A stretch of 64,000 nucleotides of DNA from Bacteroidota bacterium (GTDB lineage Bacteria > Bacteroidota > Bacteroidia > Bacteroidales > FEN-979), in assembly GCA_026391795.1 (NCBI GenBank), contig JAPLDI010000020.1, forward strand, positions 1 to 64,000. The letters are read 5' to 3'. Made by a program: the position numbers and the translations under genes. Of this stretch, positions 1-64,000 are shown in pieces. The stretch's first letter is position 1; each line of letters starts with the position of its first letter. Below the pieces are notes generated by a model. The model was not told where the DNA came from. It was given only the letters and a program-made list of their open reading frames with translations, and did no database searches.

Positions 1-569
1 GGGGGCCGAAGCAATCTCCCTCTGCCCACCGCAGTCCTTGTCATTGCGAGGAGCGCAGCGACGAAGCAACCTTCAAATCAACACACCCTTGTTATTGCGA
101 GGACCCCGAATTTCGGGGGACGAAGCAATCTCCCTCTGCCCACCGCAGTCCTTGTCATTGCGAGGAGCGTAGCGACGAAGCAACCTTCAAATCAACACAC
201 CCTTGTTATTGCGAGGACCCCGAATTTCGGGGGACGAAGCAATCTCCCTTTGCCCACAGCAGTCCTTGTCATTGCGAGGAGCGTAGCGACGAAGCAACCT
301 TCAAATCAACGCACGTTTTTTATTGCGAGGAGCGAAGAGACGAAGCAATCTCCCTTTGCTCACCGTGAGACTTGTCATTGCGAGCGAAGCGAAGCAACCT
401 CCTTCTGCTACCCAATAATCGTTGTCATTGCGAGGAGCGTAGCGACGAAGCAACCTTTAAATCAACACACCCTTGTCATTGCGATGAGCGCAGCGACGAA
501 GCAACCTTCAAATCAACACACCTTTGTCATTGCGAGGAGCGCAGCGACGAAGCAATCTCAAATTTCCCC
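1..569. repeat. Array of about eleven palindromic dispersed repeats
   Basis: Roughly eleven units of 50-58 bp follow one another. Each has a core ATTGCGAGGAGCG followed by YAGCGACGAAGCAA, whose ends ATTGC and GCAAT are inverted. Alternate units carry a different centre, GACCCCGAATTTCGGGGGAC, itself a hairpin, which gives a higher-order period of 114 bp (the same junction recurs at 37, 151 and 265). The first bases of the window are the end of a unit, so the array continues to the left. Translations through it give meaningless peptides of the CHCERSEATS type, so the open frames here are not genes. Another copy lies at 14308-14345. Confidence 0.9.
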
Positions 570-1267
570 GCTACAATGACATAATACGGCGGAAAATCTT
601 TTTCATCCCGCCAGCTCACATCATCGCTGCCGGCCTTCATTTCGCGGTAATCACGAACCCTGAACCCGGTTCCTTCCAGCATCTCCCGGTAGTCATCCAC
701 CGGCCAGTAGAAGTCATGGAGAACGATCGGCGGGTCGGATTTGATGACGGCCATTACCGGTTGCCCGGAGACAAGGTTACTGCAAAAATCCAGCCGGAAA
801 GAAACAAATTCCTTCCCGTTTGACTTGTCCCAGTTGGAATTCATGAAGATGAAGATCCCCTCTTTTTTAAGCACACGGAAGATCTGTTGCAGGATAAGCG
901 ATATTTCCCCCCTCGTTTGAATCGTACAGAATACAAAATTGGAAACGACAAAGTCGAAGGTCTCATCAGACAGAAAACCAATTCCTGCGCTGGAAATGGT
1001 GTGGTACTCAATCGTGTCTTTTCCGGAGTTTTTTGCCACCTCGATCATCCTTTCAGAAACATCAACGCCGGTAACCCTTGCACCTTTCGATTCCAGGAAC
1101 CTGCTGAAGATACCTGTTCCGCAACCGTAATCAAGGACAGATTTCCCTTTCAGGTTTCCGAGCAGGCCTGTCACAACAGGGTATCCCAGCCGCCAGAGGG
1201 TGACGGCTTCCTCTTCAAATTCATTGTAGTCGGCCGCAAATGCGTTATAGTCATCCATTTTATTCAA
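527..1267 (-). CDS. Class I SAM-dependent methyltransferase
   Basis: Predicted 246-residue cytoplasmic methyltransferase. The SAM-binding motif I is clear (VLDYGCGTG, about residues 45-53), followed by the acidic motif II region (ARVTGVDVSERMIEVA) and a motif IV-like stretch (FDFVVSNFVFCTI); this is the Methyltransf_11/25 type fold. The substrate cannot be told. The family core appears to end around VIVAGKFE; the last residues, IASSLRSSQ, and the TGA stop are read from the neighbouring repeat array, so the C terminus has been replaced or extended by a repeat unit. It is divergent from the acyl-CoA synthetase gene. No operon partner is seen because the array fills the downstream side. Confidence 0.85.
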   Translation of the reverse strand: MNKMDDYNAFAADYNEFEEEAVTLWRLGYPVVTGLLGNLKGKSVLDYGCGTGIFSRFLESKGARVTGVDVSERMIEVAKNSGKDTIEYHTISSAGIGFLSDETFDFVVSNFVFCTIQTRGEISLILQQIFRVLKKEGIFIFMNSNWDKSNGKEFVSFRLDFCSNLVSGQPVMAVIKSDPPIVLHDFYWPVDDYREMLEGTGFRVRDYREMKAGSDDVSWRDEKDFPPYYVIVAGKFEIASSLRSSQ

Positions 1268-1333
1268 AGATTTTCTGACTCTAAATTACAACAAAACGGG
1301 GCATTGTTAATTCAATTTGGATTTAAACTTTCT

Positions 1334-1341
1334 TACCTTTG
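1334..1341 (+). promoter_or_regulatory. Bacteroidota -7 promoter box (TACCTTTG)
   Basis: TACCTTTG matches the TAnnTTTG -7 element. A TTTG at 1316-1319 lies upstream but closer than usual for the -33 element. Transcription from here would start near 1348, so the ATG at 1411 is the sensible start of the acyl-CoA synthetase and the ATG at 1339 lies inside the promoter. Confidence 0.5.
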
Positions 1342-1410
1342 TTTGGCAGCCGGTACCAGGAACTGTTTTTTTTCCTGATTTCTCCGGATCAGAAACGAAT
1401 ACCCATCCGC

Positions 1411-3057
1411 ATGAACGAAACATCTACCGATTTAATTTCTTTGTTTGCCAAAGCCATCCGCGACAACTGGGAGTTCCGCGCGCTTTCCGACTACGGGGGC
1501 AGCAGTTTTACTTACCGTGAAATCGGGGAAAAGGTCCTGAAGATCCATGACCTGTTCATGAGGTCGGGGATCCGGAAAGGGGATAAGGTTGCCTTGTATG
1601 GCAAGAATTCTGCCAACTGGGGCATCCTCTACATCTCAACGGTTACCTATGGAGCCGTCATCGTGCCGATACTTCCCGATTTTAAACCGGCCGATGTTCA
1701 CCACATTGTCAACCATTCGGATTCGCTCCTCCTCTTTTCAGAAGATTCCCTGTTTGGCATCCTCGACCCGAAAGCCATGCCCCACGTCAGGACGATAATT
1801 TCGATCCAGGACCTGACGGACCTTTTTAACCGCGGAGATGCTCCTGCAGAGGGGAAGACAGCAGAACCCGGAGCCGGATCCCCGGAAGGGATAACCCCCG
1901 AAATGATCAGCTTTGAACCCTCGCAGGGTGAAGACATCGCCGTGATCAGTTACACTTCCGGAACGACAGGCTTTTCAAAAGGAGTTGTGATCCAGCACAA
2001 GAGCCTGCTGGGCAACATCCTCTACGCGCACCGCAACATGCCGTTGAATCCGAAGGACCAGATCCTCTCTTTTCTTCCCCTGGCCCATACCTACGGCTGC
2101 GCCTTTGAATTTCTCTTCCCCTTCACCCTCGGATGTGACATTACTTTCCTCACCAAAACACCTTCTCCCAAGATTATCATGCAGGCCTTCCAGGAAATAA
2201 GGCCTGCCCTCATCCTTTCTGTACCCCTGGTGATCGAAAAGATATACAAATCACAGCTGATTCCCGCTCTCCGCAAACCGGCAGTTAAAATCCTTTCGAA
2301 TGTTCCCCTTCTGAACCAGGTTATATACAGCAAGATCCGGAAAAAAATGGTGGACGTTTTCGGTGGAAACTTCCGAGAGCTGGTCATTGGCGGTGCCCCG
2401 TTCAGCAGCCAGGCGGAACGGTTTTTCCATAAGATCAATTTTCCTTTTACAGTCGGTTACGGGATGACGGAATGCGGCCCGCTGATCTCCTATGCATCCT
2501 GGAAAACCACGGAACTCGGGGCTTCAGGACGGGTGGTGGACGAGCTGGAAATAAAAATAGACTCTGCAGATCCCCGGAAAATAGCCGGTGAAATCATGGT
2601 CAGGGGAAACCATGTGATGATGGGATATTATAAAAACGAAGAGGCCACAAAGGCTGTCCTGGATGAGGAGGGATGGTTACATACCGGCGACCTTGGCGTG
2701 ATCGATCCGAAGGGAAATATTTACATCAAGGGGCGGAGCAAGAGCATGATCCTCGGCCCCTCTGGAAAAAACATTTATCCCGAAGAGATCGAATCCATCC
2801 TGAACAACCGTTTTCTGGTTATGGAATCTTTGATCATTGAACGTGACCAGCTGCTGACAGCTGTGATCTACCCCGATGCGGATGCAATGGAAAAAGCAGG
2901 AGTAACAAAGGAAAAACTGCCGGAGATTTTCAAAGGGTACCTGCACGACCTGAATCATCGCCTGCCGAAATACATGTTCGTCACGGGGTTTGAGATCACA
3001 GAAACAGAATTCGAAAAAACACCCAAACGAAGTATCAAACGGTTTTTATATCAGTAG
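1411..3057 (+). CDS. AMP-binding acyl-CoA synthetase (long-chain fatty acid-CoA ligase type)
   Basis: Predicted 548-residue ANL-superfamily enzyme that would adenylate a carboxylic acid with ATP and transfer it to CoA. Seen motifs, in order: P-loop ISYTSGTTGFSKG (about 178-190), GYGMTECGP (about 349), GWLHTGDLG (about 421), the hinge/A8 region IKGRSKSMILGPSGKNIYPE, and the terminal TPKRSIKRF carrying the likely catalytic lysine. This is the long-chain (FadD/AAE) type; substrate is not determinable. The ATG at 1411 is preferred because the upstream ATG at 1339 overlaps a promoter box and adds a non-family leader. Its stop is one base before the TTG start proposed for the next gene, so it is probably co-transcribed with the Hyf-like cluster, an uncommon partner for such a complex. 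Confidence 0.9.
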   Translation: MNETSTDLISLFAKAIRDNWEFRALSDYGGSSFTYREIGEKVLKIHDLFMRSGIRKGDKVALYGKNSANWGILYISTVTYGAVIVPILPDFKPADVHHIVNHSDSLLLFSEDSLFGILDPKAMPHVRTIISIQDLTDLFNRGDAPAEGKTAEPGAGSPEGITPEMISFEPSQGEDIAVISYTSGTTGFSKGVVIQHKSLLGNILYAHRNMPLNPKDQILSFLPLAHTYGCAFEFLFPFTLGCDITFLTKTPSPKIIMQAFQEIRPALILSVPLVIEKIYKSQLIPALRKPAVKILSNVPLLNQVIYSKIRKKMVDVFGGNFRELVIGGAPFSSQAERFFHKINFPFTVGYGMTECGPLISYASWKTTELGASGRVVDELEIKIDSADPRKIAGEIMVRGNHVMMGYYKNEEATKAVLDEEGWLHTGDLGVIDPKGNIYIKGRSKSMILGPSGKNIYPEEIESILNNRFLVMESLIIERDQLLTAVIYPDADAMEKAGVTKEKLPEIFKGYLHDLNHRLPKYMFVTGFEITETEFEKTPKRSIKRFLYQ

Positions 3058-3058
3058 T

Positions 3059-5041
3059 TTGGAAAACATCCTGGTCATCCTTCCGGTTATCCTTTCATTT
3101 TCGATCCTGGCAGTTCCCTCGAGGCTGAGGTATTATTGCACACTCTTTATTTCGCTTTTCATCGTAATCCTGACTTCCATTCCTGCGCTGGAAGTAATCT
3201 TCAGCAAAGGCTGCACTCCTCAGATCTTTTACCTGGTTACTCTCCTCGGCTCCCTTCATCTTACGGTTGACGGTCTAAGCGCTTTTTTCATCCTGGTCAC
3301 CAACTTCACGGTCCTGACGGGATTGCTCTATTCCAAAGGGTACCTGGTCAGCTACCGTTCCCTGAAAAGTCCGGCCCAGTTGTCCCTTCATAATTTCAGT
3401 TACACCTGGCTTCACCTTTCCATGCTGGGAGTACTGATGCTGCGTGACGGAATTCCGTTTCTCATTGCCTGGGAGCTGATGGCGGTCTCCTCGTTCATGC
3501 TGATCCTGTTCGATGCCGAGAAGCGGGCGACTCTGAAGACAGCCGTGAATTACCTTATCCAGATGCATATCGGACTTGTTTTCCTGGTCATTGCCTTTCT
3601 TTTGTGTGCAGCCGATACCGGCAGGATGAGTTTCGATGCGCTGACGGTCTATTTTTCGCATCATTCCAATACGGGACTTTTTACGCTGTTCTTTGCCGGG
3701 TTCGCCATCAAGGCGGGGTTCATTCCTTTTCATACCTGGCTTCCCGAAGCCCATCCCGCTGCGCCCTCCCACGTTTCGGGCGTGATGTCGGGTGTGATGA
3801 TAAAAATGGGGATTTACGGGATCGTAAGGGTTTTGACAAACGTGCAGTCAGACCTGGTCACCATCGGACTTATTGTTCTTTCGGTTTCTGCTGTTTCGGG
3901 GGTCCTGGGAGTATTGATGGCCATTGTACAGCATGACCTGAAGAAACTCCTTGCCTATCACAGCATTGAAAATATCGGAATCATCGGCATCGGCATCGGG
4001 CTGGGGGCGATCGGGCTGGGAATTCACAATCCCATGCTGGTAATGCTTGGATTCACCGGTGGGCTGCTCCATGTATTGAATCATTCCCTCTTCAAATCCC
4101 TGCTTTTTTTCAGTGCGGGATCCGTCTATCAATCGTGTCAGACAAGAAACCTGGAAGAGCTTGGGGGTTTAGTAAAAAAGATGCCTGTTACCGCAGGGTT
4201 ATTCCTTACCGGATCGATTGCGATTTGCGGGCTGCCGCCCTTAAACGGGTTTATTTCAGAGATCCTGATTTATATTGGACTATTTACCGGATTATCAGCC
4301 GGGTCGGTTTATCAGTCGGTTTATATGCTACTGGCCATCATCTCCCTGGTACTCATCGGGGGACTGGCCATCTACTGTTTTACAAAAGCATTTGGGGTGA
4401 TTTTCCTGGGATCGCCGAGATCGGCATCCCATACAGCAGTTGCGGAAGCAGGAAAAGGCATGCTGGCGCCGCAACTTGTGATCAGCGGGGTGATCCTGAT
4501 GATCGGTTTCTTTCCGCTGATTTTCCTTCAGCCCCTTGCCGGGATCATCTCCATGCAATTTCAGCTCAGCGTGGTACCCGGATGGTCATCCATTACCGAA
4601 AGCCTTTCCATGATTGGCAGCATGGGTTTCCTGCTGACCGGGATTTCACTTCTGCTCTTCTATATCCGGTACCGGGTTCTGAAAACACGAATTGTCCGCG
4701 AAGGTCCGACCTGGGGATGCGGCTATACAGCTGCGACATCACGGATGCAGTATACAGGGACTTCCTATGCCGATGCTGTTTCGGGGCTCGCAGAACCCAT
4801 CCTGAAGACGAAAACACAAGTAAGCCTGATCGGGGAAGAAGAGATCTTTCCCGGGGAGGGGAGTTTCAGCACGCATACGGAGGATGTTTTCAGGCTGGGA
4901 CTGAACCGGCTGATCGATTTTCTGATGCTGGTACTGAAAAAGCTGGCACGCTTGCAAACCGGTAATATCCAGCATTACATCCTCTATGCCTTCATTTTCA
5001 TGATCCTGATCTTTGTTCTTTTATACCTGAAGATTCTATGA
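3059..5041 (+). CDS. HyfB/NuoL-like proton-translocating membrane subunit
   Basis: About 660-residue polytopic inner-membrane protein of the NuoL/M/N, MrpA and HyfB superfamily. The conserved antiporter signature is present (FIPFHTWLPEAHPAAPSHVS then GVMSGVMIKMGIYG, about residues 215-250), as is an internal HDLKKLLAYHSIENIG segment typical of these subunits. Length fits HyfB (about 670). The nearest upstream ATG, at 2990, would overlap the ligase gene by 68 bp and add a non-hydrophobic leader; a TTG at 3059 starts directly at the first membrane segment (ENILVILPVILSFSIL), so that start is chosen. It opens a cluster in HyfB-C-E-F-G-I order, and its stop overlaps the next ATG by 4 bp. Confidence 0.85.
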   Translation: MENILVILPVILSFSILAVPSRLRYYCTLFISLFIVILTSIPALEVIFSKGCTPQIFYLVTLLGSLHLTVDGLSAFFILVTNFTVLTGLLYSKGYLVSYRSLKSPAQLSLHNFSYTWLHLSMLGVLMLRDGIPFLIAWELMAVSSFMLILFDAEKRATLKTAVNYLIQMHIGLVFLVIAFLLCAADTGRMSFDALTVYFSHHSNTGLFTLFFAGFAIKAGFIPFHTWLPEAHPAAPSHVSGVMSGVMIKMGIYGIVRVLTNVQSDLVTIGLIVLSVSAVSGVLGVLMAIVQHDLKKLLAYHSIENIGIIGIGIGLGAIGLGIHNPMLVMLGFTGGLLHVLNHSLFKSLLFFSAGSVYQSCQTRNLEELGGLVKKMPVTAGLFLTGSIAICGLPPLNGFISEILIYIGLFTGLSAGSVYQSVYMLLAIISLVLIGGLAIYCFTKAFGVIFLGSPRSASHTAVAEAGKGMLAPQLVISGVILMIGFFPLIFLQPLAGIISMQFQLSVVPGWSSITESLSMIGSMGFLLTGISLLLFYIRYRVLKTRIVREGPTWGCGYTAATSRMQYTGTSYADAVSGLAEPILKTKTQVSLIGEEEIFPGEGSFSTHTEDVFRLGLNRLIDFLMLVLKKLARLQTGNIQHYILYAFIFMILIFVLLYLKIL

Positions 5042-5949
5042 TTGCGCTCTTTCTGGCCATCGTGACCGCCCTCTTTTTCCCCGGGATCATCATCCGGGTG
5101 AAGAGCATTGTGAGCGGAAGGAAGGGGCCGGGCATCTTTCAGCCCTGGAAAAATATTTTCGTTTTACTGAGGAAGGGAAGTGTCTTCAGCAGGACAACCT
5201 CCTTTGTTTTTCAGATGGCCCCGGTCATTTACCTGGCGACCCTGATCTGTGCCATCCTGCTGCTTCCTTTTCCGGGAATGCCTTCGTGGTTCGGTTTTCC
5301 GGCCGATTTCATTCTCCTGGCCTACCTGCTTGCGCTCGGAAAGTTCTTTTTCATCATCGGCGCACTCGACACGGGCAGCAGCTTTGAGGGAATGGGGGCA
5401 AACCGGGAAGCCCTCTATTCGATGCTGGCCGAACCTGCCTTTTTCATCCTGTTTGGAACCCTGGCGATGCTTACCGGCCACCTCTCCATGCAATCTGTTT
5501 TTGAACATTTCCATCTTTCGGGATATAACTCCGTGGTGAGCGGGATGATCGCCGTTTATGTCCTGATCCAGATTGCCATGATCGAAAACAGCCGTATGCC
5601 TGTGGATGATCCGAAGACACACCTCGAGCTGACCATGATCCATGAGGTGATGGTACTCGATAACTCCGGGTTCGACCTGGCGCTGATCCAGATCGGCACC
5701 AACCTGAAATTTGCCCTGTACGGCAACCTGATCGCCAACATCCTGATTCCGTTGAACCTGGCCATCCCATACCGGATCGTCTTGTTTTTCGGTATCCAGG
5801 CTGTATTTGCAGCATCCATCGGAATGATGGAATCGTTCAGAGCCCGGAAAAAGATGATGAAAAACCCGCAGTTCATCGTGACATTGAGTTCCATTGCACT
5901 GGTCGGGTTCATTCTGTCTCTTTTAATGATGTACCAACTGATCCGTTAA
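5038..5949 (+). CDS. HyfC/HycD-like (NuoH family) membrane subunit
   Basis: 303-residue membrane protein of the complex I subunit 1 (NuoH) / HycD family, which anchors the peripheral redox arm to the membrane arm. About eight hydrophobic segments are visible. The NuoH-like loop ENSRMPVDDPKTHLELTMIH with EVMVLDNSG (about residues 183-212) matches the conserved acidic region that forms the quinone/proton entry cavity in complex I. The start overlaps the preceding stop (ATGA), and the stop is one base before the next ATG, showing tight translational coupling. Length is normal for HyfC/HycD (about 310). Confidence 0.87.
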   Translation: MIALFLAIVTALFFPGIIIRVKSIVSGRKGPGIFQPWKNIFVLLRKGSVFSRTTSFVFQMAPVIYLATLICAILLLPFPGMPSWFGFPADFILLAYLLALGKFFFIIGALDTGSSFEGMGANREALYSMLAEPAFFILFGTLAMLTGHLSMQSVFEHFHLSGYNSVVSGMIAVYVLIQIAMIENSRMPVDDPKTHLELTMIHEVMVLDNSGFDLALIQIGTNLKFALYGNLIANILIPLNLAIPYRIVLFFGIQAVFAASIGMMESFRARKKMMKNPQFIVTLSSIALVGFILSLLMMYQLIR

Positions 5950-5950
5950 A

Positions 5951-6568
5951 ATGAATGTATTGCTGGTCATATTGTTTGCTGTCACCCTGATCTACCTCAG
6001 CATCACGGAGCGTTTCCGTACCTATGCCACCCTGGTCGGGCTGCAGGGGCTCCTGCTTTTTGCCCTCTCCTTTCTTGAACTGGAGACGATCACCCTGGGA
6101 ACCTTGCTGTTTGTGGCCATTGAGACGCTGGTCTTTAAAGTCATCGTAGTTCCGTCGCTCCTGATACGCATCATCCGCAAGACCGGGATTGAGCGGGTCC
6201 ATGAGAAGGCGATGCCTGGATTTTATTCCATCCTCTTTGTGTCGGCCGGGCTGGTGCTGAGTATCGTGGTCTCCTTTTCAATGAATACGACGCCGGTGAA
6301 CATGATCTATTTCATCGTCTCCTTCTTTGCCGTTTACACCGGGCTTTTCATGATCATATCCCATAAGAAGGTCTTTGCCCATCTCATCGGGTTCCTGGTG
6401 ATCGAGAATGCCGTACTGCTGCTTTCACTGGCCATCGGCAGCCAGATCCCGATGCTCATCAACATGGGGATCCTGCTTGATATCTTTGTCAGCGTGCTGA
6501 TCCTCGGGATCTTTGTCATGCGGCTGAAACAACATACGGACGAACTGACCATGCTGAAAGATGAATAG
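5951..6568 (+). CDS. HyfE-like membrane subunit (NuoK-related)
   Basis: 205-residue protein with about six hydrophobic segments, matching hydrogenase-4 component E in length and gene position. The C-terminal half (AHLIGFLVIENAVLLLSLAI) carries the membrane-embedded Glu in a GFLVIENA context typical of HyfE and NuoK-like subunits. It lies between the NuoH-like and HyfF-like genes and overlaps the latter by 8 bp. Role inferred from the family: part of the proton-conducting membrane arm. No cofactor motif is expected or seen. Confidence 0.85.
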   Translation: MNVLLVILFAVTLIYLSITERFRTYATLVGLQGLLLFALSFLELETITLGTLLFVAIETLVFKVIVVPSLLIRIIRKTGIERVHEKAMPGFYSILFVSAGLVLSIVVSFSMNTTPVNMIYFIVSFFAVYTGLFMIISHKKVFAHLIGFLVIENAVLLLSLAIGSQIPMLINMGILLDIFVSVLILGIFVMRLKQHTDELTMLKDE

Positions 6569-8000
6569 TCCCGGCAACATACTGATCCTTTTCTTTATCC
6601 TCTCGTTCCTGTCGGGAGCAATGGTGATGCTGTTGAGAAACAGAGCCCTGGTCAAGGCGGTCATGTGGATGTTTGTTGCGGTGCACCTGGGATTCACCCT
6701 GTTTTGCTGGTACCACCTGGACGAAACCGCATTGGGTTATTTTACCTTCGACCGGATCGGGGTGTTGCTGCTGAGCATCCTTTCGCTGCTCACGGTTACT
6801 ACGGTTTATCATGGTTTCATTTATGTGAAGAAGGATTCCCCGAAGAACTTCGCGATTTACCATACCGCGCTGATCGCCCTGGTCGCAGCGATGTCGGGCG
6901 CCTACCTTGCCAACGGGATGACCATCGTCTGGATCTTTGTGGAAGCCACGACATTGGCCGTGGCTGCGCTGATCTACCACGACCGCACGGCACTGGCGCT
7001 GGAAGCCACCTGGAAATATGTTTTCGTTTGCTCCGTCGGCATCGCCCTGGCCTATATCGGGATCCTCTTCCTCGGGTTTACCGTGAGGGATGCCCGCCTT
7101 CTTCATCTGTCCTTTGGTTCGGTCTCCGAGATCGCCAGGATGGCCGACCCGCTCTATCTGAAGATCGCCTTCGTTTTCGTGCTGGTTGGGTACAGCACCA
7201 AGATGGGCCTTTTCCCGATGCATACCGTTACCGTGGATGCGCATACCGTGGCCCCTCCGCCCATCAGCGCCTTCATCTCCACCACGCTGATGAATGTAGG
7301 GTTCCTGGCGATTTTCCGGATCTATGCGTTGTTCTCAGCCACTTCGATCCTTCCGTTCATGAATCATGTTTTGATCTTTTCAGGGATGCTCTCGCTTCTG
7401 GTATCCTCAGGATATATGCTGAAGGCAAAACACAACAAACGGATGCTGGCCTATTCGAGCATGGAGAACATGGGAATTGTTGCCATCGCCATTGGAATTG
7501 GAGGGATCGGGTACTATGCAGCGATCCTGCACATCGTACTGCATTCCTTCACCAAGGCAGGACTGTTTTACCAGATCGGACAGTCATACAAAGTGATGGG
7601 AACCTACCAGCTCGATGAATCGGGGAACTACATGAACCTTTACCCTGCAGGTGCAACGGCGCTTCTCCTGGGCCTGCTCTGCATCACGGCGATTCCTCCT
7701 TCGGGGATGTTCATCTCGGAGATCCTGGTTTTAAAAGCCATGGTGATGAAGGGAGATTATATCTACCTTGTCCTGACCTCGGCACTGCTTTGTTTTGTCA
7801 TGTATGCATTGCTTACAAGGGTTCTGCACATCGTCTATTCACAGCCGAGGGGAATCAAAAGCGTACTGCATGAAAAGGTGAGCCCCTGGCAGACGGTTTC
7901 GCAGTTCATCCTTTTCGGCATCGTTATTTTTATCTGTTTTGTTCAGCCAGCGGCTTTCAGGGAGCTGATCGAAGGAATCATTGGAGGATTGCCAAAATAA
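6561..8000 (+). CDS. HyfF-like proton-translocating membrane subunit (NuoL/M/N family)
   Basis: 479-residue polytopic membrane protein of the NuoN/NuoM-like family, the second antiporter-like subunit of the cluster. The signature region reads TKMGLFPMHTVTVDAHTVAP then PPISAFISTTLMNVGF (about residues 213-248), close to HyfF where the usual TWLPDAH is changed to a TVTVDAH form. NKRMLAYSSMENMGIVAIAI (about 293-312) repeats the lysine/glutamate helix pattern of the family. The start overlaps hyfE by 8 bp; the stop is one base before the next ATG. Together with the HyfB-like protein it suggests at least two ion channels in the complex. Confidence 0.87.
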   Translation: MNSPGNILILFFILSFLSGAMVMLLRNRALVKAVMWMFVAVHLGFTLFCWYHLDETALGYFTFDRIGVLLLSILSLLTVTTVYHGFIYVKKDSPKNFAIYHTALIALVAAMSGAYLANGMTIVWIFVEATTLAVAALIYHDRTALALEATWKYVFVCSVGIALAYIGILFLGFTVRDARLLHLSFGSVSEIARMADPLYLKIAFVFVLVGYSTKMGLFPMHTVTVDAHTVAPPPISAFISTTLMNVGFLAIFRIYALFSATSILPFMNHVLIFSGMLSLLVSSGYMLKAKHNKRMLAYSSMENMGIVAIAIGIGGIGYYAAILHIVLHSFTKAGLFYQIGQSYKVMGTYQLDESGNYMNLYPAGATALLLGLLCITAIPPSGMFISEILVLKAMVMKGDYIYLVLTSALLCFVMYALLTRVLHIVYSQPRGIKSVLHEKVSPWQTVSQFILFGIVIFICFVQPAAFRELIEGIIGGLPK

Positions 8001-8001
8001 A

Positions 8002-9522
8002 ATGAAACACGAAAAACACATCGAGCTGAAGGGTCAGCCTGCAAGGGTGAAGATGGACGCGATTCCGGTTCTTCACTACACGGTTTTCAGCCTTCACATC
8101 ACAGAATTGCTGCGTGAACCCTTCAACCACTGCCTGAACTATTTCGTCGTCCCCTTTCCGGATAAGTATAAATTCATTTGCTGCATTGCAAATGATGAAA
8201 CTAAATCCATCCTGCTCTTCTCCCACGAACATGAGAAAGTAAGTCACATAAGCTTGCCATCCCTGACCCGGATCCATTTTCCTTTTCACATCTTTGAACG
8301 GGAGATCCATGAGAATTTCGGGATTGACTTTCCGGATCATCCCTGGCTGAAACCGCTCCGCTATCCGTACGACCGCCATGACAAGGGAAAAAGTATGGAT
8401 TCCTATCCGTTTTATTCCATGGAAGGGGAGGAGCTGCACGAAGTCGGCGTGGGACCGGTCCATGCCGGTGTTATCGAACCCGGCCATTTCCGGTTCATCT
8501 GCAACGGTGAAAAGGTCCTGCATCTTGAGATTCAGCTGGGATACCAGCACCGCGGGGTGGAAACCTTGTTTGTGGAGAATGAAAGCAGCCTGAAGAATGC
8601 ACTCCTGGCTGAATGTATCGCCGGCGACACCGCAATCGGCCATGCCGTTTGCCATGCCGGGGTGATGGAAGCCTTAGCAGGCCTGCCGGTCTCTGAAATC
8701 CTGGCCCTTGAGCGCACCATCGCCCTGGAGATGGAAAGGATTGCCATGCACATCGGAGATACAGCCGCCATCTGTACCGACATTGCCTACCAGTTCGGAC
8801 AGGTGGTCAATGAGGCCCTCCGCACCATCGTGATCAATACGATGCAGGGCTGGTGCGGAAACCGTTTCGGAAAAGGACTGGTCCGAAGCGGTGGAACCTG
8901 GTATCCGTTAACCCCTGCATTATCGGCGGAGATCCGGAAAAACCTTCAGGAGATCCGTCAGCGATACGGGCAGATCACCGGATATATTTTTTCGATGTCG
9001 AGTGTCCTTGGCAGGTTTGAAGCAACGGGAAAAGTCACGGCAAAACAGGCGTCCCTCATCGGCGCAGTGGGTATGGCGGCCAGAAGCTCCGGGCTGAAAA
9101 GGGATATCCGCTGGTCACATCCTTCACTGGCATACAGCCGACTGAGTTTTGAGCCGGTGGTCATCTCCCGGGGGGATGTCTGGGCCAGGGCGATGATGAG
9201 GAAATCGGAAGTGGAGCAGTCCATTGAACTTGTTCTTCACTTGCTGGATCTCCTTGACGGGAAGGATGTTCATCCCCTGCCTGTTTACAACACTGCGGCA
9301 GAACCGGATGCCTTCTCCATATCGGTCACGGAAGGATGGAGAGGGGAGATCTGCCATACTGCCGTCACGGATGAAAACGGAAAGATCAGGCATTATAAAA
9401 TAAAGGATCCGTCGCTGCACAACTGGATGGCACTTGCATTGGCTGTGCGGGGACAGGAGATATCGGATTTTCCCTTGTGCAACAAGAGTTTTAATTTGTC
9501 GTATTGCGGGAATGATTTATGA
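8002..9522 (+). CDS. HyfG/HycE-like fused NuoC-NuoD subunit lacking NiFe cysteines
   Basis: About 506-residue fusion of a NuoC-like N-terminal domain (FEREIHENFGIDFPDHPWLK, about residues 95-115) and a NuoD/NiFe-hydrogenase large-subunit-like domain (GPVHAGVIEPGHFRF to the end). In catalytic hydrogenases the NiFe site needs two CxxC motifs. Here the first region reads AECIAGDTAIGHA with no CxxC, and the C-terminal DPCxxC position reads DPSLHNW. Both pairs are missing, so no NiFe centre can form; this matches the Ehr (energy-converting hydrogenase-related) complexes of the literature. Start: ATG at 8002 with GGAGG about 14 bases upstream; a TTG at 7981 is possible but overlaps the preceding gene. 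Confidence 0.88.
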   Translation: MKHEKHIELKGQPARVKMDAIPVLHYTVFSLHITELLREPFNHCLNYFVVPFPDKYKFICCIANDETKSILLFSHEHEKVSHISLPSLTRIHFPFHIFEREIHENFGIDFPDHPWLKPLRYPYDRHDKGKSMDSYPFYSMEGEELHEVGVGPVHAGVIEPGHFRFICNGEKVLHLEIQLGYQHRGVETLFVENESSLKNALLAECIAGDTAIGHAVCHAGVMEALAGLPVSEILALERTIALEMERIAMHIGDTAAICTDIAYQFGQVVNEALRTIVINTMQGWCGNRFGKGLVRSGGTWYPLTPALSAEIRKNLQEIRQRYGQITGYIFSMSSVLGRFEATGKVTAKQASLIGAVGMAARSSGLKRDIRWSHPSLAYSRLSFEPVVISRGDVWARAMMRKSEVEQSIELVLHLLDLLDGKDVHPLPVYNTAAEPDAFSISVTEGWRGEICHTAVTDENGKIRHYKIKDPSLHNWMALALAVRGQEISDFPLCNKSFNLSYCGNDL

Positions 9523-9525
9523 TAA

Positions 9526-9630
9526 AGGATCCTTTGGGCGCCTTTGAGAAAACCTTTGTGTTCCTTTGTGGTAAAAAAAATTAACCACGAAGGCGCACAA
9601 AGGAAAGCACAAAGGATCACAAAGAAAAAA
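9526..9630. repeat. Imperfect inverted repeat (CCTTTGTG family)
   Basis: Left arm CCTTTGTGTTCCTTTGTGGT and right arm ACCACGAAGGCGCACAAAGG fold into a long hairpin with few mismatches, separated by an A-rich loop, and the outer flanks add GATCCTTTG/CAAAGGATC. It separates the last two subunit genes of the Hyf-like cluster and is related to the repeat at 12681-12768. It may act as a partial terminator or RNA processing site. Confidence 0.75.
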
Positions 9631-9640
9631 CATTGGATCA

Positions 9641-10399
9641 ATGCCTATAAAGGAAATACAGATCTTCATGAAGCACGGGCGGCAGTCGGTTCCGGATCTC
9701 CGGAACGCTGAACTGTCATCCATGTTCCGCGGCAGGCCGGTGATCTCTCCGGACATCACTGCAGAAGAAACCGCTAAAGTTGCTGCACTCTGTCCGACCG
9801 GGGCAATTTCAGGCGGCCCCTGCAGCATTGATCTTGGCAGGTGCGTGTTTTGCAGGGAATGCCAGTTTGCAGTTCCCGGCAGGATTACCTTCACCAATGA
9901 TTATAAGATCGCAGCGAATGTGCCGGAGAACCTGATCATCAGGGCGGGGGATGACAACCCGGTGTCGTTGGACCCGTCAGGAATCCGGAAAGAGATCCGT
10001 TCCTTCTTCAAACATGCACTGAAATTAAGGCAGGTTTCAGCAGGCGGCGACAACTCCTGTGAAATGGAATTAAATGCCGCCGGCAATGTGAATTTCGACA
10101 TGGGAAGATACGGGATCGAGTTTGTGGCTTCCCCGCGCCATGCCGACGGGATCGTTATCACCGGACCCATCTCTGTGAACATGGCGGAGGCACTTCAGAT
10201 CACCTGGGATGCCGTTCCCGCTCCGAAGATCGTCATCCTGGCAGGGACCGATGCCATCAGCGGAGGACTCTTCGCCGGCAGTTCTGCACTTGACCGCAGT
10301 TTCCTTCAGAAGCACCCGGTTGACCTGTATCTTCCGGGCAACCCGGTTCATCCGCTGACCTTCATCAACGGGGTGCTCGACCTGATCGGAAAGCGGTGA
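9641..10399 (+). CDS. Ferredoxin-NuoB/HyfI-like subunit with degenerate proximal FeS site
   Basis: 252-residue protein. The N-terminal half holds one ferredoxin-type site (ALCPTGAI followed by RCVFCREC, four cysteines, about residues 47-75). The C-terminal half aligns with NuoB/HycG/HyfI: GGDNSCEMELNA, SPRHADGIVITGP, AGTDAISGGLF and VDLYLPGNPVHP. In the family these carry CxxC, a Cys before AxSGG, and PGCP, which together bind the proximal [4Fe-4S] cluster. Here they read D-N-S-C, D and N, so three of four ligands are replaced by Asp, Asp and Asn. The protein therefore keeps the fold but probably not the cluster. It is separated from the NuoCD-like gene by a 118-bp hairpin repeat. Confidence 0.82.
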   Translation: MPIKEIQIFMKHGRQSVPDLRNAELSSMFRGRPVISPDITAEETAKVAALCPTGAISGGPCSIDLGRCVFCRECQFAVPGRITFTNDYKIAANVPENLIIRAGDDNPVSLDPSGIRKEIRSFFKHALKLRQVSAGGDNSCEMELNAAGNVNFDMGRYGIEFVASPRHADGIVITGPISVNMAEALQITWDAVPAPKIVILAGTDAISGGLFAGSSALDRSFLQKHPVDLYLPGNPVHPLTFINGVLDLIGKR

Positions 10400-10413
10400 G
10401 CCGCGATTTGTAG

Positions 10414-10421
10414 TACCTTTG
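10414..10421 (+). promoter_or_regulatory. Putative -7 box (TACCTTTG) before copper ATPase
   Basis: TACCTTTG matches TAnnTTTG and lies 14 bases before the GTG start of the P-type ATPase, giving a very short leader. No convincing -33 TTTG at the right spacing was seen, so this is tentative. Confidence 0.35.
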
Positions 10422-10435
10422 CAAAAAATCCCGAA

Positions 10436-12652
10436 GTGGCTGTTGTTAAAGAAATATATCCCGTTGAAGGAATGTCCTGCGCATCCTGTGCACTCAGCAT
10501 ACAAACCATGCTTTCGGCACAGGAAGGTGTAAAGTCGGCCGTGGTGAACCTCGCCATGGAACAGGTTGTGGTGGAATATGAACCTCAGCTCATCGATCCC
10601 GGTAAAATGGGGAAAGTGATCGACGGCATCGGCTTCAAACTTATTACCGACCGGTCAGTGAATGCTGCAGACCAGGAGCAAAGCCAGAACCGGCGGCTGA
10701 AGCGGCTGAAATTCAACACCCTCCTGTCGGTCGCTTTTTCGGTTCCGGTAGTTTTGATCTCGATGGTCTTTCACCAGATCCCCTGGTCGCACTGGATCAT
10801 GCTTGTTCTGGCTATCCCTGTGCTGGCGATCTTCGGAAGGGAGTTCTTCATCATCGCCTGGAAAAGGGCCATCCATTTTTCTTCCAACATGGATACACTG
10901 GTGGCGCTGGGAACGGGAACCGCTTTTCTTTACAGTGTGTTTAATACCCTCTTCCCGGAATACCTGGAGTCGAAGGGATTCGAGCCGCACGTCTATTTTG
11001 AGGCAGCCGTGGTGATCATCTCATTCATCCTGATGGGAAGATATTTTGAAGAGCGTGCCAAGCAGCGGACATCCGGTGCTATCCGGAAACTGATGGGGCT
11101 TGGTGCAAAAACCGCCATAGTGATCCGGAAGGGCATCGAAAAAGAGATGCTGATCTCAAAGATCATTGTTGGCGATATCCTCATGATCCGTCCGGGAGAA
11201 AAGATCCCGGTTGACGGACGTGTGACCGAAGGGGAATCCTTTATCGACGAAAGCATGATCACCGGCGAGTCTGTGCCGGTGCAGAAGAAGGCGGGGGATG
11301 CCGTGATCGGGGCTACGATCAACCAGACCGGCAGCCTGAAGATGACAGCCGAAAAAATCGGCAGTGAGACGATGCTTGCACAGATCATTAAACTGGTCCA
11401 GGAGGCCCAGGGGAGCAGGGCTCCCGTGCAGAAACTGGTCGACAGGGTTGCCGCAGTCTTTGTCCCTGTCGTGATCGGGATCGCCATCCTCACTTTTATC
11501 GCATGGTCCATCTGGCACCCGGCATCCGGAAGCCCGATCGCCCTCATCTGCGCCATCACCGTGCTGGTCATCGCCTGTCCGTGTGCCCTGGGGCTGGCCA
11601 CCCCGACGGCCCTGATGGTGGGACTCGGAAAAGCAGCCGGGAACGGGATCCTGATCAGGGATGCGGAGAGCCTGGAGACTGCCTGCACCATCGACACCAT
11701 CGTACTTGACAAAACAGGGACGATCACCATTGGAAAACCGAGGGTTTCTGAAGTTTTCTGGGATGAAGCGATCAAGGATCAGGCTGCTGTTGAAGATGCA
11801 ATCGTATCGGTTGAATCCCGGTCGGAACACCCCTTTGCAGCGGCACTGGTGAACCATCTGAAAAGAGAAGGGTTTACTCCTCCTGAGATTTCGGGATTTA
11901 GCAGTGCAACCGGAAAGGGAGTCTCTGCCATTGTCGGAAGTGACACGTACATGATCGGAAGCCAGAGTTATATTCTTGAAAACGGCGGAAAATTTTCAGG
12001 AGCTTTCCTCGAAAAAGACAGGGAGTTGCGAAAGCAGGTACAGTCGATCATCTATGTTGCCAGGAACAAACAGGTCATCGTGCTTTTTTCGGTGACGGAT
12101 ATGATAAAACCCTCCTCTGCCGGCGCGGTGGAAGCATTGAAAAAGATGGGGATCGAGGTGCACATGCTGAGCGGGGATACCGTAGCCATCACCTCACACA
12201 TGGCGGCCAAGGCAGGGATCCGGTTTTTTAAAGGGGAAGTTACCCCGGAAGGGAAGTCGGATTATGTCCGTCAGCTGAAGGAAAAAGGAAGGCATGTCGC
12301 CATGGTCGGCGACGGGATCAACGATTCGCCGGCGCTGGCACTGGCCGATATTGGCATCGCACTTGGAACAGGAACCGACATTGCCATGGAGAGCGCACAG
12401 ATCACCCTGATCGGCGGCGACCTCGAAAAGATCATCTCCGCCATCGTCCTTTCCAGGAAGACGGTGAAGACCATCCGCCAGAACCTCTTCTGGGCCTTCT
12501 TTTACAATGTCATCAGCATACCGGTGGCAGCCGGGATTCTCTACCCGTTCACCGGCTTCCTGCTGAACCCGATGATCGCCGGTGCAGGGATGGCGCTCAG
12601 CTCGGTCTCGGTGGTGACAAACAGCCTCCGGCTGAAAAGGGTTAAGATCTGA
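10436..12652 (+). CDS. copA: Heavy-metal P1B-type ATPase, Cu+ exporter (CopA family)
   Basis: 738-residue inner-membrane P-type ATPase that would export Cu+ using ATP. Seen in order: one N-terminal heavy-metal domain with GMSCASC (about 12-18); transmembrane region; actuator TGES (ITGESVPV, about 277); the metal-selecting CPC in [15 protein letters not shown] (about 379); phosphorylation motif DKTGTIT (about 424); an HP motif in SEHPFAAAL; and [11 protein letters not shown] (about 624). CPC plus a CxxC metal domain supports Cu+ (or Ag+). The frame starts with GTG at 10436, the only start upstream of the metal domain. No copper regulator was recognised nearby. The gene is downstream of the Hyf-like cluster by 36 bp but may have its own promoter. 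Confidence 0.92.
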
Positions 12653-12680
12653 ATTTGAACCTGATCATTATGACATTTAC

Positions 12681-12768
12681 TTTTGTGATCCTTTGTGTGC
12701 CTTTGTGGTTAAATCATTTAACCACGAAGGAACACGAAGGCTATCACCAAGGCGCTCGAAGGATCTTT
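12681..12768. repeat. Inverted repeat of the CCTTTGTG family
   Basis: TGTGATCCTTTGTGTG followed by CCTTTGTGGTTAAAT pairs with ATTTAACCACGAAGGAACAC; the right side continues with a second degenerate arm. It resembles the repeat at 9526-9630 and sits between the copper ATPase and the DUF4403 gene, probably as a transcript 3' end hairpin. Confidence 0.75.
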
Positions 12769-12794
12769 AGAAATCATGCACGGTTGAAATCAAT

Positions 12795-14186
12795 ATGAAA
12801 AGAAATTTCCTGCTTTCCTCCTTCTTTATCCTTCTCTTCACCGGCTGTTCCGTCCTGAAAATCCAGCGCCCGCCCGAATCGTATGAGGAGGTAAAGATAA
12901 CTCCCCCGGTATCCTTCATCAGCATCCCCGTTGAAGCCGACCTGAAAAAGATGGAGAACCTGCTGAACAAACAGTTCCGCGGACTTATCTATGCCGACAC
13001 CAGTTTCGACAACAACGACAAGGACGACCTGATGGTCAAGGCATGGAAGAGTGCAGAGATCAGGCTGACCATCCAGGGGAACCTGCTCTATTACAGCGTG
13101 CCACTGAGCGTATGGATCAGGAAGAAATTTTCAATCGGTGCTTTCGGGTTTGACGTTTCCGATTCCCGCGAAGTCACCGGCAGCATCATCCTGAAATTCC
13201 ATACCCGCGTGGTTCTTCAGAAGGACTGGACCCTTTCGGCACTGACCACTTCCGACGGGTATGAATGGGTGACAACGCCCACCCTCCAGCTCGCCCCCGG
13301 CATCAGCATCCCGCTGCCTTTTATCTCCGACCTGCTCCTGGCATCCAATCAGAAGAACATCAATTCGCAGATCGACAAGGCCTTTCAGTCGGCCCTCAAC
13401 CTGAAAGCCTCATTTCAGCCGGTCTGGAACAGCCTGCAGGTTCCGTTCAAACTTTCGGATGAATATCCCTTATGGGCGAAGATCACCCCGCTGGAAATCA
13501 GTACCGTCCCCCTCCAGGGATCCTCAAACGTGATCCATCATACCCTTGGGATCAAAGCCTATACCGAACTCTTTTATGGCAGCGAACCCGCCTACCAGGT
13601 GAATGAAACCATACCCGACCTTAAGATCACAAGCCGGCTCGACAACGATTTCAACATCAGCCTGGCACTGGATGTCCCCATCAACGAGATCAATGAGATT
13701 GCCTCAAAACAGCTGGTCGGTTACAAGTACAGGGAAGGCAAATACCTTGTTGAAGTCAGAGATGTGTTCCTGTTCGGAAGCGGCGATAAACTTGTGGTGG
13801 CTCTGAATATTGACGGGAGCATCCAGGGAACCATTTACCTCTCGGGGAAGCCCTATTATGACCGGGATTCATCCTCGCTGAAGGTCAGGGACCTCGATTT
13901 CGACATACGCACAAAAAATGTCCTGGTGAAGTCGGCTTCCTGGCTGTTGCACCAGAACCTGATCCAGACACTCTCGCAGCAGTTGTCATTCCCCGTTGGC
14001 GAACAGCTGCAGTCAGCGCGGAACCAGCTTCAGGGTTACCTCGACAGGAACAAGAAAATGGAGTATTTCACGATTTCCGGAACCATAGATAAACCGGAGA
14101 TCGGCGACATCCTGATCACCAGGCAGTCAATAAAAGCGATGATAATTTTTCGGGGCAAGATCAATGTTACTATAGAGGCAGAGTGA
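12795..14186 (+). CDS. DUF4403 family lipoprotein
   Basis: 463-residue predicted lipoprotein. The signal peptide ends in a lipobox (LLFTGCS, Cys about residue 18). The rest resembles DUF4403 proteins, which have an SMP/BPI-like lipid-binding fold by structure prediction in the family; visible features include paired halves each with amphipathic strands, SFISIPVEADLKKMENLLNK near the N terminus and a second ALDVPINEINEIASKQL segment near residue 290. Function is not known; lipid handling at the envelope is inference. It stands alone between a hairpin repeat and a convergent gene. Confidence 0.75.
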   Translation: MKRNFLLSSFFILLFTGCSVLKIQRPPESYEEVKITPPVSFISIPVEADLKKMENLLNKQFRGLIYADTSFDNNDKDDLMVKAWKSAEIRLTIQGNLLYYSVPLSVWIRKKFSIGAFGFDVSDSREVTGSIILKFHTRVVLQKDWTLSALTTSDGYEWVTTPTLQLAPGISIPLPFISDLLLASNQKNINSQIDKAFQSALNLKASFQPVWNSLQVPFKLSDEYPLWAKITPLEISTVPLQGSSNVIHHTLGIKAYTELFYGSEPAYQVNETIPDLKITSRLDNDFNISLALDVPINEINEIASKQLVGYKYREGKYLVEVRDVFLFGSGDKLVVALNIDGSIQGTIYLSGKPYYDRDSSSLKVRDLDFDIRTKNVLVKSASWLLHQNLIQTLSQQLSFPVGEQLQSARNQLQGYLDRNKKMEYFTISGTIDKPEIGDILITRQSIKAMIIFRGKINVTIEAE

Positions 14187-14307
14187 TTTACGAATTGGGT
14201 ATCAGGTGTTGGGTATTAGGTGTTGGCTGATATCCGAATTCGGAAAACCGAAATCAGAATTCCGATTTCCGACCTCCGACCTCCATCCTCCATCCACCAT
14301 CTTCGTT

Positions 14308-14345
14308 CTTGTCATTGCGAGGAGTGCAGCGACGAAGCAACCTCC
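14308..14345. repeat. Single copy of the ATTGCGAGGAG repeat
   Basis: One unit of the same repeat as the array at 1-569 (CATTGCGAGGAGTGCAGCG then ACGAAGCAACCTCC). It lies in the convergent gap between the DUF4403 gene and the GT39-like gene. Confidence 0.85.
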
Positions 14346-14356
14346 TCCAGCATCTC

Positions 14357-16405
14357 CTACTTTCCACCTGTCTTTTCCGGTACAATTTCATAATTGATCC
14401 TGTAGAGGCAGGAAGGTTCATTATCATTTTCGCCGGTTTGCATGATCTTTGTCCGGATTCCCGGGTATTTTGCTTCAATAAAATTAATGAACCGTTCAAG
14501 CATCGGGAGCTTACGCTGATCATTCTTCTGAGACGAGAGCGAACGGATGTTATCCGTCATAATATGTGTCACATGCGCCTTCCGCAGGATCTGAAGGGCC
14601 GAATCAGGGTAGACCAGGAAAATTTCACCGGACTTGACTTTCAGCCAGCTTTTCAAGGTGTCGGCTTTATCGGAGATGCTGATGTTTAATCTGCGGAGTT
14701 CATCCAGCATAGGGTTGCGGGACTGTTCGGAAAAATTGAGAACAAGGAACCGAACAGTATAATTGCCATCTTTTACAAGCATTCCATAACCCAGAATGCT
14801 CCTTTTAAACTCCCTTGAAAAGTTCGCCGAAAGGGATTTTTTGTCCAGCCCTGAGACGGCTAACAGGTAATAGTGAGGATTTTTGCGTTTCCAGTCCCTG
14901 ACTAAGGAATCGCCTGAAACAAGAGGAATGCGGGAAATCCCGAAAAAATCCTTTCCGTTGCTGAACATAAAAGAGATTGTCGGCTTACGGCAGGCAACAA
15001 CAGCATTTTTCGGCAGGTTTGCCCGGGTCCATTCGCTCAGCTTGCAATAATTCTCCCAGTCGGGGGTGAGTCCGTAATATTTACTGTTGATTCTCCGGGC
15101 ATCGCTAACCTGGCCTGCCGTGATGTTCAGCGAAAATCCTGCCAGGATAAGAATGATTACCGGAAAGAGCAGCTGGAACCGGGTCCATCCTTTATTCTCC
15201 AATGCATAATAAATGCAGGAGAGAAGCAGCAGGAGGATCAGCGACATGTACGGGATGATGAACCTGCTCTGCATCCAGAGCGTGTGGGCAACGAAAAAAA
15301 TGACGAAAAGGGTTATCAGTGTGTACACTCCGATGAAGAAAATGTACCGGTTCCTTTTGAACAGGAGGATCATCGCCAGGATCATGGCAAGGAGCGTCAG
15401 GGCAGTGACGATCCAGTCAGGTCTGACCAATTTCGCCGGGTCGCTCAGCCCAAGGAGGCTATAGAAGGATCCGGAAAGGTAAAAATTGGTATTCGCACTG
15501 AACCTGTTGATGAAACCCATCGCTGTTTCCCTGCCCATGGCCGGATGGTAATAATCTTTGGAAAGCAGGTCGCGGAAGAGATCACTGAAGAGGATCTGTG
15601 ACCCGGGGGAAAACAGGAGCAGGTAACCCTGGTAAAGAATCAGCAGCGACAGGAATGCAGCGGAAAGGACAAGCAGGTTTTTCCATTGTTTGCGGTAAAT
15701 GAAAAACAGACCCACTGCAAGGGTTGCAGAGAAACCGATGAAGCGGGTCAGCCACAGGCAAAGCAGGCAAACAATGAGCGGCCACTGGTTTTTCCATACC
15801 GCTACCAGGGATTTGTCTTCTTCCTTATCTATAAAACCTTTGAAAAACAGATAGACCGTCAGGCTCTGAATAAACATGAACAATGCTTCACTGTATGTCT
15901 GACTTCCGTAATAGAGGATTGACGAATTAATGGCAAGCAGCACAAGCAATGCCATCAGCAAAAGGGAAGGTATCCTCTCATTAAAGGCTTTGTAGAGAAA
16001 GAAAAACGATCCAAGCAGGAACAGGAGCGAAAGGATTTTCAGGGGAATGGCTGACAGTCCGAAAAGACCGACAAAAGGTCCGAGCACTATAGGATAAAGC
16101 GGTCCCTGGAACTCCGGGGAACGGAAATGGTGAATAAAATTATAAGCCCTGGCAACGTATGAGGAGTCATCGCCTGACAAACTGAACCGGATATCAAACA
16201 GGAGGAACCCGACGATCAGGGCCAGCGACAAAATGATCCAGAAAATGGCGCGAGCGTGTTCTGACAGGAATTGATTAATTTTCTCAAACAAGGAGAGACC
16301 GAGTTCTGTTGTTTTATCGCCGGAAGAAGGAATATTCCGGGGTTTGCTTTTCAGATCCGCGTTTACCGGTGGAACTCCTTTTCTCGTTTTCTGTTTTTTC
16401 GCCAT
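14357..16405 (-). CDS. GT39/ArnT-like polytopic glycosyltransferase
   Basis: 682-residue membrane protein. A basic cytoplasmic N terminus (MAKKQKTRKG) is followed by about 10-12 hydrophobic segments and a soluble C-terminal domain of about 250 residues. Just after the first membrane segment comes LSGDDSSYVARAYNF then FQGPLYPIVLGPFVGLFG (about 75-115), the acidic first periplasmic loop plus P-rich motif of the PMT/ArnT (PMT_2) superfamily, which transfer sugars from polyprenyl phosphates. Donor and acceptor cannot be told. A 32-bp gap separates it from the upstream minus-strand gene, so co-transcription is plausible. Confidence 0.75.
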   Translation of the reverse strand: MAKKQKTRKGVPPVNADLKSKPRNIPSSGDKTTELGLSLFEKINQFLSEHARAIFWIILSLALIVGFLLFDIRFSLSGDDSSYVARAYNFIHHFRSPEFQGPLYPIVLGPFVGLFGLSAIPLKILSLLFLLGSFFFLYKAFNERIPSLLLMALLVLLAINSSILYYGSQTYSEALFMFIQSLTVYLFFKGFIDKEEDKSLVAVWKNQWPLIVCLLCLWLTRFIGFSATLAVGLFFIYRKQWKNLLVLSAAFLSLLILYQGYLLLFSPGSQILFSDLFRDLLSKDYYHPAMGRETAMGFINRFSANTNFYLSGSFYSLLGLSDPAKLVRPDWIVTALTLLAMILAMILLFKRNRYIFFIGVYTLITLFVIFFVAHTLWMQSRFIIPYMSLILLLLLSCIYYALENKGWTRFQLLFPVIILILAGFSLNITAGQVSDARRINSKYYGLTPDWENYCKLSEWTRANLPKNAVVACRKPTISFMFSNGKDFFGISRIPLVSGDSLVRDWKRKNPHYYLLAVSGLDKKSLSANFSREFKRSILGYGMLVKDGNYTVRFLVLNFSEQSRNPMLDELRRLNISISDKADTLKSWLKVKSGEIFLVYPDSALQILRKAHVTHIMTDNIRSLSSQKNDQRKLPMLERFINFIEAKYPGIRTKIMQTGENDNEPSCLYRINYEIVPEKTGGK

Positions 16406-16437
16406 GGAATAAAAATAGGTTGAATGGATTTAATTCA

Positions 16438-17427
16438 TCATTTCCGGACTGCCCCCGTATATTCTTTTACCCCGTCGAGCCAGTGGACCAGGTTCAGCAC
16501 AAATTGTGCGTTCTGCGGGGCGAGCTCCGAGTTGATACCGATTCTCATGCTGCCATTGACAACCTGCGCGGTGAACATGGCGGCTTCGCCGAAAACGGCT
16601 ACCCTTCCTTTGCCAAAGTTGAGTAAAGATCCCTGGTAAAAGCCATTCAGCTTCTGCGTGGGGGTTTTCGGATTGAAGCGCCAGGCTGTGTCGGGTTGCA
16701 GGCCGAGGTCGGAATCTGAAAAACATAAAACATTCATCGATCCTTCATGCGACTTAAATGCCGAACCGGTAAATGTGGTAACCCGGTCGATCTTTTCATA
16801 CTCTTTGATTCCCGTTGTGGCAGGGGAGGGATGCAGTTTCCCGTTTTCAGCAGAGAATTCGGAAGGCGGCCAGAAGCTTTCTCCTGTCCTTGCAAACCCG
16901 TTCAGAAACTCAAATCCGAAAGCTTTCCCCAGGTTCGTTGCCGCTCCGGCAAACGGCATATGATCGGCTACCAGAAGCAGGCTCCCGCCGTTTTCGACCC
17001 ATTTTCTGAGAACGGATATTTCTTTTTCTGAAAAAGCGGAAGGAGTAGGGAGGGCCCAGCTATTGGAGTTAACTTCATTCAGCGCGTTGACGATCACCAG
17101 GAGCCTGCATCCTTTTAACAAACCGGCATCCGTTAAGGTTGTGTCAAAACTCTTCACCTTGTACCCGTCCTGCTCCAGCAGTTTGCTGAAAGGAAAGAAC
17201 CCCCCGTTACGGGTATGAAAATTAAAATGGGATCCGTCGATGTAAATTACCGGGCCTTTCCCCTGCGGGTATGCGGCCTGGCGTATGGGGAAGGTGAAAG
17301 TGGTGTCGGGAACCTGCTGGGCATCGGCTGTGGAAGCAAAGATGAGAGCAAAGATCAAATAGATGAGCTGCAGCATTGACGCTGGAATAAAAAAAGGTTT
17401 GGATTCTTTAACGGCTTTACTTTTCAT
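16438..17427 (-). CDS. Secreted DUF4350/GATase1-like protein
   Basis: 329-residue exported protein; a signal peptide ends at about residue 36 (FALIFASTADAQQ). The body looks like the class I amidotransferase-like fold used by DUF4350/ThuA-type proteins: GPVIYIDGSHFN, LLKGCRLLVIVNAL, ISVLRKWVENGGSLLLVADH, and GKGRVAVFGEAAMFTAQ. The usual nucleophile Cys in a GxCxG elbow is not evident, so catalysis is doubtful. Probably a carbohydrate- or ligand-binding periplasmic protein, but this is inference. The downstream gene is the GT39-like protein and the upstream genes are DUF190 and FluC. Confidence 0.6.
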   Translation of the reverse strand: MKSKAVKESKPFFIPASMLQLIYLIFALIFASTADAQQVPDTTFTFPIRQAAYPQGKGPVIYIDGSHFNFHTRNGGFFPFSKLLEQDGYKVKSFDTTLTDAGLLKGCRLLVIVNALNEVNSNSWALPTPSAFSEKEISVLRKWVENGGSLLLVADHMPFAGAATNLGKAFGFEFLNGFARTGESFWPPSEFSAENGKLHPSPATTGIKEYEKIDRVTTFTGSAFKSHEGSMNVLCFSDSDLGLQPDTAWRFNPKTPTQKLNGFYQGSLLNFGKGRVAVFGEAAMFTAQVVNGSMRIGINSELAPQNAQFVLNLVHWLDGVKEYTGAVRK

Positions 17428-17441
17428 GTTCAGATTACAGT

Positions 17442-17792
17442 TTATTGTTTTCCTGACTTATATCGTATGACTTCAGCTTTTTCAAGAGTAATCAGTCCGC
17501 CTGATTTTGTCTGCTCGAACAATTGCTCAACGATCAACGTGAACGCTCTTATCTTTTCCTCCGTGTCTACAATCTCAATCACCAATGGCAGGTCAGAAGA
17601 GATCTCAAACAGTTTTGTTGAATGAACTTTTGAATTGGGACCAAAACCCATGATTCCCCTTGTAACAGTAGCACCGGAAAGTCCCTGTTTTTTTGCTTCA
17701 AATACGATGGTCTCGTACAATGGTTGTTGTCCCAGCTTGTCGGATTCGCCGATAAAAATACGGAGAAGTTTTGCATCCGGATTATTTTCCAT
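17442..17792 (-). CDS. DUF190 family PII-like protein
   Basis: 116-residue soluble protein of the DUF190 family, whose members have a PII-like ferredoxin fold and are often found next to crcB/fluC fluoride channels. Recognisable stretches are KLLRIFIGESDKLGQQPLYE, KKQGLSGATVTRGIMGFG and a C-terminal SGGLITLEKAEVIRY. It lies 2 bp downstream of the fluC gene and is almost certainly co-transcribed with it. A regulatory or accessory role in fluoride export is inferred from this association only. Confidence 0.85.
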   Translation of the reverse strand: MENNPDAKLLRIFIGESDKLGQQPLYETIVFEAKKQGLSGATVTRGIMGFGPNSKVHSTKLFEISSDLPLVIEIVDTEEKIRAFTLIVEQLFEQTKSGGLITLEKAEVIRYKSGKQ

Positions 17793-17794
17793 GT

Positions 17795-18166
17795 TCAGAT
17801 AAGTTTTGTGATTGTGATGCCGATGATTGTTGCAAAGAGTCCGACTGCAACACTTAACAGGATATATCCGGACGCGTACCAGAATTGTCCGTCGCGGAGC
17901 ATGCCTACGGTTTCATTTGAAAAAGCCGAAAAGGTCGTAAAGCCACCGATGAGGCCTGTGGCCAGAAACAGCCTCCATTCCTGGGTAAGGTTTCCCCTTT
18001 CGGTCAATCCGAAAACAAGTCCGATGAGAAAACAACCGATAATATTTACTGTCAGCGTTGCAAATGGAAATGTGGAAAGGAATCTTGTCTGTATAAACTG
18101 GGAAAGTAAATAGCGGGAGACTCCCCCGATAAAACTGCCTGCCCCGATTGCCAGTATTAATCTCAT
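17795..18166 (-). CDS. fluC: Fluoride channel FluC/CrcB
   Basis: 123-residue membrane protein with four hydrophobic segments, the size expected of a single-domain Fluc subunit that dimerises to form a fluoride channel. Diagnostic motifs: GGVSRYLLSQ near the N terminus, TLTVNIIGCFLIG (the polar Asn track, about residues 40-52), and GFTTFSAFSNE (the phenylalanine box, about 76-86). Only one fluC is seen, unlike the tandem pairs of some bacteria. I looked upstream (18167-18290) for a crcB-type fluoride riboswitch and did not find a convincing one. Function: export of F- that enters as HF. Confidence 0.92.
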   Translation of the reverse strand: MRLILAIGAGSFIGGVSRYLLSQFIQTRFLSTFPFATLTVNIIGCFLIGLVFGLTERGNLTQEWRLFLATGLIGGFTTFSAFSNETVGMLRDGQFWYASGYILLSVAVGLFATIIGITITKLI

Positions 18167-18299
18167 GTCGTTCTGAATAATTCAATTATTGCCGGTGTCC
18201 AGCCCCTGACAAATCCCTGTTTCATTAATCCCTGGTAAAGACAAATACGTATTTAAGATTATTGCAAATTAACGGACAAATTCTATAACCACAAAGGAA

Positions 18300-18334
18300 C
18301 AAAATGCCGGCCTGTCGAGCCGGCCCGACCGGCA
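18300..18334 (-). terminator. Possible terminator hairpin for the 18.3-19.7 kb operon
   Basis: On the minus strand TGCCGG...GTCG pairs with CGAC...CCGGCA with a bulge, and is followed by a short TTTT run. It lies 6 bp past the last minus-strand stop at 18340. The T tract is weak and the region also carries half of a CCTTTGTGG-type repeat. Confidence 0.4.
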
Positions 18335-18339
18335 GTATA

Positions 18340-19137
18340 TTAAAACTTTAACGGGATCTGCACACCTGCCTGAAGATAGAAACAGGGTTGCGTTTCCGGA
18401 GAGGGAATTTCTATCCGGAAAGGATACGTTTGAAAATGAATATAAAAATCAGTCCAACGAAATTCCGAAATTCCGATGCCAAGGTAGAATATTACAGGAT
18501 GTCCGGATATTTTTTCCTCATAACCAATCCGGATACTCGGGTAGATCGTGATCGCATTTTCAAATCCACCTACAGTTTTTCTTGTTGTTTCATAGGAAAC
18601 AGGATAGGAGCCTGCTTTGATCACATAAGAATAGATCGTTTTACGGTAACTCAGCAACGAGGTATTGAAGCCAAATGAAAAAGTGAGTTTCTTGAATCTG
18701 TACCCGAACATAAAGGGAACTTCTATATTGTTATAAAAATAATTGTATTTATACACCCCGGTTATGTAAGGAAACGACATTGGTTTATAATAGTTGATTA
18801 CCGAATCAATATCCATCCTGTAGACGTCTTTCCTGAGGTAATATATCAATCCCGTGGTGAAGGTCCAGTGTTTGGAAAGCCTTACAGACATTGAAATGCC
18901 TGCGTTAATCGTAAATGTTGGTATCCGGGTGAACCTGTCAAACTGATGGTCGCGGTAGGTGTCTCCTGGGCTGTAGGAATCGGGACTGATATACTTTGGT
19001 TTGACAAAGCCTTTGTATGCAGCTCCTGCTTCAAATGAAAACCGGCATTTCCTTCCCGGATTTTTAATGGTATCCTGGCTGAAAGAAGAAAAGGGCAGGA
19101 TGAATAAGAGGAATAAAACACACTTTGTTTTCATCAC
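18340..19137 (-). CDS. Outer-membrane beta-barrel protein (unknown function)
   Basis: 265-residue exported protein; signal peptide MMKTKCVLFLLFILPFSSFSQ. The rest is rich in alternating aromatic/hydrophobic strands (RFSFEAGAAYKGF, FTINAGISMSVRLSKHW, VPFMFGYRFKKLTFSFGFN, AGVQIPLKF at the very end), which suits an 8-10-strand barrel of the PorT/OMP_b-brl type. No catalytic motif is seen. Its ATG overlaps the stop of the lipoprotein gene by 4 bp, so the two are translationally coupled. Confidence 0.65.
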   Translation of the reverse strand: MMKTKCVLFLLFILPFSSFSQDTIKNPGRKCRFSFEAGAAYKGFVKPKYISPDSYSPGDTYRDHQFDRFTRIPTFTINAGISMSVRLSKHWTFTTGLIYYLRKDVYRMDIDSVINYYKPMSFPYITGVYKYNYFYNNIEVPFMFGYRFKKLTFSFGFNTSLLSYRKTIYSYVIKAGSYPVSYETTRKTVGGFENAITIYPSIRIGYEEKISGHPVIFYLGIGISEFRWTDFYIHFQTYPFRIEIPSPETQPCFYLQAGVQIPLKF

Positions 19138-19523
19138 TTTTTTGTGCCGGTAACAGATTCCGTACTTTCGCCACTAAGTCCATCCCAATAGATCGTATAC
19201 ATCATTTTATTTACCGATTCGAACGCGCCTTTACAGGAATAGCTACAATTCTTTACCTGGAGTGAACCATCTTCATACAAGATCAGTTCAACAGTCTTAT
19301 GAGATGTATAGGTGATCATGATGGATTGCAGATCGGAGCCCTTTGAGATTGTTCCATCTGTTGAATAGGTTGTATCATAATGTCCGGGACCTATATCCCT
19401 GGCCTGGTAGACAGAAAAGGAGTAATCGCCGAGGTACTTTTTCCGGTAATCAAAAACAGGCTTCTTGCATCCCGCTATGGACACAACACAGAAAACAATG
19501 ATAAGCGTCTTAAAAATTCTCAT
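19134..19523 (-). CDS. Small lipoprotein of unknown function
   Basis: 129-residue predicted lipoprotein. Signal peptide with a lipobox (VVSIAGCKK, Cys about residue 19), followed by a strand-rich domain (YLGDYSFSVYQ, LQSIMITYTSHKTVELILYE, SLQVKNCSYSCKGAFES) similar in style to small Bacteroidota lipocalin-like proteins. The pair Cys-Ser-Tyr-Ser-Cys could form a disulfide. Overlaps by 4 bp with the barrel gene downstream and by the same ATGA arrangement with a frameshifted small gene upstream, so three genes form one unit. Function unknown. Confidence 0.7.
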   Translation of the reverse strand: MRIFKTLIIVFCVVSIAGCKKPVFDYRKKYLGDYSFSVYQARDIGPGHYDTTYSTDGTISKGSDLQSIMITYTSHKTVELILYEDGSLQVKNCSYSCKGAFESVNKMMYTIYWDGLSGESTESVTGTKK

Positions 19524-19712
19524 TGCCGTAACGCCTCCAGATCAGCTACTCTTTGGTTTATCATAAAGTCTTTTAATGATGGGTCAAAATATTTTATTGA
19601 ATCAGGAAAAGAACTCCAGTGCCTACCCCCTTTTTGGTACAATGGTTTTAAAAGTGGAATCCAGACCAGATGATGTTGAAAGCAGCAGGAAGAATATGGT
19701 ATATTTTTTCAT
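19520..19712 (-). pseudogene. Frameshifted small secreted protein gene
   Basis: Not an intact frame, but the pieces fit together. An ATG at 19712 starts a signal-peptide-like sequence (MKKYTIFFLLLSTSSG), and the frame hits TAG just after a run of five A and five G (plus strand 19626-19635). One base further on, the +1 frame continues without interruption (GRHWSSFPDSIKYFDPSLKD then FMINQRVADLEALRQ) to a TGA that overlaps the ATG of the next gene as ATGA. Deleting one base from the homopolymers gives a 63-residue product. TATCTTTA at 19784-19791 (minus strand) could be its promoter. Either a real frameshift or a base-calling error. Confidence 0.55.
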
Positions 19713-19993
19713 TTTCTCTCAGAATAAGTTCTGATAAATTGATTGAATTGAACCGGTCTTTCCTCCCGGCCTCTAATCCTTGTTAAAGATATAGAATATT
19801 TTGCGGAGAAACTGCAAAATTATTACGAATTCTGGATTACGAATTACGAATATCCTCTGGCCCATTGCAGTGAAAAAAATGACAAAATGACATAGTCACA
19901 GTGTCATGAAAAATATACTATTCTATTCGCTATTCCGTCCCGAACAGGTCCCTATTTCACCAGCCGGGAATTTATCCCTGCTCCAATGTTTCT

Positions 19994-20107
19994 CCAATGT
20001 TGATCCAATGTTGATCCAATGTTGATCCAATAGTCTCCAATTGTAAGCTGTTTTTTTCTTTCCCCATTGGACGTAATTGGATCAACATTGGATCAATATT
20101 GGAAGAA
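19994..20107. repeat. 11-bp tandem repeat with a facing inverted copy
   Basis: CCAATGTTGAT is repeated at 11-bp steps from 19994 to 20031. The sequence CCAATGTTGATCCAAT reappears exactly inverted at 20076-20091 (ATTGGATCAACATTGG), followed by a degenerate copy. The arms could form a hairpin around a loop of about 44 bases. No gene is seen in this 640-base gap (19713-20354). Confidence 0.85.
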
Positions 20108-20151
20108 CCTGAACGGGAGGAGGATGCGATCCCGGGAAAAATATCAGATAT

Positions 20152-20309
20152 CAGTCGGCAGTCGGCAGTCGGCAGACCCACACACACTCACACCCACACA
20201 TCCAGCATCCAGCATCCAGCATCCAGCATCGAGCATCCAGCATCGAGCATCCAGCATCCAGCATCCAGCATCCAGCATCCAGCATCCAGCATCCAGCATC
20301 GAGCATCCA
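20152..20309. repeat. 7-bp tandem repeats (CAGTCGG and ATCCAGC)
   Basis: Two microsatellite-like arrays: CAGTCGG about three times at 20152-20175, then ATCCAGC nearly sixteen times at 20200-20310, with a few copies as ATCGAGC. The second array ends 14 bp before the -7 box of the sugar transporter gene. Copy number in such arrays often varies between strains. Confidence 0.9.
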
Positions 20310-20323
20310 ATCCACTTTTTTCC

Positions 20324-20331
20324 TACATTTG
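20324..20331 (+). promoter_or_regulatory. -7 promoter box (TACATTTG) before sugar transporter
   Basis: TACATTTG matches TAnnTTTG, 23 bases before the ATG at 20355. The -33 region would fall within the end of the 7-bp tandem array, so array length could influence promoter strength. Confidence 0.5.
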
Positions 20332-20354
20332 CCAAAACCATTTAACCCGGGAAT

Positions 20355-21644
20355 ATGGCAGGCAACACACTATCCTCATCGGAAAAAAGTGCACGGTACA
20401 ATTACATCATCTCCATCTCCATCATCGGAATCTTTTTCTTCATCTTCGGCTTTGTCACCTGGCTGAACGGCATCCTGATCCCCTACCTGAAGATCGCCTG
20501 TGAGCTTTCAAATTTCCAGGCCCTGCTGGTGACTTTTGCCTTTTATATCTCCTATACAGTGATGGCGTTGCCTTCCTCCTGGCTTCTGAAACTGACCGGT
20601 TTCAAGAACGGGATGATGACAGGGCTGGTGGTGATGGCTGCAGGTACACTTATCTTCGTCCCGGCTGCCATGAGCCGCACATACGGACTGTTCCTCACCG
20701 GACTTTTCGTGATGGGCACCGGACTTGCCATTCTTCAGACTGCCTCAAACCCTTATATCACCATCATCGGGAAACGGGAGACGGCTGCGCGCCGAATCAG
20801 CATCATGGGGATCTGCAACAAGGTGGCAGGCGCCATCGCCCCGCTGATCCTTGCCTGGTTCATCCTGGCTGACGGCGATGCCTTCGTGGCGAAACTCAAG
20901 ACCCTGGATCTGCAGGACAAAGCCATTGCCCTCGACGGCCTGGCAGCACGTGTCATCTTACCCTACATGGTGATGACCGTTGTTTTATTCCTGCTCGGGC
21001 TGATGGTTAAGTATTCTCCGCTGCCTGAGATTGATGCCGAACCTGAAGAGAGTGCTGAAGACAAAGCTGCATCGGGAAAGAAAAGCATCTTTGCCTTCCC
21101 GCACCTCATCCTCGGGGCCATCGCGCTGTTCTTTTACGTGGGGGCGGAAGTGATCGCCGGCGATACGATCATCCGGTACGGAATCTCCAAGGGGATCGCC
21201 ATTGCCACAGCAAAAGCATTTACCACCTATACACTTATTGCGATGGTCGCAGGATATGTTGTGGGCATCGTTCTGATCCCAAAGGTCATCTCCCAGCGGA
21301 TCGCATTGCTCTGTTCGGCTCTCCTGGGGCTCCTTCTTACGGTCTTTGTAATATTCGCTGACGGAAATACAAGCGTTCTCTTCGTTGCGATCCTCGGGTT
21401 TGCCAATGCCATTGTGTGGCCGGCCATCTGGCCCCTGGCCATCCACGATCTCGGGAAATTCATTAAAACAGGATCAGCAATCCTGATCATGGCCATTGCC
21501 GGCGGGGCCCTGCTGCCCCTGGCCTGGGGATGGTGGTCAGACCATTTTAACTCGCAGCAGGCCTACTGGATCCTTTTCCCATGTTACTTTGTCATCCTCC
21601 TCTATGCCTCCTGGTGGTACAAACTCAGATCATGGAAATCATAA
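20355..21644 (+). CDS. fucP: Sugar:proton symporter, FucP family (MFS)
   Basis: 429-residue major facilitator with about 12 transmembrane segments, matching the FucP/GluP/HexP type in which the N terminus carries FIFGFVTWLNGILIPYLK (residues about 25-42) and the conserved TASNPYITIIG (about 131-141). Family members import L-fucose, glucose or galactose with H+; the exact sugar cannot be read from sequence. A central basic/charged loop (DAEPEESAEDKAASGKK) separates the two halves. The next gene, a sugar nucleotidyltransferase, follows after 18 bp, suggesting uptake and activation of the same sugar. Confidence 0.85.
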   Translation: MAGNTLSSSEKSARYNYIISISIIGIFFFIFGFVTWLNGILIPYLKIACELSNFQALLVTFAFYISYTVMALPSSWLLKLTGFKNGMMTGLVVMAAGTLIFVPAAMSRTYGLFLTGLFVMGTGLAILQTASNPYITIIGKRETAARRISIMGICNKVAGAIAPLILAWFILADGDAFVAKLKTLDLQDKAIALDGLAARVILPYMVMTVVLFLLGLMVKYSPLPEIDAEPEESAEDKAASGKKSIFAFPHLILGAIALFFYVGAEVIAGDTIIRYGISKGIAIATAKAFTTYTLIAMVAGYVVGIVLIPKVISQRIALLCSALLGLLLTVFVIFADGNTSVLFVAILGFANAIVWPAIWPLAIHDLGKFIKTGSAILIMAIAGGALLPLAWGWWSDHFNSQQAYWILFPCYFVILLYASWWYKLRSWKS

Positions 21645-21662
21645 TTAACGAATCCCGGAAAA

Positions 21663-22571
21663 ATGAAACCTACCTTACTGATCCTTGCAGCCGGCATCGG
21701 CAGCCGTTATGGAAGCCTCAAACAACTTGACCGGATCGGTCCGTCGGGCGAAACCATCATCGACTATTCCATCTACGATGCCATCCGTGCGGGATTCGGC
21801 AAAGTGGTTTTCGTGATCAAGGAGAACATCGAAAAGGAGTTCAGGGAGTTTTTTGATCAAAAATTTGACGGCCGCATTGAAGTGGACTATGCCTTCCAGG
21901 AGATCGGCAAAGTGCCGGAGGGGCTGCGATATTCGGCAGAACGACAGAAACCCTGGGGAACAGGACATGCCATCCTGATGGCCGCGGGGAAAATCAATGA
22001 ACCCTTTGCCGTGATCAACGCGGATGATTTCTACGGGCGCGGATCCTACCAGTCGCTTGCAGATTATTACCGGGACTGGACGCCTGCAAAGGAGAATGAC
22101 TACTGCATGATAGGGTATGAGCTTGGAAAGACGCTGTCAGAACATGGCAGTGTTTCAAGGGGTGTTTGCAGGGCCGACGGGTGCGGGCTCCTCCTTGAGG
22201 TTACGGAACGGACGAAAATAGCGCGTGATGCCAGGGGCATCGCCTACCTTGATGAGGCAGGTAATTCCTTTTACCTGGATGCACGGACGACGGTTTCGAT
22301 GAACTTCTGGGGATTCACGCCTTCCCTGTTTCAGCACCTGGAAAAAGGGTTTCTTGAATTTATCTCCCTCAATGCGGATTCCCCGAAGGCGGAATTCTAC
22401 ATCCCGGGTGTGATCAACGATCTGCTGAAACGAAAAGCCGCCTCTGTAAGGATACTGCCCGGCAGCGACCAGTGGTTTGGGATGACTTACCGGGAAGACC
22501 GCGATCTCGTTATAGCCAGGATCGGAGAACTTGTAAAAGCGGGGATTTACCCGGAAAGCCTCTGGAAATAA
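21663..22571 (+). CDS. Sugar-1-phosphate nucleotidyltransferase-like protein
   Basis: 302-residue cytoplasmic protein of the NTP_transferase (GT-A like) family. The nucleotide-binding signature LILAAGIGSRYGSLKQLD is at residues 5-22, and the metal-binding INADDFYGRGSY at about 119. Between them GTGHAILMAA fits the sugar nucleotide pocket. Family enzymes convert a sugar 1-phosphate and NTP to NDP-sugar; the substrate is unknown. The same gene type is often found with FucP-like permeases and sugar kinases in Bacteroidota; no kinase is adjacent here. Likely co-transcribed with the permease. Confidence 0.8.
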   Translation: MKPTLLILAAGIGSRYGSLKQLDRIGPSGETIIDYSIYDAIRAGFGKVVFVIKENIEKEFREFFDQKFDGRIEVDYAFQEIGKVPEGLRYSAERQKPWGTGHAILMAAGKINEPFAVINADDFYGRGSYQSLADYYRDWTPAKENDYCMIGYELGKTLSEHGSVSRGVCRADGCGLLLEVTERTKIARDARGIAYLDEAGNSFYLDARTTVSMNFWGFTPSLFQHLEKGFLEFISLNADSPKAEFYIPGVINDLLKRKAASVRILPGSDQWFGMTYREDRDLVIARIGELVKAGIYPESLWK

Positions 22572-22625
22572 TTCTGTGGAGCACCAATATTAATTGGTTT
22601 CACAGCGTTTATTAAAAAAATGCCA

Positions 22626-22633
22626 TAAATTTG
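22626..22633 (+). promoter_or_regulatory. -7 promoter box (TAAATTTG)
   Basis: Exact TAnnTTTG match 21 bases before the ATG at 22655, supporting that ATG over the upstream TTG at 22631. Confidence 0.5.
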
Positions 22634-22654
22634 CTTATTCATAAAAATGTAATC

Positions 22655-23380
22655 ATGAGGGTAATCTATTCAAAAATCTCATCCGTTCCCGTATCCGCTA
22701 TTATTCTGTTCCTGCTGGCTTTTCTGCTTGCCCAGCCTGCAGCCTATTCGCAGGTGGTGAACTCAAAAACAAAGAAGAAGATCAGCATCGGCTTCGGGCT
22801 TCATACCGACATCCTGCAGAAAGTACCGGCCGGGGTAAAAGTGCGTACCATCAACCAGGGGATCAGTGTATTCGGCCTCTATAACATGCCTTTCGGAAAG
22901 AGCAATTTTGGTTTTTCCATCGGGCTCGGACTTACCTCACACAACGTGTTCGGCAATTTTCTGGTCGACAAGGTTGGCGATACCACAAAACTGGTCAAGA
23001 TCCCTGATTCGGTAAGTTATAAACGGAGCAAGATGACCATTGTCTATGCTGAAATCCCGGTTGAATTCAACCTGAAAACAAAGAGCAAATTCAACTGTGC
23101 CATTGGTTTCAAAGCCGGGTTCATGATCGGAAGCAAATCGGTTTACGTGGGCGACGGCGGGGTCAAAACATTCTCATGGGAATCGGCCAACACAGGTAAG
23201 ATCAGGGTAAAGACCCTGGGCATTCCCAACCTGGAGCAGTTTGCTTACGGACCTACTGCCCGCATCGGTTACAAATGGATCAATGTGGATTGTTACTATA
23301 TGCTCTCAACGTTTTTCAACAAGAACCGCGGGCCCGAGCTCTATCCCATCTCGGTTGGAATCGTGATCATGCCGTTCTGA
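22655..23380 (+). CDS. Outer-membrane beta-barrel protein (OMP_b-brl type)
   Basis: 241-residue exported protein; signal peptide about 30 residues (AIILFLLAFLLAQPAAYSQ). The mature part has repeated amphipathic strands: KISIGFGLHTDILQ, ISVFGLYNMPFG, FGFSIGLGLTSHNVFG, IVYAEIPVEFNLK, CAIGFKAGFMIGSK, ISVGIVIMPF at the end. This fits a small barrel of the PorT/OmpA-like outer-membrane group. No function can be assigned. It is convergent with the next gene and the two stops abut (23380/23381). Confidence 0.7.
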   Translation: MRVIYSKISSVPVSAIILFLLAFLLAQPAAYSQVVNSKTKKKISIGFGLHTDILQKVPAGVKVRTINQGISVFGLYNMPFGKSNFGFSIGLGLTSHNVFGNFLVDKVGDTTKLVKIPDSVSYKRSKMTIVYAEIPVEFNLKTKSKFNCAIGFKAGFMIGSKSVYVGDGGVKTFSWESANTGKIRVKTLGIPNLEQFAYGPTARIGYKWINVDCYYMLSTFFNKNRGPELYPISVGIVIMPF

Positions 23381-23992
23381 TCAGAGGAAGATAAAGAGAA
23401 GAAACATTACACCTGCCCCGAGGAGAAATCCGGAATAGATATCGGAAGGTTTATGCGAGTTTGACTGAATCCGGGCAAACCCGAGCAATCCCCCAAGAAT
23501 AATTGCAGCAATCACGAACCAGGTCAGGTCGAGGCTCAGGTTCAGTGATATTCCCATGAGCAGGCCGAACATCCCGCCCATACCGATCATATGGAGGCTG
23601 ATCTTCCGGTAGAAGGAGATGATCATCGCAAGAATGGTGAGGAAGGTCGACCCCAGCATGTAATAGCTGAAAAAGAAGGAGATGGGAAACCCTTTCAGGA
23701 GGTAATAGGTGATGTAGTAAAAAATTGCCACGGTCAGCAGCGGGTAGATCCTCTCTTCTTTCTGCTCCATGTAAAATGACCTGACCATTTTCAGCCGGTA
23801 CAAGATGAAGACGAACAGAAGCGGAAGCAGAATGGTGCTGGCGAAGACCATGGAGGTAAGAATCAGCTTGGTCTTCACGGGGATTGCCAGGGCGAAGAAG
23901 GTGTTGACGTTGAGCAGGATCAGCATCATGTAAAAGGGAATGAAAAGCGGGTGAAAAACCAGGCTCAGCATTTTGGTGAATCGATCTTCCAT
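23381..23992 (-). CDS. Membrane protein with PAP2-like C terminus
   Basis: 203-residue protein with about six hydrophobic segments, of a type common in Bacteroidota. The C terminus (SNSHKPSDIYSGFLLGAGVM) resembles the last motif of PAP2 phosphatases (His followed by Asp four residues later), but the N-terminal KxxxxxxRP and SGH motifs are not evident, so phosphatase activity is doubtful. It lies 18 bp downstream of rpoN on the same strand and is probably co-transcribed. Confidence 0.55.
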   Translation of the reverse strand: MEDRFTKMLSLVFHPLFIPFYMMLILLNVNTFFALAIPVKTKLILTSMVFASTILLPLLFVFILYRLKMVRSFYMEQKEERIYPLLTVAIFYYITYYLLKGFPISFFFSYYMLGSTFLTILAMIISFYRKISLHMIGMGGMFGLLMGISLNLSLDLTWFVIAAIILGGLLGFARIQSNSHKPSDIYSGFLLGAGVMFLLFIFL

Positions 23993-24010
23993 AAAAAAAG
24001 GGGGGTTGGG

Positions 24011-25507
24011 TTAAAGTTCTTTACGGAGCCGTGCCACGGGGATATTCAGCTGTTCGCGGTATTTTGCAATGGTACGCCGGGCAATGTTGTACCCTTTTTC
24101 CTTCAGCAGGTCCACCAGGTGGTCATCGGTAAGGGGATCGGATTTGTCTTCACTTTCGATGCAGTCCTGCAGGATCTTCTTGATCTCCCGGGTTGAGATC
24201 TCTTCTCCCTTTGTATTCTGCATGGATTCGGAGAAGAAACTTTTCAGAAGAAATGTCCCGAACGGGGTTTGGACATATTTGCTGTTTGCCACGCGCGAAA
24301 TGGTCGAGATGTCCATGTTGATGATGGTGGCGATGTCTTTCAGGATCATGGGGCGCAGTTTGGTCTCATCCCCGGTCATGAAATAATCCCTCTGGTATTC
24401 CATGATGGCCTGCATGGTGGTGTAAAGCGTATTCTGTCGCTGGTGGATGGCATCGATGAAATTCCGGGCCGAGTCGAGTTTCTGACGGATAAAGGTTGCC
24501 GCATCTTTGGAGGCCTTGCTTGCCTTTTTTCCCCTGGCACTGTATTCCCGGAGCATCTCGATGTATTGCCGGTTGGGGCTGAGGTCGGGCACATTCCTTG
24601 AATTCAGGGAGAGGTCCAGGATCCCGTCGTGATTGGTAATGGTAAAATCGGGGATGATGTAATTCCCGTCGCGGGAGATGTCGCTGATCGAGACTCCGGG
24701 TTTCGGGTTCAGCTTCTGGATCTCGGCAATGGCATCTTTCAGTTCCGCCTCGGTCGACCGGGTCTTCAGCATGATCTTATCGAAATGTTTCTTGCTGAAC
24801 TCAATGAAATAATCCTTTACGATCTCCCGGGCCAGGTCGATGCTTCTCAATCCGTGCGGGGAACGCTCGAGCTGTAGCAACAGGCATTCCTGGAGGTTAC
24901 GGGCGCCGATGCCGGCAGGGTCAAAGCTCTGGATGATCTTCAGCACTTCACATACCTCCTGTTCGGTGGCCTCGATCCCGTGGTTGAAGGCAAGGTCGTC
25001 GCACATGGCAGGGATCTCGCGCATCAGGTACCCGGGCTCATCGAGGTTTCCGATGATCGTAACGGCGATGATGTATTGCTTGTCGGTGATGCGGTGCATA
25101 CCCAGCTGGCTGATCAGGTGATCCTGGAAGCTGACCCCGGAAGCAAGCGGAGTCTCCCTTGTTTCCTCATCCGGGCTCTTGTTGTTGGCATATAATTTAT
25201 ACTCCGGGATCTCGTCTTCTGCAAAATAATCCTCGAAGGAGAAATCATCATTCTCACTTCGGATCTCCTCGTCGGTTTCCTCCCTGAACTCATCCTCATC
25301 CGATTCCACGGAATCGAGCTGGGAATCATCCTGGACCTCTTTTTCGTCTTCTTCAGGTGTGGATTCTTCCAGGGCGGGGTTCTCTTCGATCTCCTGCTTT
25401 ATCCTCTGCTCAAGGGCCAGGATGGGCTCCTGCAATAGCCGCATCACAAGCACCTGCTGGGGTGAGAGTTTCTGAATGAGCCGCTGTTGGAGTTTCTGGT
25501 TCAGCAT
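24011..25507 (-). CDS. rpoN: RNA polymerase sigma-54 factor
   Basis: 498-residue sigma-54. Region I is glutamine-rich at the N terminus (NQKLQQRLIQKLSPQQVLVM, residues 3-22), followed by a long acidic stretch (about 45-105), a core-binding domain, and the RpoN box ARRTIAKYREQLNIP (about 476-490) that contacts the -24 element. Length is normal. Sigma-54 needs an AAA+ activator, and none is encoded in this window. The gene is divergent from the LytS operon. Confidence 0.95.
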   Translation of the reverse strand: MLNQKLQQRLIQKLSPQQVLVMRLLQEPILALEQRIKQEIEENPALEESTPEEDEKEVQDDSQLDSVESDEDEFREETDEEIRSENDDFSFEDYFAEDEIPEYKLYANNKSPDEETRETPLASGVSFQDHLISQLGMHRITDKQYIIAVTIIGNLDEPGYLMREIPAMCDDLAFNHGIEATEQEVCEVLKIIQSFDPAGIGARNLQECLLLQLERSPHGLRSIDLAREIVKDYFIEFSKKHFDKIMLKTRSTEAELKDAIAEIQKLNPKPGVSISDISRDGNYIIPDFTITNHDGILDLSLNSRNVPDLSPNRQYIEMLREYSARGKKASKASKDAATFIRQKLDSARNFIDAIHQRQNTLYTTMQAIMEYQRDYFMTGDETKLRPMILKDIATIINMDISTISRVANSKYVQTPFGTFLLKSFFSESMQNTKGEEISTREIKKILQDCIESEDKSDPLTDDHLVDLLKEKGYNIARRTIAKYREQLNIPVARLRKEL

Positions 25508-25602
25508 AGAGCAAATATAATACTTTATCGGAAAAAATTTGCTTTCTGTCGCAAAAACCTCCCCGCTGGTCTAATTTGGCCGCACAACCCTTTGGATTGG
25601 GT

Positions 25603-25610
25603 TATCTTTG
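25603..25610 (+). promoter_or_regulatory. -7 promoter box (TATCTTTG) of the efflux/two-component operon
   Basis: Exact TAnnTTTG match 18 bases before the ATG at 25629. TTTG at 25575-25578 is a possible -33 element with a 24-base spacer. Confidence 0.5.
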
Positions 25611-25628
25611 CATCCAAACTGATCCAAA

Positions 25629-26666
25629 ATGCAAAAACCATCAGGCAACCTGTCGCGGTTTTTTACCATTTCCATACATGTTCTCATATGGCTTGGATTA
25701 TATATGATTCCTTACATCGACGATACCCGGCAGCACCTTTCGCCGCATTTTATCGCGAAAAACAGCTCCCTGTTCCTGCTCCTGGTTTCTTTTTTTTATT
25801 TTAACACCTATTTCCTCATCCGGAAACTATTTCTTCCCGGGAAGATGTTCTGGTACCTGGTTACGATCCTTGGCTGCCTGGTTTTCATTTCGGCGACAAA
25901 CCTGCTTTTTTCGAACATCATCGATACATGGATCCCTGGAGAACCTCATCGCTTCAATGCCCTGCACCGGCTCTTTTTTCCCGTCTTTCCTTCCCTGTTC
26001 GTCTTTGCCATCAGCACGGCCATAAAGATCACCAACGAATGGTTCAGGGCGGAAAAGCAGAAAAAAGAGATGGAAAATGAGAAGCTTCATTCCGAACTGG
26101 CCTTTCTGAAATCGCAGGTGAATCCTCATTTTCTTTTCAACATCCTCAACAACATCTGTTCGCTGGCAAGGAAAAAATCGGATGATACGGAGAATGCCAT
26201 CATCCAGCTCTCCCGCATCATGCGGTATATGCTGTATGACTCGAAAGATGAAAAGGTAAGCCTGGAGAAGGAGGTGGAGTACCTTCAGAACTACATTGAA
26301 CTTCAGCGGCTGAGGATCTCTGAATCGGTATCCATTAGCTTTACGATCGAAGGGAATATCCAGGGGAAGATGGTGGAGCCCATGCTGCTGATCCCTTTCG
26401 TGGAAAATGCTTTCAAACACGGCGTCAGTTACCTCGATGAATCGCACATCGGCATTCTCCTGAAAATTGACGACGGGGTTCTCCATTTCAGGGTAGAGAA
26501 CAACCGGAGTAAAAAAAGTGATGACCCTGTTCAGCTGGAATCGGGGATCGGGCTGAAGAATGTTCTCCGGCGCCTCGATCTGCTCTACCCGGCTACTCAT
26601 TCCATCATCCTCGACGATACCGGGGCGAAATACATTGTAAACCTGGATATTTCTTTATACGTATGA
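25629..26666 (+). CDS. LytS-like sensor histidine kinase
   Basis: 345-residue membrane histidine kinase. The N-terminal part has about four hydrophobic segments (LIWLGLYMI, FLLLVSFFYF, YLVTILGCLVFIS, FPVFPSLFVFAIS); a short coiled-coil linker (AEKQKKEMENEKLHSELAFL) leads to the phospho-acceptor box SQVNPHFLFNILNNI (His about residue 165, PF06580 type) and the ATPase region with LIPFVENAFKHG (N box, about 255) and SGIGLKNVLRRL (G box). No periplasmic sensor domain is apparent, so it probably senses the membrane. Its stop overlaps the next ATG by 4 bp. Confidence 0.92.
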   Translation: MQKPSGNLSRFFTISIHVLIWLGLYMIPYIDDTRQHLSPHFIAKNSSLFLLLVSFFYFNTYFLIRKLFLPGKMFWYLVTILGCLVFISATNLLFSNIIDTWIPGEPHRFNALHRLFFPVFPSLFVFAISTAIKITNEWFRAEKQKKEMENEKLHSELAFLKSQVNPHFLFNILNNICSLARKKSDDTENAIIQLSRIMRYMLYDSKDEKVSLEKEVEYLQNYIELQRLRISESVSISFTIEGNIQGKMVEPMLLIPFVENAFKHGVSYLDESHIGILLKIDDGVLHFRVENNRSKKSDDPVQLESGIGLKNVLRRLDLLYPATHSIILDDTGAKYIVNLDISLYV

Positions 26667-27391
26667 TCCGCTGCATTGCCATCGATGATGAAAAACTGGC
26701 CCTCGACCTGATCGAAGACGATATCCTGAAGGTACCGTTCCTGCAGCTTGTAAAAAAATGCAGAAGCGGGCTGGAGGCTTTGGAGGTACTTCAGAATGAG
26801 AAGATCGATCTGATCTTTCTCGACATCCAGATGCCTGACATCTCAGGGATCCAATTTCTCAAAAGCCTTCCGAACAAGCCCCTCGTGGTCTTTACAACGG
26901 CCTATGAGAAATATGCCCTTGAGGGGTTTGATCTGGACGTGGTCGATTATCTGCTGAAACCCTATTCCTTCGACCGGTTTCTGAAGGCGGTGAACAAGGT
27001 TCAGGATTATCTGTTGATCCCGGAGAAGAACAGGATATCCCGCACTGCCGGTGAAATAAGCATCTCGAGCGAGTTTATCTTCGTGAAGTCGGATTATAAA
27101 CTGGTTAAGATTGAGATTGCCGAGATTCAATACATCGAGAGCCAGAAAGATTACGTTAAAATTGTTTCCGGCGGAAAACCGGTCGTTACCTTGTCGAGCA
27201 TGAAGGCCATCGAAGAAAAACTGGTGGCCCCCGATTTCATCCGGGTTCACAGGAGTTTTATGGTGAATGTCAGGAAGATCCGGTACATACAGCGCAATTT
27301 TGTCATGGTGGGGGAAAAGGAGATCCCTCTCGGTGACAATTACAAAGAGAGTTTTCTCCAAATCATAAACCAGAATAACAGGATCGACTGA
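26663..27391 (+). CDS. LytTR-family response regulator
   Basis: 242-residue response regulator. The receiver domain (1-120) keeps the acidic pocket DDEK near residues 8-11, the phospho-Asp in LIFLDIQMPDISG (about residue 54), the Thr in VVFTTAYEKYA and the Lys in LLKPYSF. The C-terminal half (about 140-240) is a LytTR DNA-binding domain (EIQYIESQKDYVKI and FIRVHRSFMVN). It is translated in overlap with the LytS-like kinase and followed after 1 bp by the TolC-like gene, so the regulator most likely controls this efflux operon, and itself. Confidence 0.93.
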   Translation: MIRCIAIDDEKLALDLIEDDILKVPFLQLVKKCRSGLEALEVLQNEKIDLIFLDIQMPDISGIQFLKSLPNKPLVVFTTAYEKYALEGFDLDVVDYLLKPYSFDRFLKAVNKVQDYLLIPEKNRISRTAGEISISSEFIFVKSDYKLVKIEIAEIQYIESQKDYVKIVSGGKPVVTLSSMKAIEEKLVAPDFIRVHRSFMVNVRKIRYIQRNFVMVGEKEIPLGDNYKESFLQIINQNNRID

Positions 27392-27392
27392 A

Positions 27393-28733
27393 ATGCTGAA
27401 AAAATCAATTCTGATCTTTATTGCCTGCCTGCCATTTTTACCTGCCGGGGCACAGAATCATCTCTGGACCTTCCAGCAGTGCCTGGATACGGCGATTCAT
27501 CGTAACATTTCGCTGAACCAGAGCAGGCTTAACACCGACCTCAGCCAGATTGCCCTCAAGCAGTCGATGGCAAGCCGCTACCCCAACCTGAGCGCCAGCG
27601 CAAGGGACGGCCTGGGTTTCGGCCGGAGCCTCGACCCGACAAGCAACCTTTACGTGAACCGGACCACCAACTCAACATCCCTGGGGCTGTCTGCAGCCAT
27701 GGACCTGTTCAACGGATTCCAGCTGACGAACACCATCCTCCAGAACAAAATGAACTTGGATGCTGTAAAAACGGATGTGGAGAACGTAAAAAACCAGGTC
27801 ACGCTGAATATCACCACTGCCTACCTTCAGCTTCTATTTCAGTACGAGATTCTCAAAACGGCAAAGAGCCAGGCGGATGCCACCGCCATACAGGTGGACC
27901 GGACCGAAAAACTGGTGAATGTCGGAAAGGTTCCCGAGAGCAACCTTTACACGATCCGGTCACAACAGGCTACCGATAACCTTGCTGTTGTGAATGCCCA
28001 GGGGCAGCTCGACCTGGCAAAAGTGACGCTGGAACAGCTCATGGAGATACCCGTCATTGACAGCTTCGAGGTGGTGATCCCCGGTTTTGTGTCACCTTCG
28101 CTCATCCTGGGTCAGACCAACGAGGATATTTACAACAAGGCACTGACAACCCAGCCCCAGATCGAGGGCGCTTCCATCCGGACAAAAAGCGCCGACATGG
28201 GGGTGAAAATCAGCCAGGGAGCAAGGTACCCCTCGGTCAGCCTGAGCGGAAGCGCCAACTCCAGCTATTCCGTTTACAAGTACAGTTCCGGTTCTGCCTA
28301 CAAGGCACCCGAGTTTTTTCCAGAAATGTGGAACAACCTGGGTGAGTCGGTCGGGCTTAACATTTCCATTCCGATATACAGCAACCGCCAGCTTAAATCG
28401 AACATTGAACGGGCGAAGATCAGCGCCCTCAGTGCCCGGCTCGACGAACAGAACATCCGGCTGCAGCTGCGCAAGACCATTGAACAGTCGTATACCGACC
28501 TCCGGAATTCCATCAAGAAATACGAAGCGGTTCAGGAACAGATCAGGGCAGCCGATCTTTCCTATAAAAACATGGAGAAGAAATACAACGTGGGCATGAT
28601 GACTGCCACCGACTATCTCATCGAGAAAAATAATTTTTTCCAGGCAGAGTCGAACGGCATACAAGCCAAATATGATTACATCTTCAAGTCGAAGATCCTG
28701 GATTTCTACCAGGGGAAACCCATTCAGTTCTAA
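27393..28733 (+). CDS. TolC-family outer-membrane efflux protein
   Basis: 446-residue exported protein (signal peptide LIFIACLPFLPAGAQN). The OEP domain is duplicated as in TolC: the first half starts at WTFQQCLDTAIHRNISLNQS and the second at GASIRTKSADMGVKISQGARYPSVSLSG. Long helical stretches (VKTDVENVKNQVTLNITTAY) and the recurring Asn/Gln pattern fit a periplasmic alpha-barrel. It would provide the outer-membrane duct for the MacA/MacB genes that follow, forming a complete tripartite pump under the LytTR regulator. Confidence 0.92.
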   Translation: MLKKSILIFIACLPFLPAGAQNHLWTFQQCLDTAIHRNISLNQSRLNTDLSQIALKQSMASRYPNLSASARDGLGFGRSLDPTSNLYVNRTTNSTSLGLSAAMDLFNGFQLTNTILQNKMNLDAVKTDVENVKNQVTLNITTAYLQLLFQYEILKTAKSQADATAIQVDRTEKLVNVGKVPESNLYTIRSQQATDNLAVVNAQGQLDLAKVTLEQLMEIPVIDSFEVVIPGFVSPSLILGQTNEDIYNKALTTQPQIEGASIRTKSADMGVKISQGARYPSVSLSGSANSSYSVYKYSSGSAYKAPEFFPEMWNNLGESVGLNISIPIYSNRQLKSNIERAKISALSARLDEQNIRLQLRKTIEQSYTDLRNSIKKYEAVQEQIRAADLSYKNMEKKYNVGMMTATDYLIEKNNFFQAESNGIQAKYDYIFKSKILDFYQGKPIQF

Positions 28734-28760
28734 GTCAACATTTAAAACCGGAAATATCAA

Positions 28761-30143
28761 ATGAAAAAGAAGTATTGGATCCTGATCATCATCGTCATCG
28801 TACTGGCAGCTATCGGAGCCTGGTTGCTTTTTGGGAAAAAAGGTACGGCAGCCGTGCAGTGGCGCACAACCAAAGCCGAAATGGGAGACCTCAGGGTCGT
28901 GGTCACGGCCACGGGAACCCTGCAGGCGGACACTACCGTTCAGGTTGGCACCCAGGTATCGGGGATTATCGACAAGATCCTGGTGGATTTCAATTCCATC
29001 GTCAGAAAAGGCCAGGTGGTTGCCCTGCTTGACACCACTTACCTGGCAGCCGCCGTGGAAGACGCCTCCTCCTCTATGTACAGGGCCCAGGTTCAGGTCG
29101 ACCTGACCAAACGCAACTACGACCGGAACAAACAGCTTTTCGAAGAGAAGGTGATCGCCCAGGCCGATTATGACCAGTCACTGTCGGATTACGAAACGGC
29201 CAAGGGCAGTGCCCGCTCGGCAAAATCATCGCTCGACAGGGCAAAGATCAACCTGAAGTACGCAACCATTGTGGCGCCGGTTTCGGGGGTCGTGATCTCC
29301 CGCAATGTCGATCGCGGCCAGACTGTGGCAGCAAGCTTCAGCACGCCGACCCTCTTCTCCATTGCCAACGACCTTACCAAGATGCAGGTCCAGGCAAGCA
29401 TCGATGAGGCCGATATAGGAAAGATTCAGGTTGGACAGGATGTTGCGTTCACCGTCGATGCCTATCCCGAGATGACCTTCGCAGGGACGGTAAGGCAGAT
29501 CCGGCTGCAGCCGGTAGTGCTGCAGAATGTGGTCAATTATACAGTCATCATCGACGTACCCAACCCGGACCTGAAACTGATGCCCGGGATGACCGCCAAC
29601 ATCACGGTAAAGATACAGGAAGCGCTGGGGGTCATGAAGATCCCCTCAAGTGCATTGAAATTCTGGCCCCCTGACGACGTCCTCGCCCAGGCCCTGAAGG
29701 AAATGCCCGATTCGACGAAAAAAGTGATTGAACGGATGCTGCAGTTTCGCCAGCGCATGAATGCCCAGGGCGGGACCGGAACAAGGCCAACGGGAGGAAC
29801 AGGTGGCGGAAGCGGCCAGGGCGGATTCGGAGGCAGCCAGGGCGGATTTACCGGCGGACAGGCGGACAGGCGGATGAGCGGGCAGGGTTCTGAAGGAAAG
29901 CATAGCGGCCGGGGACGGATGGGGATGATATGGGTCAAAACGATAGCCAACAAACTGGTGCCTTTCAGGGTTAAGACGGGGCTCACCGACGGGAGTTACA
30001 CTGCCGTGGAAGGAGGCCTGAAGGCAGGCGATGAAGTGGTGACCGGCATCATCAACAACCAGGCAGCCACAACAACTACACAGACTCCGCAAAATCCTTT
30101 CCAGCCTCAAATGCCGAGGGGTGGAGCAAGAGGAGGAAGGTAA
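28761..30143 (+). CDS. MacA-like periplasmic adaptor with Gly-rich insert
   Basis: 460-residue membrane-fusion protein. One N-terminal transmembrane anchor (YWILIIIVIVLAAIGAWLLF) is followed by a biotinyl-lipoyl domain (VVVTATGTLQADTTVQVGTQ...), a helical hairpin (SSSMYRAQVQVDLTKRNYDR, residues about 90-170) and the beta-barrel region. Near residue 340-385 there is a low-complexity glycine-rich insertion (GGTGGGSGQGGFGGSQGGFT) of about 45 residues between the barrel and the membrane-proximal domain, which is unusual for MacA. Bridges the TolC-like protein to the MacB-type ABC transporter. Its stop overlaps the RBS of the next gene. Confidence 0.88.
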   Translation: MKKKYWILIIIVIVLAAIGAWLLFGKKGTAAVQWRTTKAEMGDLRVVVTATGTLQADTTVQVGTQVSGIIDKILVDFNSIVRKGQVVALLDTTYLAAAVEDASSSMYRAQVQVDLTKRNYDRNKQLFEEKVIAQADYDQSLSDYETAKGSARSAKSSLDRAKINLKYATIVAPVSGVVISRNVDRGQTVAASFSTPTLFSIANDLTKMQVQASIDEADIGKIQVGQDVAFTVDAYPEMTFAGTVRQIRLQPVVLQNVVNYTVIIDVPNPDLKLMPGMTANITVKIQEALGVMKIPSSALKFWPPDDVLAQALKEMPDSTKKVIERMLQFRQRMNAQGGTGTRPTGGTGGGSGQGGFGGSQGGFTGGQADRRMSGQGSEGKHSGRGRMGMIWVKTIANKLVPFRVKTGLTDGSYTAVEGGLKAGDEVVTGIINNQAATTTTQTPQNPFQPQMPRGGARGGR

Positions 30144-30144
30144 T

Positions 30145-30900
30145 ATGACAGATGCAATCATTTCGACACAGCACCTCGTCAAGACCTATAAAATGGGCGA
30201 CATGGAGGTGCATGCGCTCAGGGGTATCGACATCGATATCCGCAAAAGCGACTTTGTCGCAATCATGGGAAAGAGCGGATCCGGTAAATCCACTTTCATG
30301 AACATCATTGGCTGCCTGGACGTCCCCACGCGCGGAGAATATTTGCTGGACGGATTGGATGTAGGGAAGATGAACAGGGACGAGCTGGCCCACCTGAGGA
30401 ACCGCAAGATCGGTTTTGTGTTCCAGTCCTTTAACCTGCTTTCGCGCACATCGGCATTGGAGAATGTGGAACTTCCGCTAATGTACAACAACAAGATCAG
30501 CTCCCATGACATGCGTGAAAAAGCCATGAACGCGCTCGAATCAGTCGGCCTGTCAGGCAGGTCACATCATCTTCCGAACCAGCTATCGGGAGGAGAGCAG
30601 CAGCGCGTTGCAATTGCCCGTGCGCTGGTCAATGACCCTGTAGTAATCCTGGCGGATGAACCTACCGGCAACCTGGATACCCGCACCAGCGTCGAGGTAA
30701 TGGATATTTTCCAGAAACTGAATAAAAAGGGGATTACCGTGGTGATCGTGACCCATGAACCCGATATTGCAGCTTATACTAACCGGAACGTCAGTTTCCG
30801 GGACGGCAGGATCCTGAAGGACCTGCAGGTTGAACACCCCCGGATCGCGGGCGAAGAACTGCTTCTGATCCCGGCAATCAGTGAGGAGGATACCATATGA
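30145..30900 (+). CDS. MacB/LolD-type ABC transporter ATP-binding protein
   Basis: About 252-residue ATPase. Walker [10 protein letters not shown] (about 42-50), Q-loop [11 protein letters not shown], signature [15 protein letters not shown] (about 148-162), Walker [14 protein letters not shown] (about 168-180) and H-loop VIVTHEPD are all intact. The ATG at 30145 follows an AGGAGGAAGG ribosome-binding site and is preferred to the GTG at 30121. Here the ATPase and permease are separate genes, unlike the single-polypeptide MacB of Proteobacteria. Stop overlaps the permease ATG by 4 bp. Confidence 0.93.
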
Positions 30901-32117
30901 AGCTAAAGAACCAGGTAAAGGCAGCCTTCCGCTCCCTGTCAAAGAACAAAATGCGGACCTTCCTGACGATGCTGGGAATCATCATCGGGGTGGCCTCGGT
31001 CATCGCCATGCTGGCCATCGGCCAGGGATCCAAAGAAAGCATCCAGGCACAGATCTCAAGCCTGGGGACCAACCTGCTGACCATTTTCCCTTCAGCCAGC
31101 ATGACCGGCGGCGTGAGGATGGAAGCCGGATCTTCCGTGAAGATGAATCTGGACGATTACAAGGCCATCGCCACGCGTTGCCCTGCAGTCATGTATTCCA
31201 CACCCACCGTCCGCACCAGCGGCCAGCTGATCGCGGCCGGACAGAACTGGAGGACTTCGGTCTGGGGTGTCTATCCCGACTATTTTGAAATCCGTAACCT
31301 GGCGATCCAGACCGGTGCCGTCTTCACCGCTGCCGAAGACCGCGCCGCAGCTAAAATTTGCGTGGTGGGGCAGACCGTTTCCAAAAACCTCTTCGGTGAA
31401 GGAACAGACCCGGTAGGAAAACTGATCCGCATCAACAAGATCCCTTTCAGCATCTGCGGGTTGCTTACGGCAAAAGGCCAGAACGCCTTCGGTCAGGACC
31501 AGGACGACATCGTAATTGCTCCTTTCACCACCGTCCAGGAGCGCATGATGACCATCACCTACATCAACAGCATCATGGTCTCGGCTACCTCCGAAAGCAT
31601 GATCCCGGAAGCCACCGATGAGATCACCCAGGTGCTTAAAGAAAGGCACCACCTCGGACCTTCGGAAGACCCTGATTTCACGATACGCTCCCAGGCCGAC
31701 ATATCCAGCGCCGCAACGGCCACCTCGGGCATTCTCACCATACTCCTGGCAAGCATCGCCAGCATCTCCCTGCTGGTGGGCGGCATCGGCATCATGAACA
31801 TCATGCTGGTTTCGGTGACCGAGCGTACACGCGAGATCGGGATCCGGATGGGCGTGGGTGCCCGCGGACGCGATGTCCTGCTTCAGTTCCTCATCGAAGC
31901 CCTGATGATCAGCCTGATCGGGGGTATCCTTGGCGTCGGGTTCGGAATACTTACTTCACAGATCATAGCAAGCATCATGAAATGGCCTGTAACCATAACG
32001 CTGCAGTCCATCCTGCTCTCCTTTTTGTTTTCGACGGCCATCGGGATCTTTTTCGGATGGTACCCGGCAAGGAAAGCAGCCAGCCTGAACCCCATCGATG
32101 CATTGCGCTATGAATAA
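30897..32117 (+). CDS. MacB-type ABC transporter permease
   Basis: 406-residue membrane protein: one N-terminal transmembrane segment in a MacB_PCD context (FRSLSKNKMRTFLTMLGIII), a periplasmic core of about 210 residues, and an FtsX domain with three transmembrane segments (GILTILLASIASISLLVGGI, ...LIEALMISLIGGILGVGFG..., and the last FSTAIGIFFGW then YPARKAASLNPIDALRYE). The C-terminal ARKAASLNPIDALR signature is diagnostic. Last gene of the operon. Substrate unknown; family members export antibiotics, peptides, heme precursors or lipoproteins. Confidence 0.93.
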   Translation: MKLKNQVKAAFRSLSKNKMRTFLTMLGIIIGVASVIAMLAIGQGSKESIQAQISSLGTNLLTIFPSASMTGGVRMEAGSSVKMNLDDYKAIATRCPAVMYSTPTVRTSGQLIAAGQNWRTSVWGVYPDYFEIRNLAIQTGAVFTAAEDRAAAKICVVGQTVSKNLFGEGTDPVGKLIRINKIPFSICGLLTAKGQNAFGQDQDDIVIAPFTTVQERMMTITYINSIMVSATSESMIPEATDEITQVLKERHHLGPSEDPDFTIRSQADISSAATATSGILTILLASIASISLLVGGIGIMNIMLVSVTERTREIGIRMGVGARGRDVLLQFLIEALMISLIGGILGVGFGILTSQIIASIMKWPVTITLQSILLSFLFSTAIGIFFGWYPARKAASLNPIDALRYE

Positions 32118-32186
32118 AAAGAAGTTAATTCAGCAGAGGGGTAATCGTTGTTTTTATCAGCCCGGAGAATATCACACGCTGAACAA

Positions 32187-33056
32187 CTAGGGTTTTACTG
32201 CCACCAGGTAAATGTATTCCCAGGGGTACACCAGGAACCCGACTGTTGAGACGATCCAGCTGAACTTGCGGTTTATGACAAGGTTGACCGGGTGGGAAAA
32301 GGCCCACCTGCGAAAATAGGGTCTTACCCAGGATGTAATGTTTTCAACATCCATGATCTCAAAACCCGCCTCCCTGATCTTCTCAATGTATTCATTCAGT
32401 CCGTAAATGTTTGCTGACGGGATGTACAAGCCATCCTGAAGGTGCGGCAAAATTTTTCTCTCCAGTGCATTCGCAGGCTGATTATAAACCATATCGGCCA
32501 GTGATAATATGCCGCCGGGCTTCAGTGTACGGTAAGCTTCCCGGAAGAAATCACTCCTTGAATCAAAATGAAATGCTGCTTCCGTACTGATCATTTTATC
32601 GACGGAATTATCGGGAAACTGCAGGTCTGTGGCCGACATGTATTTTATGGCAACCCGGTGCTGCAAATTCTGTCTTTCAACCCTCTCGATGGATTGGTCA
32701 ATCTGGTACTGTGATATATTTATCCCGGTGACACTTGGACAATTGAAATCGGTGGCGCAGAGTACCGCAACATTTCCAAACCCGCAACCGATGTCGGCAA
32801 CGAAATCATCTTTTTCCGACAGCTGCGCGTTTTGACACACCAGCTGAAAAAGTGCCTGGTTTGAACGGGCCAGGTGCTTTTTGGAATAGGCATTGAGCCC
32901 TTTCCAGTATCCAAGATTAACCAGGGAAACATTATCCCCGGCATCGTAATCAAGAGGTGCATGCCCCATAAAGTCGTACAGGGCGCCCGCGTCCTGGAAG
33001 AGAGCACTGACATTGGTTTTTGTCATTTTATTCCGGGATAAAATTATTTTGTACAT
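32187..33056 (-). CDS. Class I SAM-dependent methyltransferase
   Basis: 289-residue methyltransferase. Motif I is FVADIGCGFGNVAVLCA (about residues 82-98), followed by TGINISQYQIDQS and a motif IV-like KMISTEAAFHFDS with GGILSLADMV; this resembles the Methyltransf_11 / erg6-like family acting on small molecules or lipids. A C-terminal helical part (about 215-289) may bind substrate. The ATG at 33026 (MTKTNVSALF) is an equally good start. Convergent with the MacB operon, divergent from the potassium channel gene; no operon partner. Confidence 0.82.
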   Translation of the reverse strand: MYKIILSRNKMTKTNVSALFQDAGALYDFMGHAPLDYDAGDNVSLVNLGYWKGLNAYSKKHLARSNQALFQLVCQNAQLSEKDDFVADIGCGFGNVAVLCATDFNCPSVTGINISQYQIDQSIERVERQNLQHRVAIKYMSATDLQFPDNSVDKMISTEAAFHFDSRSDFFREAYRTLKPGGILSLADMVYNQPANALERKILPHLQDGLYIPSANIYGLNEYIEKIREAGFEIMDVENITSWVRPYFRRWAFSHPVNLVINRKFSWIVSTVGFLVYPWEYIYLVAVKP

Positions 33057-33161
33057 TGCTTAGCAATGTGGCTTTGTTTCCAACTTTTGATTGTCTGGAT
33101 AAAATCAGGAAAGTGCAGAAATCCCACTTTACAAAGATTTGTTTTGAATTCACTCAGCCGC

Positions 33162-33243
33162 GTTACATAATTTTCAGATAATGTTACATAATTCACACAT
33201 CTGTCCCGGATAGATATGTGTTGCAGGAAACCTAAAATGTAAC
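33162..33243. promoter_or_regulatory. Three GTTACAT boxes (two direct, one inverted)
   Basis: GTTACATAATT occurs at 33162-33172 and again at 33183-33193, 21 bp apart (two helical turns). A third, inverted copy (AAAATGTAAC) lies at 33234-33243. They sit between the divergent methyltransferase and potassium-channel genes and look like an operator cluster for an unknown regulator. Confidence 0.4.
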
Positions 33244-33328
33244 AGGGAAGCGGTAAACCGGTACGATGAGATGAACCTATATCTCCTTTTTTTTTCACAG
33301 GGTATTGGCGTTGTTCTGATTATTTCAT

Positions 33329-33336
33329 TAAGTTTG
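33329..33336 (+). promoter_or_regulatory. -7 promoter box (TAAGTTTG)
   Basis: Exact TAnnTTTG match 16 bases before the ATG at 33353; ATTG at 33304-33307 is a plausible -33 element with a 21-base spacer. Confidence 0.5.
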
Positions 33337-33352
33337 GCGAAAAACCGAACCC

Positions 33353-34060
33353 ATGGAAAAAGCTTCTCTCAGATCGGCCCTTCGATGGAATACAATCCTG
33401 GTAATTTCTGTTTTGCTTTCCGCCTTTATTCTCCCGATCCTGCCATCTTCCTGGGGGAGATTGCCGGCTTGGATCGGGTTCAACCTGATCTTTCTCTCAG
33501 GGGTTTTATCTCTGGAAAAGAAGAGACTCTATGTTTACTTTCTTTCCCTGATCGCATTAGTAGTGGGTTGGATTTCCACATTGAATGACTGGACGATTAT
33601 TGCCGATATTTCAAGGGCGTTGAACGTTATTTTCTTTTTCCTTGTCGTTTTTTCATTGATACGGCAGATCGCCACTGCCAGGATCGTCACAGCCAAAGTG
33701 ATCCTGGAAGCCATCAGCGGGTATATTCTCCTTGGAATACTCTTTGCCGTCGTGATTGCAGGGATTACGCAGCAGGATCCGGGGGCATTCAACATTACTC
33801 AGCACGGTTCCGGCACGGAGGTCCCGGCCGACATCCTGGGCCAGTCGATGTATTTTGCTTTTGTCACTCTTGCCACCCTTGGGTATGGCGACATTGTTCC
33901 CCTCGAACCCTATTCACGCGCGCTAACAACTTTTATCTGTATCTCCGGCCAGCTTTATATCGCCATCATTATTGCCGTTTTGGTCGGAAAGTATGCCTCC
34001 AGGAGAGAGCATAATTATGAATCCGTGAAAGAAGATGAAAAAGATAAAAGCCTGCCTTGA
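33353..34060 (+). CDS. Potassium channel family protein (Ion_trans_2)
   Basis: 235-residue membrane protein. Four predicted N-terminal segments precede a classic pore: transmembrane helix (AISGYILLGILFAVVIAGIT), pore helix and selectivity filter FVTLATLGYGDIVPLEP (filter LGYGD about residue 181-185), then inner helix (ALTTFICISGQLYIAIIIAV). No RCK or cyclic-nucleotide domain follows; a short charged tail ends the protein. Would form K+-selective tetramers. Genes around it do not share the function; an independent promoter is seen. Confidence 0.88.
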   Translation: MEKASLRSALRWNTILVISVLLSAFILPILPSSWGRLPAWIGFNLIFLSGVLSLEKKRLYVYFLSLIALVVGWISTLNDWTIIADISRALNVIFFFLVVFSLIRQIATARIVTAKVILEAISGYILLGILFAVVIAGITQQDPGAFNITQHGSGTEVPADILGQSMYFAFVTLATLGYGDIVPLEPYSRALTTFICISGQLYIAIIIAVLVGKYASRREHNYESVKEDEKDKSLP

Positions 34061-34110
34061 TTTATGAGGAAAACATTCAGGCGGTGTGAGAAATTCATTT
34101 AGTATTAAAA

Positions 34111-34126
34111 TACTCAAATATGAGTA
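34111..34126. promoter_or_regulatory. Inverted-repeat operator site A (TACTCA-N4-TGAGTA)
   Basis: Perfect arms TACTCA and TGAGTA with a four-base spacer AATA. It overlaps a second small palindrome to its left (AGTATT-AA-AATACT, 34101-34114). Centre lies 70 bp upstream of the centre of TATCTTTA (34185-34192) and 45 bp from TAATTTTG (34160-34167), either of which could be the -7 box of the DUF4136 gene. One of six copies in the window. Confidence 0.6.
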
Positions 34127-34236
34127 GGGGATTATTGTTAAGGTATTCACATTTATAATTAATTTTGCTCTCAAAGGGTTAATGTATCTTTAATTCTGAT
34201 AGAAAAGTTGGTTATCAGGATTTTCACCGGACATGA

Positions 34237-34268
34237 TTCTTCTGTTGCAACAAATTGCAGCAGAAGAA
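34237..34268 (+). other. Strong hairpin in the leader of the DUF4136 gene
   Basis: TTCTTCTGTTGCAA pairs with TTGCAGCAGAAGAA around a CAAA loop: 14 pairs with one mismatch. No T tract follows, so it is not an ordinary terminator. It lies about 105 bases before the start codon and could stabilise or regulate the leader. Confidence 0.55.
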
Positions 34269-34373
34269 CCGGTTCCGGAAAACAATTTGATTGAGAATTC
34301 AGGAATTGCCTGTTAGAATGTTTATTAATCAATGAACTGAAATAAAACAATCATGTATTTAAATTGTAAATCT

Positions 34374-34985
34374 ATGAAAACAAAATTTGGTTTTTTAATC
34401 CTGGGACTGGGGCTTGTGTTTACCCTCGGCTGTACCAAGTATCCCCCTTCATCGGACAGGATAATGGAAGATCTGGCCGTAATAACACAGTACGACACAA
34501 AGGTCAATTTTAACAATTACAAGTATTATTCTATCGCAAACTCGGTGGTTAAAATTGACAACAAGGATACCACATACCTTACGAACACTACCGCAATGGC
34601 CATTCTTGATGAGATTTCAAAGAACATGGAGGCAAGGGGTTTTGTCAAGGCTGTGACTCCCGTAGTACCTGACTTTGGCATCCAGGTTTTGTATTACCAG
34701 AATACCACTGTCTATACCTATTCCTATGACCCCTGGGGATATTATCCTTACTGGGGTTATTACTATGCCTATTATCCCGTCTATTATTCTTCTTACACCA
34801 CCGGGCTGGCCGATATTGAGCTGGTTGACCTGAAGGTTACCGATCCAACCAATCACCGGTTGTACATTCGCTGGAATGCTTTTATCCGGGGCCTTCTCAC
34901 GGGCAGCCATACAACCTCTGAACTTACCGGAGCCGTTGACCAGGCATTTACACAGACCCCACAATTAATCACAACTGCTAAATAA
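34374..34985 (+). CDS. DUF4136 lipoprotein with Tyr-rich segment
   Basis: 203-residue lipoprotein counted from the ATG at 34374; lipobox LVFTLGCTK (Cys about residue 19). The mature part has the DUF4136 pattern: an N-terminal FNNYKYYSIAN motif, a conserved ...ISKNMEARGF helix, and a C-terminal WNAFIRGLLTG segment. In the middle is a striking aromatic run, YDPWGYYPYWGYYYAYYPVY (about residues 116-135). Family members are small envelope lipoproteins of unknown role. Followed after 21 bp by a barrel gene; operator site A and a hairpin lie upstream. Confidence 0.75.
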   Translation: MKTKFGFLILGLGLVFTLGCTKYPPSSDRIMEDLAVITQYDTKVNFNNYKYYSIANSVVKIDNKDTTYLTNTTAMAILDEISKNMEARGFVKAVTPVVPDFGIQVLYYQNTTVYTYSYDPWGYYPYWGYYYAYYPVYYSSYTTGLADIELVDLKVTDPTNHRLYIRWNAFIRGLLTGSHTTSELTGAVDQAFTQTPQLITTAK

Positions 34986-35006
34986 TAACACCTAAAAAGC
35001 ATTGCC

Positions 35007-35657
35007 ATGAAAAAGATATATTTAATCATCATACTGGTCTTTTTTGCCATGGGTGTTACCCGGGCACAGGAAAGCACATCACTGGGTTACAAACCTTCGG
35101 CCTATTATACCTTCTCCTGGAACAATACATTCACGATGGGGGATTTCAATAAATGGGTCAGCCAGCCAAGCATGGCCGGTTTCGACATCGGCGGCCGCTA
35201 TCTTTTACCCATAAAGGGACTGACAGCAGGGTTTAACATCAGCTGGCAGAGGGTTTCAAAACAATACGATAATCAAACCTTTACTGTTCCCGATAAGGGA
35301 ATTGCCATTACTGCCACAAATTACAGGTTCACCTGGATGGTTCCGTTCCAGGCGGTAATTGCCTATCATTTTATTCCCAATAAGATGGTCTCTCCGTATA
35401 TCGGCCTCGGAATCGGCGGGGATTATATGGAACATCACCTGCTTATCCAGGAATATGATATCTATAAGGAGGTCTGGGATTTCTCCCTCACGCCCGAAGT
35501 CGGCGCTCTTATAAAATTCGGACCCTTCTCCAACCTGGGAGCAATCATCGCTTTCAACTACAAATGGACAACCAACAAGATCGAGATCTACGAAACAAAA
35601 TCCAAAAACCTTCAGATGCTGAATCTCAAGGTGGGACTCGCGTATATTCTCAGGTAA
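35007..35657 (+). CDS. Outer-membrane beta-barrel protein
   Basis: 216-residue exported protein (signal peptide KKIYLIIILVFFAMGVTRAQ). The mature part shows alternating strands typical of an eight-stranded barrel: FSWNNTFTMGDF, AGFDIGGRYLLPI, AGFNISWQRVSKQ, WMVPFQAVIAYHFI, VSPYIGLGIGGDYM, IIAFNYKWTTNKI, LNLKVGLAYILR at the end. Follows the DUF4136 gene by 21 bp and is closed by a strong terminator, so the pair is one transcription unit. Function unknown. Confidence 0.72.
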   Translation: MKKIYLIIILVFFAMGVTRAQESTSLGYKPSAYYTFSWNNTFTMGDFNKWVSQPSMAGFDIGGRYLLPIKGLTAGFNISWQRVSKQYDNQTFTVPDKGIAITATNYRFTWMVPFQAVIAYHFIPNKMVSPYIGLGIGGDYMEHHLLIQEYDIYKEVWDFSLTPEVGALIKFGPFSNLGAIIAFNYKWTTNKIEIYETKSKNLQMLNLKVGLAYILR

Positions 35658-35681
35658 TTACATTCTTCTCTTTTCTTTTAC

Positions 35682-35717
35682 AGCCCCGGCAAGGTAGGAT
35701 TTGCCGGGGCTTTTTTT
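35682..35717 (+). terminator. Rho-independent terminator
   Basis: AGCCCCGGCAA pairs perfectly with TTGCCGGGGCT (11 bp stem, 8-base loop) and is followed by seven T. It ends the DUF4136 - barrel unit 25 bases after the stop. Confidence 0.9.
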
Positions 35718-35772
35718 GCAGGTGCTTTACACACTTTTATACTTGTCCCCTGGATTTTTTTCACCTCATGGA

Positions 35773-35927
35773 GTTGACTAAAAAGTAGTTTTTATTTTCC
35801 CACAGAGACTCGCTGATGAATCGCAGAGTTTAGCAGAGAATTGAGAGTATGATTTTTTACTCTGCGAAACTTAGCGTGAAACTTTGCGAAACTCTGCGTG
35901 ACATGTTTTTTTTACTTTTTAGTCAAC
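35773..35927. mobile_element. MITE-like element with 15-bp perfect terminal inverted repeats
   Basis: Ends are GTTGACTAAAAAGTA (35773-35787) and TACTTTTTAGTCAAC (35913-35927), exact inverses. Inside is a second inverted repeat built from CAGAGTTTAGCAGAG and CTCTGCGAAACTTAGCG-like arms. There is no coding capacity. Similar composite structure (weaker ends plus a hairpin core) is seen at about 43412-43535 and 48900-49008, so this may be a family of non-autonomous elements. No target duplication was identified. Confidence 0.55.
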
Positions 35928-36017
35928 CCCTGATGTATTTGAGTTATATACCAAACTCTTAAAATAGATTATATTTAATTCTGAGAAGCATCTCTTTTTG
36001 GGTTACTTTAGCACAAT

Positions 36018-36035
36018 ATACTCATCAATGAGTAT
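36018..36035. promoter_or_regulatory. Inverted-repeat operator site B upstream of the LuxR gene
   Basis: The best copy: ATACTCAT-CA-ATGAGTAT, eight-base perfect arms (the 16-bp core is TACTCA-N4-TGAGTA, 36019-36034). It lies 26 bp before the ATG of the LuxR-type gene. TACTTTAG at 36004-36011 resembles a -7 box, which would put this site over the transcription start and suggest autorepression. Confidence 0.65.
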
Positions 36036-36061
36036 TCTCAACTTTATCCGGACTGAAAAGT

Positions 36062-36808
36062 ATGGATTATTACTCTTTATTTTTTCAATTCATTAAAACA
36101 GGTCTACCCTCGGGTTATAAAAATATCGACCGGGATTCTTCCCAAATGCTTTATCTGGAGAAGATCATGAAAGAAAATAACCAGTTTTTCTTTGTTGCCG
36201 ATATTCTCCAGGTGAAGATCCTCTTTACCAGTAATAGCTGTGCTCCTTTGCTGGGTATCAGACCTGAAGATGTTGATCCCTCCATGTTTTTTACAGCCAC
36301 ACATCCCGATGATCTTCAACGCCACAGCCTGGCACGGGCAAAACTTTTCAGCTTGGGGCAGGAACTTTTTATTGAGCGAAAAGGTTTTAAAATAATTTCA
36401 ACCAATTTCAGGACCCGGCATAATACGGCTTCCTGTTCTAATATGCTTGTTCAGTGTTATCTGTTTTATACGGAAACACCCTATAACACTGTGTTTCTGT
36501 TCCAGGTTGTGACAAACGTATCCTGGTTCGGCAAGCTCAGGCATGGGTATCATTTTTATACAGGCGAAGACCTTTCAGTTTTCAGGTATCCGGATGAAAA
36601 TCTTTTAATGACGGGAAATGTTTTTTCCGACAGGGAATTTGAGATCATTAAACTGATCGCCTCCGGATTAAACAGTGAGCTGGTAGCAGAAAAACTCTTT
36701 CTCAGCGTTCATACGATCAACACCCATCGAAGGAACATCCTGAAAAAGACAGATAAATCGAACATTTCGGAGCTGATCTATGATCTGAAAGAGAGAGGGC
36801 TGCTTTAA
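36062..36808 (+). CDS. PAS-LuxR family transcriptional regulator
   Basis: 248-residue DNA-binding regulator. The N-terminal half looks like a PAS fold (FFVADILQVKILFTSNSCAP, GIRPEDVDPSMFFTATHPDDL, about residues 40-85), a probable sensor of an unknown signal. The C-terminal 62 residues are a LuxR-type helix-turn-helix: FSDREFEIIKLIASGLNSEL then VAEKLFLSVHTINTHRRNIL (about 188-230). No receiver domain is present, so it is not a classical response regulator. A perfect inverted repeat lies just upstream, and the same repeat recurs before five other transcription units out to 58 kb, making it the best local candidate for their regulator. Possible later starts at 36146 or 36167. Confidence 0.82.
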   Translation: MDYYSLFFQFIKTGLPSGYKNIDRDSSQMLYLEKIMKENNQFFFVADILQVKILFTSNSCAPLLGIRPEDVDPSMFFTATHPDDLQRHSLARAKLFSLGQELFIERKGFKIISTNFRTRHNTASCSNMLVQCYLFYTETPYNTVFLFQVVTNVSWFGKLRHGYHFYTGEDLSVFRYPDENLLMTGNVFSDREFEIIKLIASGLNSELVAEKLFLSVHTINTHRRNILKKTDKSNISELIYDLKERGLL

Positions 36809-36835
36809 ATCCCCGGGATTTGTGAAATATTTTAT

Positions 36836-36900
36836 AACCGCAAAGACGCCAAGGCGCAAAAATTGTACAATTATTTTGCGTCTTCGCGTCTTCGCGGTAA
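36836..36900. repeat. Inverted repeat of the GACGC/AAGGCGCAAA family
   Basis: ACCGCAAAGACGCCAAGGCG then CAAAA pairs with TTTTGCGTCTTCGCG then TCTTCGCGGT. Sits between the convergent LuxR and sulfatase genes and probably ends both transcripts. Same core as the hairpins at 43433-43507 and 48928-48992. Confidence 0.8.
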
Positions 36901-36913
36901 AAAGAGAATATCC

Positions 36914-39274
36914 TTATTTCCGTTGAATGTTCACATAGTTGATTTTGCCTGTAAACTTTGCTGAAACCCCGTAATCGGTCACCCAGGTTCCGTCATCAAC
37001 TCCGATGTCGGCCAGGTCATCCACTGAGAAGATCCCCGGCTGAGTTATTTCAATCCTGCCTTCAGCCACCTTTTTCCCATTTACAGTGATCGTCCCAAGG
37101 CCTCCCCTGCCCAGTCCGGCACCATCTGTCTTAAATTCATACACCAGAAGATAGTTTCCCGGTTTCAGTGGTTGTGAAGCAATGATCTGGCTTGATTTCA
37201 TCCCGAGGTAATTGTAGGTAAAAGCAGGTTTCCCGTTTTTAAGATAGAAAGAAAAGCCGCCAAAACGCCCGCCCTGGCATACGATCACACCGTTTCCTTT
37301 TGCATCTATGGCTACTTCCGAAGTGATTGTGTAGGACTTGCCCCTGAGGTCAATAAAAACATCAACGCCCATTCCTTTCATGCCTTCACCATAGGTCACT
37401 GTATTTCTGTTGCCCATGACCGTTGGTCTGCCCATAAGTTCGGCATTGGTCCTTTCCAGCAGCCGGTCGTCAAGCGGAAGAACATGATATTTTTCAGCCT
37501 CTTTCATAAACAAGGCCTGCATTTCTTTCAGTTTGTCGGGGTTTTGTGCTGCCAGGTCGCTGGCCAGGCTGAAATCTTCCTTTGTATTGTATAATTCCCA
37601 TTTATCATCCTGAAGGGTAGTGGCAGGTTTCAGTTTCCATGCCGGCCGGTGGATCGTCCGGGCAAACCAGCCATCCTCGTATACTGCGCGGTTGCCGAAC
37701 ATCTCGAAGTACTGAACTTTATGCTGCTCGGCTGCAGCAGCATCTTTGAAAGTATAAGCGAGGCTTGTCCCTTCGATCGGATCCTGTTCAATTCCGTTCA
37801 CCATTTTCGGTGCCGGTATCTTTGTAACTTCATAAATCGTAGGGGCGATGTCGATCACATGCCCGAACTGCGAACGCACTTCACCTTTTGCCTTGATCTC
37901 TGCGGGCCAGTTGATGATCATGCCGTTGCGTGTACCGCCAAAATCAGATGCCACCTGCTTGGTGTATGAAAACGGTGCATCCAATGCCACAGCCCACCCG
38001 GCTGAAAAATGCGGGTAGGTGCTGGGTCCGCCCCAGTCGTCATAATGCTTCAGCATGTCCGGAACGGTTTCGGCAATCCCGCTGAAATAGGTCATTTCGC
38101 TGTACATGCCGTTCATCTGTCCTTCGGCGCTGGCTCCGTTATCGCCGGCAATGAAGATCACGAGTGTATTATCCAGTACACCCAGGTCTTTAATAGCTGA
38201 AAGCAGTCTTCCGGCTTCATAATCGGTTTGTTCGGCAAAGCCGGCATAGACTTCCATCTGGCGGGTAAATAATTTTTTTTCATCGGACGAAAGTTTGTCC
38301 CAGTCTTTGATATCGGCAGGTTTTGGTGCTAGTTTTGTGTTTTGCGGAACGATCCCCAGTTTTTTCTGACGTTCCAGGGTTTCTTCGCGCAGTTTGTCCC
38401 ATCCCTGGTCAAATTTCCCTTTGTATTTTTCGGCCCATACCTTCGGAACGTGATGCGGTGCATGGGTTGCCCCCGGTGCATAATAGATGAAGAAGGGTTT
38501 CTCAGGTGACAAAGCCTGCTGGTAACGGACCCATGAAATGGCCTGGTTGGTCATGTCGGTTGTAAAGTGATAATTGGGATCCTTCGGGGTTTCAACCAGT
38601 GTAGAGCCATCGTAAATCAAAGGAGACCATTGATTGGTTTCACCACCTATGAATCCATAAAATTTCTCAAAGCCTGAACGTGTAGGCCAGCGGTCGAAGG
38701 GGCCCGAGTTTGAAATTTCCCAGGGCGGGGTCTCATGGTACTTACCGAAGGCTGCTGTGTTGTATCCATTCTGCCGGAGCACTTCCGCCATCGGTGTGAT
38801 GGATTGAGGCCTGACCCCGGTATTCCCGGGAAAGGTTGTGGCAGCTTCGGCAATGCAGCCCATGTTGTTGCTGTGGTGGTTATACCCGGTAAGCAAAGCC
38901 ACCCGCGTAGGCGAGCAAAGCGAAGTGGAATGAAAGCGGTTATACTTTAACCCGTTCTCAGCAAGTTTGTCCATGACCGGTGTTGTAACAGGTCCGCCAA
39001 AAGCCTCGGATACCCCGAAACCCATATCGTCTATTAATATGACTACCACATTGGGAGCGCCCTTCGGTGGTGTCACATGAAAGCGTGACGGCGGAGTTGC
39101 GTTGCGCGCATCCAGTTCTTTATAAGTCGGACGGATGGGTTCTTTAATGGGAAGAACCGTACGGTCAGGTTCACCGACAGCGCTCTTTTCTGCGTCGGTC
39201 GATCCGGTTCCTGGTTTCTGGTTGCAGGAGACCAGGATCCCTGCAAGCATAATTGCTGTAATAAGATGTTTCAT
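36914..39274 (-). CDS. Arylsulfatase (lipoprotein, cysteine-type)
   Basis: 786-residue sulfatase exported as a lipoprotein (lipobox GILVSCN, Cys about residue 16). The sulfatase signature with the residue that becomes formylglycine is LCSPTRVALLTGYNHHSNN (Cys about residue 120), and metal ligands appear in VVVILIDDMGFGVS (about 73-86) and FIAGDNGASAEG. The length is that of the large arylsulfatase group with a C-terminal beta-sandwich (about residues 640-786, ending in FTGKINYVNIQRK). It would hydrolyse sulfate esters of unknown substrates; being Cys-type it needs a formylglycine-generating enzyme, none of which is seen in the window. A sulfotransferase lies 6 kb away. Confidence 0.9.
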   Translation of the reverse strand: MKHLITAIMLAGILVSCNQKPGTGSTDAEKSAVGEPDRTVLPIKEPIRPTYKELDARNATPPSRFHVTPPKGAPNVVVILIDDMGFGVSEAFGGPVTTPVMDKLAENGLKYNRFHSTSLCSPTRVALLTGYNHHSNNMGCIAEAATTFPGNTGVRPQSITPMAEVLRQNGYNTAAFGKYHETPPWEISNSGPFDRWPTRSGFEKFYGFIGGETNQWSPLIYDGSTLVETPKDPNYHFTTDMTNQAISWVRYQQALSPEKPFFIYYAPGATHAPHHVPKVWAEKYKGKFDQGWDKLREETLERQKKLGIVPQNTKLAPKPADIKDWDKLSSDEKKLFTRQMEVYAGFAEQTDYEAGRLLSAIKDLGVLDNTLVIFIAGDNGASAEGQMNGMYSEMTYFSGIAETVPDMLKHYDDWGGPSTYPHFSAGWAVALDAPFSYTKQVASDFGGTRNGMIINWPAEIKAKGEVRSQFGHVIDIAPTIYEVTKIPAPKMVNGIEQDPIEGTSLAYTFKDAAAAEQHKVQYFEMFGNRAVYEDGWFARTIHRPAWKLKPATTLQDDKWELYNTKEDFSLASDLAAQNPDKLKEMQALFMKEAEKYHVLPLDDRLLERTNAELMGRPTVMGNRNTVTYGEGMKGMGVDVFIDLRGKSYTITSEVAIDAKGNGVIVCQGGRFGGFSFYLKNGKPAFTYNYLGMKSSQIIASQPLKPGNYLLVYEFKTDGAGLGRGGLGTITVNGKKVAEGRIEITQPGIFSVDDLADIGVDDGTWVTDYGVSAKFTGKINYVNIQRK

Positions 39275-39363
39275 GGTTTGCGCCGGTTAAATGTTATTAC
39301 CTATTAACAAAATTTAATTTTTTAAGTGAAGGCAGGAATTTCAACGCATATAAGCCGGTATCG

Positions 39364-40029
39364 CTATTGCTTTTTGGCGTATTCGAAGTTGGTTAATTTC
39401 ACATTGACCTTAGGGCCGGGCAGTTCGATGGCTACATTGGTAACCCGGTTTGTCCCGTTCACGGTTTCGTAATTCACTTTTGCCTTAATGGGGTCACCGC
39501 CCATAACGGTTGAGATGTCCTGCGACTGATAGAGTAGCGTAGACTTATCGAATTTGTAAATCAGGCGGTCGCCGGGATTCAGGATATTGGCTGCATCGGC
39601 CTGGATGGCATTGCCCTGCTCCGTGAGGGTTCCTTTGTTAAAAAGGTCTACCATCTGACCCTGGCTGAGTATAATATACCTGCCTACCAGTTCAACTGCG
39701 TTCTTCACATATTCATTAACGTCCGACACGACACTTTTCTGCACCTTTCCCCTGATTCCCCGTTTCTTCTCTACGTAGGATTGCTGGGAGATCACGATGG
39801 CGACCAATTTCATATCGGAGCTCAGGGTTACCGAACTCACAGACGACATTGCCGGGTTCCCGTCAACAAATCCTTCCATTTTCCGTTTCCACTGGAGTTG
39901 GGACAGGTTACCGAGGTTCTGGGCATACTTTTTTGAAACGTTCAGACCCATCTGGGTTTTGTCAACCTGGGCGAAGGATCCGGGAAGAAGTAATGCCATC
40001 ATTCCGAAAAAAGCGATCAGTTTTTTCAT
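39364..40029 (-). CDS. Exported protein of unknown function
   Basis: 221-residue secreted protein (signal peptide KKLIAFFGMMALLLPGSFAQ). The mature part is mixed helix and strand with a repeated lysine/glutamine pattern (GNLSQLQWKRKMEGFVDG, SDVNEYVKNAVELVGRYIIL); no known domain is recognised. TAAATTTG (40056-40063, minus strand) is a good -7 box, and operator site C lies 71 bp beyond it, in the divergent region shared with the Omp85-like gene. Function unknown; its regulation is the informative part. Confidence 0.6.
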   Translation of the reverse strand: MKKLIAFFGMMALLLPGSFAQVDKTQMGLNVSKKYAQNLGNLSQLQWKRKMEGFVDGNPAMSSVSSVTLSSDMKLVAIVISQQSYVEKKRGIRGKVQKSVVSDVNEYVKNAVELVGRYIILSQGQMVDLFNKGTLTEQGNAIQADAANILNPGDRLIYKFDKSTLLYQSQDISTVMGGDPIKAKVNYETVNGTNRVTNVAIELPGPKVNVKLTNFEYAKKQ

Positions 40030-40055
40030 TGTGTTTCTTTTTATTTTTTATGCAT

Positions 40056-40063
40056 CAAATTTA
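40056..40063 (-). promoter_or_regulatory. -7 promoter box (TAAATTTG) of the exported protein gene
   Basis: Exact TAnnTTTG match on the minus strand. Centre to centre it is 71 bp from operator site C, matching the 70-bp spacing seen at sites A and D. Confidence 0.5.
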
Positions 40064-40120
40064 ATCAATTTATTTTCTACTTGGAGAGAACCTCCTCTTC
40101 CGGATCCGTATTTGGTTTAA

Positions 40121-40140
40121 AATACTCATCTGTAAGTATT
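40121..40140. promoter_or_regulatory. Inverted-repeat operator site C (divergent region)
   Basis: AATACTCA-TCTG-TAAGTATT (core 40123-40138); one arm differs from the consensus by one base. Lies between the divergent genes starting at 40029 (minus) and 40283 (plus): 71 bp from the minus -7 box and 44 bp from the plus one. Confidence 0.58.
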
Positions 40141-40170
40141 GTAGCTTTCAAATTTGTGGAATTAAAGAAA

Positions 40171-40178
40171 TATATTTG
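40171..40178 (+). promoter_or_regulatory. -7 promoter box (TATATTTG) of the Omp85-like gene
   Basis: Exact TAnnTTTG match 104 bases before the ATG at 40283; a TTTG at 40153-40156 is nearby. The long leader contains a weak GGAGG/CCTCC pair at about 40220-40255. Confidence 0.45.
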
Positions 40179-40282
40179 TTCCTTAATTCAGAACAACGAA
40201 TGCTATCCGTATAAGGGATTCACCCGGAGGGGCAATTTTCAATTATAAAAGGCCTCCCTTCATCCATTAAAGAAAGGAAAGA

Positions 40283-41764
40283 ATGAAAAATTATTTTACA
40301 CTTGTTGCTTTGTTTCTTCTTGGTTTTACCCTGAATTTAAAAGCCCAGAACAAAGATGGCTCCAGCAAGGTTCCCGATACACTGGATGTTCCGTACATTA
40401 AAATTTCCGGTTTTGAGATTACAGGGAATAAGCTTACGAAGCCAGGCATCCTGATCCGGGAGCTGGATTTCAAGATCGGGGATACGCTGGCAACGTTTAA
40501 AAAGGGGCGAGGGCCAAATTTCTCCGACCGGAATTTTTACCCGGGCGATTCCAGCGAATTGCGGCTCCGGATGCAATACAGCCGCGAGAACCTGATTAAT
40601 ACGAAGTTGTTTCTTCATGTCGACCTTTCCCTTAAAAAGATCAGCAGCAAAGAATACACGCTGATGATTGACGTTACGGAACGGCACTACTGGTGGCTTT
40701 TCCCCATCGCCAAGCTGAATGCTCCCAACTTCAATGAGTGGCTCCGCGACATCCAATGGTCGGACCTGAGCATGGGATTGTTCTTCAGTCATAACAACCT
40801 GTTTGGCCTCAATCACCAGACCTCCATCATCGCGCTGGCCGGTAAGTCATGGGCGATTGCTGCCGGGTACAAGATCCCCTGGATAGGCAAGGGGAAAAAG
40901 GTGGGTCTCCTCATGACCGCAAAATATTCAAACTTTTATACCGTCGAATATGCTTCGGTTGAGAATAAAAGGCAGATGCTCTATGCATACAACAGCACCC
41001 AGGAGGTGAAGCTCGGGGCAAAGCTGACCTTACGCCCCGGGCTTTACAACTACGGAACCATACATGTTACCGGAGATTATATCATGGTTTCCGATTCCTT
41101 GCTGAAGCTCGACTCAAATTACCTGGCGGGACATAAAAAAGTAAATACTTCGATCTCCCTTTATGCCGATTATTACTACGATAACAGGAACGTCAAAAAT
41201 TACCCCCTGAAAGGGAATCTTCTCCGGGTCTTCATTGACAAGGTCGGGCTGGGACTTGTTTCCAAAGATATCGACCTGTTCCGATACGGGATCGATTTTC
41301 ATTTTTACCAGACCATCGGCAAGAAATGGTATGTGGCAGAGATGGTGAAGGCTGAAAACTCGGCAGGTGAGAATGCCCCCTATTTTTACCAGCTCAACAT
41401 GACCCAGGGTAAGGATTTCATCCGAGGATTTGATCTCTACACCCTGAAAGGTGACCAGATGTACTTTTGCCGGAACAACATCAAATTTGAACTTATCAAA
41501 CCGAATGTCAAGAAAGTGAAGGAGGGCGAGGAGAAAAACAAGTTCAAGGCCTTGCAGTATGCCTTCTATCTTAATGGCTTTGCCGATGCCGGTTACTGCG
41601 TAAACAAATTTACCGACGTCAATCCTTACAACAACAAGTTGCTCATGAGCTGGGGACTGGGGATCGACTTTGTGACCTATTACGACCTTGTTGTCAGGTT
41701 TGAATATGCCTTCACCTCCATCGGGACCAATGGCTTCTTCTTCGGGTTTGGAATGCCCATCTGA
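40283..41764 (+). CDS. BamA/TamA-like (Omp85) outer-membrane protein
   Basis: 493-residue exported protein with signal peptide (YFTLVALFLLGFTLNLKAQ). Residues about 35-125 form a POTRA-like domain (ISGFEITGNKLTKPGILIRE), followed by a roughly 350-residue barrel ending in an aromatic FFFGFGMPI; one POTRA rather than the five of BamA. It resembles single-POTRA Omp85 proteins whose substrates are often unknown. The promoter box at 40171 and operator site C upstream suggest regulation together with the divergent gene. Confidence 0.75.
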   Translation: MKNYFTLVALFLLGFTLNLKAQNKDGSSKVPDTLDVPYIKISGFEITGNKLTKPGILIRELDFKIGDTLATFKKGRGPNFSDRNFYPGDSSELRLRMQYSRENLINTKLFLHVDLSLKKISSKEYTLMIDVTERHYWWLFPIAKLNAPNFNEWLRDIQWSDLSMGLFFSHNNLFGLNHQTSIIALAGKSWAIAAGYKIPWIGKGKKVGLLMTAKYSNFYTVEYASVENKRQMLYAYNSTQEVKLGAKLTLRPGLYNYGTIHVTGDYIMVSDSLLKLDSNYLAGHKKVNTSISLYADYYYDNRNVKNYPLKGNLLRVFIDKVGLGLVSKDIDLFRYGIDFHFYQTIGKKWYVAEMVKAENSAGENAPYFYQLNMTQGKDFIRGFDLYTLKGDQMYFCRNNIKFELIKPNVKKVKEGEEKNKFKALQYAFYLNGFADAGYCVNKFTDVNPYNNKLLMSWGLGIDFVTYYDLVVRFEYAFTSIGTNGFFFGFGMPI

Positions 41765-41776
41765 CCCGTTGCCTGA

Positions 41777-43195
41777 TCATCTCGGGAAATAGTGTGTATA
41801 GCCGAGAACGATGCCAAAGGATTGTTGAAAAGCATTTGCTTTTGCGGTATTGGCTGACCCGGGAGACAGTATCACCACAGGATCAATCTGTTTAGAAGGA
41901 GAAAAGGAATAGGAAAACCCGAGGGTGATCGACTGGCGTGTCTGGTGATAGGAGAGTCCTGAAGAGAGGTAATACAAATCCCACAACGCTGTTTTTGGAA
42001 GGAGTTCGTTGACGTATTCCGGTTGTGTATAGGAAGAGAAGTCGGTGCGTGCCCCGAGCAGAAGATCGAAGTGTTTACCCAGCGCCTGGCTGAATCCGAA
42101 TCCCAAGTTGAATACCGGTTTTGCTGCATTTCCGACATAGAGGAACTGATCGATCTTCCCGCTCATTCCTGCGCTGTCGCGAATCCCGGAAGGATAAACA
42201 AATGGATCGCTTGAAGGCTTCAGTACATAATAGGAAGTGATCTTTGAAAAATACTCTCCTGACAGGGCGACCCGGGTCTTCGGGGAGTGAAATTCGATGC
42301 CGAAGCCGATGGCAAGCGGATGATAATAACGTGCTTTTGTTGAAGTGTTTTCTGCAAGAATGTAATAAGGGGTTTTTTGGACCGGGGAGGAGGCTGAGGA
42401 GATGTAGCTGGATTCCTCCCTTTTCGCGCTCCCGTTCCCGTATAGACCGACAGAAGGTGTTGTCAGAGAGACTCCGAACCTCCATTTCCCGGTTTCCCAG
42501 GCAAGGCCGAATTTGGCGAGAAAGCCGAAGGTCATGTATTTTATACTCTCCGTGTTATTGGTGATCTCCAGTGATGAAATGGAATCAGCGGCACTGACTT
42601 CCCTGAGGTTGTCTGTTATACTGAACGTCTGTCCACGGTAAACGCCGAAGAGGGTTACCCCGATTCCGAGACCCTCTTTCAGTTTGTAGCTTGCGCAAAG
42701 TCCGAACCACTGTTCATTGAGCTGGTTCACATAATTAAATTCACCCAGGAACCTGTTTGGTTCCGATCCCTGCATACCTTGTTCGCTCTTCGTATAACGT
42801 GTACTCATCAGGATATTGGAGAAGTTTCTGGTCAGGATTGAATAGGAAAATTTCAACCCCGGAACTTTTATATAGTTGATCATCCCTGTAAGGATCTGGG
42901 GATAGATATTCACCTGTGCTGAATTGAGGTTGATTCCCGATCCGGCACCGTCAGTAATGAGAATCTTATCCAGCTTATAGAGGTTTGCATCCACGGAGAG
43001 GTTTGGGAAATCGATAAAAGTAAGCGCCCCGGGATTGTAGAATGCCGCACTGTTATCGCGAACCCCGGCAACCATAGCGCCCCCCATCAATGAGCTTACG
43101 GCGCCGAATTGCTGCGACCAGTAATGATTATCCTGGGATAAAATGGTCTGTGTGCAGGTGATCAGCAGGCTCAGGATAAAAATACACCTCTTCAT
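41777..43195 (-). CDS. FadL/OmpP1/TodX family outer-membrane transporter
   Basis: About 472-residue barrel counted from the ATG at 43195, which begins a clean signal peptide (MKRCIFILSLLITCTQ...ILSQ). The mature N terminus shows the FadL-like plug/hatch pattern SSLMGGAMVAGVRDNSAAFY then NPGALTFIDFP, and the C terminus ends in FGIVLGYTHYFPR. Family members move long-chain fatty acids or other hydrophobic compounds across the outer membrane. A -7 box (43211-43218) and operator site D are directly upstream. The upstream ATG at 43246 would add an atypical leader. Confidence 0.8.
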   Translation of the reverse strand: MKRCIFILSLLITCTQTILSQDNHYWSQQFGAVSSLMGGAMVAGVRDNSAAFYNPGALTFIDFPNLSVDANLYKLDKILITDGAGSGINLNSAQVNIYPQILTGMINYIKVPGLKFSYSILTRNFSNILMSTRYTKSEQGMQGSEPNRFLGEFNYVNQLNEQWFGLCASYKLKEGLGIGVTLFGVYRGQTFSITDNLREVSAADSISSLEITNNTESIKYMTFGFLAKFGLAWETGKWRFGVSLTTPSVGLYGNGSAKREESSYISSASSPVQKTPYYILAENTSTKARYYHPLAIGFGIEFHSPKTRVALSGEYFSKITSYYVLKPSSDPFVYPSGIRDSAGMSGKIDQFLYVGNAAKPVFNLGFGFSQALGKHFDLLLGARTDFSSYTQPEYVNELLPKTALWDLYYLSSGLSYHQTRQSITLGFSYSFSPSKQIDPVVILSPGSANTAKANAFQQSFGIVLGYTHYFPR

Positions 43196-43210
43196 GGAAG
43201 ACCGTTTGAA

Positions 43211-43218
43211 CAAAAATA
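43211..43218 (-). promoter_or_regulatory. -7 promoter box (TATTTTTG) of the FadL-like gene
   Basis: Exact TAnnTTTG match on the minus strand, 15 bases before the ATG at 43195. Operator site D is 70 bp away centre to centre. Confidence 0.5.
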
Positions 43219-43276
43219 GGGAAAAAAGCAAGCGCATCCTGAACAAATGTTGACGATTGCAATTGTGGCAGAATTA

Positions 43277-43292
43277 TACTTATTATTGAGTA
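43277..43292. promoter_or_regulatory. Inverted-repeat operator site D (TACTTA-N4-TGAGTA)
   Basis: Core TACTTA-TTAT-TGAGTA; one substitution from the best copy. It lies 70 bp upstream of the -7 box of the FadL-like gene on the minus strand. Confidence 0.58.
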
Positions 43293-43373
43293 TTTTGATT
43301 AATACAACGGATTATTTCATAAAAAAGAGGGTGTTTAAACAAAGTCTTTCAACCTGATTTACTTGAATTTCTT

Positions 43374-43381
43374 TATATTTG
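43374..43381 (+). promoter_or_regulatory. -7 promoter box (TATATTTG) before the second Omp85-like gene
   Basis: Exact TAnnTTTG match. A MITE-like hairpin element (43412-43535) lies between this box and the gene start at 43585, so transcripts would carry the element in their leader unless a closer promoter is used. Confidence 0.35.
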
Positions 43382-43411
43382 GATACACTTAAATACCTCA
43401 ACTCCCGTCAG

Positions 43412-43535
43412 GGTGTCTCAAAAGCCATTTTTCACCGCTAAGACGCAAAGACGCAAAAAATAATTTTATTGATTTTCTTTTCTTTGCGCCTTAGCGTCTT
43501 AGCGGTGCAGAAGAAATTTCAGACTTTTAAGCCAA
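43412..43535. mobile_element. MITE-like hairpin element
   Basis: Core inverted repeat CACCGCTAAGACGCAAAGAC paired with GCGCCTTAGCGTCTTAGCGG then TG (43433-43507). The outer flanks GTGTCTCAAAAGCC and (right side, inverted) GGTTGGCTTAAAAGTC are imperfect inverted ends resembling those of the element at 35773-35927. Confidence 0.5.
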
Positions 43536-43584
43536 CCTCTGCAGGGGATGAGGCGGTATGAAAACAAAAATCAAAGCAGATCCT

Positions 43585-44925
43585 ATGAAAAAGGCTTTAC
43601 TTATTTTAGTATTCGTTCTTTTCGGATGTTCTATGCTTCACGCCCAGGAAGCCTTTATCGCGGCTGAAGATCATCCTGCGCTCCCTGACAGTTTACAACA
43701 GCAAAAACCGGATACGGTAAAAGTAAATGTAAAAGAGTGCAAGCAGGGTGCCATCGGAGACATCTTCCGAAAAAAAGAGAAGACGCCAAAACCGCCTAAA
43801 AAGTTTATGGCTCTTGTGCTTCCCAATATCAGTTCCAACCCGTCCAACGGTTTTCTGCTTGGGGTGGGAGGATCTTTTGGATGGTACATGGGGCCCAAGG
43901 AAAACACCAAAGTTTCGAGCGCACCTTTTACGGTTGCTGTCACATCCAAAAGCCAGCTGATCACATTCCTGAAGCACAACATCTATACAAAAGGAAACCA
44001 GTATTTCCTGCAAGGCGACTGGAAGTTTTACATCTACAGTCAGCCTACTTATGGACTGGGCACAAATTCGCCCGACACTGTTGGCGTTCCATCAACCATC
44101 GACTGGATGGGGGAAGGCACCAATACCGACAGTGTTTATTTCCCTATGAAATTTTATTATGTGAGGGTGCATGAGATCGTAAACAAAAAAGTGCTTGATA
44201 ATTTATATGCCGGAGTCGGTTTCCACCTTGATTACTATTATTCGATCAACGATGAGGATTACAGGGCTGCCACGGATTCAACCCCGGAAATGCAGACTCC
44301 GCATTCGTTTTATTCCAGTAGTAATAACTTCAATCAAAAGGAGTACATGTTATCGGGACTGAGTGCGAATTTCCTTTATGATTCAAGGGACAACCAGATC
44401 AATCCTTACAAAGGATATTATGCGAATGTTAATTACAGGATCAATCCCACGTTCCTTGGCAGTTCGCAGAACTCATCCACCCTGTGGCTGGAATTCAGAA
44501 CCTATATAGGCTTGTCAAAGAAAACTCCCCGGCATCTTATCGGGTTCTGGGCTTTCGGTGATTTCCTGATCTCGGGGAAATTGCCCTATCTTACCCTGCC
44601 CTCCCTCGGAGAAGACCAGCGTGCCCGTTCCGGAAGAGGATATACAAACGGAAGATTCCGTGGTGATCACATTGTGTACGGGGAAGTAGAATACCGGTTC
44701 CCGATCTGGCCCTGTTCACATATCATCGGCGGTGTGCTTTTTGCGAATGCTGTTACCACCTCCAACAAGGCCCGGAACGTTGCCCTTTTCGAATACATCC
44801 GTCCTGCAGTCGGGATTGGTCTGCGGATCATGGTAAACAAATATTTCCGCACAAACATCAACCTTGATTACGCCATCGGAATGAAATCACAAGGCTTCTA
44901 CTTCTCCGGGCAGGAGACGTTTTAA
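43585..44925 (+). CDS. BamA/TamA-like outer-membrane barrel (Omp85 C-terminal type)
   Basis: About 446-residue exported protein (signal peptide KKALLILVFVLFGCSMLHAQ from the ATG at 43585). After a short Pro/Lys-rich linker (KKEKTPKPPKKFMA) comes a barrel without a recognisable POTRA: GFLLGVGGSFGWYMGPKENT, QGDWKFYIYSQPTYGLGT, LSANFLYDSRDNQINPYKGY, RGYTNGRFRGDHIVYGEVEY. The strand pattern and R-G-F/Y-x-x-G-x-x-R-G stretch are those of Omp85 C-terminal domains. It is a paralogue of the minus-strand gene at 46129-47448; the two flank a sulfotransferase. Function unknown. Confidence 0.75.
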   Translation: MKKALLILVFVLFGCSMLHAQEAFIAAEDHPALPDSLQQQKPDTVKVNVKECKQGAIGDIFRKKEKTPKPPKKFMALVLPNISSNPSNGFLLGVGGSFGWYMGPKENTKVSSAPFTVAVTSKSQLITFLKHNIYTKGNQYFLQGDWKFYIYSQPTYGLGTNSPDTVGVPSTIDWMGEGTNTDSVYFPMKFYYVRVHEIVNKKVLDNLYAGVGFHLDYYYSINDEDYRAATDSTPEMQTPHSFYSSSNNFNQKEYMLSGLSANFLYDSRDNQINPYKGYYANVNYRINPTFLGSSQNSSTLWLEFRTYIGLSKKTPRHLIGFWAFGDFLISGKLPYLTLPSLGEDQRARSGRGYTNGRFRGDHIVYGEVEYRFPIWPCSHIIGGVLFANAVTTSNKARNVALFEYIRPAVGIGLRIMVNKYFRTNINLDYAIGMKSQGFYFSGQETF

Positions 44926-44943
44926 TCTGCCTCATCCCCTGCA

Positions 44944-44967
44944 CACCTTCTCCTCAAGGAGAAGGTG
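44944..44967. repeat. Perfect short hairpin
   Basis: CACCTTCTCCT and AGGAGAAGGTG flank a CA loop. It lies between the convergent Omp85-like and sulfotransferase genes and has no T tract; it may mark transcript ends in both directions. Confidence 0.7.
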
Positions 44968-44999
44968 ACTGTGTTGATGTGTCCAGGTTAATCAGGAAT

Positions 45000-46142
45000 T
45001 CAGGTGACAGGTTGGTAAACCTTGTAGCCAAGCTGACTGGCTATGGTCGAAGCGTATTGATTTACCAGCTTTCTGGTTTCCGGTGACGGTTCATAGGATT
45101 CGTGCACAGGACAAGGATTTTCTGACAGGAACTTTTCAATACCCGGCAAGGCCCGGTTGAAATCTCCCAGCTGAAAAGTTTTATAAATGGTTTCGAGGGT
45201 TCCTTTTTTATCCGCGATAAACTCCTCCATGGAGATCTCGATAAGATCGGAGGAAGAGAGTTTTTTGCGATCTGCAAGGTAGGTGTCCATGATTTTCTGA
45301 TAGAGCCGGGCAACTTTTTCGCGCCCGAATCCTTCCGGCAGATCCTGGAGCTGAACCCCCGGAAAGATTGACAGGGTGAAACGGTAAAGTGATTCAATAA
45401 CCTGGTAGGGATCCCTGTGAATAAAGATAAATTTGGCTTCCGGGTACATCTCCTTCAGCAGCCTGATCCTTGTCAGGTTGCATGGATTCTTCCCGATGTA
45501 GCGTTTCCCTCCGGTACTGAAAATAGCTTTTGCAATCATTCCGGAATAGTCCTTCTTCCATTTTGATAATTCTGTTTCCGGAAGTTTATCCGTAAATAGT
45601 TCCTTTTCAAGGATCCGGTCGAATTCAGCCGGGTAGAGAAAGAATTTATAGAGGGTATGCGGCTGAATGTTCATCATGCCGAATTCCTCCTCCTGAGGGA
45701 AATCCATATCCATCCTCACATTATCGAAAGGCCTCTTCTCGGGGAGAAACAGGTTCGTTAACGGCTTGAGCCACCACGACTGGGTTAGCATAAGGTTCGG
45801 GAAAACGGTCTGGAAAGTGGTAACATAGGCTGCTTCCGGATCCTGGCAGAGCAGGTTGTGCAGCAGTGTGGTGCCGCTTCTCCAGAAACCGATGATAAAA
45901 ACAGGAGGAGACTGCGGGCGAAGTTTTGTGAGCCGTTTCTGCCAGATAACGCGCTCAACAAGGTTGAAAATTTCAAAAAAAGCAGCAGTGGCGGCCGATA
46001 ACTGGAACTTTAAACGATATTTTTTTTCAACATGATGACTCTTATTCAGCGCGATGATGTTTTTCAGCGTGCTTCCTGCAAGCGTTGTGACTGGATACCG
46101 GAAACGGGTGCGTCGCATTAGAGTTATTCTAAAATGTTTCAT
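45000..46142 (-). CDS. PAPS-dependent sulfotransferase family protein
   Basis: 380-residue protein of the Sulfotransfer_3 type. The 5'-phosphosulfate-binding loop is FIIGFWRSGTTLLHNLL (about residues 82-98) and the 3'-phosphate motif is FIFIHRDPYQVIESLYR (about 236-252). Such enzymes transfer sulfate from PAPS to a hydroxyl group on carbohydrates, proteins or lipids; the acceptor here is unknown. No clear signal peptide or membrane anchor is seen. The start at 46142 overlaps the upstream gene by 14 bp, and the ATG at 46118 is an alternative. Co-transcribed with the Omp85-like gene. Confidence 0.85.
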   Translation of the reverse strand: MKHFRITLMRRTRFRYPVTTLAGSTLKNIIALNKSHHVEKKYRLKFQLSAATAAFFEIFNLVERVIWQKRLTKLRPQSPPVFIIGFWRSGTTLLHNLLCQDPEAAYVTTFQTVFPNLMLTQSWWLKPLTNLFLPEKRPFDNVRMDMDFPQEEEFGMMNIQPHTLYKFFLYPAEFDRILEKELFTDKLPETELSKWKKDYSGMIAKAIFSTGGKRYIGKNPCNLTRIRLLKEMYPEAKFIFIHRDPYQVIESLYRFTLSIFPGVQLQDLPEGFGREKVARLYQKIMDTYLADRKKLSSSDLIEISMEEFIADKKGTLETIYKTFQLGDFNRALPGIEKFLSENPCPVHESYEPSPETRKLVNQYASTIASQLGYKVYQPVT

Positions 46143-47448
46143 TCAGGTTGAAGAAGATCCCTTTCGTTCCGTCTGCTCCAAAACCGAAATCGATGCAGAG
46201 GTTGGAAAGGGTTTCCCTGCTGAACATGATCCTTAACCCCACACCGGCTGCAGGATCCCAATATTGAAAAAGTTTGTGGGTGCCGTCATCGGAGCTTGCT
46301 GTGGTCACATTTACAAAGGCACACCCTCCCAGTATCCCTGAATAGGGACTGATGGGGAAACGCCACTCCGTTTCTCCGTAAACGAAATTCACGCCCCGGA
46401 TGCTGCCCTGAATGTATCCCCTTCCTGCACGGTTGTACATGTCCCAGCACAGGGCGGGCAACCCCAGGTACGGGACCGTTCCCTTTTCACAGAACTGACC
46501 CAGGTACCAGAATCCGATCAGGTGATCGGGGCGGCGTTTTGAAAAACTGATGTAGGTCCTGAACTCGGTATTGAGCATCAGGCTGTTCTTGTTGCTTCCG
46601 AGGAATGTAAAGTTGGGCCGGAAGGCTATGTTTGCCAGGTAACCTTTTGTAGGACGAATGGAATTATCGCGGCTGTCGAGCAGGACTTCCAGGCTGAGCC
46701 CCGACATCGTATATTTTTCAGGGTTAAACCCGCGATCGGTGCTGTATTTGTAATGGCTGGTGTTTTGTGGGGGAACGCTGTCGACGTGATTATGATCGAC
46801 AATGTTTGAATAGGCATCCAGGCAATAACCTATGCCGAGGTACCATTTTTTGATGACCCTGAAATAAAAAGTCTCGTAAAGCCTGATATAATCATAATTA
46901 AGTGGCTGCGCATCGGGAGGGAGTGAGGCCGTTGATCCGCCGTCGTTAAAGATAATCCCCCGGTTTGTATGCATTTTTATACCGGTTCCCAGTCCGTAAG
47001 TTGGCTGGGAAAATACAAGATAGCGCCAGTCGCCGCGGAGGATATATTTCGAGGTGTTGGTAATGATGTTAGACCTGACGGTAATGATCGTCTGATCGGC
47101 GGTGGTCAGGTTAATGGCGGCACAAACGGAGGAGACCGGTGTGGTTGCAAGATCACCAAGGTAAATGCCCATCGTGGTTCCGACACCGATCAGGAAGCCA
47201 TACGCAGGGTTATAACCCACAAACGGAGTCACCGCAAAATAGGGTTTTTTTATTTTGATTGGGATCTTGAGGGCACTGTCGCGTTTGGCACGTTTTTCTT
47301 TTTTTACAAAAATGCTGAATACGTCATCCTGCTTAAATGTCTTTTCACTTTCCTGAGCAGGGAGGCACAAGGGCTGCATAATAAAGGGAAGCAGAAAAAG
47401 TACAAGGAGTAAGAAACGAAATTTACTTGCTGCAGGGGGAGTATTCAT
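46129..47448 (-). CDS. BamA/TamA-like outer-membrane barrel (paralogue)
   Basis: 439-residue exported barrel (signal peptide about residues 1-31, LLLVLFLLPFIMQPLCLPAQ). Like the 43.6 kb paralogue it has a charged linker (FVKKEKRAKRDSALKIPIKI) then the barrel, with matching stretches AYGFLIGVGTTMGIYLGDLA, LRGDWRYLVFSQPTYGLGTG, LEVLLDSRDNSIRPTKGYLA and GRGYIQGSIRGVNFVYGETE. Overlaps the sulfotransferase start by 14 bp, so both are probably translated from one message. Function unknown. Confidence 0.75.
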   Translation of the reverse strand: MNTPPAASKFRFLLLVLFLLPFIMQPLCLPAQESEKTFKQDDVFSIFVKKEKRAKRDSALKIPIKIKKPYFAVTPFVGYNPAYGFLIGVGTTMGIYLGDLATTPVSSVCAAINLTTADQTIITVRSNIITNTSKYILRGDWRYLVFSQPTYGLGTGIKMHTNRGIIFNDGGSTASLPPDAQPLNYDYIRLYETFYFRVIKKWYLGIGYCLDAYSNIVDHNHVDSVPPQNTSHYKYSTDRGFNPEKYTMSGLSLEVLLDSRDNSIRPTKGYLANIAFRPNFTFLGSNKNSLMLNTEFRTYISFSKRRPDHLIGFWYLGQFCEKGTVPYLGLPALCWDMYNRAGRGYIQGSIRGVNFVYGETEWRFPISPYSGILGGCAFVNVTTASSDDGTHKLFQYWDPAAGVGLRIMFSRETLSNLCIDFGFGADGTKGIFFNLNETF

Positions 47449-47464
47449 TATTTAGATCGGGTTT

Positions 47465-48862
47465 TTATGATGTCGCTTTTGCAACTTTTATCCTTTTGTT
47501 CTTTGCGGCGTCGGCAAGAGCCTGGTAATCTTTCTCCGTCTGTTCGGCATAGGAAAATGCAAACCGGACCATCGCTTCATCCAGCACATCGCTTTTCCCG
47601 GCATACCCGGCGATCATTGCTGCATCGCCCGATTTGGCATGAGCCAGTGCCAGCGCCCAGCCACAGAGTGAACTGTATTGATCCAGGTTTTCTACCCGGG
47701 TTGTTTTTGGATCAAACTCTACCCCGCCCTTCATATCCCGGAGTTGCCTGACGTAAAAGTGGGATCCGCCGATTTTAAACCATCCTAGGCAAATATCGGG
47801 TGCTGCCTGGATCAGTCGCTGGCCGATGACCACCCGTTGTCCATGGTTTTTATAAATCGATGGGGAAAGGTAGGGCTCAAGTACTGATGGCTGTGCTTCC
47901 TTAAGCTGGAGAAACAAGGGATCATTCGTGTGGTTTCCTGTAAGGAATACCACCCAGCACCGTGTTCCCACACTGCCTACGCCGACAACCTTCCTTACGA
48001 CATCGACAATGCGGTAATTTTTAAGCAGGGCCTTCCGTTCATCGGCGATGGTCTTGAAATAGGATTCGAGAAATACTCCCAATGCCTCTTCAATCGTACG
48101 TCCGTCTTTTGCGTGCGTCTCCCTCACGATGAAAGGTGCGTTTTCGCGCAGGCGGTAGTTGTCATCCACCAGATCGGTAAGTTTGTCGAGTACCTGCATG
48201 TGCGTACGCTGACGGGCTTTTCCCATCATCCGGGCTGCACCCTGAAGTGCCGAACCGGATAATGTTTCAAGAATATCTTTCTCCCGGATGGTGGCATACC
48301 AAAGATCAAGGTATCCCATTCCTGCGTATTCCTGCATCCTTTGCCGGTAAGAACGGGTCGCTGCATATACGCTCTCCCTGCACATACTCTTTTTAGCTCC
48401 AAGGAATCTTCCTGCTGCAACAATGCTCGCAACAAGCCTTTTCAGGTCCCATTCCCAGGGTCCTGGCAGGGTTTCATCAAAATCATTGATACCGAAAACC
48501 AGGTTCCGCTCAGCAGAGGCAAAGACACCGAAGTTAGCCAGATGCATGTCGCCGCATGCCTGCACTGTAATTCCGGTGGTTTTGGGACCGGTGGCCAGGT
48601 CGGCGGCCATGATGGCTGCGCCTCCGCGGAGAAATGCAAATGGAGAGGTAAGCATCCTTGCATAACGGATGGGTACCAGTTCGGGGAGCCTTGTTTTGGC
48701 CTGCTCTTCAAGGATTGAAACAGGATCGGCCCTCTCAGGGGCAGGTTTATAATCGCCCTGTGCGATTCGTGGAAATTTTTTGCGTAACTCCTTCCCGGCA
48801 GCCATCCGCTCTTCAACACTCAATCGTTTCGATTGAAAATGATGTAACAATTCCTTTTTCAT
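47465..48862 (-). CDS. DUF2252 family protein
   Basis: About 465-residue protein from the ATG at 48862. DUF2252 members resemble the aminoglycoside-phosphotransferase/kinase fold, with a conserved CGDMHLANFGVFASAERNLV then FGINDFDETLPGPWEWDLKR block (about residues 100-140) that looks like kinase catalytic and metal-binding loops (HLANFG, NDFD). Activity is unproved in the family. No signal peptide. Lies 16 bp upstream of the Omp85-like gene on the same strand. The upstream ATG at 48919 falls inside the MITE-like repeat and is rejected as the start. Confidence 0.85.
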   Translation of the reverse strand: MKKELLHHFQSKRLSVEERMAAGKELRKKFPRIAQGDYKPAPERADPVSILEEQAKTRLPELVPIRYARMLTSPFAFLRGGAAIMAADLATGPKTTGITVQACGDMHLANFGVFASAERNLVFGINDFDETLPGPWEWDLKRLVASIVAAGRFLGAKKSMCRESVYAATRSYRQRMQEYAGMGYLDLWYATIREKDILETLSGSALQGAARMMGKARQRTHMQVLDKLTDLVDDNYRLRENAPFIVRETHAKDGRTIEEALGVFLESYFKTIADERKALLKNYRIVDVVRKVVGVGSVGTRCWVVFLTGNHTNDPLFLQLKEAQPSVLEPYLSPSIYKNHGQRVVIGQRLIQAAPDICLGWFKIGGSHFYVRQLRDMKGGVEFDPKTTRVENLDQYSSLCGWALALAHAKSGDAAMIAGYAGKSDVLDEAMVRFAFSYAEQTEKDYQALADAAKNKRIKVAKATS

Positions 48863-48899
48863 ATCGACTGAATTTACAGAATGGCCTCTCATCGCGCGG

Positions 48900-49008
48900 G
48901 ATTGTCCTAAAAGAGCCATTCCTTATTTACCGCTAAGACGCTAAGGCGCAAAAGAGTTAAAAACGGTTACTCTATTTGCGTCTTTGAGGTAATTTTTTTA
49001 TGACAATC
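48900..49008. mobile_element. MITE-like hairpin element
   Basis: Ends GATTGTC (48900-48906) and GACAATC (49002-49008) are exact inverses; the inside holds an imperfect inverted repeat TACCGCTAAGACGCTAAGGC paired with TTGCGTCTTTGAGGTA (48928-48992). Left end reads GATTGTCCTAAAAG, close to the ends at 35773 and 43412. It lies between the DUF2252 gene (whose upstream ATG it contains) and the PepSY-like gene. Confidence 0.5.
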
Positions 49009-49039
49009 TTAATACATCAGGCACAAAAAAAGCAAAGTC

Positions 49040-49603
49040 TCATTTCTTTTTTGTCGTATCGGCTTTTTTGGTCTCTCCTGCCTTTGGAGGAATTGAGTCT
49101 GCTTTCTTGGGCTGTACAGTGGGTGCAGGAGCAGCGACTTTTTTCTCGAACTTTCCCTCTTTGTCAAAAACAAGAGATTCTGCATCAGCTCCTTTTATGA
49201 TCTTTGTAACATATACCTCATCGTAGCGGAAGGCTTCCGTCAGTTTGTAACCCTCATAATTCTTTTTAATGTATTTTGTAATGTCGCTTTCCACATCTTT
49301 CAATGACATGGTTGACCTGGTTTGAAATGAGACTTTTGCTTTGTCCGCCTCGGTTGCTTTGTACAGGAATTTTCCTTCATGGTTAAATACAAGTTTATCA
49401 GTTGCGTCACCTTTCTTGACTGTCATTACGAAGACAAGTTCATACTTGAAAGCTTCCACTGCCTTGTAGTCCTTGTAATTTTTCTTGATGTATTTTGAGA
49501 TGTCGGAATTAAGATCTTTGACATTCATGGTGGTCTTTTCCTGGGCCTGGATCATTCCGGAAAACAGGAAAGAAATGACGATCAACATTACTGCTTTTTT
49601 CAT
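49040..49603 (-). CDS. Exported protein with two PepSY-like repeats
   Basis: About 187-residue secreted protein from the ATG at 49603 (signal peptide KKAVMLIVISFLFSGMIQAQ). Two tandem units of about 55 residues are clear: MNVKDLNSDISKYIKKNYKD... and MSLKDVESDITKYIKKNYEG..., each ending in LVFxxEGKF. The units look like the PepSY-like/BLIP-type fold (DUF2874) of Bacteroidota periplasmic proteins. The tail is Lys/Pro/Ala-rich (PKKADSIPPKAGETKKADTT). Function unknown. A loose -7-like TATTTTG on the minus strand (49679-49685) lies about 71 bp from operator site E. Confidence 0.7.
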   Translation of the reverse strand: MKKAVMLIVISFLFSGMIQAQEKTTMNVKDLNSDISKYIKKNYKDYKAVEAFKYELVFVMTVKKGDATDKLVFNHEGKFLYKATEADKAKVSFQTRSTMSLKDVESDITKYIKKNYEGYKLTEAFRYDEVYVTKIIKGADAESLVFDKEGKFEKKVAAPAPTVQPKKADSIPPKAGETKKADTTKKK

Positions 49604-49745
49604 ACGATTTTTCTTAAAGGTTAGACAATTATTCTTTGGGTCAGATTTCAATTTAATACAGCGGAATTAAAGATACTGCAAAATAGGATTCAGTAATTCA
49701 TTTGTAATTAGGATTGATAAACTTTTCAGAACTAAAATAAAAAAA

Positions 49746-49761
49746 TACTTATTGATAAGTA
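49746..49761. promoter_or_regulatory. Inverted-repeat operator site E (TACTTA-N4-TAAGTA)
   Basis: TACTTA-TTGA-TAAGTA, perfect inverted arms. The centre is 50 bp upstream of the centre of TATATTTA (49800-49807) before the ZIP gene and about 71 bp from a loose -7-like sequence before the divergent PepSY-like gene. Confidence 0.6.
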
Positions 49762-49799
49762 TTCAAACCTGCCGGCGAAAAGAAATCCTTGAATGTGTT

Positions 49800-49807
49800 T
49801 ATATTTA
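49800..49807 (+). promoter_or_regulatory. -7-like box (TATATTTA) of the ZIP gene
   Basis: One mismatch to TAnnTTTG; identical octamer at 58062-58069, each exactly 50 bp centre to centre from an operator site. Confidence 0.4.
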
Positions 49808-49838
49808 CTAAATAATTTTCACAAACACCTCAAGTCAT

Positions 49839-50576
49839 ATGCTGAATGCATTTTTATGGGGCTTTCTGGCAACCTCCTCCCTGATCATCGGAGGCATCCT
49901 GGCCTCGCGCTTCTCAATCGGGAGGCGGCCCCTCGGGATCATCATGGCATTCGGTGCCGGTACCCTCATCTCAGCGATCTCCTACGAGTTGATTTTCGAG
50001 GCTGTAAAACTAGGCAAAGGAACCGGGTTTCCCGGGTTTGGCCTGGCAGCAGGAGCGTTGACTTTTTATTTCGCCGATATGCTGATCGGGAAGATGGGTG
50101 CCATGAAAAAAATGTCGGCCGGGGCTTCCCAGCAGTCGGGGCTCGTAGTTCCCATGATGCTGGGCATCATCCTCGACGGGATCCCCGAATCCATCGTCAT
50201 CGGCCTCGGGATCTTTGAAGGGGGAAAAGTAAGCATTGCCATGCTGGTGGCGGTTTTTATTTCCAACCTGCCGGAAGCACTTGCAGGATCGACGGGAATG
50301 AAAGCTGGCGGCTGGAAAAGGAAAAATATATTTTTTCTCTGGCTGGTCATTGCCTTGGTGTGTGCACTTTCAACCGTAGCTGGCTTCAGCCTGTTCAGTG
50401 GTTTATCCGTGCTCTGGTTATCATTTATCCAGGCTTTTGCCGGGGGTGCCATCCTCATGATGCTTGCCAATTCAATGATGCCCGAGGCTTTTGAACATGG
50501 GGGGAAGCTGGCCGGGATTTTCACTGTGCTTGGTTTTGCAATTTCTGTGTTAATGGTTATCCTGGAAAATATGTAA
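49839..50576 (+). CDS. ZIP-family metal transporter with altered metal motifs
   Basis: 245-residue membrane protein with about eight hydrophobic segments, the size of ZupT-like ZIP permeases that bring Zn2+ or other divalent ions into the cytoplasm. The two family signature positions are HNxPEG; here helix 4 reads LDGIPESIVIG (about residues 109-119) and helix 5 reads SNLPEALAGS (about 140-149), so both histidines are replaced (Asp and Ser) while Pro-Glu stays. Substrate may differ from Zn2+. Monocistronic, with operator site E and a -7-like box upstream. Confidence 0.75.
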   Translation: MLNAFLWGFLATSSLIIGGILASRFSIGRRPLGIIMAFGAGTLISAISYELIFEAVKLGKGTGFPGFGLAAGALTFYFADMLIGKMGAMKKMSAGASQQSGLVVPMMLGIILDGIPESIVIGLGIFEGGKVSIAMLVAVFISNLPEALAGSTGMKAGGWKRKNIFFLWLVIALVCALSTVAGFSLFSGLSVLWLSFIQAFAGGAILMMLANSMMPEAFEHGGKLAGIFTVLGFAISVLMVILENM

Positions 50577-50674
50577 ACGTCAGGTTACCTGTTACCTGTT
50601 TTTAGAAAACCCTGATATTCCTTCAACGGCAGACCGGATTATTTCAGGGTCATACTGCGGTTGAATTCCGGAAT

Positions 50675-51724
50675 TTAGAAAGTATATCCGATAGAAAATA
50701 TCACACTCCAGTCATTCAGGGCAGATCCGCCACCGGAAGGTTTACTGTCATAATTATCATAATAGGTAAGGCTGATGTAGAGATCTTTCAGGATCTCGTA
50801 TTTGGTGACAAGGTCATATTCCAGCCTCCAGCGGCCGCTTACCGAGAAGCTGGGAAATGCGTTGAAATAGGTTGATATGTCGATCTTCGGATGACGGTGC
50901 TGCAGCCAGGTGAATTTCAGCGACATGAGCCCTTCAAAATTGGTTGTGGCGCTGACGGAATCGGTGGGTTTTTCCTGGTTAACAAGAAGTCCCCCCATGA
51001 CATAGAAACGGATCGGGTTGGTATGTACAATGTCATACCCTGCCCCCAGCCCAAGCTGGAACCTGGATTCCAGTTCCAGCTCGGTGTTTTGCTGGTACTT
51101 GCCTCCCAGGCCGCCCCACCATTTTCCTTTGAAAAAGTGATTATAATTGAGGCTGACATCATTCTTTTTTGAGATCAGGGAGGTATCTGAAATTTTCTGG
51201 TCAGAGAGCATTAAACTCAGATCAAGGGATATGAGATCCTTTTTCGCACGGTAGTTGATTTCACTGTTCAGGTAGTACTGCAACGTTTTCGTGGACTTAT
51301 AATAACTTACACCCAGGTCGATTGAACCATAAAATTTTTTCCAGAACCGGTTCTTGATGGGAGTGATCTCGACGATATCGGTGATGGGTTCGGTAACCGT
51401 GTCATTGGTTATGACCACGCCAATGCTCCTTTCCGTTTTTGATTCCACGATGGAACCAAAATAACTGAACCCGGTCTTCTTAACGATTTCATAATATTTT
51501 CCTGAGAAGAATGTCTTGATCTTCTCATATTCAATGTTAATGGTGGTCATCCCATCGGTTTTCAGGACCAGCAGGCCGTCTTCATACCTTTTTATCTCTC
51601 CGCTGATCCTGTCGCCGTTCAGCAGATAGACCGTATCGTTTTTCTGGGCGAACATGATCATAGGAAAAAAGAATGCAGCGAACAATCCGTAGATTTTAAT
51701 TCCGGTAGAGAATTTGAGACTCAA
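50675..51724 (-). CDS. DUF481 family outer-membrane barrel protein
   Basis: 349-residue protein. A hydrophobic N-terminal segment (YGLFAAFFFPMIMFAQ) serves as signal peptide. The first 110 residues contain an SH3/Sm-like KNDTVYLLNGDRISGEIKRY domain followed by the DUF481 barrel (DLGVSYYKSTKTLQYYLNSE, LGLGAGYDIVHTNPIRFYVM, ISLTYYDNYDSKPSGG, IFSIGYTF end). Members are putative salt-stress-induced outer-membrane proteins of unknown role (YdiY type). Promoter box at 51768-51775. Monocistronic. Confidence 0.85.
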   Translation of the reverse strand: MSLKFSTGIKIYGLFAAFFFPMIMFAQKNDTVYLLNGDRISGEIKRYEDGLLVLKTDGMTTINIEYEKIKTFFSGKYYEIVKKTGFSYFGSIVESKTERSIGVVITNDTVTEPITDIVEITPIKNRFWKKFYGSIDLGVSYYKSTKTLQYYLNSEINYRAKKDLISLDLSLMLSDQKISDTSLISKKNDVSLNYNHFFKGKWWGGLGGKYQQNTELELESRFQLGLGAGYDIVHTNPIRFYVMGGLLVNQEKPTDSVSATTNFEGLMSLKFTWLQHRHPKIDISTYFNAFPSFSVSGRWRLEYDLVTKYEILKDLYISLTYYDNYDSKPSGGGSALNDWSVIFSIGYTF

Positions 51725-51767
51725 GGATATTTATTGAATGGTGATTTATCAATTTAGCAGACAGAAT

Positions 51768-51775
51768 CAAAATTA
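51768..51775 (-). promoter_or_regulatory. -7 promoter box (TAATTTTG) of the DUF481 gene
   Basis: Exact TAnnTTTG match on the minus strand, 44 bases before the ATG at 51724. Confidence 0.4.
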
Positions 51776-52061
51776 GCAAAAAAAACTTTCATGCCAGAAC
51801 AATATTTGTAAAGCAGGAAGAGCCAGAACTGATTTATTGGCATGACCGGAGAAACATTCAACTCCCAGTTCAAGTCGGGGACGTTGATTCAGAATATCGA
51901 AAATCGGATTCATCTTCTCCATCAGAAAATCATACTGCTCCCTCCCTGGCCCTTGAAAGATTTCGTATCTCTATTTTCATTGATCCGAATCAGGTTTTCC
52001 ACGTGTAGACGTGCTGGAATTCAATCCCGTGAAGGTTTGTTGAATAATTTAATGGATTCAA
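51776..52061. other. Intergenic region without a recognisable gene
   Basis: No signal peptide, domain or repeat was recognised. A 75-codon open frame on the plus strand (51842-52069) has no family features and no promoter-like box, and is probably chance. Confidence 0.6.
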
Positions 52062-52134
52062 TTAGTTAGCGGAATCTTTCTTGTGAGATTTCTTCAGACA
52101 ACAGAAAGGCGGGGTGAACAGCATTATACCAAAC

Positions 52135-52887
52135 TCAAGCCCCGCACCCTTTGAAGTCGTAAATTCCTGGCCATAGGTCAGGGCGAACACTGCATATTGA
52201 AGTCGTAAATTCCTGGCCATAGGTCAGGGCGAACACTGCATATTGATTGGGTTCCCAGCGCAAACCGACTTTGTATTCCGGGAGAGCTACCGCCTGACCA
52301 ACAGAACCAAAAACTTCCCCTGCGATGCACCACTTAAAGCTGAAGGGATAATATGCCAACCGGGTAGAATAAGTGAATGCCCAGGCCGGGTTGCCTTCGT
52401 ACCCGTATTTTGTTGTATAACTTGCTCCCGGCATAAGATCCCAGGAAAGCCTGTTCTTGAAAAAGGGAATTGTCACCGGCGTATTTACCCAGTAGGTGTT
52501 GAATGCATCCTGCAGGCTGGTGCTGTCGGTATGCAATCCGGGGTCCTGGCCTGTACCGCCCTTGAATGCGACCCCCCCGGTCTGCGCCTTATTTTCGTAC
52601 AACATCCATTTGAAATAAAAGGTTGTGGAATACCCGTCATCGGTATTCCGTTTGTGGTCAGTATTAAAAATATAAACGGCTGTTGTGAACTCCCACCTGG
52701 GAATTAAGGAAAAGGTAGTCATGAATATATCGCTTGCCTGGCCGGCTGTAAGAATTACGGTTGCCATGCCGCAGGGCTTCGACAGGTAGTTATCGGAATT
52801 GTACTGCTGTCCCCGGACCAGGTTGCAACTAAGGAATACGAGTCCAAACAGTATTGCTCGTTTGAATTTAACCATATTACATATCAT
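52135..52887 (-). CDS. Outer-membrane protein with C terminus altered by a tandem duplication
   Basis: 250-residue exported protein (signal peptide FKRAILFGLVFLSCNLVRGQ; ATG at 52887 or 52875). Strand-rich mature part (MTTFSLIPRWEFTTAVYIF, YSTTFYFKWMLYE, LSWDLMPGASYTTKYGYEG, LAYYPFSFKWCIAGEVFGS, YKVGLRWEPNQYAVFALTYG) fits a barrel. A 46-bp perfect tandem duplication (52151-52242) shifts the frame after QEFTTS, giving the tail ICSVRPDLWPGIYDFKGCGA and an early stop. With one copy removed, the frame continues ...TTSKGAGLEFGIMLFTPPF and ends at 52062, a normal barrel-like C terminus. So the gene is probably damaged. Function unknown. Confidence 0.65.
   Translation of the reverse strand: MICNMVKFKRAILFGLVFLSCNLVRGQQYNSDNYLSKPCGMATVILTAGQASDIFMTTFSLIPRWEFTTAVYIFNTDHKRNTDDGYSTTFYFKWMLYENKAQTGGVAFKGGTGQDPGLHTDSTSLQDAFNTYWVNTPVTIPFFKNRLSWDLMPGASYTTKYGYEGNPAWAFTYSTRLAYYPFSFKWCIAGEVFGSVGQAVALPEYKVGLRWEPNQYAVFALTYGQEFTTSICSVRPDLWPGIYDFKGCGA
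52151..52242. repeat. 46-bp perfect tandem duplication
   Basis: Two exact adjacent copies, 52151-52196 and 52197-52242, each starting TTGAAGTCGTAAATTCCTGG. The length is not a multiple of three. Located in the 3' end of the minus-strand barrel gene, where it changes the reading frame. Confidence 0.95.
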
Positions 52888-52926
52888 AAATTGAACGTTA
52901 TTGCTTTTTGCCCGACCGGGTACCTG

Positions 52927-54015
52927 TTATTTTACATTTGCCTGTTCCCATGCCCTCACATCCTTTCGTGCTTTGTCAAATAATCTTTCGTAATTCTTTT
53001 TCAGAATTTTTTCACGTGCCTCGGGGGTAAGTGCAAGCCATAAGGGATCGTAAATGTGATATATTTCAAGGTGTTTCTCCTGGCTTGTTGGCGCAACATT
53101 GTCGGTGCCGAACAGGAACCTGTCAGGGTACTTGTTAACCAGATACGCTGAATTACTAAGCGAAGTGGCACTTGCCACAACGTATTTTGCCACCTGGTCC
53201 CAGGATATATCAATGTATAAATTGTTATAAGCAGGATCAGACAACATTTGTTCAAACGGAGTCAGCATATCTTTCAGCGGAGCCACGATCCTCCCTACTC
53301 CAACATGCGCCCAGATGATGGTTGTTTTGGGATGTCGTTTGATCAGCTCTTTCATCCCGTCGAGATAGTTTGGCTTTCCTGCTTTTGGAAAAGGATTATC
53401 GATGTCGTTATGGATAAGCGCAACCAGGCCAACCTGTGCGCAAAAGTCAAGGATACTGTCCAAAGCTGGATCATAAAGGCTGGCAACTTCGCCGTCAATT
53501 TTGGAAGAGACAAATTCTTTATGTATGCTGAATTCGCCGACTCCGGAAAACACACCCGGAAAGGTTTGCAGTACCCTCCGGATATGGGCGGCAGCATACA
53601 TATCGGTTGGATTGAATCCCGTGATCATGGGATCAAGCCTCTCCTGCTGCTCCTTTGGAAGTGACTTGTAAGCCATGGCAATATAGGCGTCCGTAAAAGA
53701 GTAATAATAGAGGTGTGCATCGGTTTCAAGGTAATAGGTCGGTGCAAAATCCTTCGTGACCCTGTACGACCATTGCTGCTGGAGTGGAAGTCCGAACAAG
53801 GTTGACCGGCCGATCTTGTCACCCATAATTTCATTCACATAGACATGAATATCCGTTCCTTCCTGGATGTAGTTGGTCAGGTGAAAATGACTGTCATTAA
53901 AAAGATAGCTGTCGGATTTATTGCTATCCTTTGTCTGCTGCGCATCTGTTTGATTAATTGCTGTGAATTGAAATAACAGAGCTATCAGAAAAGTGTAAAA
54001 TATTTTTTGTCTCAT
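52927..54015 (-). CDS. Exported amidohydrolase (Amidohydro_2 family)
   Basis: 362-residue TIM-barrel metal hydrolase with signal peptide (FYTFLIALLFQFTAINQTDAQ). Metal-binding motifs: N-terminal HxH in FNDSHFHLTNYIQEG (about residues 46-48), VALIHNDID (about 205), TIIWAHVGVGR (about 235) and the late Asp in DRFLFGTDNVAP (about 302). The fold matches the decarboxylase/hydrolase group (ACMSD-like). Substrate not known. Lies 39 bp downstream of the barrel gene on the same strand direction order 54015 to 52927, then 52887. Confidence 0.8.
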   Translation of the reverse strand: MRQKIFYTFLIALLFQFTAINQTDAQQTKDSNKSDSYLFNDSHFHLTNYIQEGTDIHVYVNEIMGDKIGRSTLFGLPLQQQWSYRVTKDFAPTYYLETDAHLYYYSFTDAYIAMAYKSLPKEQQERLDPMITGFNPTDMYAAAHIRRVLQTFPGVFSGVGEFSIHKEFVSSKIDGEVASLYDPALDSILDFCAQVGLVALIHNDIDNPFPKAGKPNYLDGMKELIKRHPKTTIIWAHVGVGRIVAPLKDMLTPFEQMLSDPAYNNLYIDISWDQVAKYVVASATSLSNSAYLVNKYPDRFLFGTDNVAPTSQEKHLEIYHIYDPLWLALTPEAREKILKKNYERLFDKARKDVRAWEQANVK

Positions 54016-54096
54016 GAGAGAAGATGTTAGTGTTTATAATAAGTTTAGTAAGTCTATCTCTTTTGGGTTAAAGCCCTGTTTGTGGAGCCTGTGTCA

Positions 54097-54156
54097 TACC
54101 CCGGCCTTAAGGCCGGGGTACTTGAAAATTTACAACTTATGGACGTTAGTCCATAA
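54097..54156. repeat. Double-hairpin REP-like element
   Basis: Two inverted repeats in tandem: TACCCCGGCCTT-AAGGCCGGGGTA (54097-54120, 24-bp perfect palindrome) and TTATGGAC-GTTA-GTCCATAA (54137-54156). Together they look like a repetitive extragenic palindrome between the amidohydrolase and porin genes. Confidence 0.75.
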
Positions 54157-54195
54157 CTCATGAATCATTTCAATAAATGGGATCAATCATATTCA

Positions 54196-55536
54196 CTATA
54201 ATAAAATATCCGTACCTATTGTCAGTGTCGTACCCGTTTGCCCTGATGTATACAATCCGAAGGTTCCGCCACCGGCAGATTTAACAACATACATTGCCTG
54301 AAGATTGATTCTCCAGCTGCGTGTTTTCAGGGGATAGATATTAAATCCCCCACCGGCTTCCCATGGGTATCTCTTGAACTGATCGATCAGCATCGAGTTG
54401 ACCCCGTAAACGCAAAGAATCTTCGGAACAGCCATATAAAGCACCTGCAGGGAATACCCATTATCATTAATATAGCCGACAGGGACAGGCCCATCTGCAT
54501 CAAACTTTGAAAGTGTACGGTAATAAAATTCGGAATGCAAGGCAAATCCTTTGATTTTAAAACCCAGGTCGACCGATACAATGTCATAATTTGCTTCCTG
54601 CACTGTTACATTGGAGGCAAGCGCGCCGGTTTCAAAAAAGAGCACACCGTCTGACATACGGACCTGTGTATTATCGGGGCTGGGTGTTCCGGTATTGTTA
54701 AAGCGGTTCTCACGGCTGTGGCAATACGAGGCCCCGAAACGGGTGGCTATTTTTTTATGGTATTCAAAGTCACCGTTTCCACCCCTTGGACCAAATTCAC
54801 CTGTGGTCGGCATCCAGTTCAAGGAGATGCTCTTTGAGAAATGCCGGGTAAGATTCGATGCCTTTATTCCAAGAATGCTCAGGTTGTTTCCAAGGACCAT
54901 GGTATAACGCAACTTTGGTAAAACTTCCCCCATTACAAATACGCCATTGGTAAATCCTCCCCGCAATCCATCTTCAGCCATGGACCTGTCGGTAGAAGAA
55001 AAGAACGGGAATGCTCCCTGTACACTTCGGATACAGACATTCGGGGTCATTCCGGCGCCAACGGCGACATATTTATTAAACCGGTACACTACGTTACCAA
55101 AAACAAGGGTTTGCTGTGTTGTGGTAACTGTCCACACGGCCAGCATGTAGGTCAGCTTTGGGGAGCCTATAAATCCGGTAAACCATATCATGGCGCGGTG
55201 CCAGTAGATATCATTTCTTCCGTCGAAAGTTCTCAGGCTATCTCTGTGGTCAGTCCATGTAGATGAGCCCGGCATCTGGTTTACCCACCTGGCCATACCA
55301 TATGCACTGATGTTCAAACTGCCAAACTTCGATTTAACAAGCTGAAAGCCTTTACCCGGAGTGAATTCACCGCTAGCCATGTTTTTATAGGTCGAGTCAA
55401 GTTCAGGTACGTTAACCTGCTGCGCCTGAACAGCGTATGAAATAAAAACGAAAATGAATACAGCGGCTGGCAGTCTTGAAATACCAGCAATTTGTTGAAT
55501 AAGCGTAATCTTCGAATTAAGCAGATATCGTTTCAT
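54196..55536 (-). CDS. Porin-like outer-membrane protein
   Basis: 446-residue exported protein; signal peptide ends at about residue 38 (AAVFIFVFISYAVQAQ). The rest is a large barrel resembling phosphate-selective porin O/P-like proteins of Bacteroidota: FGSLNISAYGMARWVNQ near the N terminus, AMIWFTGFIGSPKLTYMLAV, GFALHSEFYYRTL, NLQAMYVVKSAG, and a final TLTIGTDILL. One of three large porin-like proteins in 54-61 kb. The family alignment is uncertain. Confidence 0.65.
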   Translation of the reverse strand: MKRYLLNSKITLIQQIAGISRLPAAVFIFVFISYAVQAQQVNVPELDSTYKNMASGEFTPGKGFQLVKSKFGSLNISAYGMARWVNQMPGSSTWTDHRDSLRTFDGRNDIYWHRAMIWFTGFIGSPKLTYMLAVWTVTTTQQTLVFGNVVYRFNKYVAVGAGMTPNVCIRSVQGAFPFFSSTDRSMAEDGLRGGFTNGVFVMGEVLPKLRYTMVLGNNLSILGIKASNLTRHFSKSISLNWMPTTGEFGPRGGNGDFEYHKKIATRFGASYCHSRENRFNNTGTPSPDNTQVRMSDGVLFFETGALASNVTVQEANYDIVSVDLGFKIKGFALHSEFYYRTLSKFDADGPVPVGYINDNGYSLQVLYMAVPKILCVYGVNSMLIDQFKRYPWEAGGGFNIYPLKTRSWRINLQAMYVVKSAGGGTFGLYTSGQTGTTLTIGTDILL

Positions 55537-55648
55537 ATGTTATCTATGGTTTTTAATGCTTAAAATTTCACTTTTATAAAAAGGGAATACACAATGATTA
55601 AGGATAAGATCATGGTATATTCCCTTTCAAGAGAATCTGATAACTTTT

Positions 55649-56686
55649 TTATTTCGGCTGGATCAGGAATGGATTCACCTTCAATTTTTCCACTACATAT
55701 TTAATGACAAGTTGTGCTTTTACGCTATTCCCTGCTGCATCCAGCGGAGGAGAGACCACGGCAATGCCGAATTTTCCGGGACAAACGGCCAATAAACCAC
55801 CCCCCACGCCACTCTTCGCCGGGAGACCGGAATTGTAATACCATATCCCGGAATCGTCATAAAGACCCGCAGTGGCCATCACCGGAAGTGTATACAGAAC
55901 GGTTTCCTGGCTAACAACCTTTTTCTTTGTCAACGGATTGACCCCGCCGTTAGCAAGGGTACCCGCCATAGTGGCAAGGTCCTTCGCATTCACATTCAGG
56001 GCGCATTGCTTGGTATAAATATCCGTTGCCTGCACCGGGTCGAAATACATTCTTCCGTAAGCCAAAAGGAGATGAGCAATCGCCTGGTTGCGCAGGTTAT
56101 CGCCTGCTTCGCTGATATATACCGGCATGTTCAGGGAGAGCTGCCGTCCGGCGAAAGCGCTTTGCACATCAACAATGTGTTTCCATTTGACGGCTGAATC
56201 CTTACCTGCAACAAGACTGGTGGCGGCGATGGCGCCTGGATTTACAAGCGGATTGATCTCTTTCCCTCTCATCCTCTCAATAGCAACAATCGAGTTGAAA
56301 ACCTCTCCTGTAGCATCTACGCCGATCTTGTCCTGGATTGCCTGGTGCCCCAGTTCTTCAATGTCCTGTGCCATTGTAAAGACCTTTGAGACACTTTGAA
56401 TTGACACTTTGGAATCAATATCTCCTTTGGTAATAACCTGTCCGTCGGCTGTTACCACTGCAATGCCGAAGATTTTCGGGTCCACTGTAGCAAGTTCCTT
56501 GATATAATCGGCATTCTTACCCTCTTTCACATCTTTGAATTTGGCGTAGGCCTCATCCAGTGCAGCTTGGATTTTTTCTTTGGTCAGTGCGTTGTCCTGT
56601 GCCTTGATAATGCAAGGATGAATGAACATGATCAGCGAAATTGTCATGACCAGCAATACGCTGGTCCGGGTCATGTAATTTTTCAT
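55649..56686 (-). CDS. glsA: Exported glutaminase (GlsA family)
   Basis: 345-residue glutaminase with an N-terminal signal peptide (LLVMTISLIMFIHPCIIKAQ) that most bacterial GlsA lack, so it probably acts in the periplasm, converting glutamine to glutamate and ammonia. Recognised regions: catalytic Ser-Lys in VSIQSVSKVFTMA (about residues 93-105), GEVFNSIVAIERMRGKEINP then LVNPGAIAATSL (about 127-158), and FGIAVVSPPLD near the end. The serine beta-lactamase-like fold is expected. It lies among porins and an exported amidohydrolase, suggesting extracellular amino-acid scavenging or acid resistance; this is inference. Confidence 0.87.
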   Translation of the reverse strand: MKNYMTRTSVLLVMTISLIMFIHPCIIKAQDNALTKEKIQAALDEAYAKFKDVKEGKNADYIKELATVDPKIFGIAVVTADGQVITKGDIDSKVSIQSVSKVFTMAQDIEELGHQAIQDKIGVDATGEVFNSIVAIERMRGKEINPLVNPGAIAATSLVAGKDSAVKWKHIVDVQSAFAGRQLSLNMPVYISEAGDNLRNQAIAHLLLAYGRMYFDPVQATDIYTKQCALNVNAKDLATMAGTLANGGVNPLTKKKVVSQETVLYTLPVMATAGLYDDSGIWYYNSGLPAKSGVGGGLLAVCPGKFGIAVVSPPLDAAGNSVKAQLVIKYVVEKLKVNPFLIQPK

Positions 56687-56757
56687 ACTGTTTTCTCCTT
56701 TTTTATTGATGGTGAACCATGTTGTTATTTATCCGGAAAGTCTTTCAGAAGAGTGTG

Positions 56758-58008
56758 CTATTTTTTAGCATAAAACCTCTTTGAAAAACTGTATTTAAAT
56801 GTAAAGTTGATCTTTGTGGCCTGCGAGGTAAAGGGGGAGGTCTGGTTTGCAGTCACATCTGCCATGTAATTTTCGCGATAGATCCACTGGAACTCAGCTC
56901 CGACCATCACACTGGGCCAGGGATAGTAAAGCAGGTTGGCTTCTACAAAATGGCCAAGGTGATAGGCGGTAGACGCCTGCCCGTCTGAATTGGTGATCGT
57001 GGTGTTTGACCAGCCTACCGAGCTCGTAAATTTCTTGCTCCAGTTCAGGTCGACAAATGCCACAAGACCCAGGTCAGGAAGTGCAACTCCTTTAATGGGT
57101 TTTGTCTTGTCGCCGGGGTTTTTCTGGATCCCGATATCTACCGGAGCATCGTTAAAGTAGTTCTCCACACCTGCTCCGTAAATGCCTTGCAGGTGCAGCA
57201 CCACAATCTTACCGATGTTAAGACCGGTACTTAAGCTGACACCCCAGCCGATGGCATTGCCGCTGAGGTCCATGGTATCCAGGTGGGCCTGGTCACCCTG
57301 ATCCTTCCAGCCGATGTAGCGGGCCATGCCGCCCAGCTGAACATAGCCCCATTTCTTTCCCGTATAGCGGTAATGACCGGAAAGGTCAGGATAAGGGAAA
57401 TGTGCCTTAACACCGGTCAGTTCCACACGGTCGGAATAAACGCCTCCGTCGCCACTGGCACCCGGCATCTCGAGCGCAAAAACAAGGAAATGGTGTTCTT
57501 TCATGACCGGCATATAACGCACCTGGATGTTCCTGTAGAAAAGCATTCCGCAGGGGCCCCAGTATTCAAGCGTGTTCGGGAAAACGTCGAGGTCCATGAA
57601 GGCGCTCTCCGTCTGACCCGCACCCCAGTGACCCAGCTGTCCGTATGCATGCCTCAGCCGAATCGTTGTTTGTCCAGCGTTCGCTCCTACCCCGAACATA
57701 TCAAAATCAAACACCGTTTTGAATTCGCCCCACTTGGTATGCATCGACGATTTTACGCCAAACCGCGACTGACGTACACTGAAATAAAAATTTCCGTCGG
57801 TCCCGAATTCGTTGGTGTAGGAAGGCAGCCTGGAAGGCCGCATGACATCGTACCAGTCGGGATTGACCTGGTTGAAGTTGTAACCCATATCTGTCTGTGC
57901 AAAGCCGTACACTTCAAACCATTTTGAACTGTCGGACTGTTCCTGTGCCAGCCCTTTTGAGGCAACAGCAAAAAACAGCAAAGCAAAAAGTAATCTGGTT
58001 GTTTTCAT
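56758..58008 (-). CDS. DcaP-like porin
   Basis: 416-residue exported barrel; signal peptide LLFALLFFAVASKGLAQ. The start of the mature protein, WFEVYGFAQTDMGYNFNQV, and the RQSRFGVKSSMHTKWGEFKT then DFDMFGVGANAGQTTIRLRH region match DcaP-family outer-membrane channels, which admit anionic compounds such as dicarboxylates. The C terminus ends in FTFKYSFSKRFYAKK. A -7-like box (58062-58069) and operator site F lie upstream, so it probably belongs to the same regulon as the genes at 34-50 kb. Confidence 0.78.
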   Translation of the reverse strand: MKTTRLLFALLFFAVASKGLAQEQSDSSKWFEVYGFAQTDMGYNFNQVNPDWYDVMRPSRLPSYTNEFGTDGNFYFSVRQSRFGVKSSMHTKWGEFKTVFDFDMFGVGANAGQTTIRLRHAYGQLGHWGAGQTESAFMDLDVFPNTLEYWGPCGMLFYRNIQVRYMPVMKEHHFLVFALEMPGASGDGGVYSDRVELTGVKAHFPYPDLSGHYRYTGKKWGYVQLGGMARYIGWKDQGDQAHLDTMDLSGNAIGWGVSLSTGLNIGKIVVLHLQGIYGAGVENYFNDAPVDIGIQKNPGDKTKPIKGVALPDLGLVAFVDLNWSKKFTSSVGWSNTTITNSDGQASTAYHLGHFVEANLLYYPWPSVMVGAEFQWIYRENYMADVTANQTSPFTSQATKINFTFKYSFSKRFYAKK

Positions 58009-58061
58009 ACGCAGGTGGTTAGTTGGTTTGTAATAATTTTTTCAAAACAGGATATAATCAG

Positions 58062-58069
58062 TAAATATA
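58062..58069 (-). promoter_or_regulatory. -7-like box (TATATTTA) of the DcaP-like gene
   Basis: Minus-strand TATATTTA, the same octamer as before the ZIP gene, also 50 bp centre to centre from its operator (site F). Confidence 0.4.
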
Positions 58070-58107
58070 TTGAGATTTGAATTTTCTTTCAACGGCTGAT
58101 ACGAAAA

Positions 58108-58123
58108 TACCTATAAATAAGTA
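58108..58123. promoter_or_regulatory. Inverted-repeat operator site F (TACCTA-N4-TAAGTA)
   Basis: TACCTA-TAAA-TAAGTA; the weakest copy, one internal mismatch between arms. Located 100 bp upstream of the ATG of the DcaP-like gene. Confidence 0.5.
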
Positions 58124-58164
58124 TTCCTCATTTATCATCCAGCCCGAATCCGGGGGGTACAATC

Positions 58165-59433
58165 TTACTTCTCCTTTTTTCCCCCCACACCCTGGAAGTC
58201 GCTCACATCCGCCATGGCCTGGTCTTCCGATTCAGGAAAGTTTCTTCGGGTGGATCGTTCAATGAGGCTCAGTTCGGTGCGCAGAACGGCAGCCCGTTCT
58301 TCAGGCAAGGTCTGAATGAGGTTCTCGCACATGGCTTTCAGGCGGCGTGCGATCTGGATACTGGTACCACCGAACTGACGAACCTCGGTTACTGCCAGGG
58401 CTACATAGTCTTCCCAGTCGGGGGTTCGGTAGATCAGTCGTAAAGTGCCCGTTTCGTCCAGCCGCAGTCCTTCATCCAGACGGCGGCTTCCAAGGTGGCG
58501 GAGCAGGTACTGGATCTGGTCAATGGCCAGAACCGCGGTGGTGGGGTCGTTGATTGCTGGAGAAAGTCCCTTGGAAGCAATATCCACCAGGATCCGGAAA
58601 GCAAAACCGGGATCCTGCTCCATGGTCCGTTCGGCCCCTACGGCAATCGATTGATACAGGGAAAAGTCAGACGGAGTCCTCCCGTTGCAGAAGATCCTGA
58701 ACAGCGGTTGTCCGGCTGATATGAAATCTCCCACCTGGGGTACAAGTTCAATTACACACTCATTTTGCCTGGCCAGGGAGACAAGTCCTTTTATATCGAA
58801 AGCCAGGAGTACTCCTTCCCTCCGGTTCAGAATAACACGTTCAGGTTCCCCGGATGGGATTACAGGTACCCGGGCCGCCTCCTTCGGTTCAGAGATAAGC
58901 CGGGGATAAACATTCCGGATGACATCGCGGCCCAGCTTTGCCGTCAGTTTCATTGCACCGCTCGGTCTGAGTTTTCTTCCCACCTCATCGACGAGATAGA
59001 TAAAGACTCCCAGGCTGAGTACACAACTGTACACGGCAACGTAGGCTGTGATCAGCGGAACGGCCACCCTGATGCGGAGGAGTGCTCCCAGTGTGAAAGT
59101 AAACGTGAACATAAACAGCGTCAGCGAATACTTCGTAACCGGGTTCCTGAAAACAAGGCCAATAAAACGCGGAGTAAGTGAGGCGCTGGCCAGCTGCACG
59201 GATATGAGTAGCGCCGAACAGACAAATACAATAAGCGTAAACATGGAGGCTGCCAGGGTTCCCATCACGGTCATGGAGGTCGCCGGGTCGAATTCCACGA
59301 TCCAGCCCAGTTTGATTTCGATCGCGTTGAGCGTGCGGACAGCCGCCATAGCCACAATCATGCTTAATGAAGGAAGGATCCAGATGGAACTTTTGAAATA
59401 ATTAATGATGTGATATCGCTGCAGCCAGGTCAT
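58165..59433 (-). CDS. DUF2254 membrane protein
   Basis: About 422 residues from the ATG at 59433; the TTG at 59463 is rejected although it overlaps the upstream stop. Four hydrophobic segments in the first 165 residues (SIWILPSLSMIVAMAAV, MGTLAASMFTLIVFVCSALL, TKYSLTLFMFTFTFTLGALL, ITAYVAVYSCVLSLGVFIYL) are followed by a soluble domain. Conserved DUF2254 blocks include VQLASASLTPRFIGLVFRNP and the later FRILVDIASKGLSPAINDPT. Function unknown; predicted inner-membrane protein. Follows the OmpL-like porin gene by 26 bp on the same strand. Confidence 0.85.
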   Translation of the reverse strand: MTWLQRYHIINYFKSSIWILPSLSMIVAMAAVRTLNAIEIKLGWIVEFDPATSMTVMGTLAASMFTLIVFVCSALLISVQLASASLTPRFIGLVFRNPVTKYSLTLFMFTFTFTLGALLRIRVAVPLITAYVAVYSCVLSLGVFIYLVDEVGRKLRPSGAMKLTAKLGRDVIRNVYPRLISEPKEAARVPVIPSGEPERVILNRREGVLLAFDIKGLVSLARQNECVIELVPQVGDFISAGQPLFRIFCNGRTPSDFSLYQSIAVGAERTMEQDPGFAFRILVDIASKGLSPAINDPTTAVLAIDQIQYLLRHLGSRRLDEGLRLDETGTLRLIYRTPDWEDYVALAVTEVRQFGGTSIQIARRLKAMCENLIQTLPEERAAVLRTELSLIERSTRRNFPESEDQAMADVSDFQGVGGKKEK

Positions 59434-59459
59434 AGTTTTGTACGGTTGATTTATGAATA

Positions 59460-60599
59460 TCAAAACCGGACACCGGTTGAAAAAAGAATTTCTTCCATAT
59501 TATCGCTGGTTTTGCTGTAAAATTCCTTGCTGCCGGGATAGCCGCCAAGATACCGGTAAATGAGGCGGATAAACCCGATGCTCACAGGTTTGTACTCGAA
59601 GCATGCCGTGAATCCCCTGGTCCTGACACCCCGGTCGGTAAGCTTGTTCACACCCGAAAGAAATCCATTCGGATCGTTGAAGAATTCATAACGTCCGGTC
59701 AATGCAAAATGGTCATTAAACCGATAGGTGGCTTGGAGAAACCCGGAGAACATGGTTGCGATTTTTGTGGTATCGGGAGGCTTTCGTGAATTTGTCTGAC
59801 CCCCGAGATCCAACTGTCCGACAAGTTCAACTGTTTTAATGGGATTATAGTTGATGATCAGATTGTTGTAGAGAAGGAAGTTATTAACCTTCGATTCCCT
59901 GGTAGCCTGGTTTCCGAGGAAGTTGTTGTAATTGATGAAAAGGTTGCCTGTCGGCTTATAGGTGAGGAAAAGGATTCCTGCCATGTTGGTATTGTCTGCA
60001 TAAGCGATCGAAAAAGGATCACCCACCATGATTCCTCCACTGAACTTATCGGAGAATTTATATGATAATTTAACCCCGAGTACACTGCCGGGTTCAAAAT
60101 ATCCGCCGATGGTAACGGAACTTACCTGGTTCAGCACACTCCATGAGGATTCATAACCTACCGGATTGAAGATATATCCAACATCAAACCAAAGGTCTTT
60201 AACGATGCGGAAGCCAAAGTTTGCCTGCCTTATGTACCTTGTCCACTGGGAACTCGGGGAAGAAAGCAGATTTGGTGCATCACCGAACTGGAGGGCCATT
60301 TTACCTCTTACTTTTTCCGCATTGTAATAAATTTCAAGAGCGGTAACATTCAATCGGATCTGGTTGTACATCGGGCAGTTTCCGGAAAAAGGGATGATAT
60401 CAGAGGTGTCCTTGGAATTTTTCAGCATAAAGCCGAAATAAGCGTCAACGTAGAAACTGAAGGAGAAGTTCTTTACCTTTCCAAAAAGCTGGTTCTTTCT
60501 TGCCTCAGTGGTGCTATCAACACCACTCTGGGCATATAACCCGGAAGAACTCAAAAAAAGAAGCGAAATAAACAGGCATTTAAAAATAGTTTTCCGCAT
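59460..60599 (-). CDS. OmpL-like beta-barrel porin (BBP2 type)
   Basis: 379-residue exported porin (signal peptide FKCLFISLLFLSSSGLYAQ). Matches the putative OmpL-like beta-barrel porin-2 pattern: FSFSFYVDAYFGFMLKNSKD, PMYNQIRLNVTALEIYYNAE, WTRYIRQANFGFRIVKDLWF, VGYIFNPVGYESSWSVLNQV, and a final RYLGGYPGSKEFYSKTSDNM ... FSTGVRF. Forms a pair with the DUF2254 gene, which may be its functional partner, though no link is known. Substrate unknown. Confidence 0.75.
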   Translation of the reverse strand: MRKTIFKCLFISLLFLSSSGLYAQSGVDSTTEARKNQLFGKVKNFSFSFYVDAYFGFMLKNSKDTSDIIPFSGNCPMYNQIRLNVTALEIYYNAEKVRGKMALQFGDAPNLLSSPSSQWTRYIRQANFGFRIVKDLWFDVGYIFNPVGYESSWSVLNQVSSVTIGGYFEPGSVLGVKLSYKFSDKFSGGIMVGDPFSIAYADNTNMAGILFLTYKPTGNLFINYNNFLGNQATRESKVNNFLLYNNLIINYNPIKTVELVGQLDLGGQTNSRKPPDTTKIATMFSGFLQATYRFNDHFALTGRYEFFNDPNGFLSGVNKLTDRGVRTRGFTACFEYKPVSIGFIRLIYRYLGGYPGSKEFYSKTSDNMEEILFSTGVRF

Positions 60600-60635
60600 G
60601 GCTTATGTTTATGATTACCATTCACCATTCGCTGT

Positions 60636-60690
60636 TCACTTTTAATTCTTCATTCTTCATTTTTAATTCTTCATTCTTCATTTTTTAATT
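60636..60690. repeat. Short A/T-rich tandem repeat
   Basis: TTTTAATTCTTCATTCTTCAT is repeated about two and a half times in the gap between the TolC-like and porin genes. Common in Bacteroidota spacers; no function suggested. Confidence 0.7.
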
Positions 60691-60695
60691 CTTCA

Positions 60696-62069
60696 TTACT
60701 TCCATCCTCCTCCAAGTGCTGTATAGAGATTCACCACCGAAGTCATGGCATCACTCTGTGCATTGGAAAGATTGATCTGTGCTGTGAAAAGCATTTCCTG
60801 GGCATTGATGACATCAAGGTAACTTGCATACCCTGCATTGTAAAGCTGGTTTGAAAGATCGAATGCAGTCTGTGCAGCAGTTAACGTGGTTTGCTGGCTC
60901 TGGACAATTTCAACCTGTTTCTGGAATTCCAGGAGGCGGTTGGAAACTTCCATGAGTGAGTTGATAAGTGTGTACTGGTACTCGTACAGCATCTGTTCTT
61001 TCTGTGCCTGTGCCTTCTTGACCCCCTGCCGCAGCTGGCCCCCTGCGAAAATGGGAGCTACCAGGTTGCCCAGTGCGCTGTATATTAGGTTTGTCGGATT
61101 AAAGGCAGCACCGATGCTTCCCGAGATACCCAGGGTGGGCAGCATCATGGCACGGGCAACACCGATGTTGGCATTGGCAGCGATGAGTGTCTGCTCGGCC
61201 TGCATGACATCCGGCCGCCGGAAAATGAGATGGGAGGGAAGTCCGGGTGTCTTGATTTCGGGCTCGTTTAGCTGGTCCAGCATGTCACGGCCACGGGCGA
61301 TCGCATGAGGCGGTTCTCCCAACAGGATACTCAGGTAGTTTTCAGATTCACCGATCTGCAATTCGATGGCAGGGATCTTGGCCATGGCCAGAGCGAGTTC
61401 AGCCTCTGCCTGGGCGACGACCAGTCCCGAAGCGGTACCAGCAACCATTTTGTTTCTTACGAGGTCGAGGGATTGCTGACGGATGGTGACATTCTCGCGT
61501 GTTATTCTGAGTTCGTTGTCAAATTCTAGAAGATTAAAGTAATTCGAAACGATGCTGTTGATCAGGTTGATCCTTACCGACTGCTGGTAGGCTAACTGTC
61601 CGAAGAGTTCTGCGCGGGCTGCTTCTTTTGCGCGGCGAAGCTTTCCCCAGAGGTCAATCTCCCAGCTGACCTGGCCGACCGCGGTAACCGCACTGAATTC
61701 TGCGATCCTTCCTGCGATGGCCTGCTTCTGCCAGCCGCCGTCGGCCTGGGCGGAGAACTGCGGCCATTGCTGGCCACGGGCCACCTTGAAGGCTGCTGTG
61801 GCCTGTTCGATACGGGCAAAGGCGATCCTGACATCATAATTATTTTTCAGTCCGGTCAGCACCAGTCGCTGCAGAACCGAATCTTTGAACAATTTGATCC
61901 ATTCGATGTTTGCAATGCTGCTGGAGTCGCCGCTCTGTGCAAACCTGAACAGGCTGTCCATCTTCAGGGTCGGCCTTACGTACTTCGGGCCAACCTTGCA
62001 GCCGGCCATGGCAAGGAATATCGAAAAAACGATAAACAGGGTGAGGGATCTTGAATTGTTGCGGACCAT
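60696..62069 (-). CDS. Outer-membrane efflux lipoprotein (OprM/NodT TolC family)
   Basis: 457-residue protein. Signal peptide with lipobox (LAMAGCK, Cys about residue 24), typical of RND-type outer-membrane factors. Two OEP repeats are visible: LKNNYDVRIAFARIEQATAA and FRRPDVMQAEQTLIAANANI then GVARAMMLPTLGISGSIGAAF. Ends in VVNLYTALGGGWK, the characteristic LYxALGGGW. It lies 83 bp downstream of the RND permease gene in transcription direction, so they form an efflux operon; the adaptor (MFP) gene would be beyond the right edge. Confidence 0.92.
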   Translation of the reverse strand: MVRNNSRSLTLFIVFSIFLAMAGCKVGPKYVRPTLKMDSLFRFAQSGDSSSIANIEWIKLFKDSVLQRLVLTGLKNNYDVRIAFARIEQATAAFKVARGQQWPQFSAQADGGWQKQAIAGRIAEFSAVTAVGQVSWEIDLWGKLRRAKEAARAELFGQLAYQQSVRINLINSIVSNYFNLLEFDNELRITRENVTIRQQSLDLVRNKMVAGTASGLVVAQAEAELALAMAKIPAIELQIGESENYLSILLGEPPHAIARGRDMLDQLNEPEIKTPGLPSHLIFRRPDVMQAEQTLIAANANIGVARAMMLPTLGISGSIGAAFNPTNLIYSALGNLVAPIFAGGQLRQGVKKAQAQKEQMLYEYQYTLINSLMEVSNRLLEFQKQVEIVQSQQTTLTAAQTAFDLSNQLYNAGYASYLDVINAQEMLFTAQINLSNAQSDAMTSVVNLYTALGGGWK

Positions 62070-62152
62070 ATTTATTTGCGATTGGACGATTTACGATTGA
62101 ATTTACGATTTGATCGCGTCACGCGTCACACGTTACGCGTCACGAAATGATG

Positions 62153-64000
62153 CTATTTTGCCACGTCACTTTCTTTCTTCTTCTTGAACCTGTTCTCCAG
62201 TTTCTGGAACGCGACATAGAGTGAAGGAACAACCAGCACCCCGCATATGGTCGCCACGAGCATCCCGCCGAAAACAGAAGTTCCCAGTGCATGACGGCTT
62301 GCGGCCCCGGCCCCCGATGCGATCACAAGGGGCACAACGCCTAAAATAAATGCAAAGGATGTCATCAGGATCGGGCGGAAGCGAAGTTTGGCTCCTTCAA
62401 GCGCGGCAGCGATCAGCGGGTGCCCCAGGTCGTGTTTCTGCTTGGCAAACTCCACGATCAGGATGGCGTTTTTAGCGACAAGCCCGATCAGCATGATCAA
62501 CCCGATCTGTGCGTAAATATTATTCTGAAGACCGGTGAGCCATTGCAATCCGAATGCCCCGAATACGCCGAATGGGATCGCCAGCAATACCGGGATCGGA
62601 AGCAGCCAGCTCTCATATTTCGCGGCGAGAAGGAAAAAGACAAAGATGAAACAAAGCGTAAAGATAAAGGGTGCCTGTCCCCCTGAGATAAGTTCTTCGC
62701 GGGTCATACCAGAGTAATCATAACCAAACCCGTAAGGAAGGGTCTTTTCGGATACCCTTGTTACCGCCTCAATGGCCTGCCCGGTTGAATATCCCGGCGC
62801 GATGACGATTGTGTAGTCGGCTGAACTGTACAAGTTGAATCGTTTTACAATATCCGGTCCCTGCGTCGGTTTTATATCAACCAGTGTTCCCAGAGGCACC
62901 ATACTTCCCGAATTGCTTCTTACATAAACGCCGTAGATATCCTCCTTGTTTGCCCGGTAAATGGCATCTGCCTGAATGATGACCCGGTAGGATTTTCCGA
63001 ACTTGTTGAAATCGTTGACATAATAACTTCCGAAAATACCCTGCAGGGTCGTATAGACGCTGTTGACAGGCACTCCCAGAACCTTGGCCTTCTCCTTATC
63101 CACCGTAAGCTCGAACTGGGGAATGTCGTTCCGGAAGGGAGTAAATGCAGTTACAAATTCCGGTTGTTTCATGGTCTCAGCCTGAAACGCCTGTACCACC
63201 TCCGCCATCTTGTCAATACCGGCCCCGGTCTTATCCTCCATCTGGAATTCGAGCCCCCCGGTTTTGCCAAGACCGGGAATTGCCGGCGCATTGAATGCCA
63301 TACAGACGCCCCCGGGAATCTTGTTGAATTTGCCCTGGACTTCCCGGATGATGACGCCCACATTGCGCTTCATGCCTCTTTCCTTCCAGTCGGTCAGCTT
63401 CACGAAGGCCATCCCGTTGGTCGTGTTCACGGTATTGTCGAGGATGCTGTATCCCGGGATTGTCGTATAGGACGCAACACCGTCGGTTTTTGAAAGGATC
63501 GATTCAACCTCACGCATAACGGCATCCGTTTTCTCCAGCGCATAGGCCTTGGGTGTTGTAATATTAATAAAGAAATATCCCTGGTCTTCAGGAGGCAGGA
63601 ACCCTGTTGGTAAGAACTTCATGACGAACACTGCCAGAACGCAGATAATTGCCAGGAATATAACCGGCCGGGAAAGGTGGTGTGTGAAATTGCCGGCGAT
63701 TTTCAGGTATCCGTTTGTTGTTTTATCAAATCCCTTGTCAAAGGCTTTAAAGAATCTTCCCAGCAAGCCTTTCTTTTCTCTCTTCGGTTTCAGAAGCATG
63801 ACACAGAGCGGAGGAGAGAGCGTAAGTGCCAGGAGTGCGGAGATCAGGATCGAGGAGATCAGGGTCAGCGCGAATTGTTTGTACATCACACCGGTAACAC
63901 CCCCAAGGAAGGAGACAGGAATGAACACGGCACAAAGCACCATAGTTATGGTCATGATTGCAGGTGTGATCTCTTTCATCGTATGTTTGGCTGCTTCCAG
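62153..64000 (-). CDS. RND efflux permease (AcrB/MexB type), partial at window edge
   Basis: C-terminal part (about 616 codons) of an inner-membrane RND transporter; the frame is open through base 64000, so the gene continues to the right. Visible: KEITPAIMTITMVLCAVFIP then VSFLGGVTGVMYKQFALTL (helices 5-6), the second periplasmic domain with GFLPPEDQGYFFINITTP and VNDFNKFGKSYRVIIQAD, and the last membrane block IGLIMLIGLVAKNAILIVEF with the late GVVPLVIASGAGAASRHALG. Tail is Lys-rich (FKKKKESDVAK). A HAE1 family hydrophobe/drug exporter paired with the OprM-like protein; substrate unknown. Confidence 0.93.
   Translation of the reverse strand: MEAAKHTMKEITPAIMTITMVLCAVFIPVSFLGGVTGVMYKQFALTLISSILISALLALTLSPPLCVMLLKPKREKKGLLGRFFKAFDKGFDKTTNGYLKIAGNFTHHLSRPVIFLAIICVLAVFVMKFLPTGFLPPEDQGYFFINITTPKAYALEKTDAVMREVESILSKTDGVASYTTIPGYSILDNTVNTTNGMAFVKLTDWKERGMKRNVGVIIREVQGKFNKIPGGVCMAFNAPAIPGLGKTGGLEFQMEDKTGAGIDKMAEVVQAFQAETMKQPEFVTAFTPFRNDIPQFELTVDKEKAKVLGVPVNSVYTTLQGIFGSYYVNDFNKFGKSYRVIIQADAIYRANKEDIYGVYVRSNSGSMVPLGTLVDIKPTQGPDIVKRFNLYSSADYTIVIAPGYSTGQAIEAVTRVSEKTLPYGFGYDYSGMTREELISGGQAPFIFTLCFIFVFFLLAAKYESWLLPIPVLLAIPFGVFGAFGLQWLTGLQNNIYAQIGLIMLIGLVAKNAILIVEFAKQKHDLGHPLIAAALEGAKLRFRPILMTSFAFILGVVPLVIASGAGAASRHALGTSVFGGMLVATICGVLVVPSLYVAFQKLENRFKKKKESDVAK

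Follow-up and report, generated by a model that had tools for sequence, protein, structure and literature searches.

In the window, the whole 64,000-nucleotide stretch of Bacteroidota DNA analysed here, short inverted repeats recur near genes for envelope proteins and near a gene for a PAS-LuxR regulator, raising the question of whether they are the operators of that regulator. The six sites proposed in the initial annotation (A to F) were confirmed, A to E being exact matches to TACTYANNNNTRAGTA (TACTYA-N4-TRAGTA) and F carrying one mismatch (Table 1). Five exact matches were found in the window, a number reached by none of 100 dinucleotide shuffles. The sites were confirmed as intergenic, as none of the six overlapped the ORF map, a crude one (ATG ORFs of at least 100 aa) in which 89% of positions 34000-64000 is coding. 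The first 34 kb was likewise found to be without sites, its sole match at up to two mismatches (position 26787) carrying two.

Table 1. Sites, -7 boxes and genes discussed in the text (window coordinates)
Feature	Position	Strand	Sequence	Remarks
Site A	34111..34126		TACTCAAATATGAGTA	exact; precedes the DUF4136 lipoprotein and OMP genes
-7 box for site A	34160..34167	+	TAATTTTG
DUF4136 lipoprotein	34353..34985	+		probable target
Outer-membrane beta-barrel protein	35007..35657	+		OMP_b-brl below cut-off; probably same operon as DUF4136 gene
-7-like box by site B	36004..36011	+	TACTTTAG	one mismatch; 7 nt before B
Site B	36019..36034		TACTCATCAATGAGTA	exact; at predicted luxR transcription start; equivalent in relative G003 at same place
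PAS-GerE (PAS-LuxR) one-component regulator, luxR	36062..36808	+		248 aa
Site C	40123..40138		TACTCATCTGTAAGTA	exact; probably acts on gene 40283 (+)
-7 box for site C	40171..40178	+	TATATTTG
BamA-like exported protein, gene 40283	40283..41764	+		TIGR03303 match (E 1.3e-8) well short of the cut-off; probable target
Site D	43277..43292		TACTTATTATTGAGTA	exact; between gene 41777 (-) and Omp85 gene 43558 (+)
Site E	49746..49761		TACTTATTGATAAGTA	exact; upstream of ZIP-like gene
-7-like box for site E	49800..49807	+	TATATTTA	one mismatch; 38 nt
ZIP-like transporter	49839..50576	+		Zip E 4.7e-6, below cut-off; probable target
DcaP-like porin	56758..58008	-		DcaP E 1.4e-16; probable target
-7-like box for site F	58062..58069	-	TATATTTA	one mismatch; 38 nt
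Site F	58108..58123		TACCTATAAATAAGTA	one mismatch; upstream of DcaP-like porin gene

A scan of all 3.76 Mb of the genome gave six exact copies of the motif, every one of them on contig C23 around the regulator gene; the sixth copy (site G, C23:74126) lies 10 kb past the end of the window. Exact form and clustering thus stand out genome-wide. The loose form is not over-represented, since 15 sites were found at one mismatch against 35 for a reversed control pattern. A genome-wide excess of a loose motif was also rejected among 27 genomes, TACYYA-N4-TRRGTA being below its control in 22, equal to it in G003 and above it in G000, G013, G042 and G124.

The luxR product was identified by Pfam as a GerE protein (PF00196; E 4.2e-12, 46 bits against a cut-off of 23.5) with a PAS_3 match below the cut-off (E 0.0053). 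Its AlphaFold2 model (pLDDT 90) has a PAS-like part at residues 34-158 and a GerE-like part at 185-248, and the resemblance of the former to PAS structures in this predicted model supports membership of the PAS-LuxR proteins. No receiver domain with a phospho-acceptor was found among its Pfam matches, which consist of GerE and the weak PAS_3 only, and the autoinducer-binding domain of acyl-homoserine-lactone LuxR receptors is likewise absent from them. Among solved structures the closest to it by sequence (E 7.5e-25), and also its top Foldseek match, is PDB 3clo from Bacteroides thetaiotaomicron, annotated as a putative LuxR-domain regulator and approximately 20% identical, for which no function was found in the literature searched. 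The PAS-LuxR architecture is in common with PimM and PteF of Streptomyces, likened here by description; these govern polyene biosynthesis.

By sequence, the sites fit a NarL-type 7-2-7 inverted repeat, which would suit a GerE/LuxR helix-turn-helix. When compared to inverted TACYYMT heptamers 2 bp apart, both halves fit at sites B, E, F and G, and one half only at A, C and D. The NarL/NarP operators of E. coli are likewise inverted TACYYMT heptamers with 2 bp between them, and the GerE domain of the predicted regulator model aligns, at an rmsd of 1.3, with 63 residues of the NarL-DNA structure 1je8. Paired sites are also similarly placed, being 33 bp apart at ogt (NarL) and 32 bp apart in relatives of the present system. 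NarL, however, belongs to the response regulators, is phosphorylated and carries a receiver domain, while in the regulator here that place is taken by a PAS-like domain. The promoters here are of the Bacteroidota -33/-7 type, unlike those of the NarL/NarP system.

Measurement of the distance between each site and its -7 box gave 33 nt from A to TAATTTTG (45 between centres) and 32 nt from C to TATATTTG on the plus side (44 between centres). These spacings, mere alternatives in the initial annotation, were supported, as was its centre distance of 50 for E and F, which corresponds to 38 nt to the one-mismatch box. Its centre spacing of 70-71 (A, C toward the minus-strand gene, and D) gains nothing from relatives, and no -7 box was found for D at any conserved spacing. 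Box-to--7 distances cluster at 32-33 nt in five of nine pairs (0 of 5000 shuffles), and within the genus they are 32-33 or 37-38 nt. That there are two spacing classes, offset by approximately half a helical turn, is difficult to square with one activation geometry and counts against the operator reading.

Comparison with G003, of the same genus, where the regulator has an orthologue (73%), revealed that boxes are kept at the orthologues of luxR, DUF4136 and gene 40283. In the two target orthologues the sites lie 33 and 38 nt from the -7 box, the 33-nt spacing being that of DUF4136, as for site A. At luxR of G003 the site is at the same place as B, and TATTTTTG is likewise 7 nt from it; 27 nt separate site B from the luxR ATG (26 in the initial annotation), against 31 nt in G003, where the start codon of the orthologue is uncertain. 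The position of B at the predicted luxR start suggests autorepression. Site and -7 box were found to be retained amid poorly conserved flanks. This retention, and the recurring distances at which the sites stand upstream of -7 boxes, make it very improbable that these palindromic, intergenic sequences are RNA hairpins, repeat elements or the like rather than operators. The proposal that site C drives the minus-strand gene was not supported: in G003, L074 carries this gene without any box at up to two mismatches, and the box is kept on the 40283 side.

Conservation beyond this was mixed. A box upstream of gene 40283 orthologues was found in G003, G018 and G024 and was absent in G011, G013, G021 and G036. 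A regulator is present in G013, G021 and G036, which counts against the operator reading, as does the box in G018 and G024, where no PAS-GerE gene was found. The latter would fit an explanation in which another GerE-family protein, such as a response regulator, is the binder, with the PAS-LuxR gene merely one of its targets; seven GerE matches exceed the Pfam cut-off in the genome, and elsewhere response-regulator-type GerE genes adjoin TACC-N8-GGTA boxes. Among the seven GerE loci of G000 (L016-L022), however, boxes at up to one mismatch lie by both PAS-GerE genes and otherwise once in L016, there without a -7 box, and G011 has nine GerE matches yet no box upstream of its gene 40283 orthologue. 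This explanation is considered unlikely. Sharing or takeover of the sites by a paralogue on contig C27, 48% identical to the regulator and of the same architecture, is less likely again: its own upstream region carries TACTTGATTTTAGGTA, 23 nt from TAAATTTG, but none of the six exact sites of the genome lies on C27.

The local PAS-GerE protein is favoured as the binder because luxR and two target orthologues of G003 keep their sites, and it is considered likely that sites A to F are its operators. Comparison thus supports the annotated local regulon, in which envelope genes are controlled and B belongs to the promoter of luxR itself, apart from its 50 versus 70-71 phasing and the assignment of C to the minus-strand gene. 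In its favour, no TACTYATNNATRAGTA was found in G001, G002 and G004, of the same genus and without a close regulator homologue; against it, homologues at L101-L104 (49-54% identity) had no box at up to one mismatch in the stretch from 350 bp upstream to 250 bp downstream. From the computed sites, their clustering, the conservation of sites and spacings and the protein architecture, we infer binding, dimerisation, activation or repression, and a signal. The regulator would dimerise and contact the NarL-like 7-2-7 inverted repeat with its GerE domains, and its PAS domain would sense a signal. Sites A, C, E, F and G, which precede predicted transcription starts by approximately 52 or 57 bp, would probably activate the envelope genes, and B, overlapping the predicted luxR start, would probably repress luxR. 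Several outer-membrane proteins of unknown role would thereby be tied to one sensor.

A survey of GerE homologues, with random shuffles as control, identified a box (up to one mismatch) near 11 of 29 PAS-type rows (profile match beginning at position 46 or before; these include L100 and L105, from genomes G003 and G036 already used to find the motif) and near 5 of 53 other GerE rows, a difference that speaks for the PAS-GerE protein as the binder. A viral collection yielded four loci, matching the HTH part only. Boxes near GerE homologues elsewhere in Bacteroidota typically lie 23 nt from TAnnTTTG, with the centre at approximately -42, an arrangement that is, judged by position, class II-like. 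Whether one recognition-helix residue (NarL-192 equivalent; Arg224 in the regulator of the window) is Lys or Arg was found to go with TACC or TACT boxes, respectively, among 18 Lys and 10 Arg regulators from 32 rows. This sample is small and its members are not independent, L205 and L206 looking alike (Fisher p 1.4e-5, assuming independence, which fails here). Boxes with at least one TACT half were scored as T, including the mixed boxes of L072, L084, L107 and L113; second boxes (L079 4958, L126 2496), L100 (genome of L072) and L208 (Gln) were left out. The balance tilts slightly towards a grammar shared by many Bacteroidota GerE regulators, PAS- and receiver-type, in which an inverted TACY-N8-RGTA stands 22-23 nt upstream of TAnnTTTG and this one residue chooses TACC or TACT, the genus of the window having shifted its boxes 10 and 15 bp outward and switched to TACT.

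Comparison with relatives suggests a rule for the placement of docking sites of this type. In the open-access full text searched, no code linking GerE/LuxR-type regulators to their operators was found for Bacteroidota; a fixed box-to--7 distance together with the candidate specificity residue would make regulons readable from genomes and offer single-residue, single-base tests.

At L112, L117 and L134, TACC boxes follow directly on stop codons; their reading as terminators was replaced by that of promoters because a TAGTTTTG box follows 23 nt on. A candidate sRNA beside these loci had no match in Rfam, nor in 295 genomes from the same order as the window (a search without a positive control). 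Among the structural matches of the regulator is VqmA, the Vibrio PAS-LuxR quorum-sensing receptor. Its site is a GG-N6-CC palindrome, unlike the sites here, and it activates an sRNA gene, vqmR, with which the candidate sRNA may be compared.

Motif search of the window confirmed the six inverted repeats (TACTYA-N4-TRAGTA, sites A to F) proposed in the initial annotation, with five being exact and site F carrying a single mismatch. Their claimed intergenic placing was also borne out, as all six lie outside a crude ORF map on which 89% of positions 34000-64000 are coding. The 3.76 Mb genome (G000) contains six exact copies, all on contig C23, the sixth (site G) being situated upstream of a 253-aa ORF with a signal-like start. 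Genome-wide, exact copies were thus clustered on C23, whereas one-mismatch sites showed no excess (15 against 35 for a reversed control), so that the evidence lies in the exact form and its clustering, not in overall frequency. Inspection by eye also picked out three intergenic regions that share an inverted-repeat-like sequence, each a version of cgctaagacgcaaagacgc; one of these regions separates site D from the Omp85 gene.

Coordinates of features in the window (contig C23) and in loci (L) from the genomes compared
Feature	Location	Position
Site A	window	34111
Site B	window	36019
Site C	window	40123
Site D	window	43277
Site E	window	49746
Site F	window	58108
Site G	C23	74126
PAS-GerE regulator (luxR)	window	36062-36808
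Gene 40283, BamA-like exported protein	window	40283..41764 (+)
Omp85 gene	window	43558
Inverted-repeat-like stretches	window	35805-35905, 36838-36900, 43432-43508
Box of C27 paralogue	L084	10874-10889
Boxes with -7 box missing	L091; L089	2143; 30 (contig end)
TACC-N8-GGTA boxes past other GerE genes	L122; L126; L133; L136	1405; 1455, 2496; 11293; 10312
	L137; L152; L163; L164	10660; 4532; 10249; 3380
Small exported ORF	L079 (G021); L087 (G013); L092 (G032)	17375-17842; 232-696; 4735-5202
Candidate small RNA with promoter	L112; L117; L134	10007-10190; 10625-10806; 10262-10441
PAS-only paralogues	L080; L078; L088; L083	7926-8513; 18322-18918; 7832-8419; 4982-5569
Gene remnant	L085 (G039)	9578-10450

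The regulator encoded beside site B was found to possess a GerE domain (Pfam) and a weak PAS_3 match under the cut-off. Its AlphaFold model (pLDDT 90) resembled PAS structures over residues 34-158 and GerE structures over residues 185-248, with B. theta 3clo being the closest solved structure by sequence. Alignment to the NarL-DNA structure 1je8 (63 residues, 186-248 on 154-216, rmsd 1.3) places Arg224 on NarL residue 192. Seven GerE matches above the Pfam cut-off were identified in G000, where a second PAS-GerE protein, on contig C27, is 48% identical to the regulator; this paralogue has its own box, TACTTGATTTTAGGTA, at 23-nt spacing. Site B can be read as heptamers (TACTCAT-CA-ATGAGTA) and resembles NarL operators, as both halves match the consensus TACYYMT (PMC4886647) and the layout is 7-2-7 (PMC7419079). 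Both halves fit TACYYMT at B, E, F and G, and one half at A, C and D.

The likeliest mechanism is that a PAS-GerE dimer would sense a signal, bind these boxes and activate neighbouring envelope genes from approximately -52 or -57, while limiting its own gene through site B. Genome G003, of the same genus, encodes a regulator orthologue (73%) whose start codon is uncertain. Counted in the alignable frame, its site TACCTAATAATAAGTA ends 31 nt ahead of codon 2, and the window's site 30 nt ahead. A -7-like box lies 7 nt ahead of this site in both genomes (TATTTTTG in G003, TACTTTAG in the window); transcription is predicted to start in or beside the site, a sequence arrangement which suggests autorepression of luxR. 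For the DUF4136 lipoprotein gene, TACTCATCAATAAGTA of G003 is 33 nt from TATATTTG, and site A likewise 33 nt from TAATTTTG; for gene 40283, the G003 site is 38 nt from TACATTTG and site C 32 nt from TATATTTG. A one-mismatch box also precedes a sulfotransferase gene in G003. Motif conservation upstream of orthologues held for these three G003 genes (luxR, DUF4136 and gene 40283), but not for the gene 40283 copies examined in G013, G021 and G036, which had no upstream box. Elsewhere in the genus, G001, G002 and G004 contained no close regulator homologue and no TACTYATNNATRAGTA, with the looser TACYYA-N4-TRRGTA occurring 0, 4 and 0 times.

Among nine site-gene pairs (G000, G003, G018, G024), five have an exact Bacteroidota -7 element TAnnTTTG at a distance of 32-33 nt and one has it at 38 nt, with E, F and G having TAnnTTTA at 38, 38 and 37 nt. 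The 32-33-nt cluster was matched by none of 5000 shuffles, for pairs picked after inspection. Sites B and D were not among these pairs, nor were the boxes of luxR and the sulfotransferase gene in G003. The coexisting classes of 32-33 and 37-38 nt are about half a helical turn apart. Family-wide, the 31-39-nt pattern picked out 10 promoters, A, C and two of G003 among them, and these were spread over 7 of 43 genomes (control counts 1 and 1, single genome).

Orthologues of gene 40283 were identified in 16 of 149 genomes, among them all six with a PAS-GerE match of E < 1e-60 (G000, G003, G013, G021, G036, G042). A PAS-GerE gene was not found in G018 or G024, yet the box upstream of gene 40283, with one mismatch in G018, is still kept there, 33 nt from TATATTTG (G018) and 32 nt from TAAATTTG (G024); regulator loss, draft gaps or a different binder are possible explanations.

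Boxes beside regulon genes in G013, G021, G036 and G042 were mostly TACCTA-N4-TGGGTA, and for most of them TAnnTTTG, or a version of it with one mismatch, followed at 23 nt, with a -7 box missing for some. This centres them at about -42, where they overlap the -33 region, as would be expected of a class II activator. Across 84 loci (1.29 Mb), TACYYA-N4-TRRGTA with TAnnTTTG occurred eight times at 23 nt (seven of them already known from the preceding comparison), whereas the remaining 50 spacings between 10 and 60 nt gave no occurrence. The relaxed TACY-N8-RGTA gave 19 at 23 nt, four at 22 nt and at most one elsewhere, with the reversed-core control giving at most one per spacing. In 296 phylum genomes, the 23-nt pattern had 11 matches in seven genomes against one control match. 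Five exact tandem pairs 32 bp apart were found with TACYYA-N4-TRRGTA, resembling the NarL pair at ogt, 33 bp apart (PMC7419079). TACC-N8-GGTA boxes 23 nt from TAnnTTTG were also observed downstream of other GerE genes, several directly ahead of exported or porin-like ORFs, and TACC-box promoters in G021, G013 and G032 are closely followed by a conserved small ORF for an exported protein of about 155 aa.

Boxes that were exact or deviated at a single position accompanied 11 of 29 PAS-type homologue rows (six within 350 bp upstream, five within 250 bp downstream) and 5 of 53 other GerE rows (two and three); none was found in these intervals for homologues of 49-54% (L101-L104). Exact boxes occurred in 5 of 29 loci (the window's own left out of 30), where six control patterns scored 0, 0, 0, 1, 0 and 0; a -7 box close to the 23-nt spacing accompanied just one of these exact boxes, at 22 nt. 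At the position following THR in the recognition helix, all 18 regulators with Lys had a nearby box with TACC in both halves, and of the 10 with Arg, 8 had a box with TACT in one half or both (exceptions: the second L079 protein and L112), these being selected rows of related, non-independent regulators. The equivalent NarL residue, 192, contacts DNA.

In one G039 locus a PAS-GerE-family remnant is fused behind an unrelated ORF, and no full-length copy was found in that genome. Four PAS-only paralogues of 195-198 aa end just ahead of the HTH, with a sulfotransferase gene adjoining three (L080, L083, L088; tblastn). At three further loci, a TACC box and -7 box begin 3 nt past the PAS-GerE stop, and beyond them lies a non-coding stretch of about 140 nt that is strongly conserved, closes with a terminator-like hairpin and has no match in Rfam; the fold z in L117 is -5.4. 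Judged from sequence, this is a candidate activator-controlled small RNA that recalls VqmA-VqmR.
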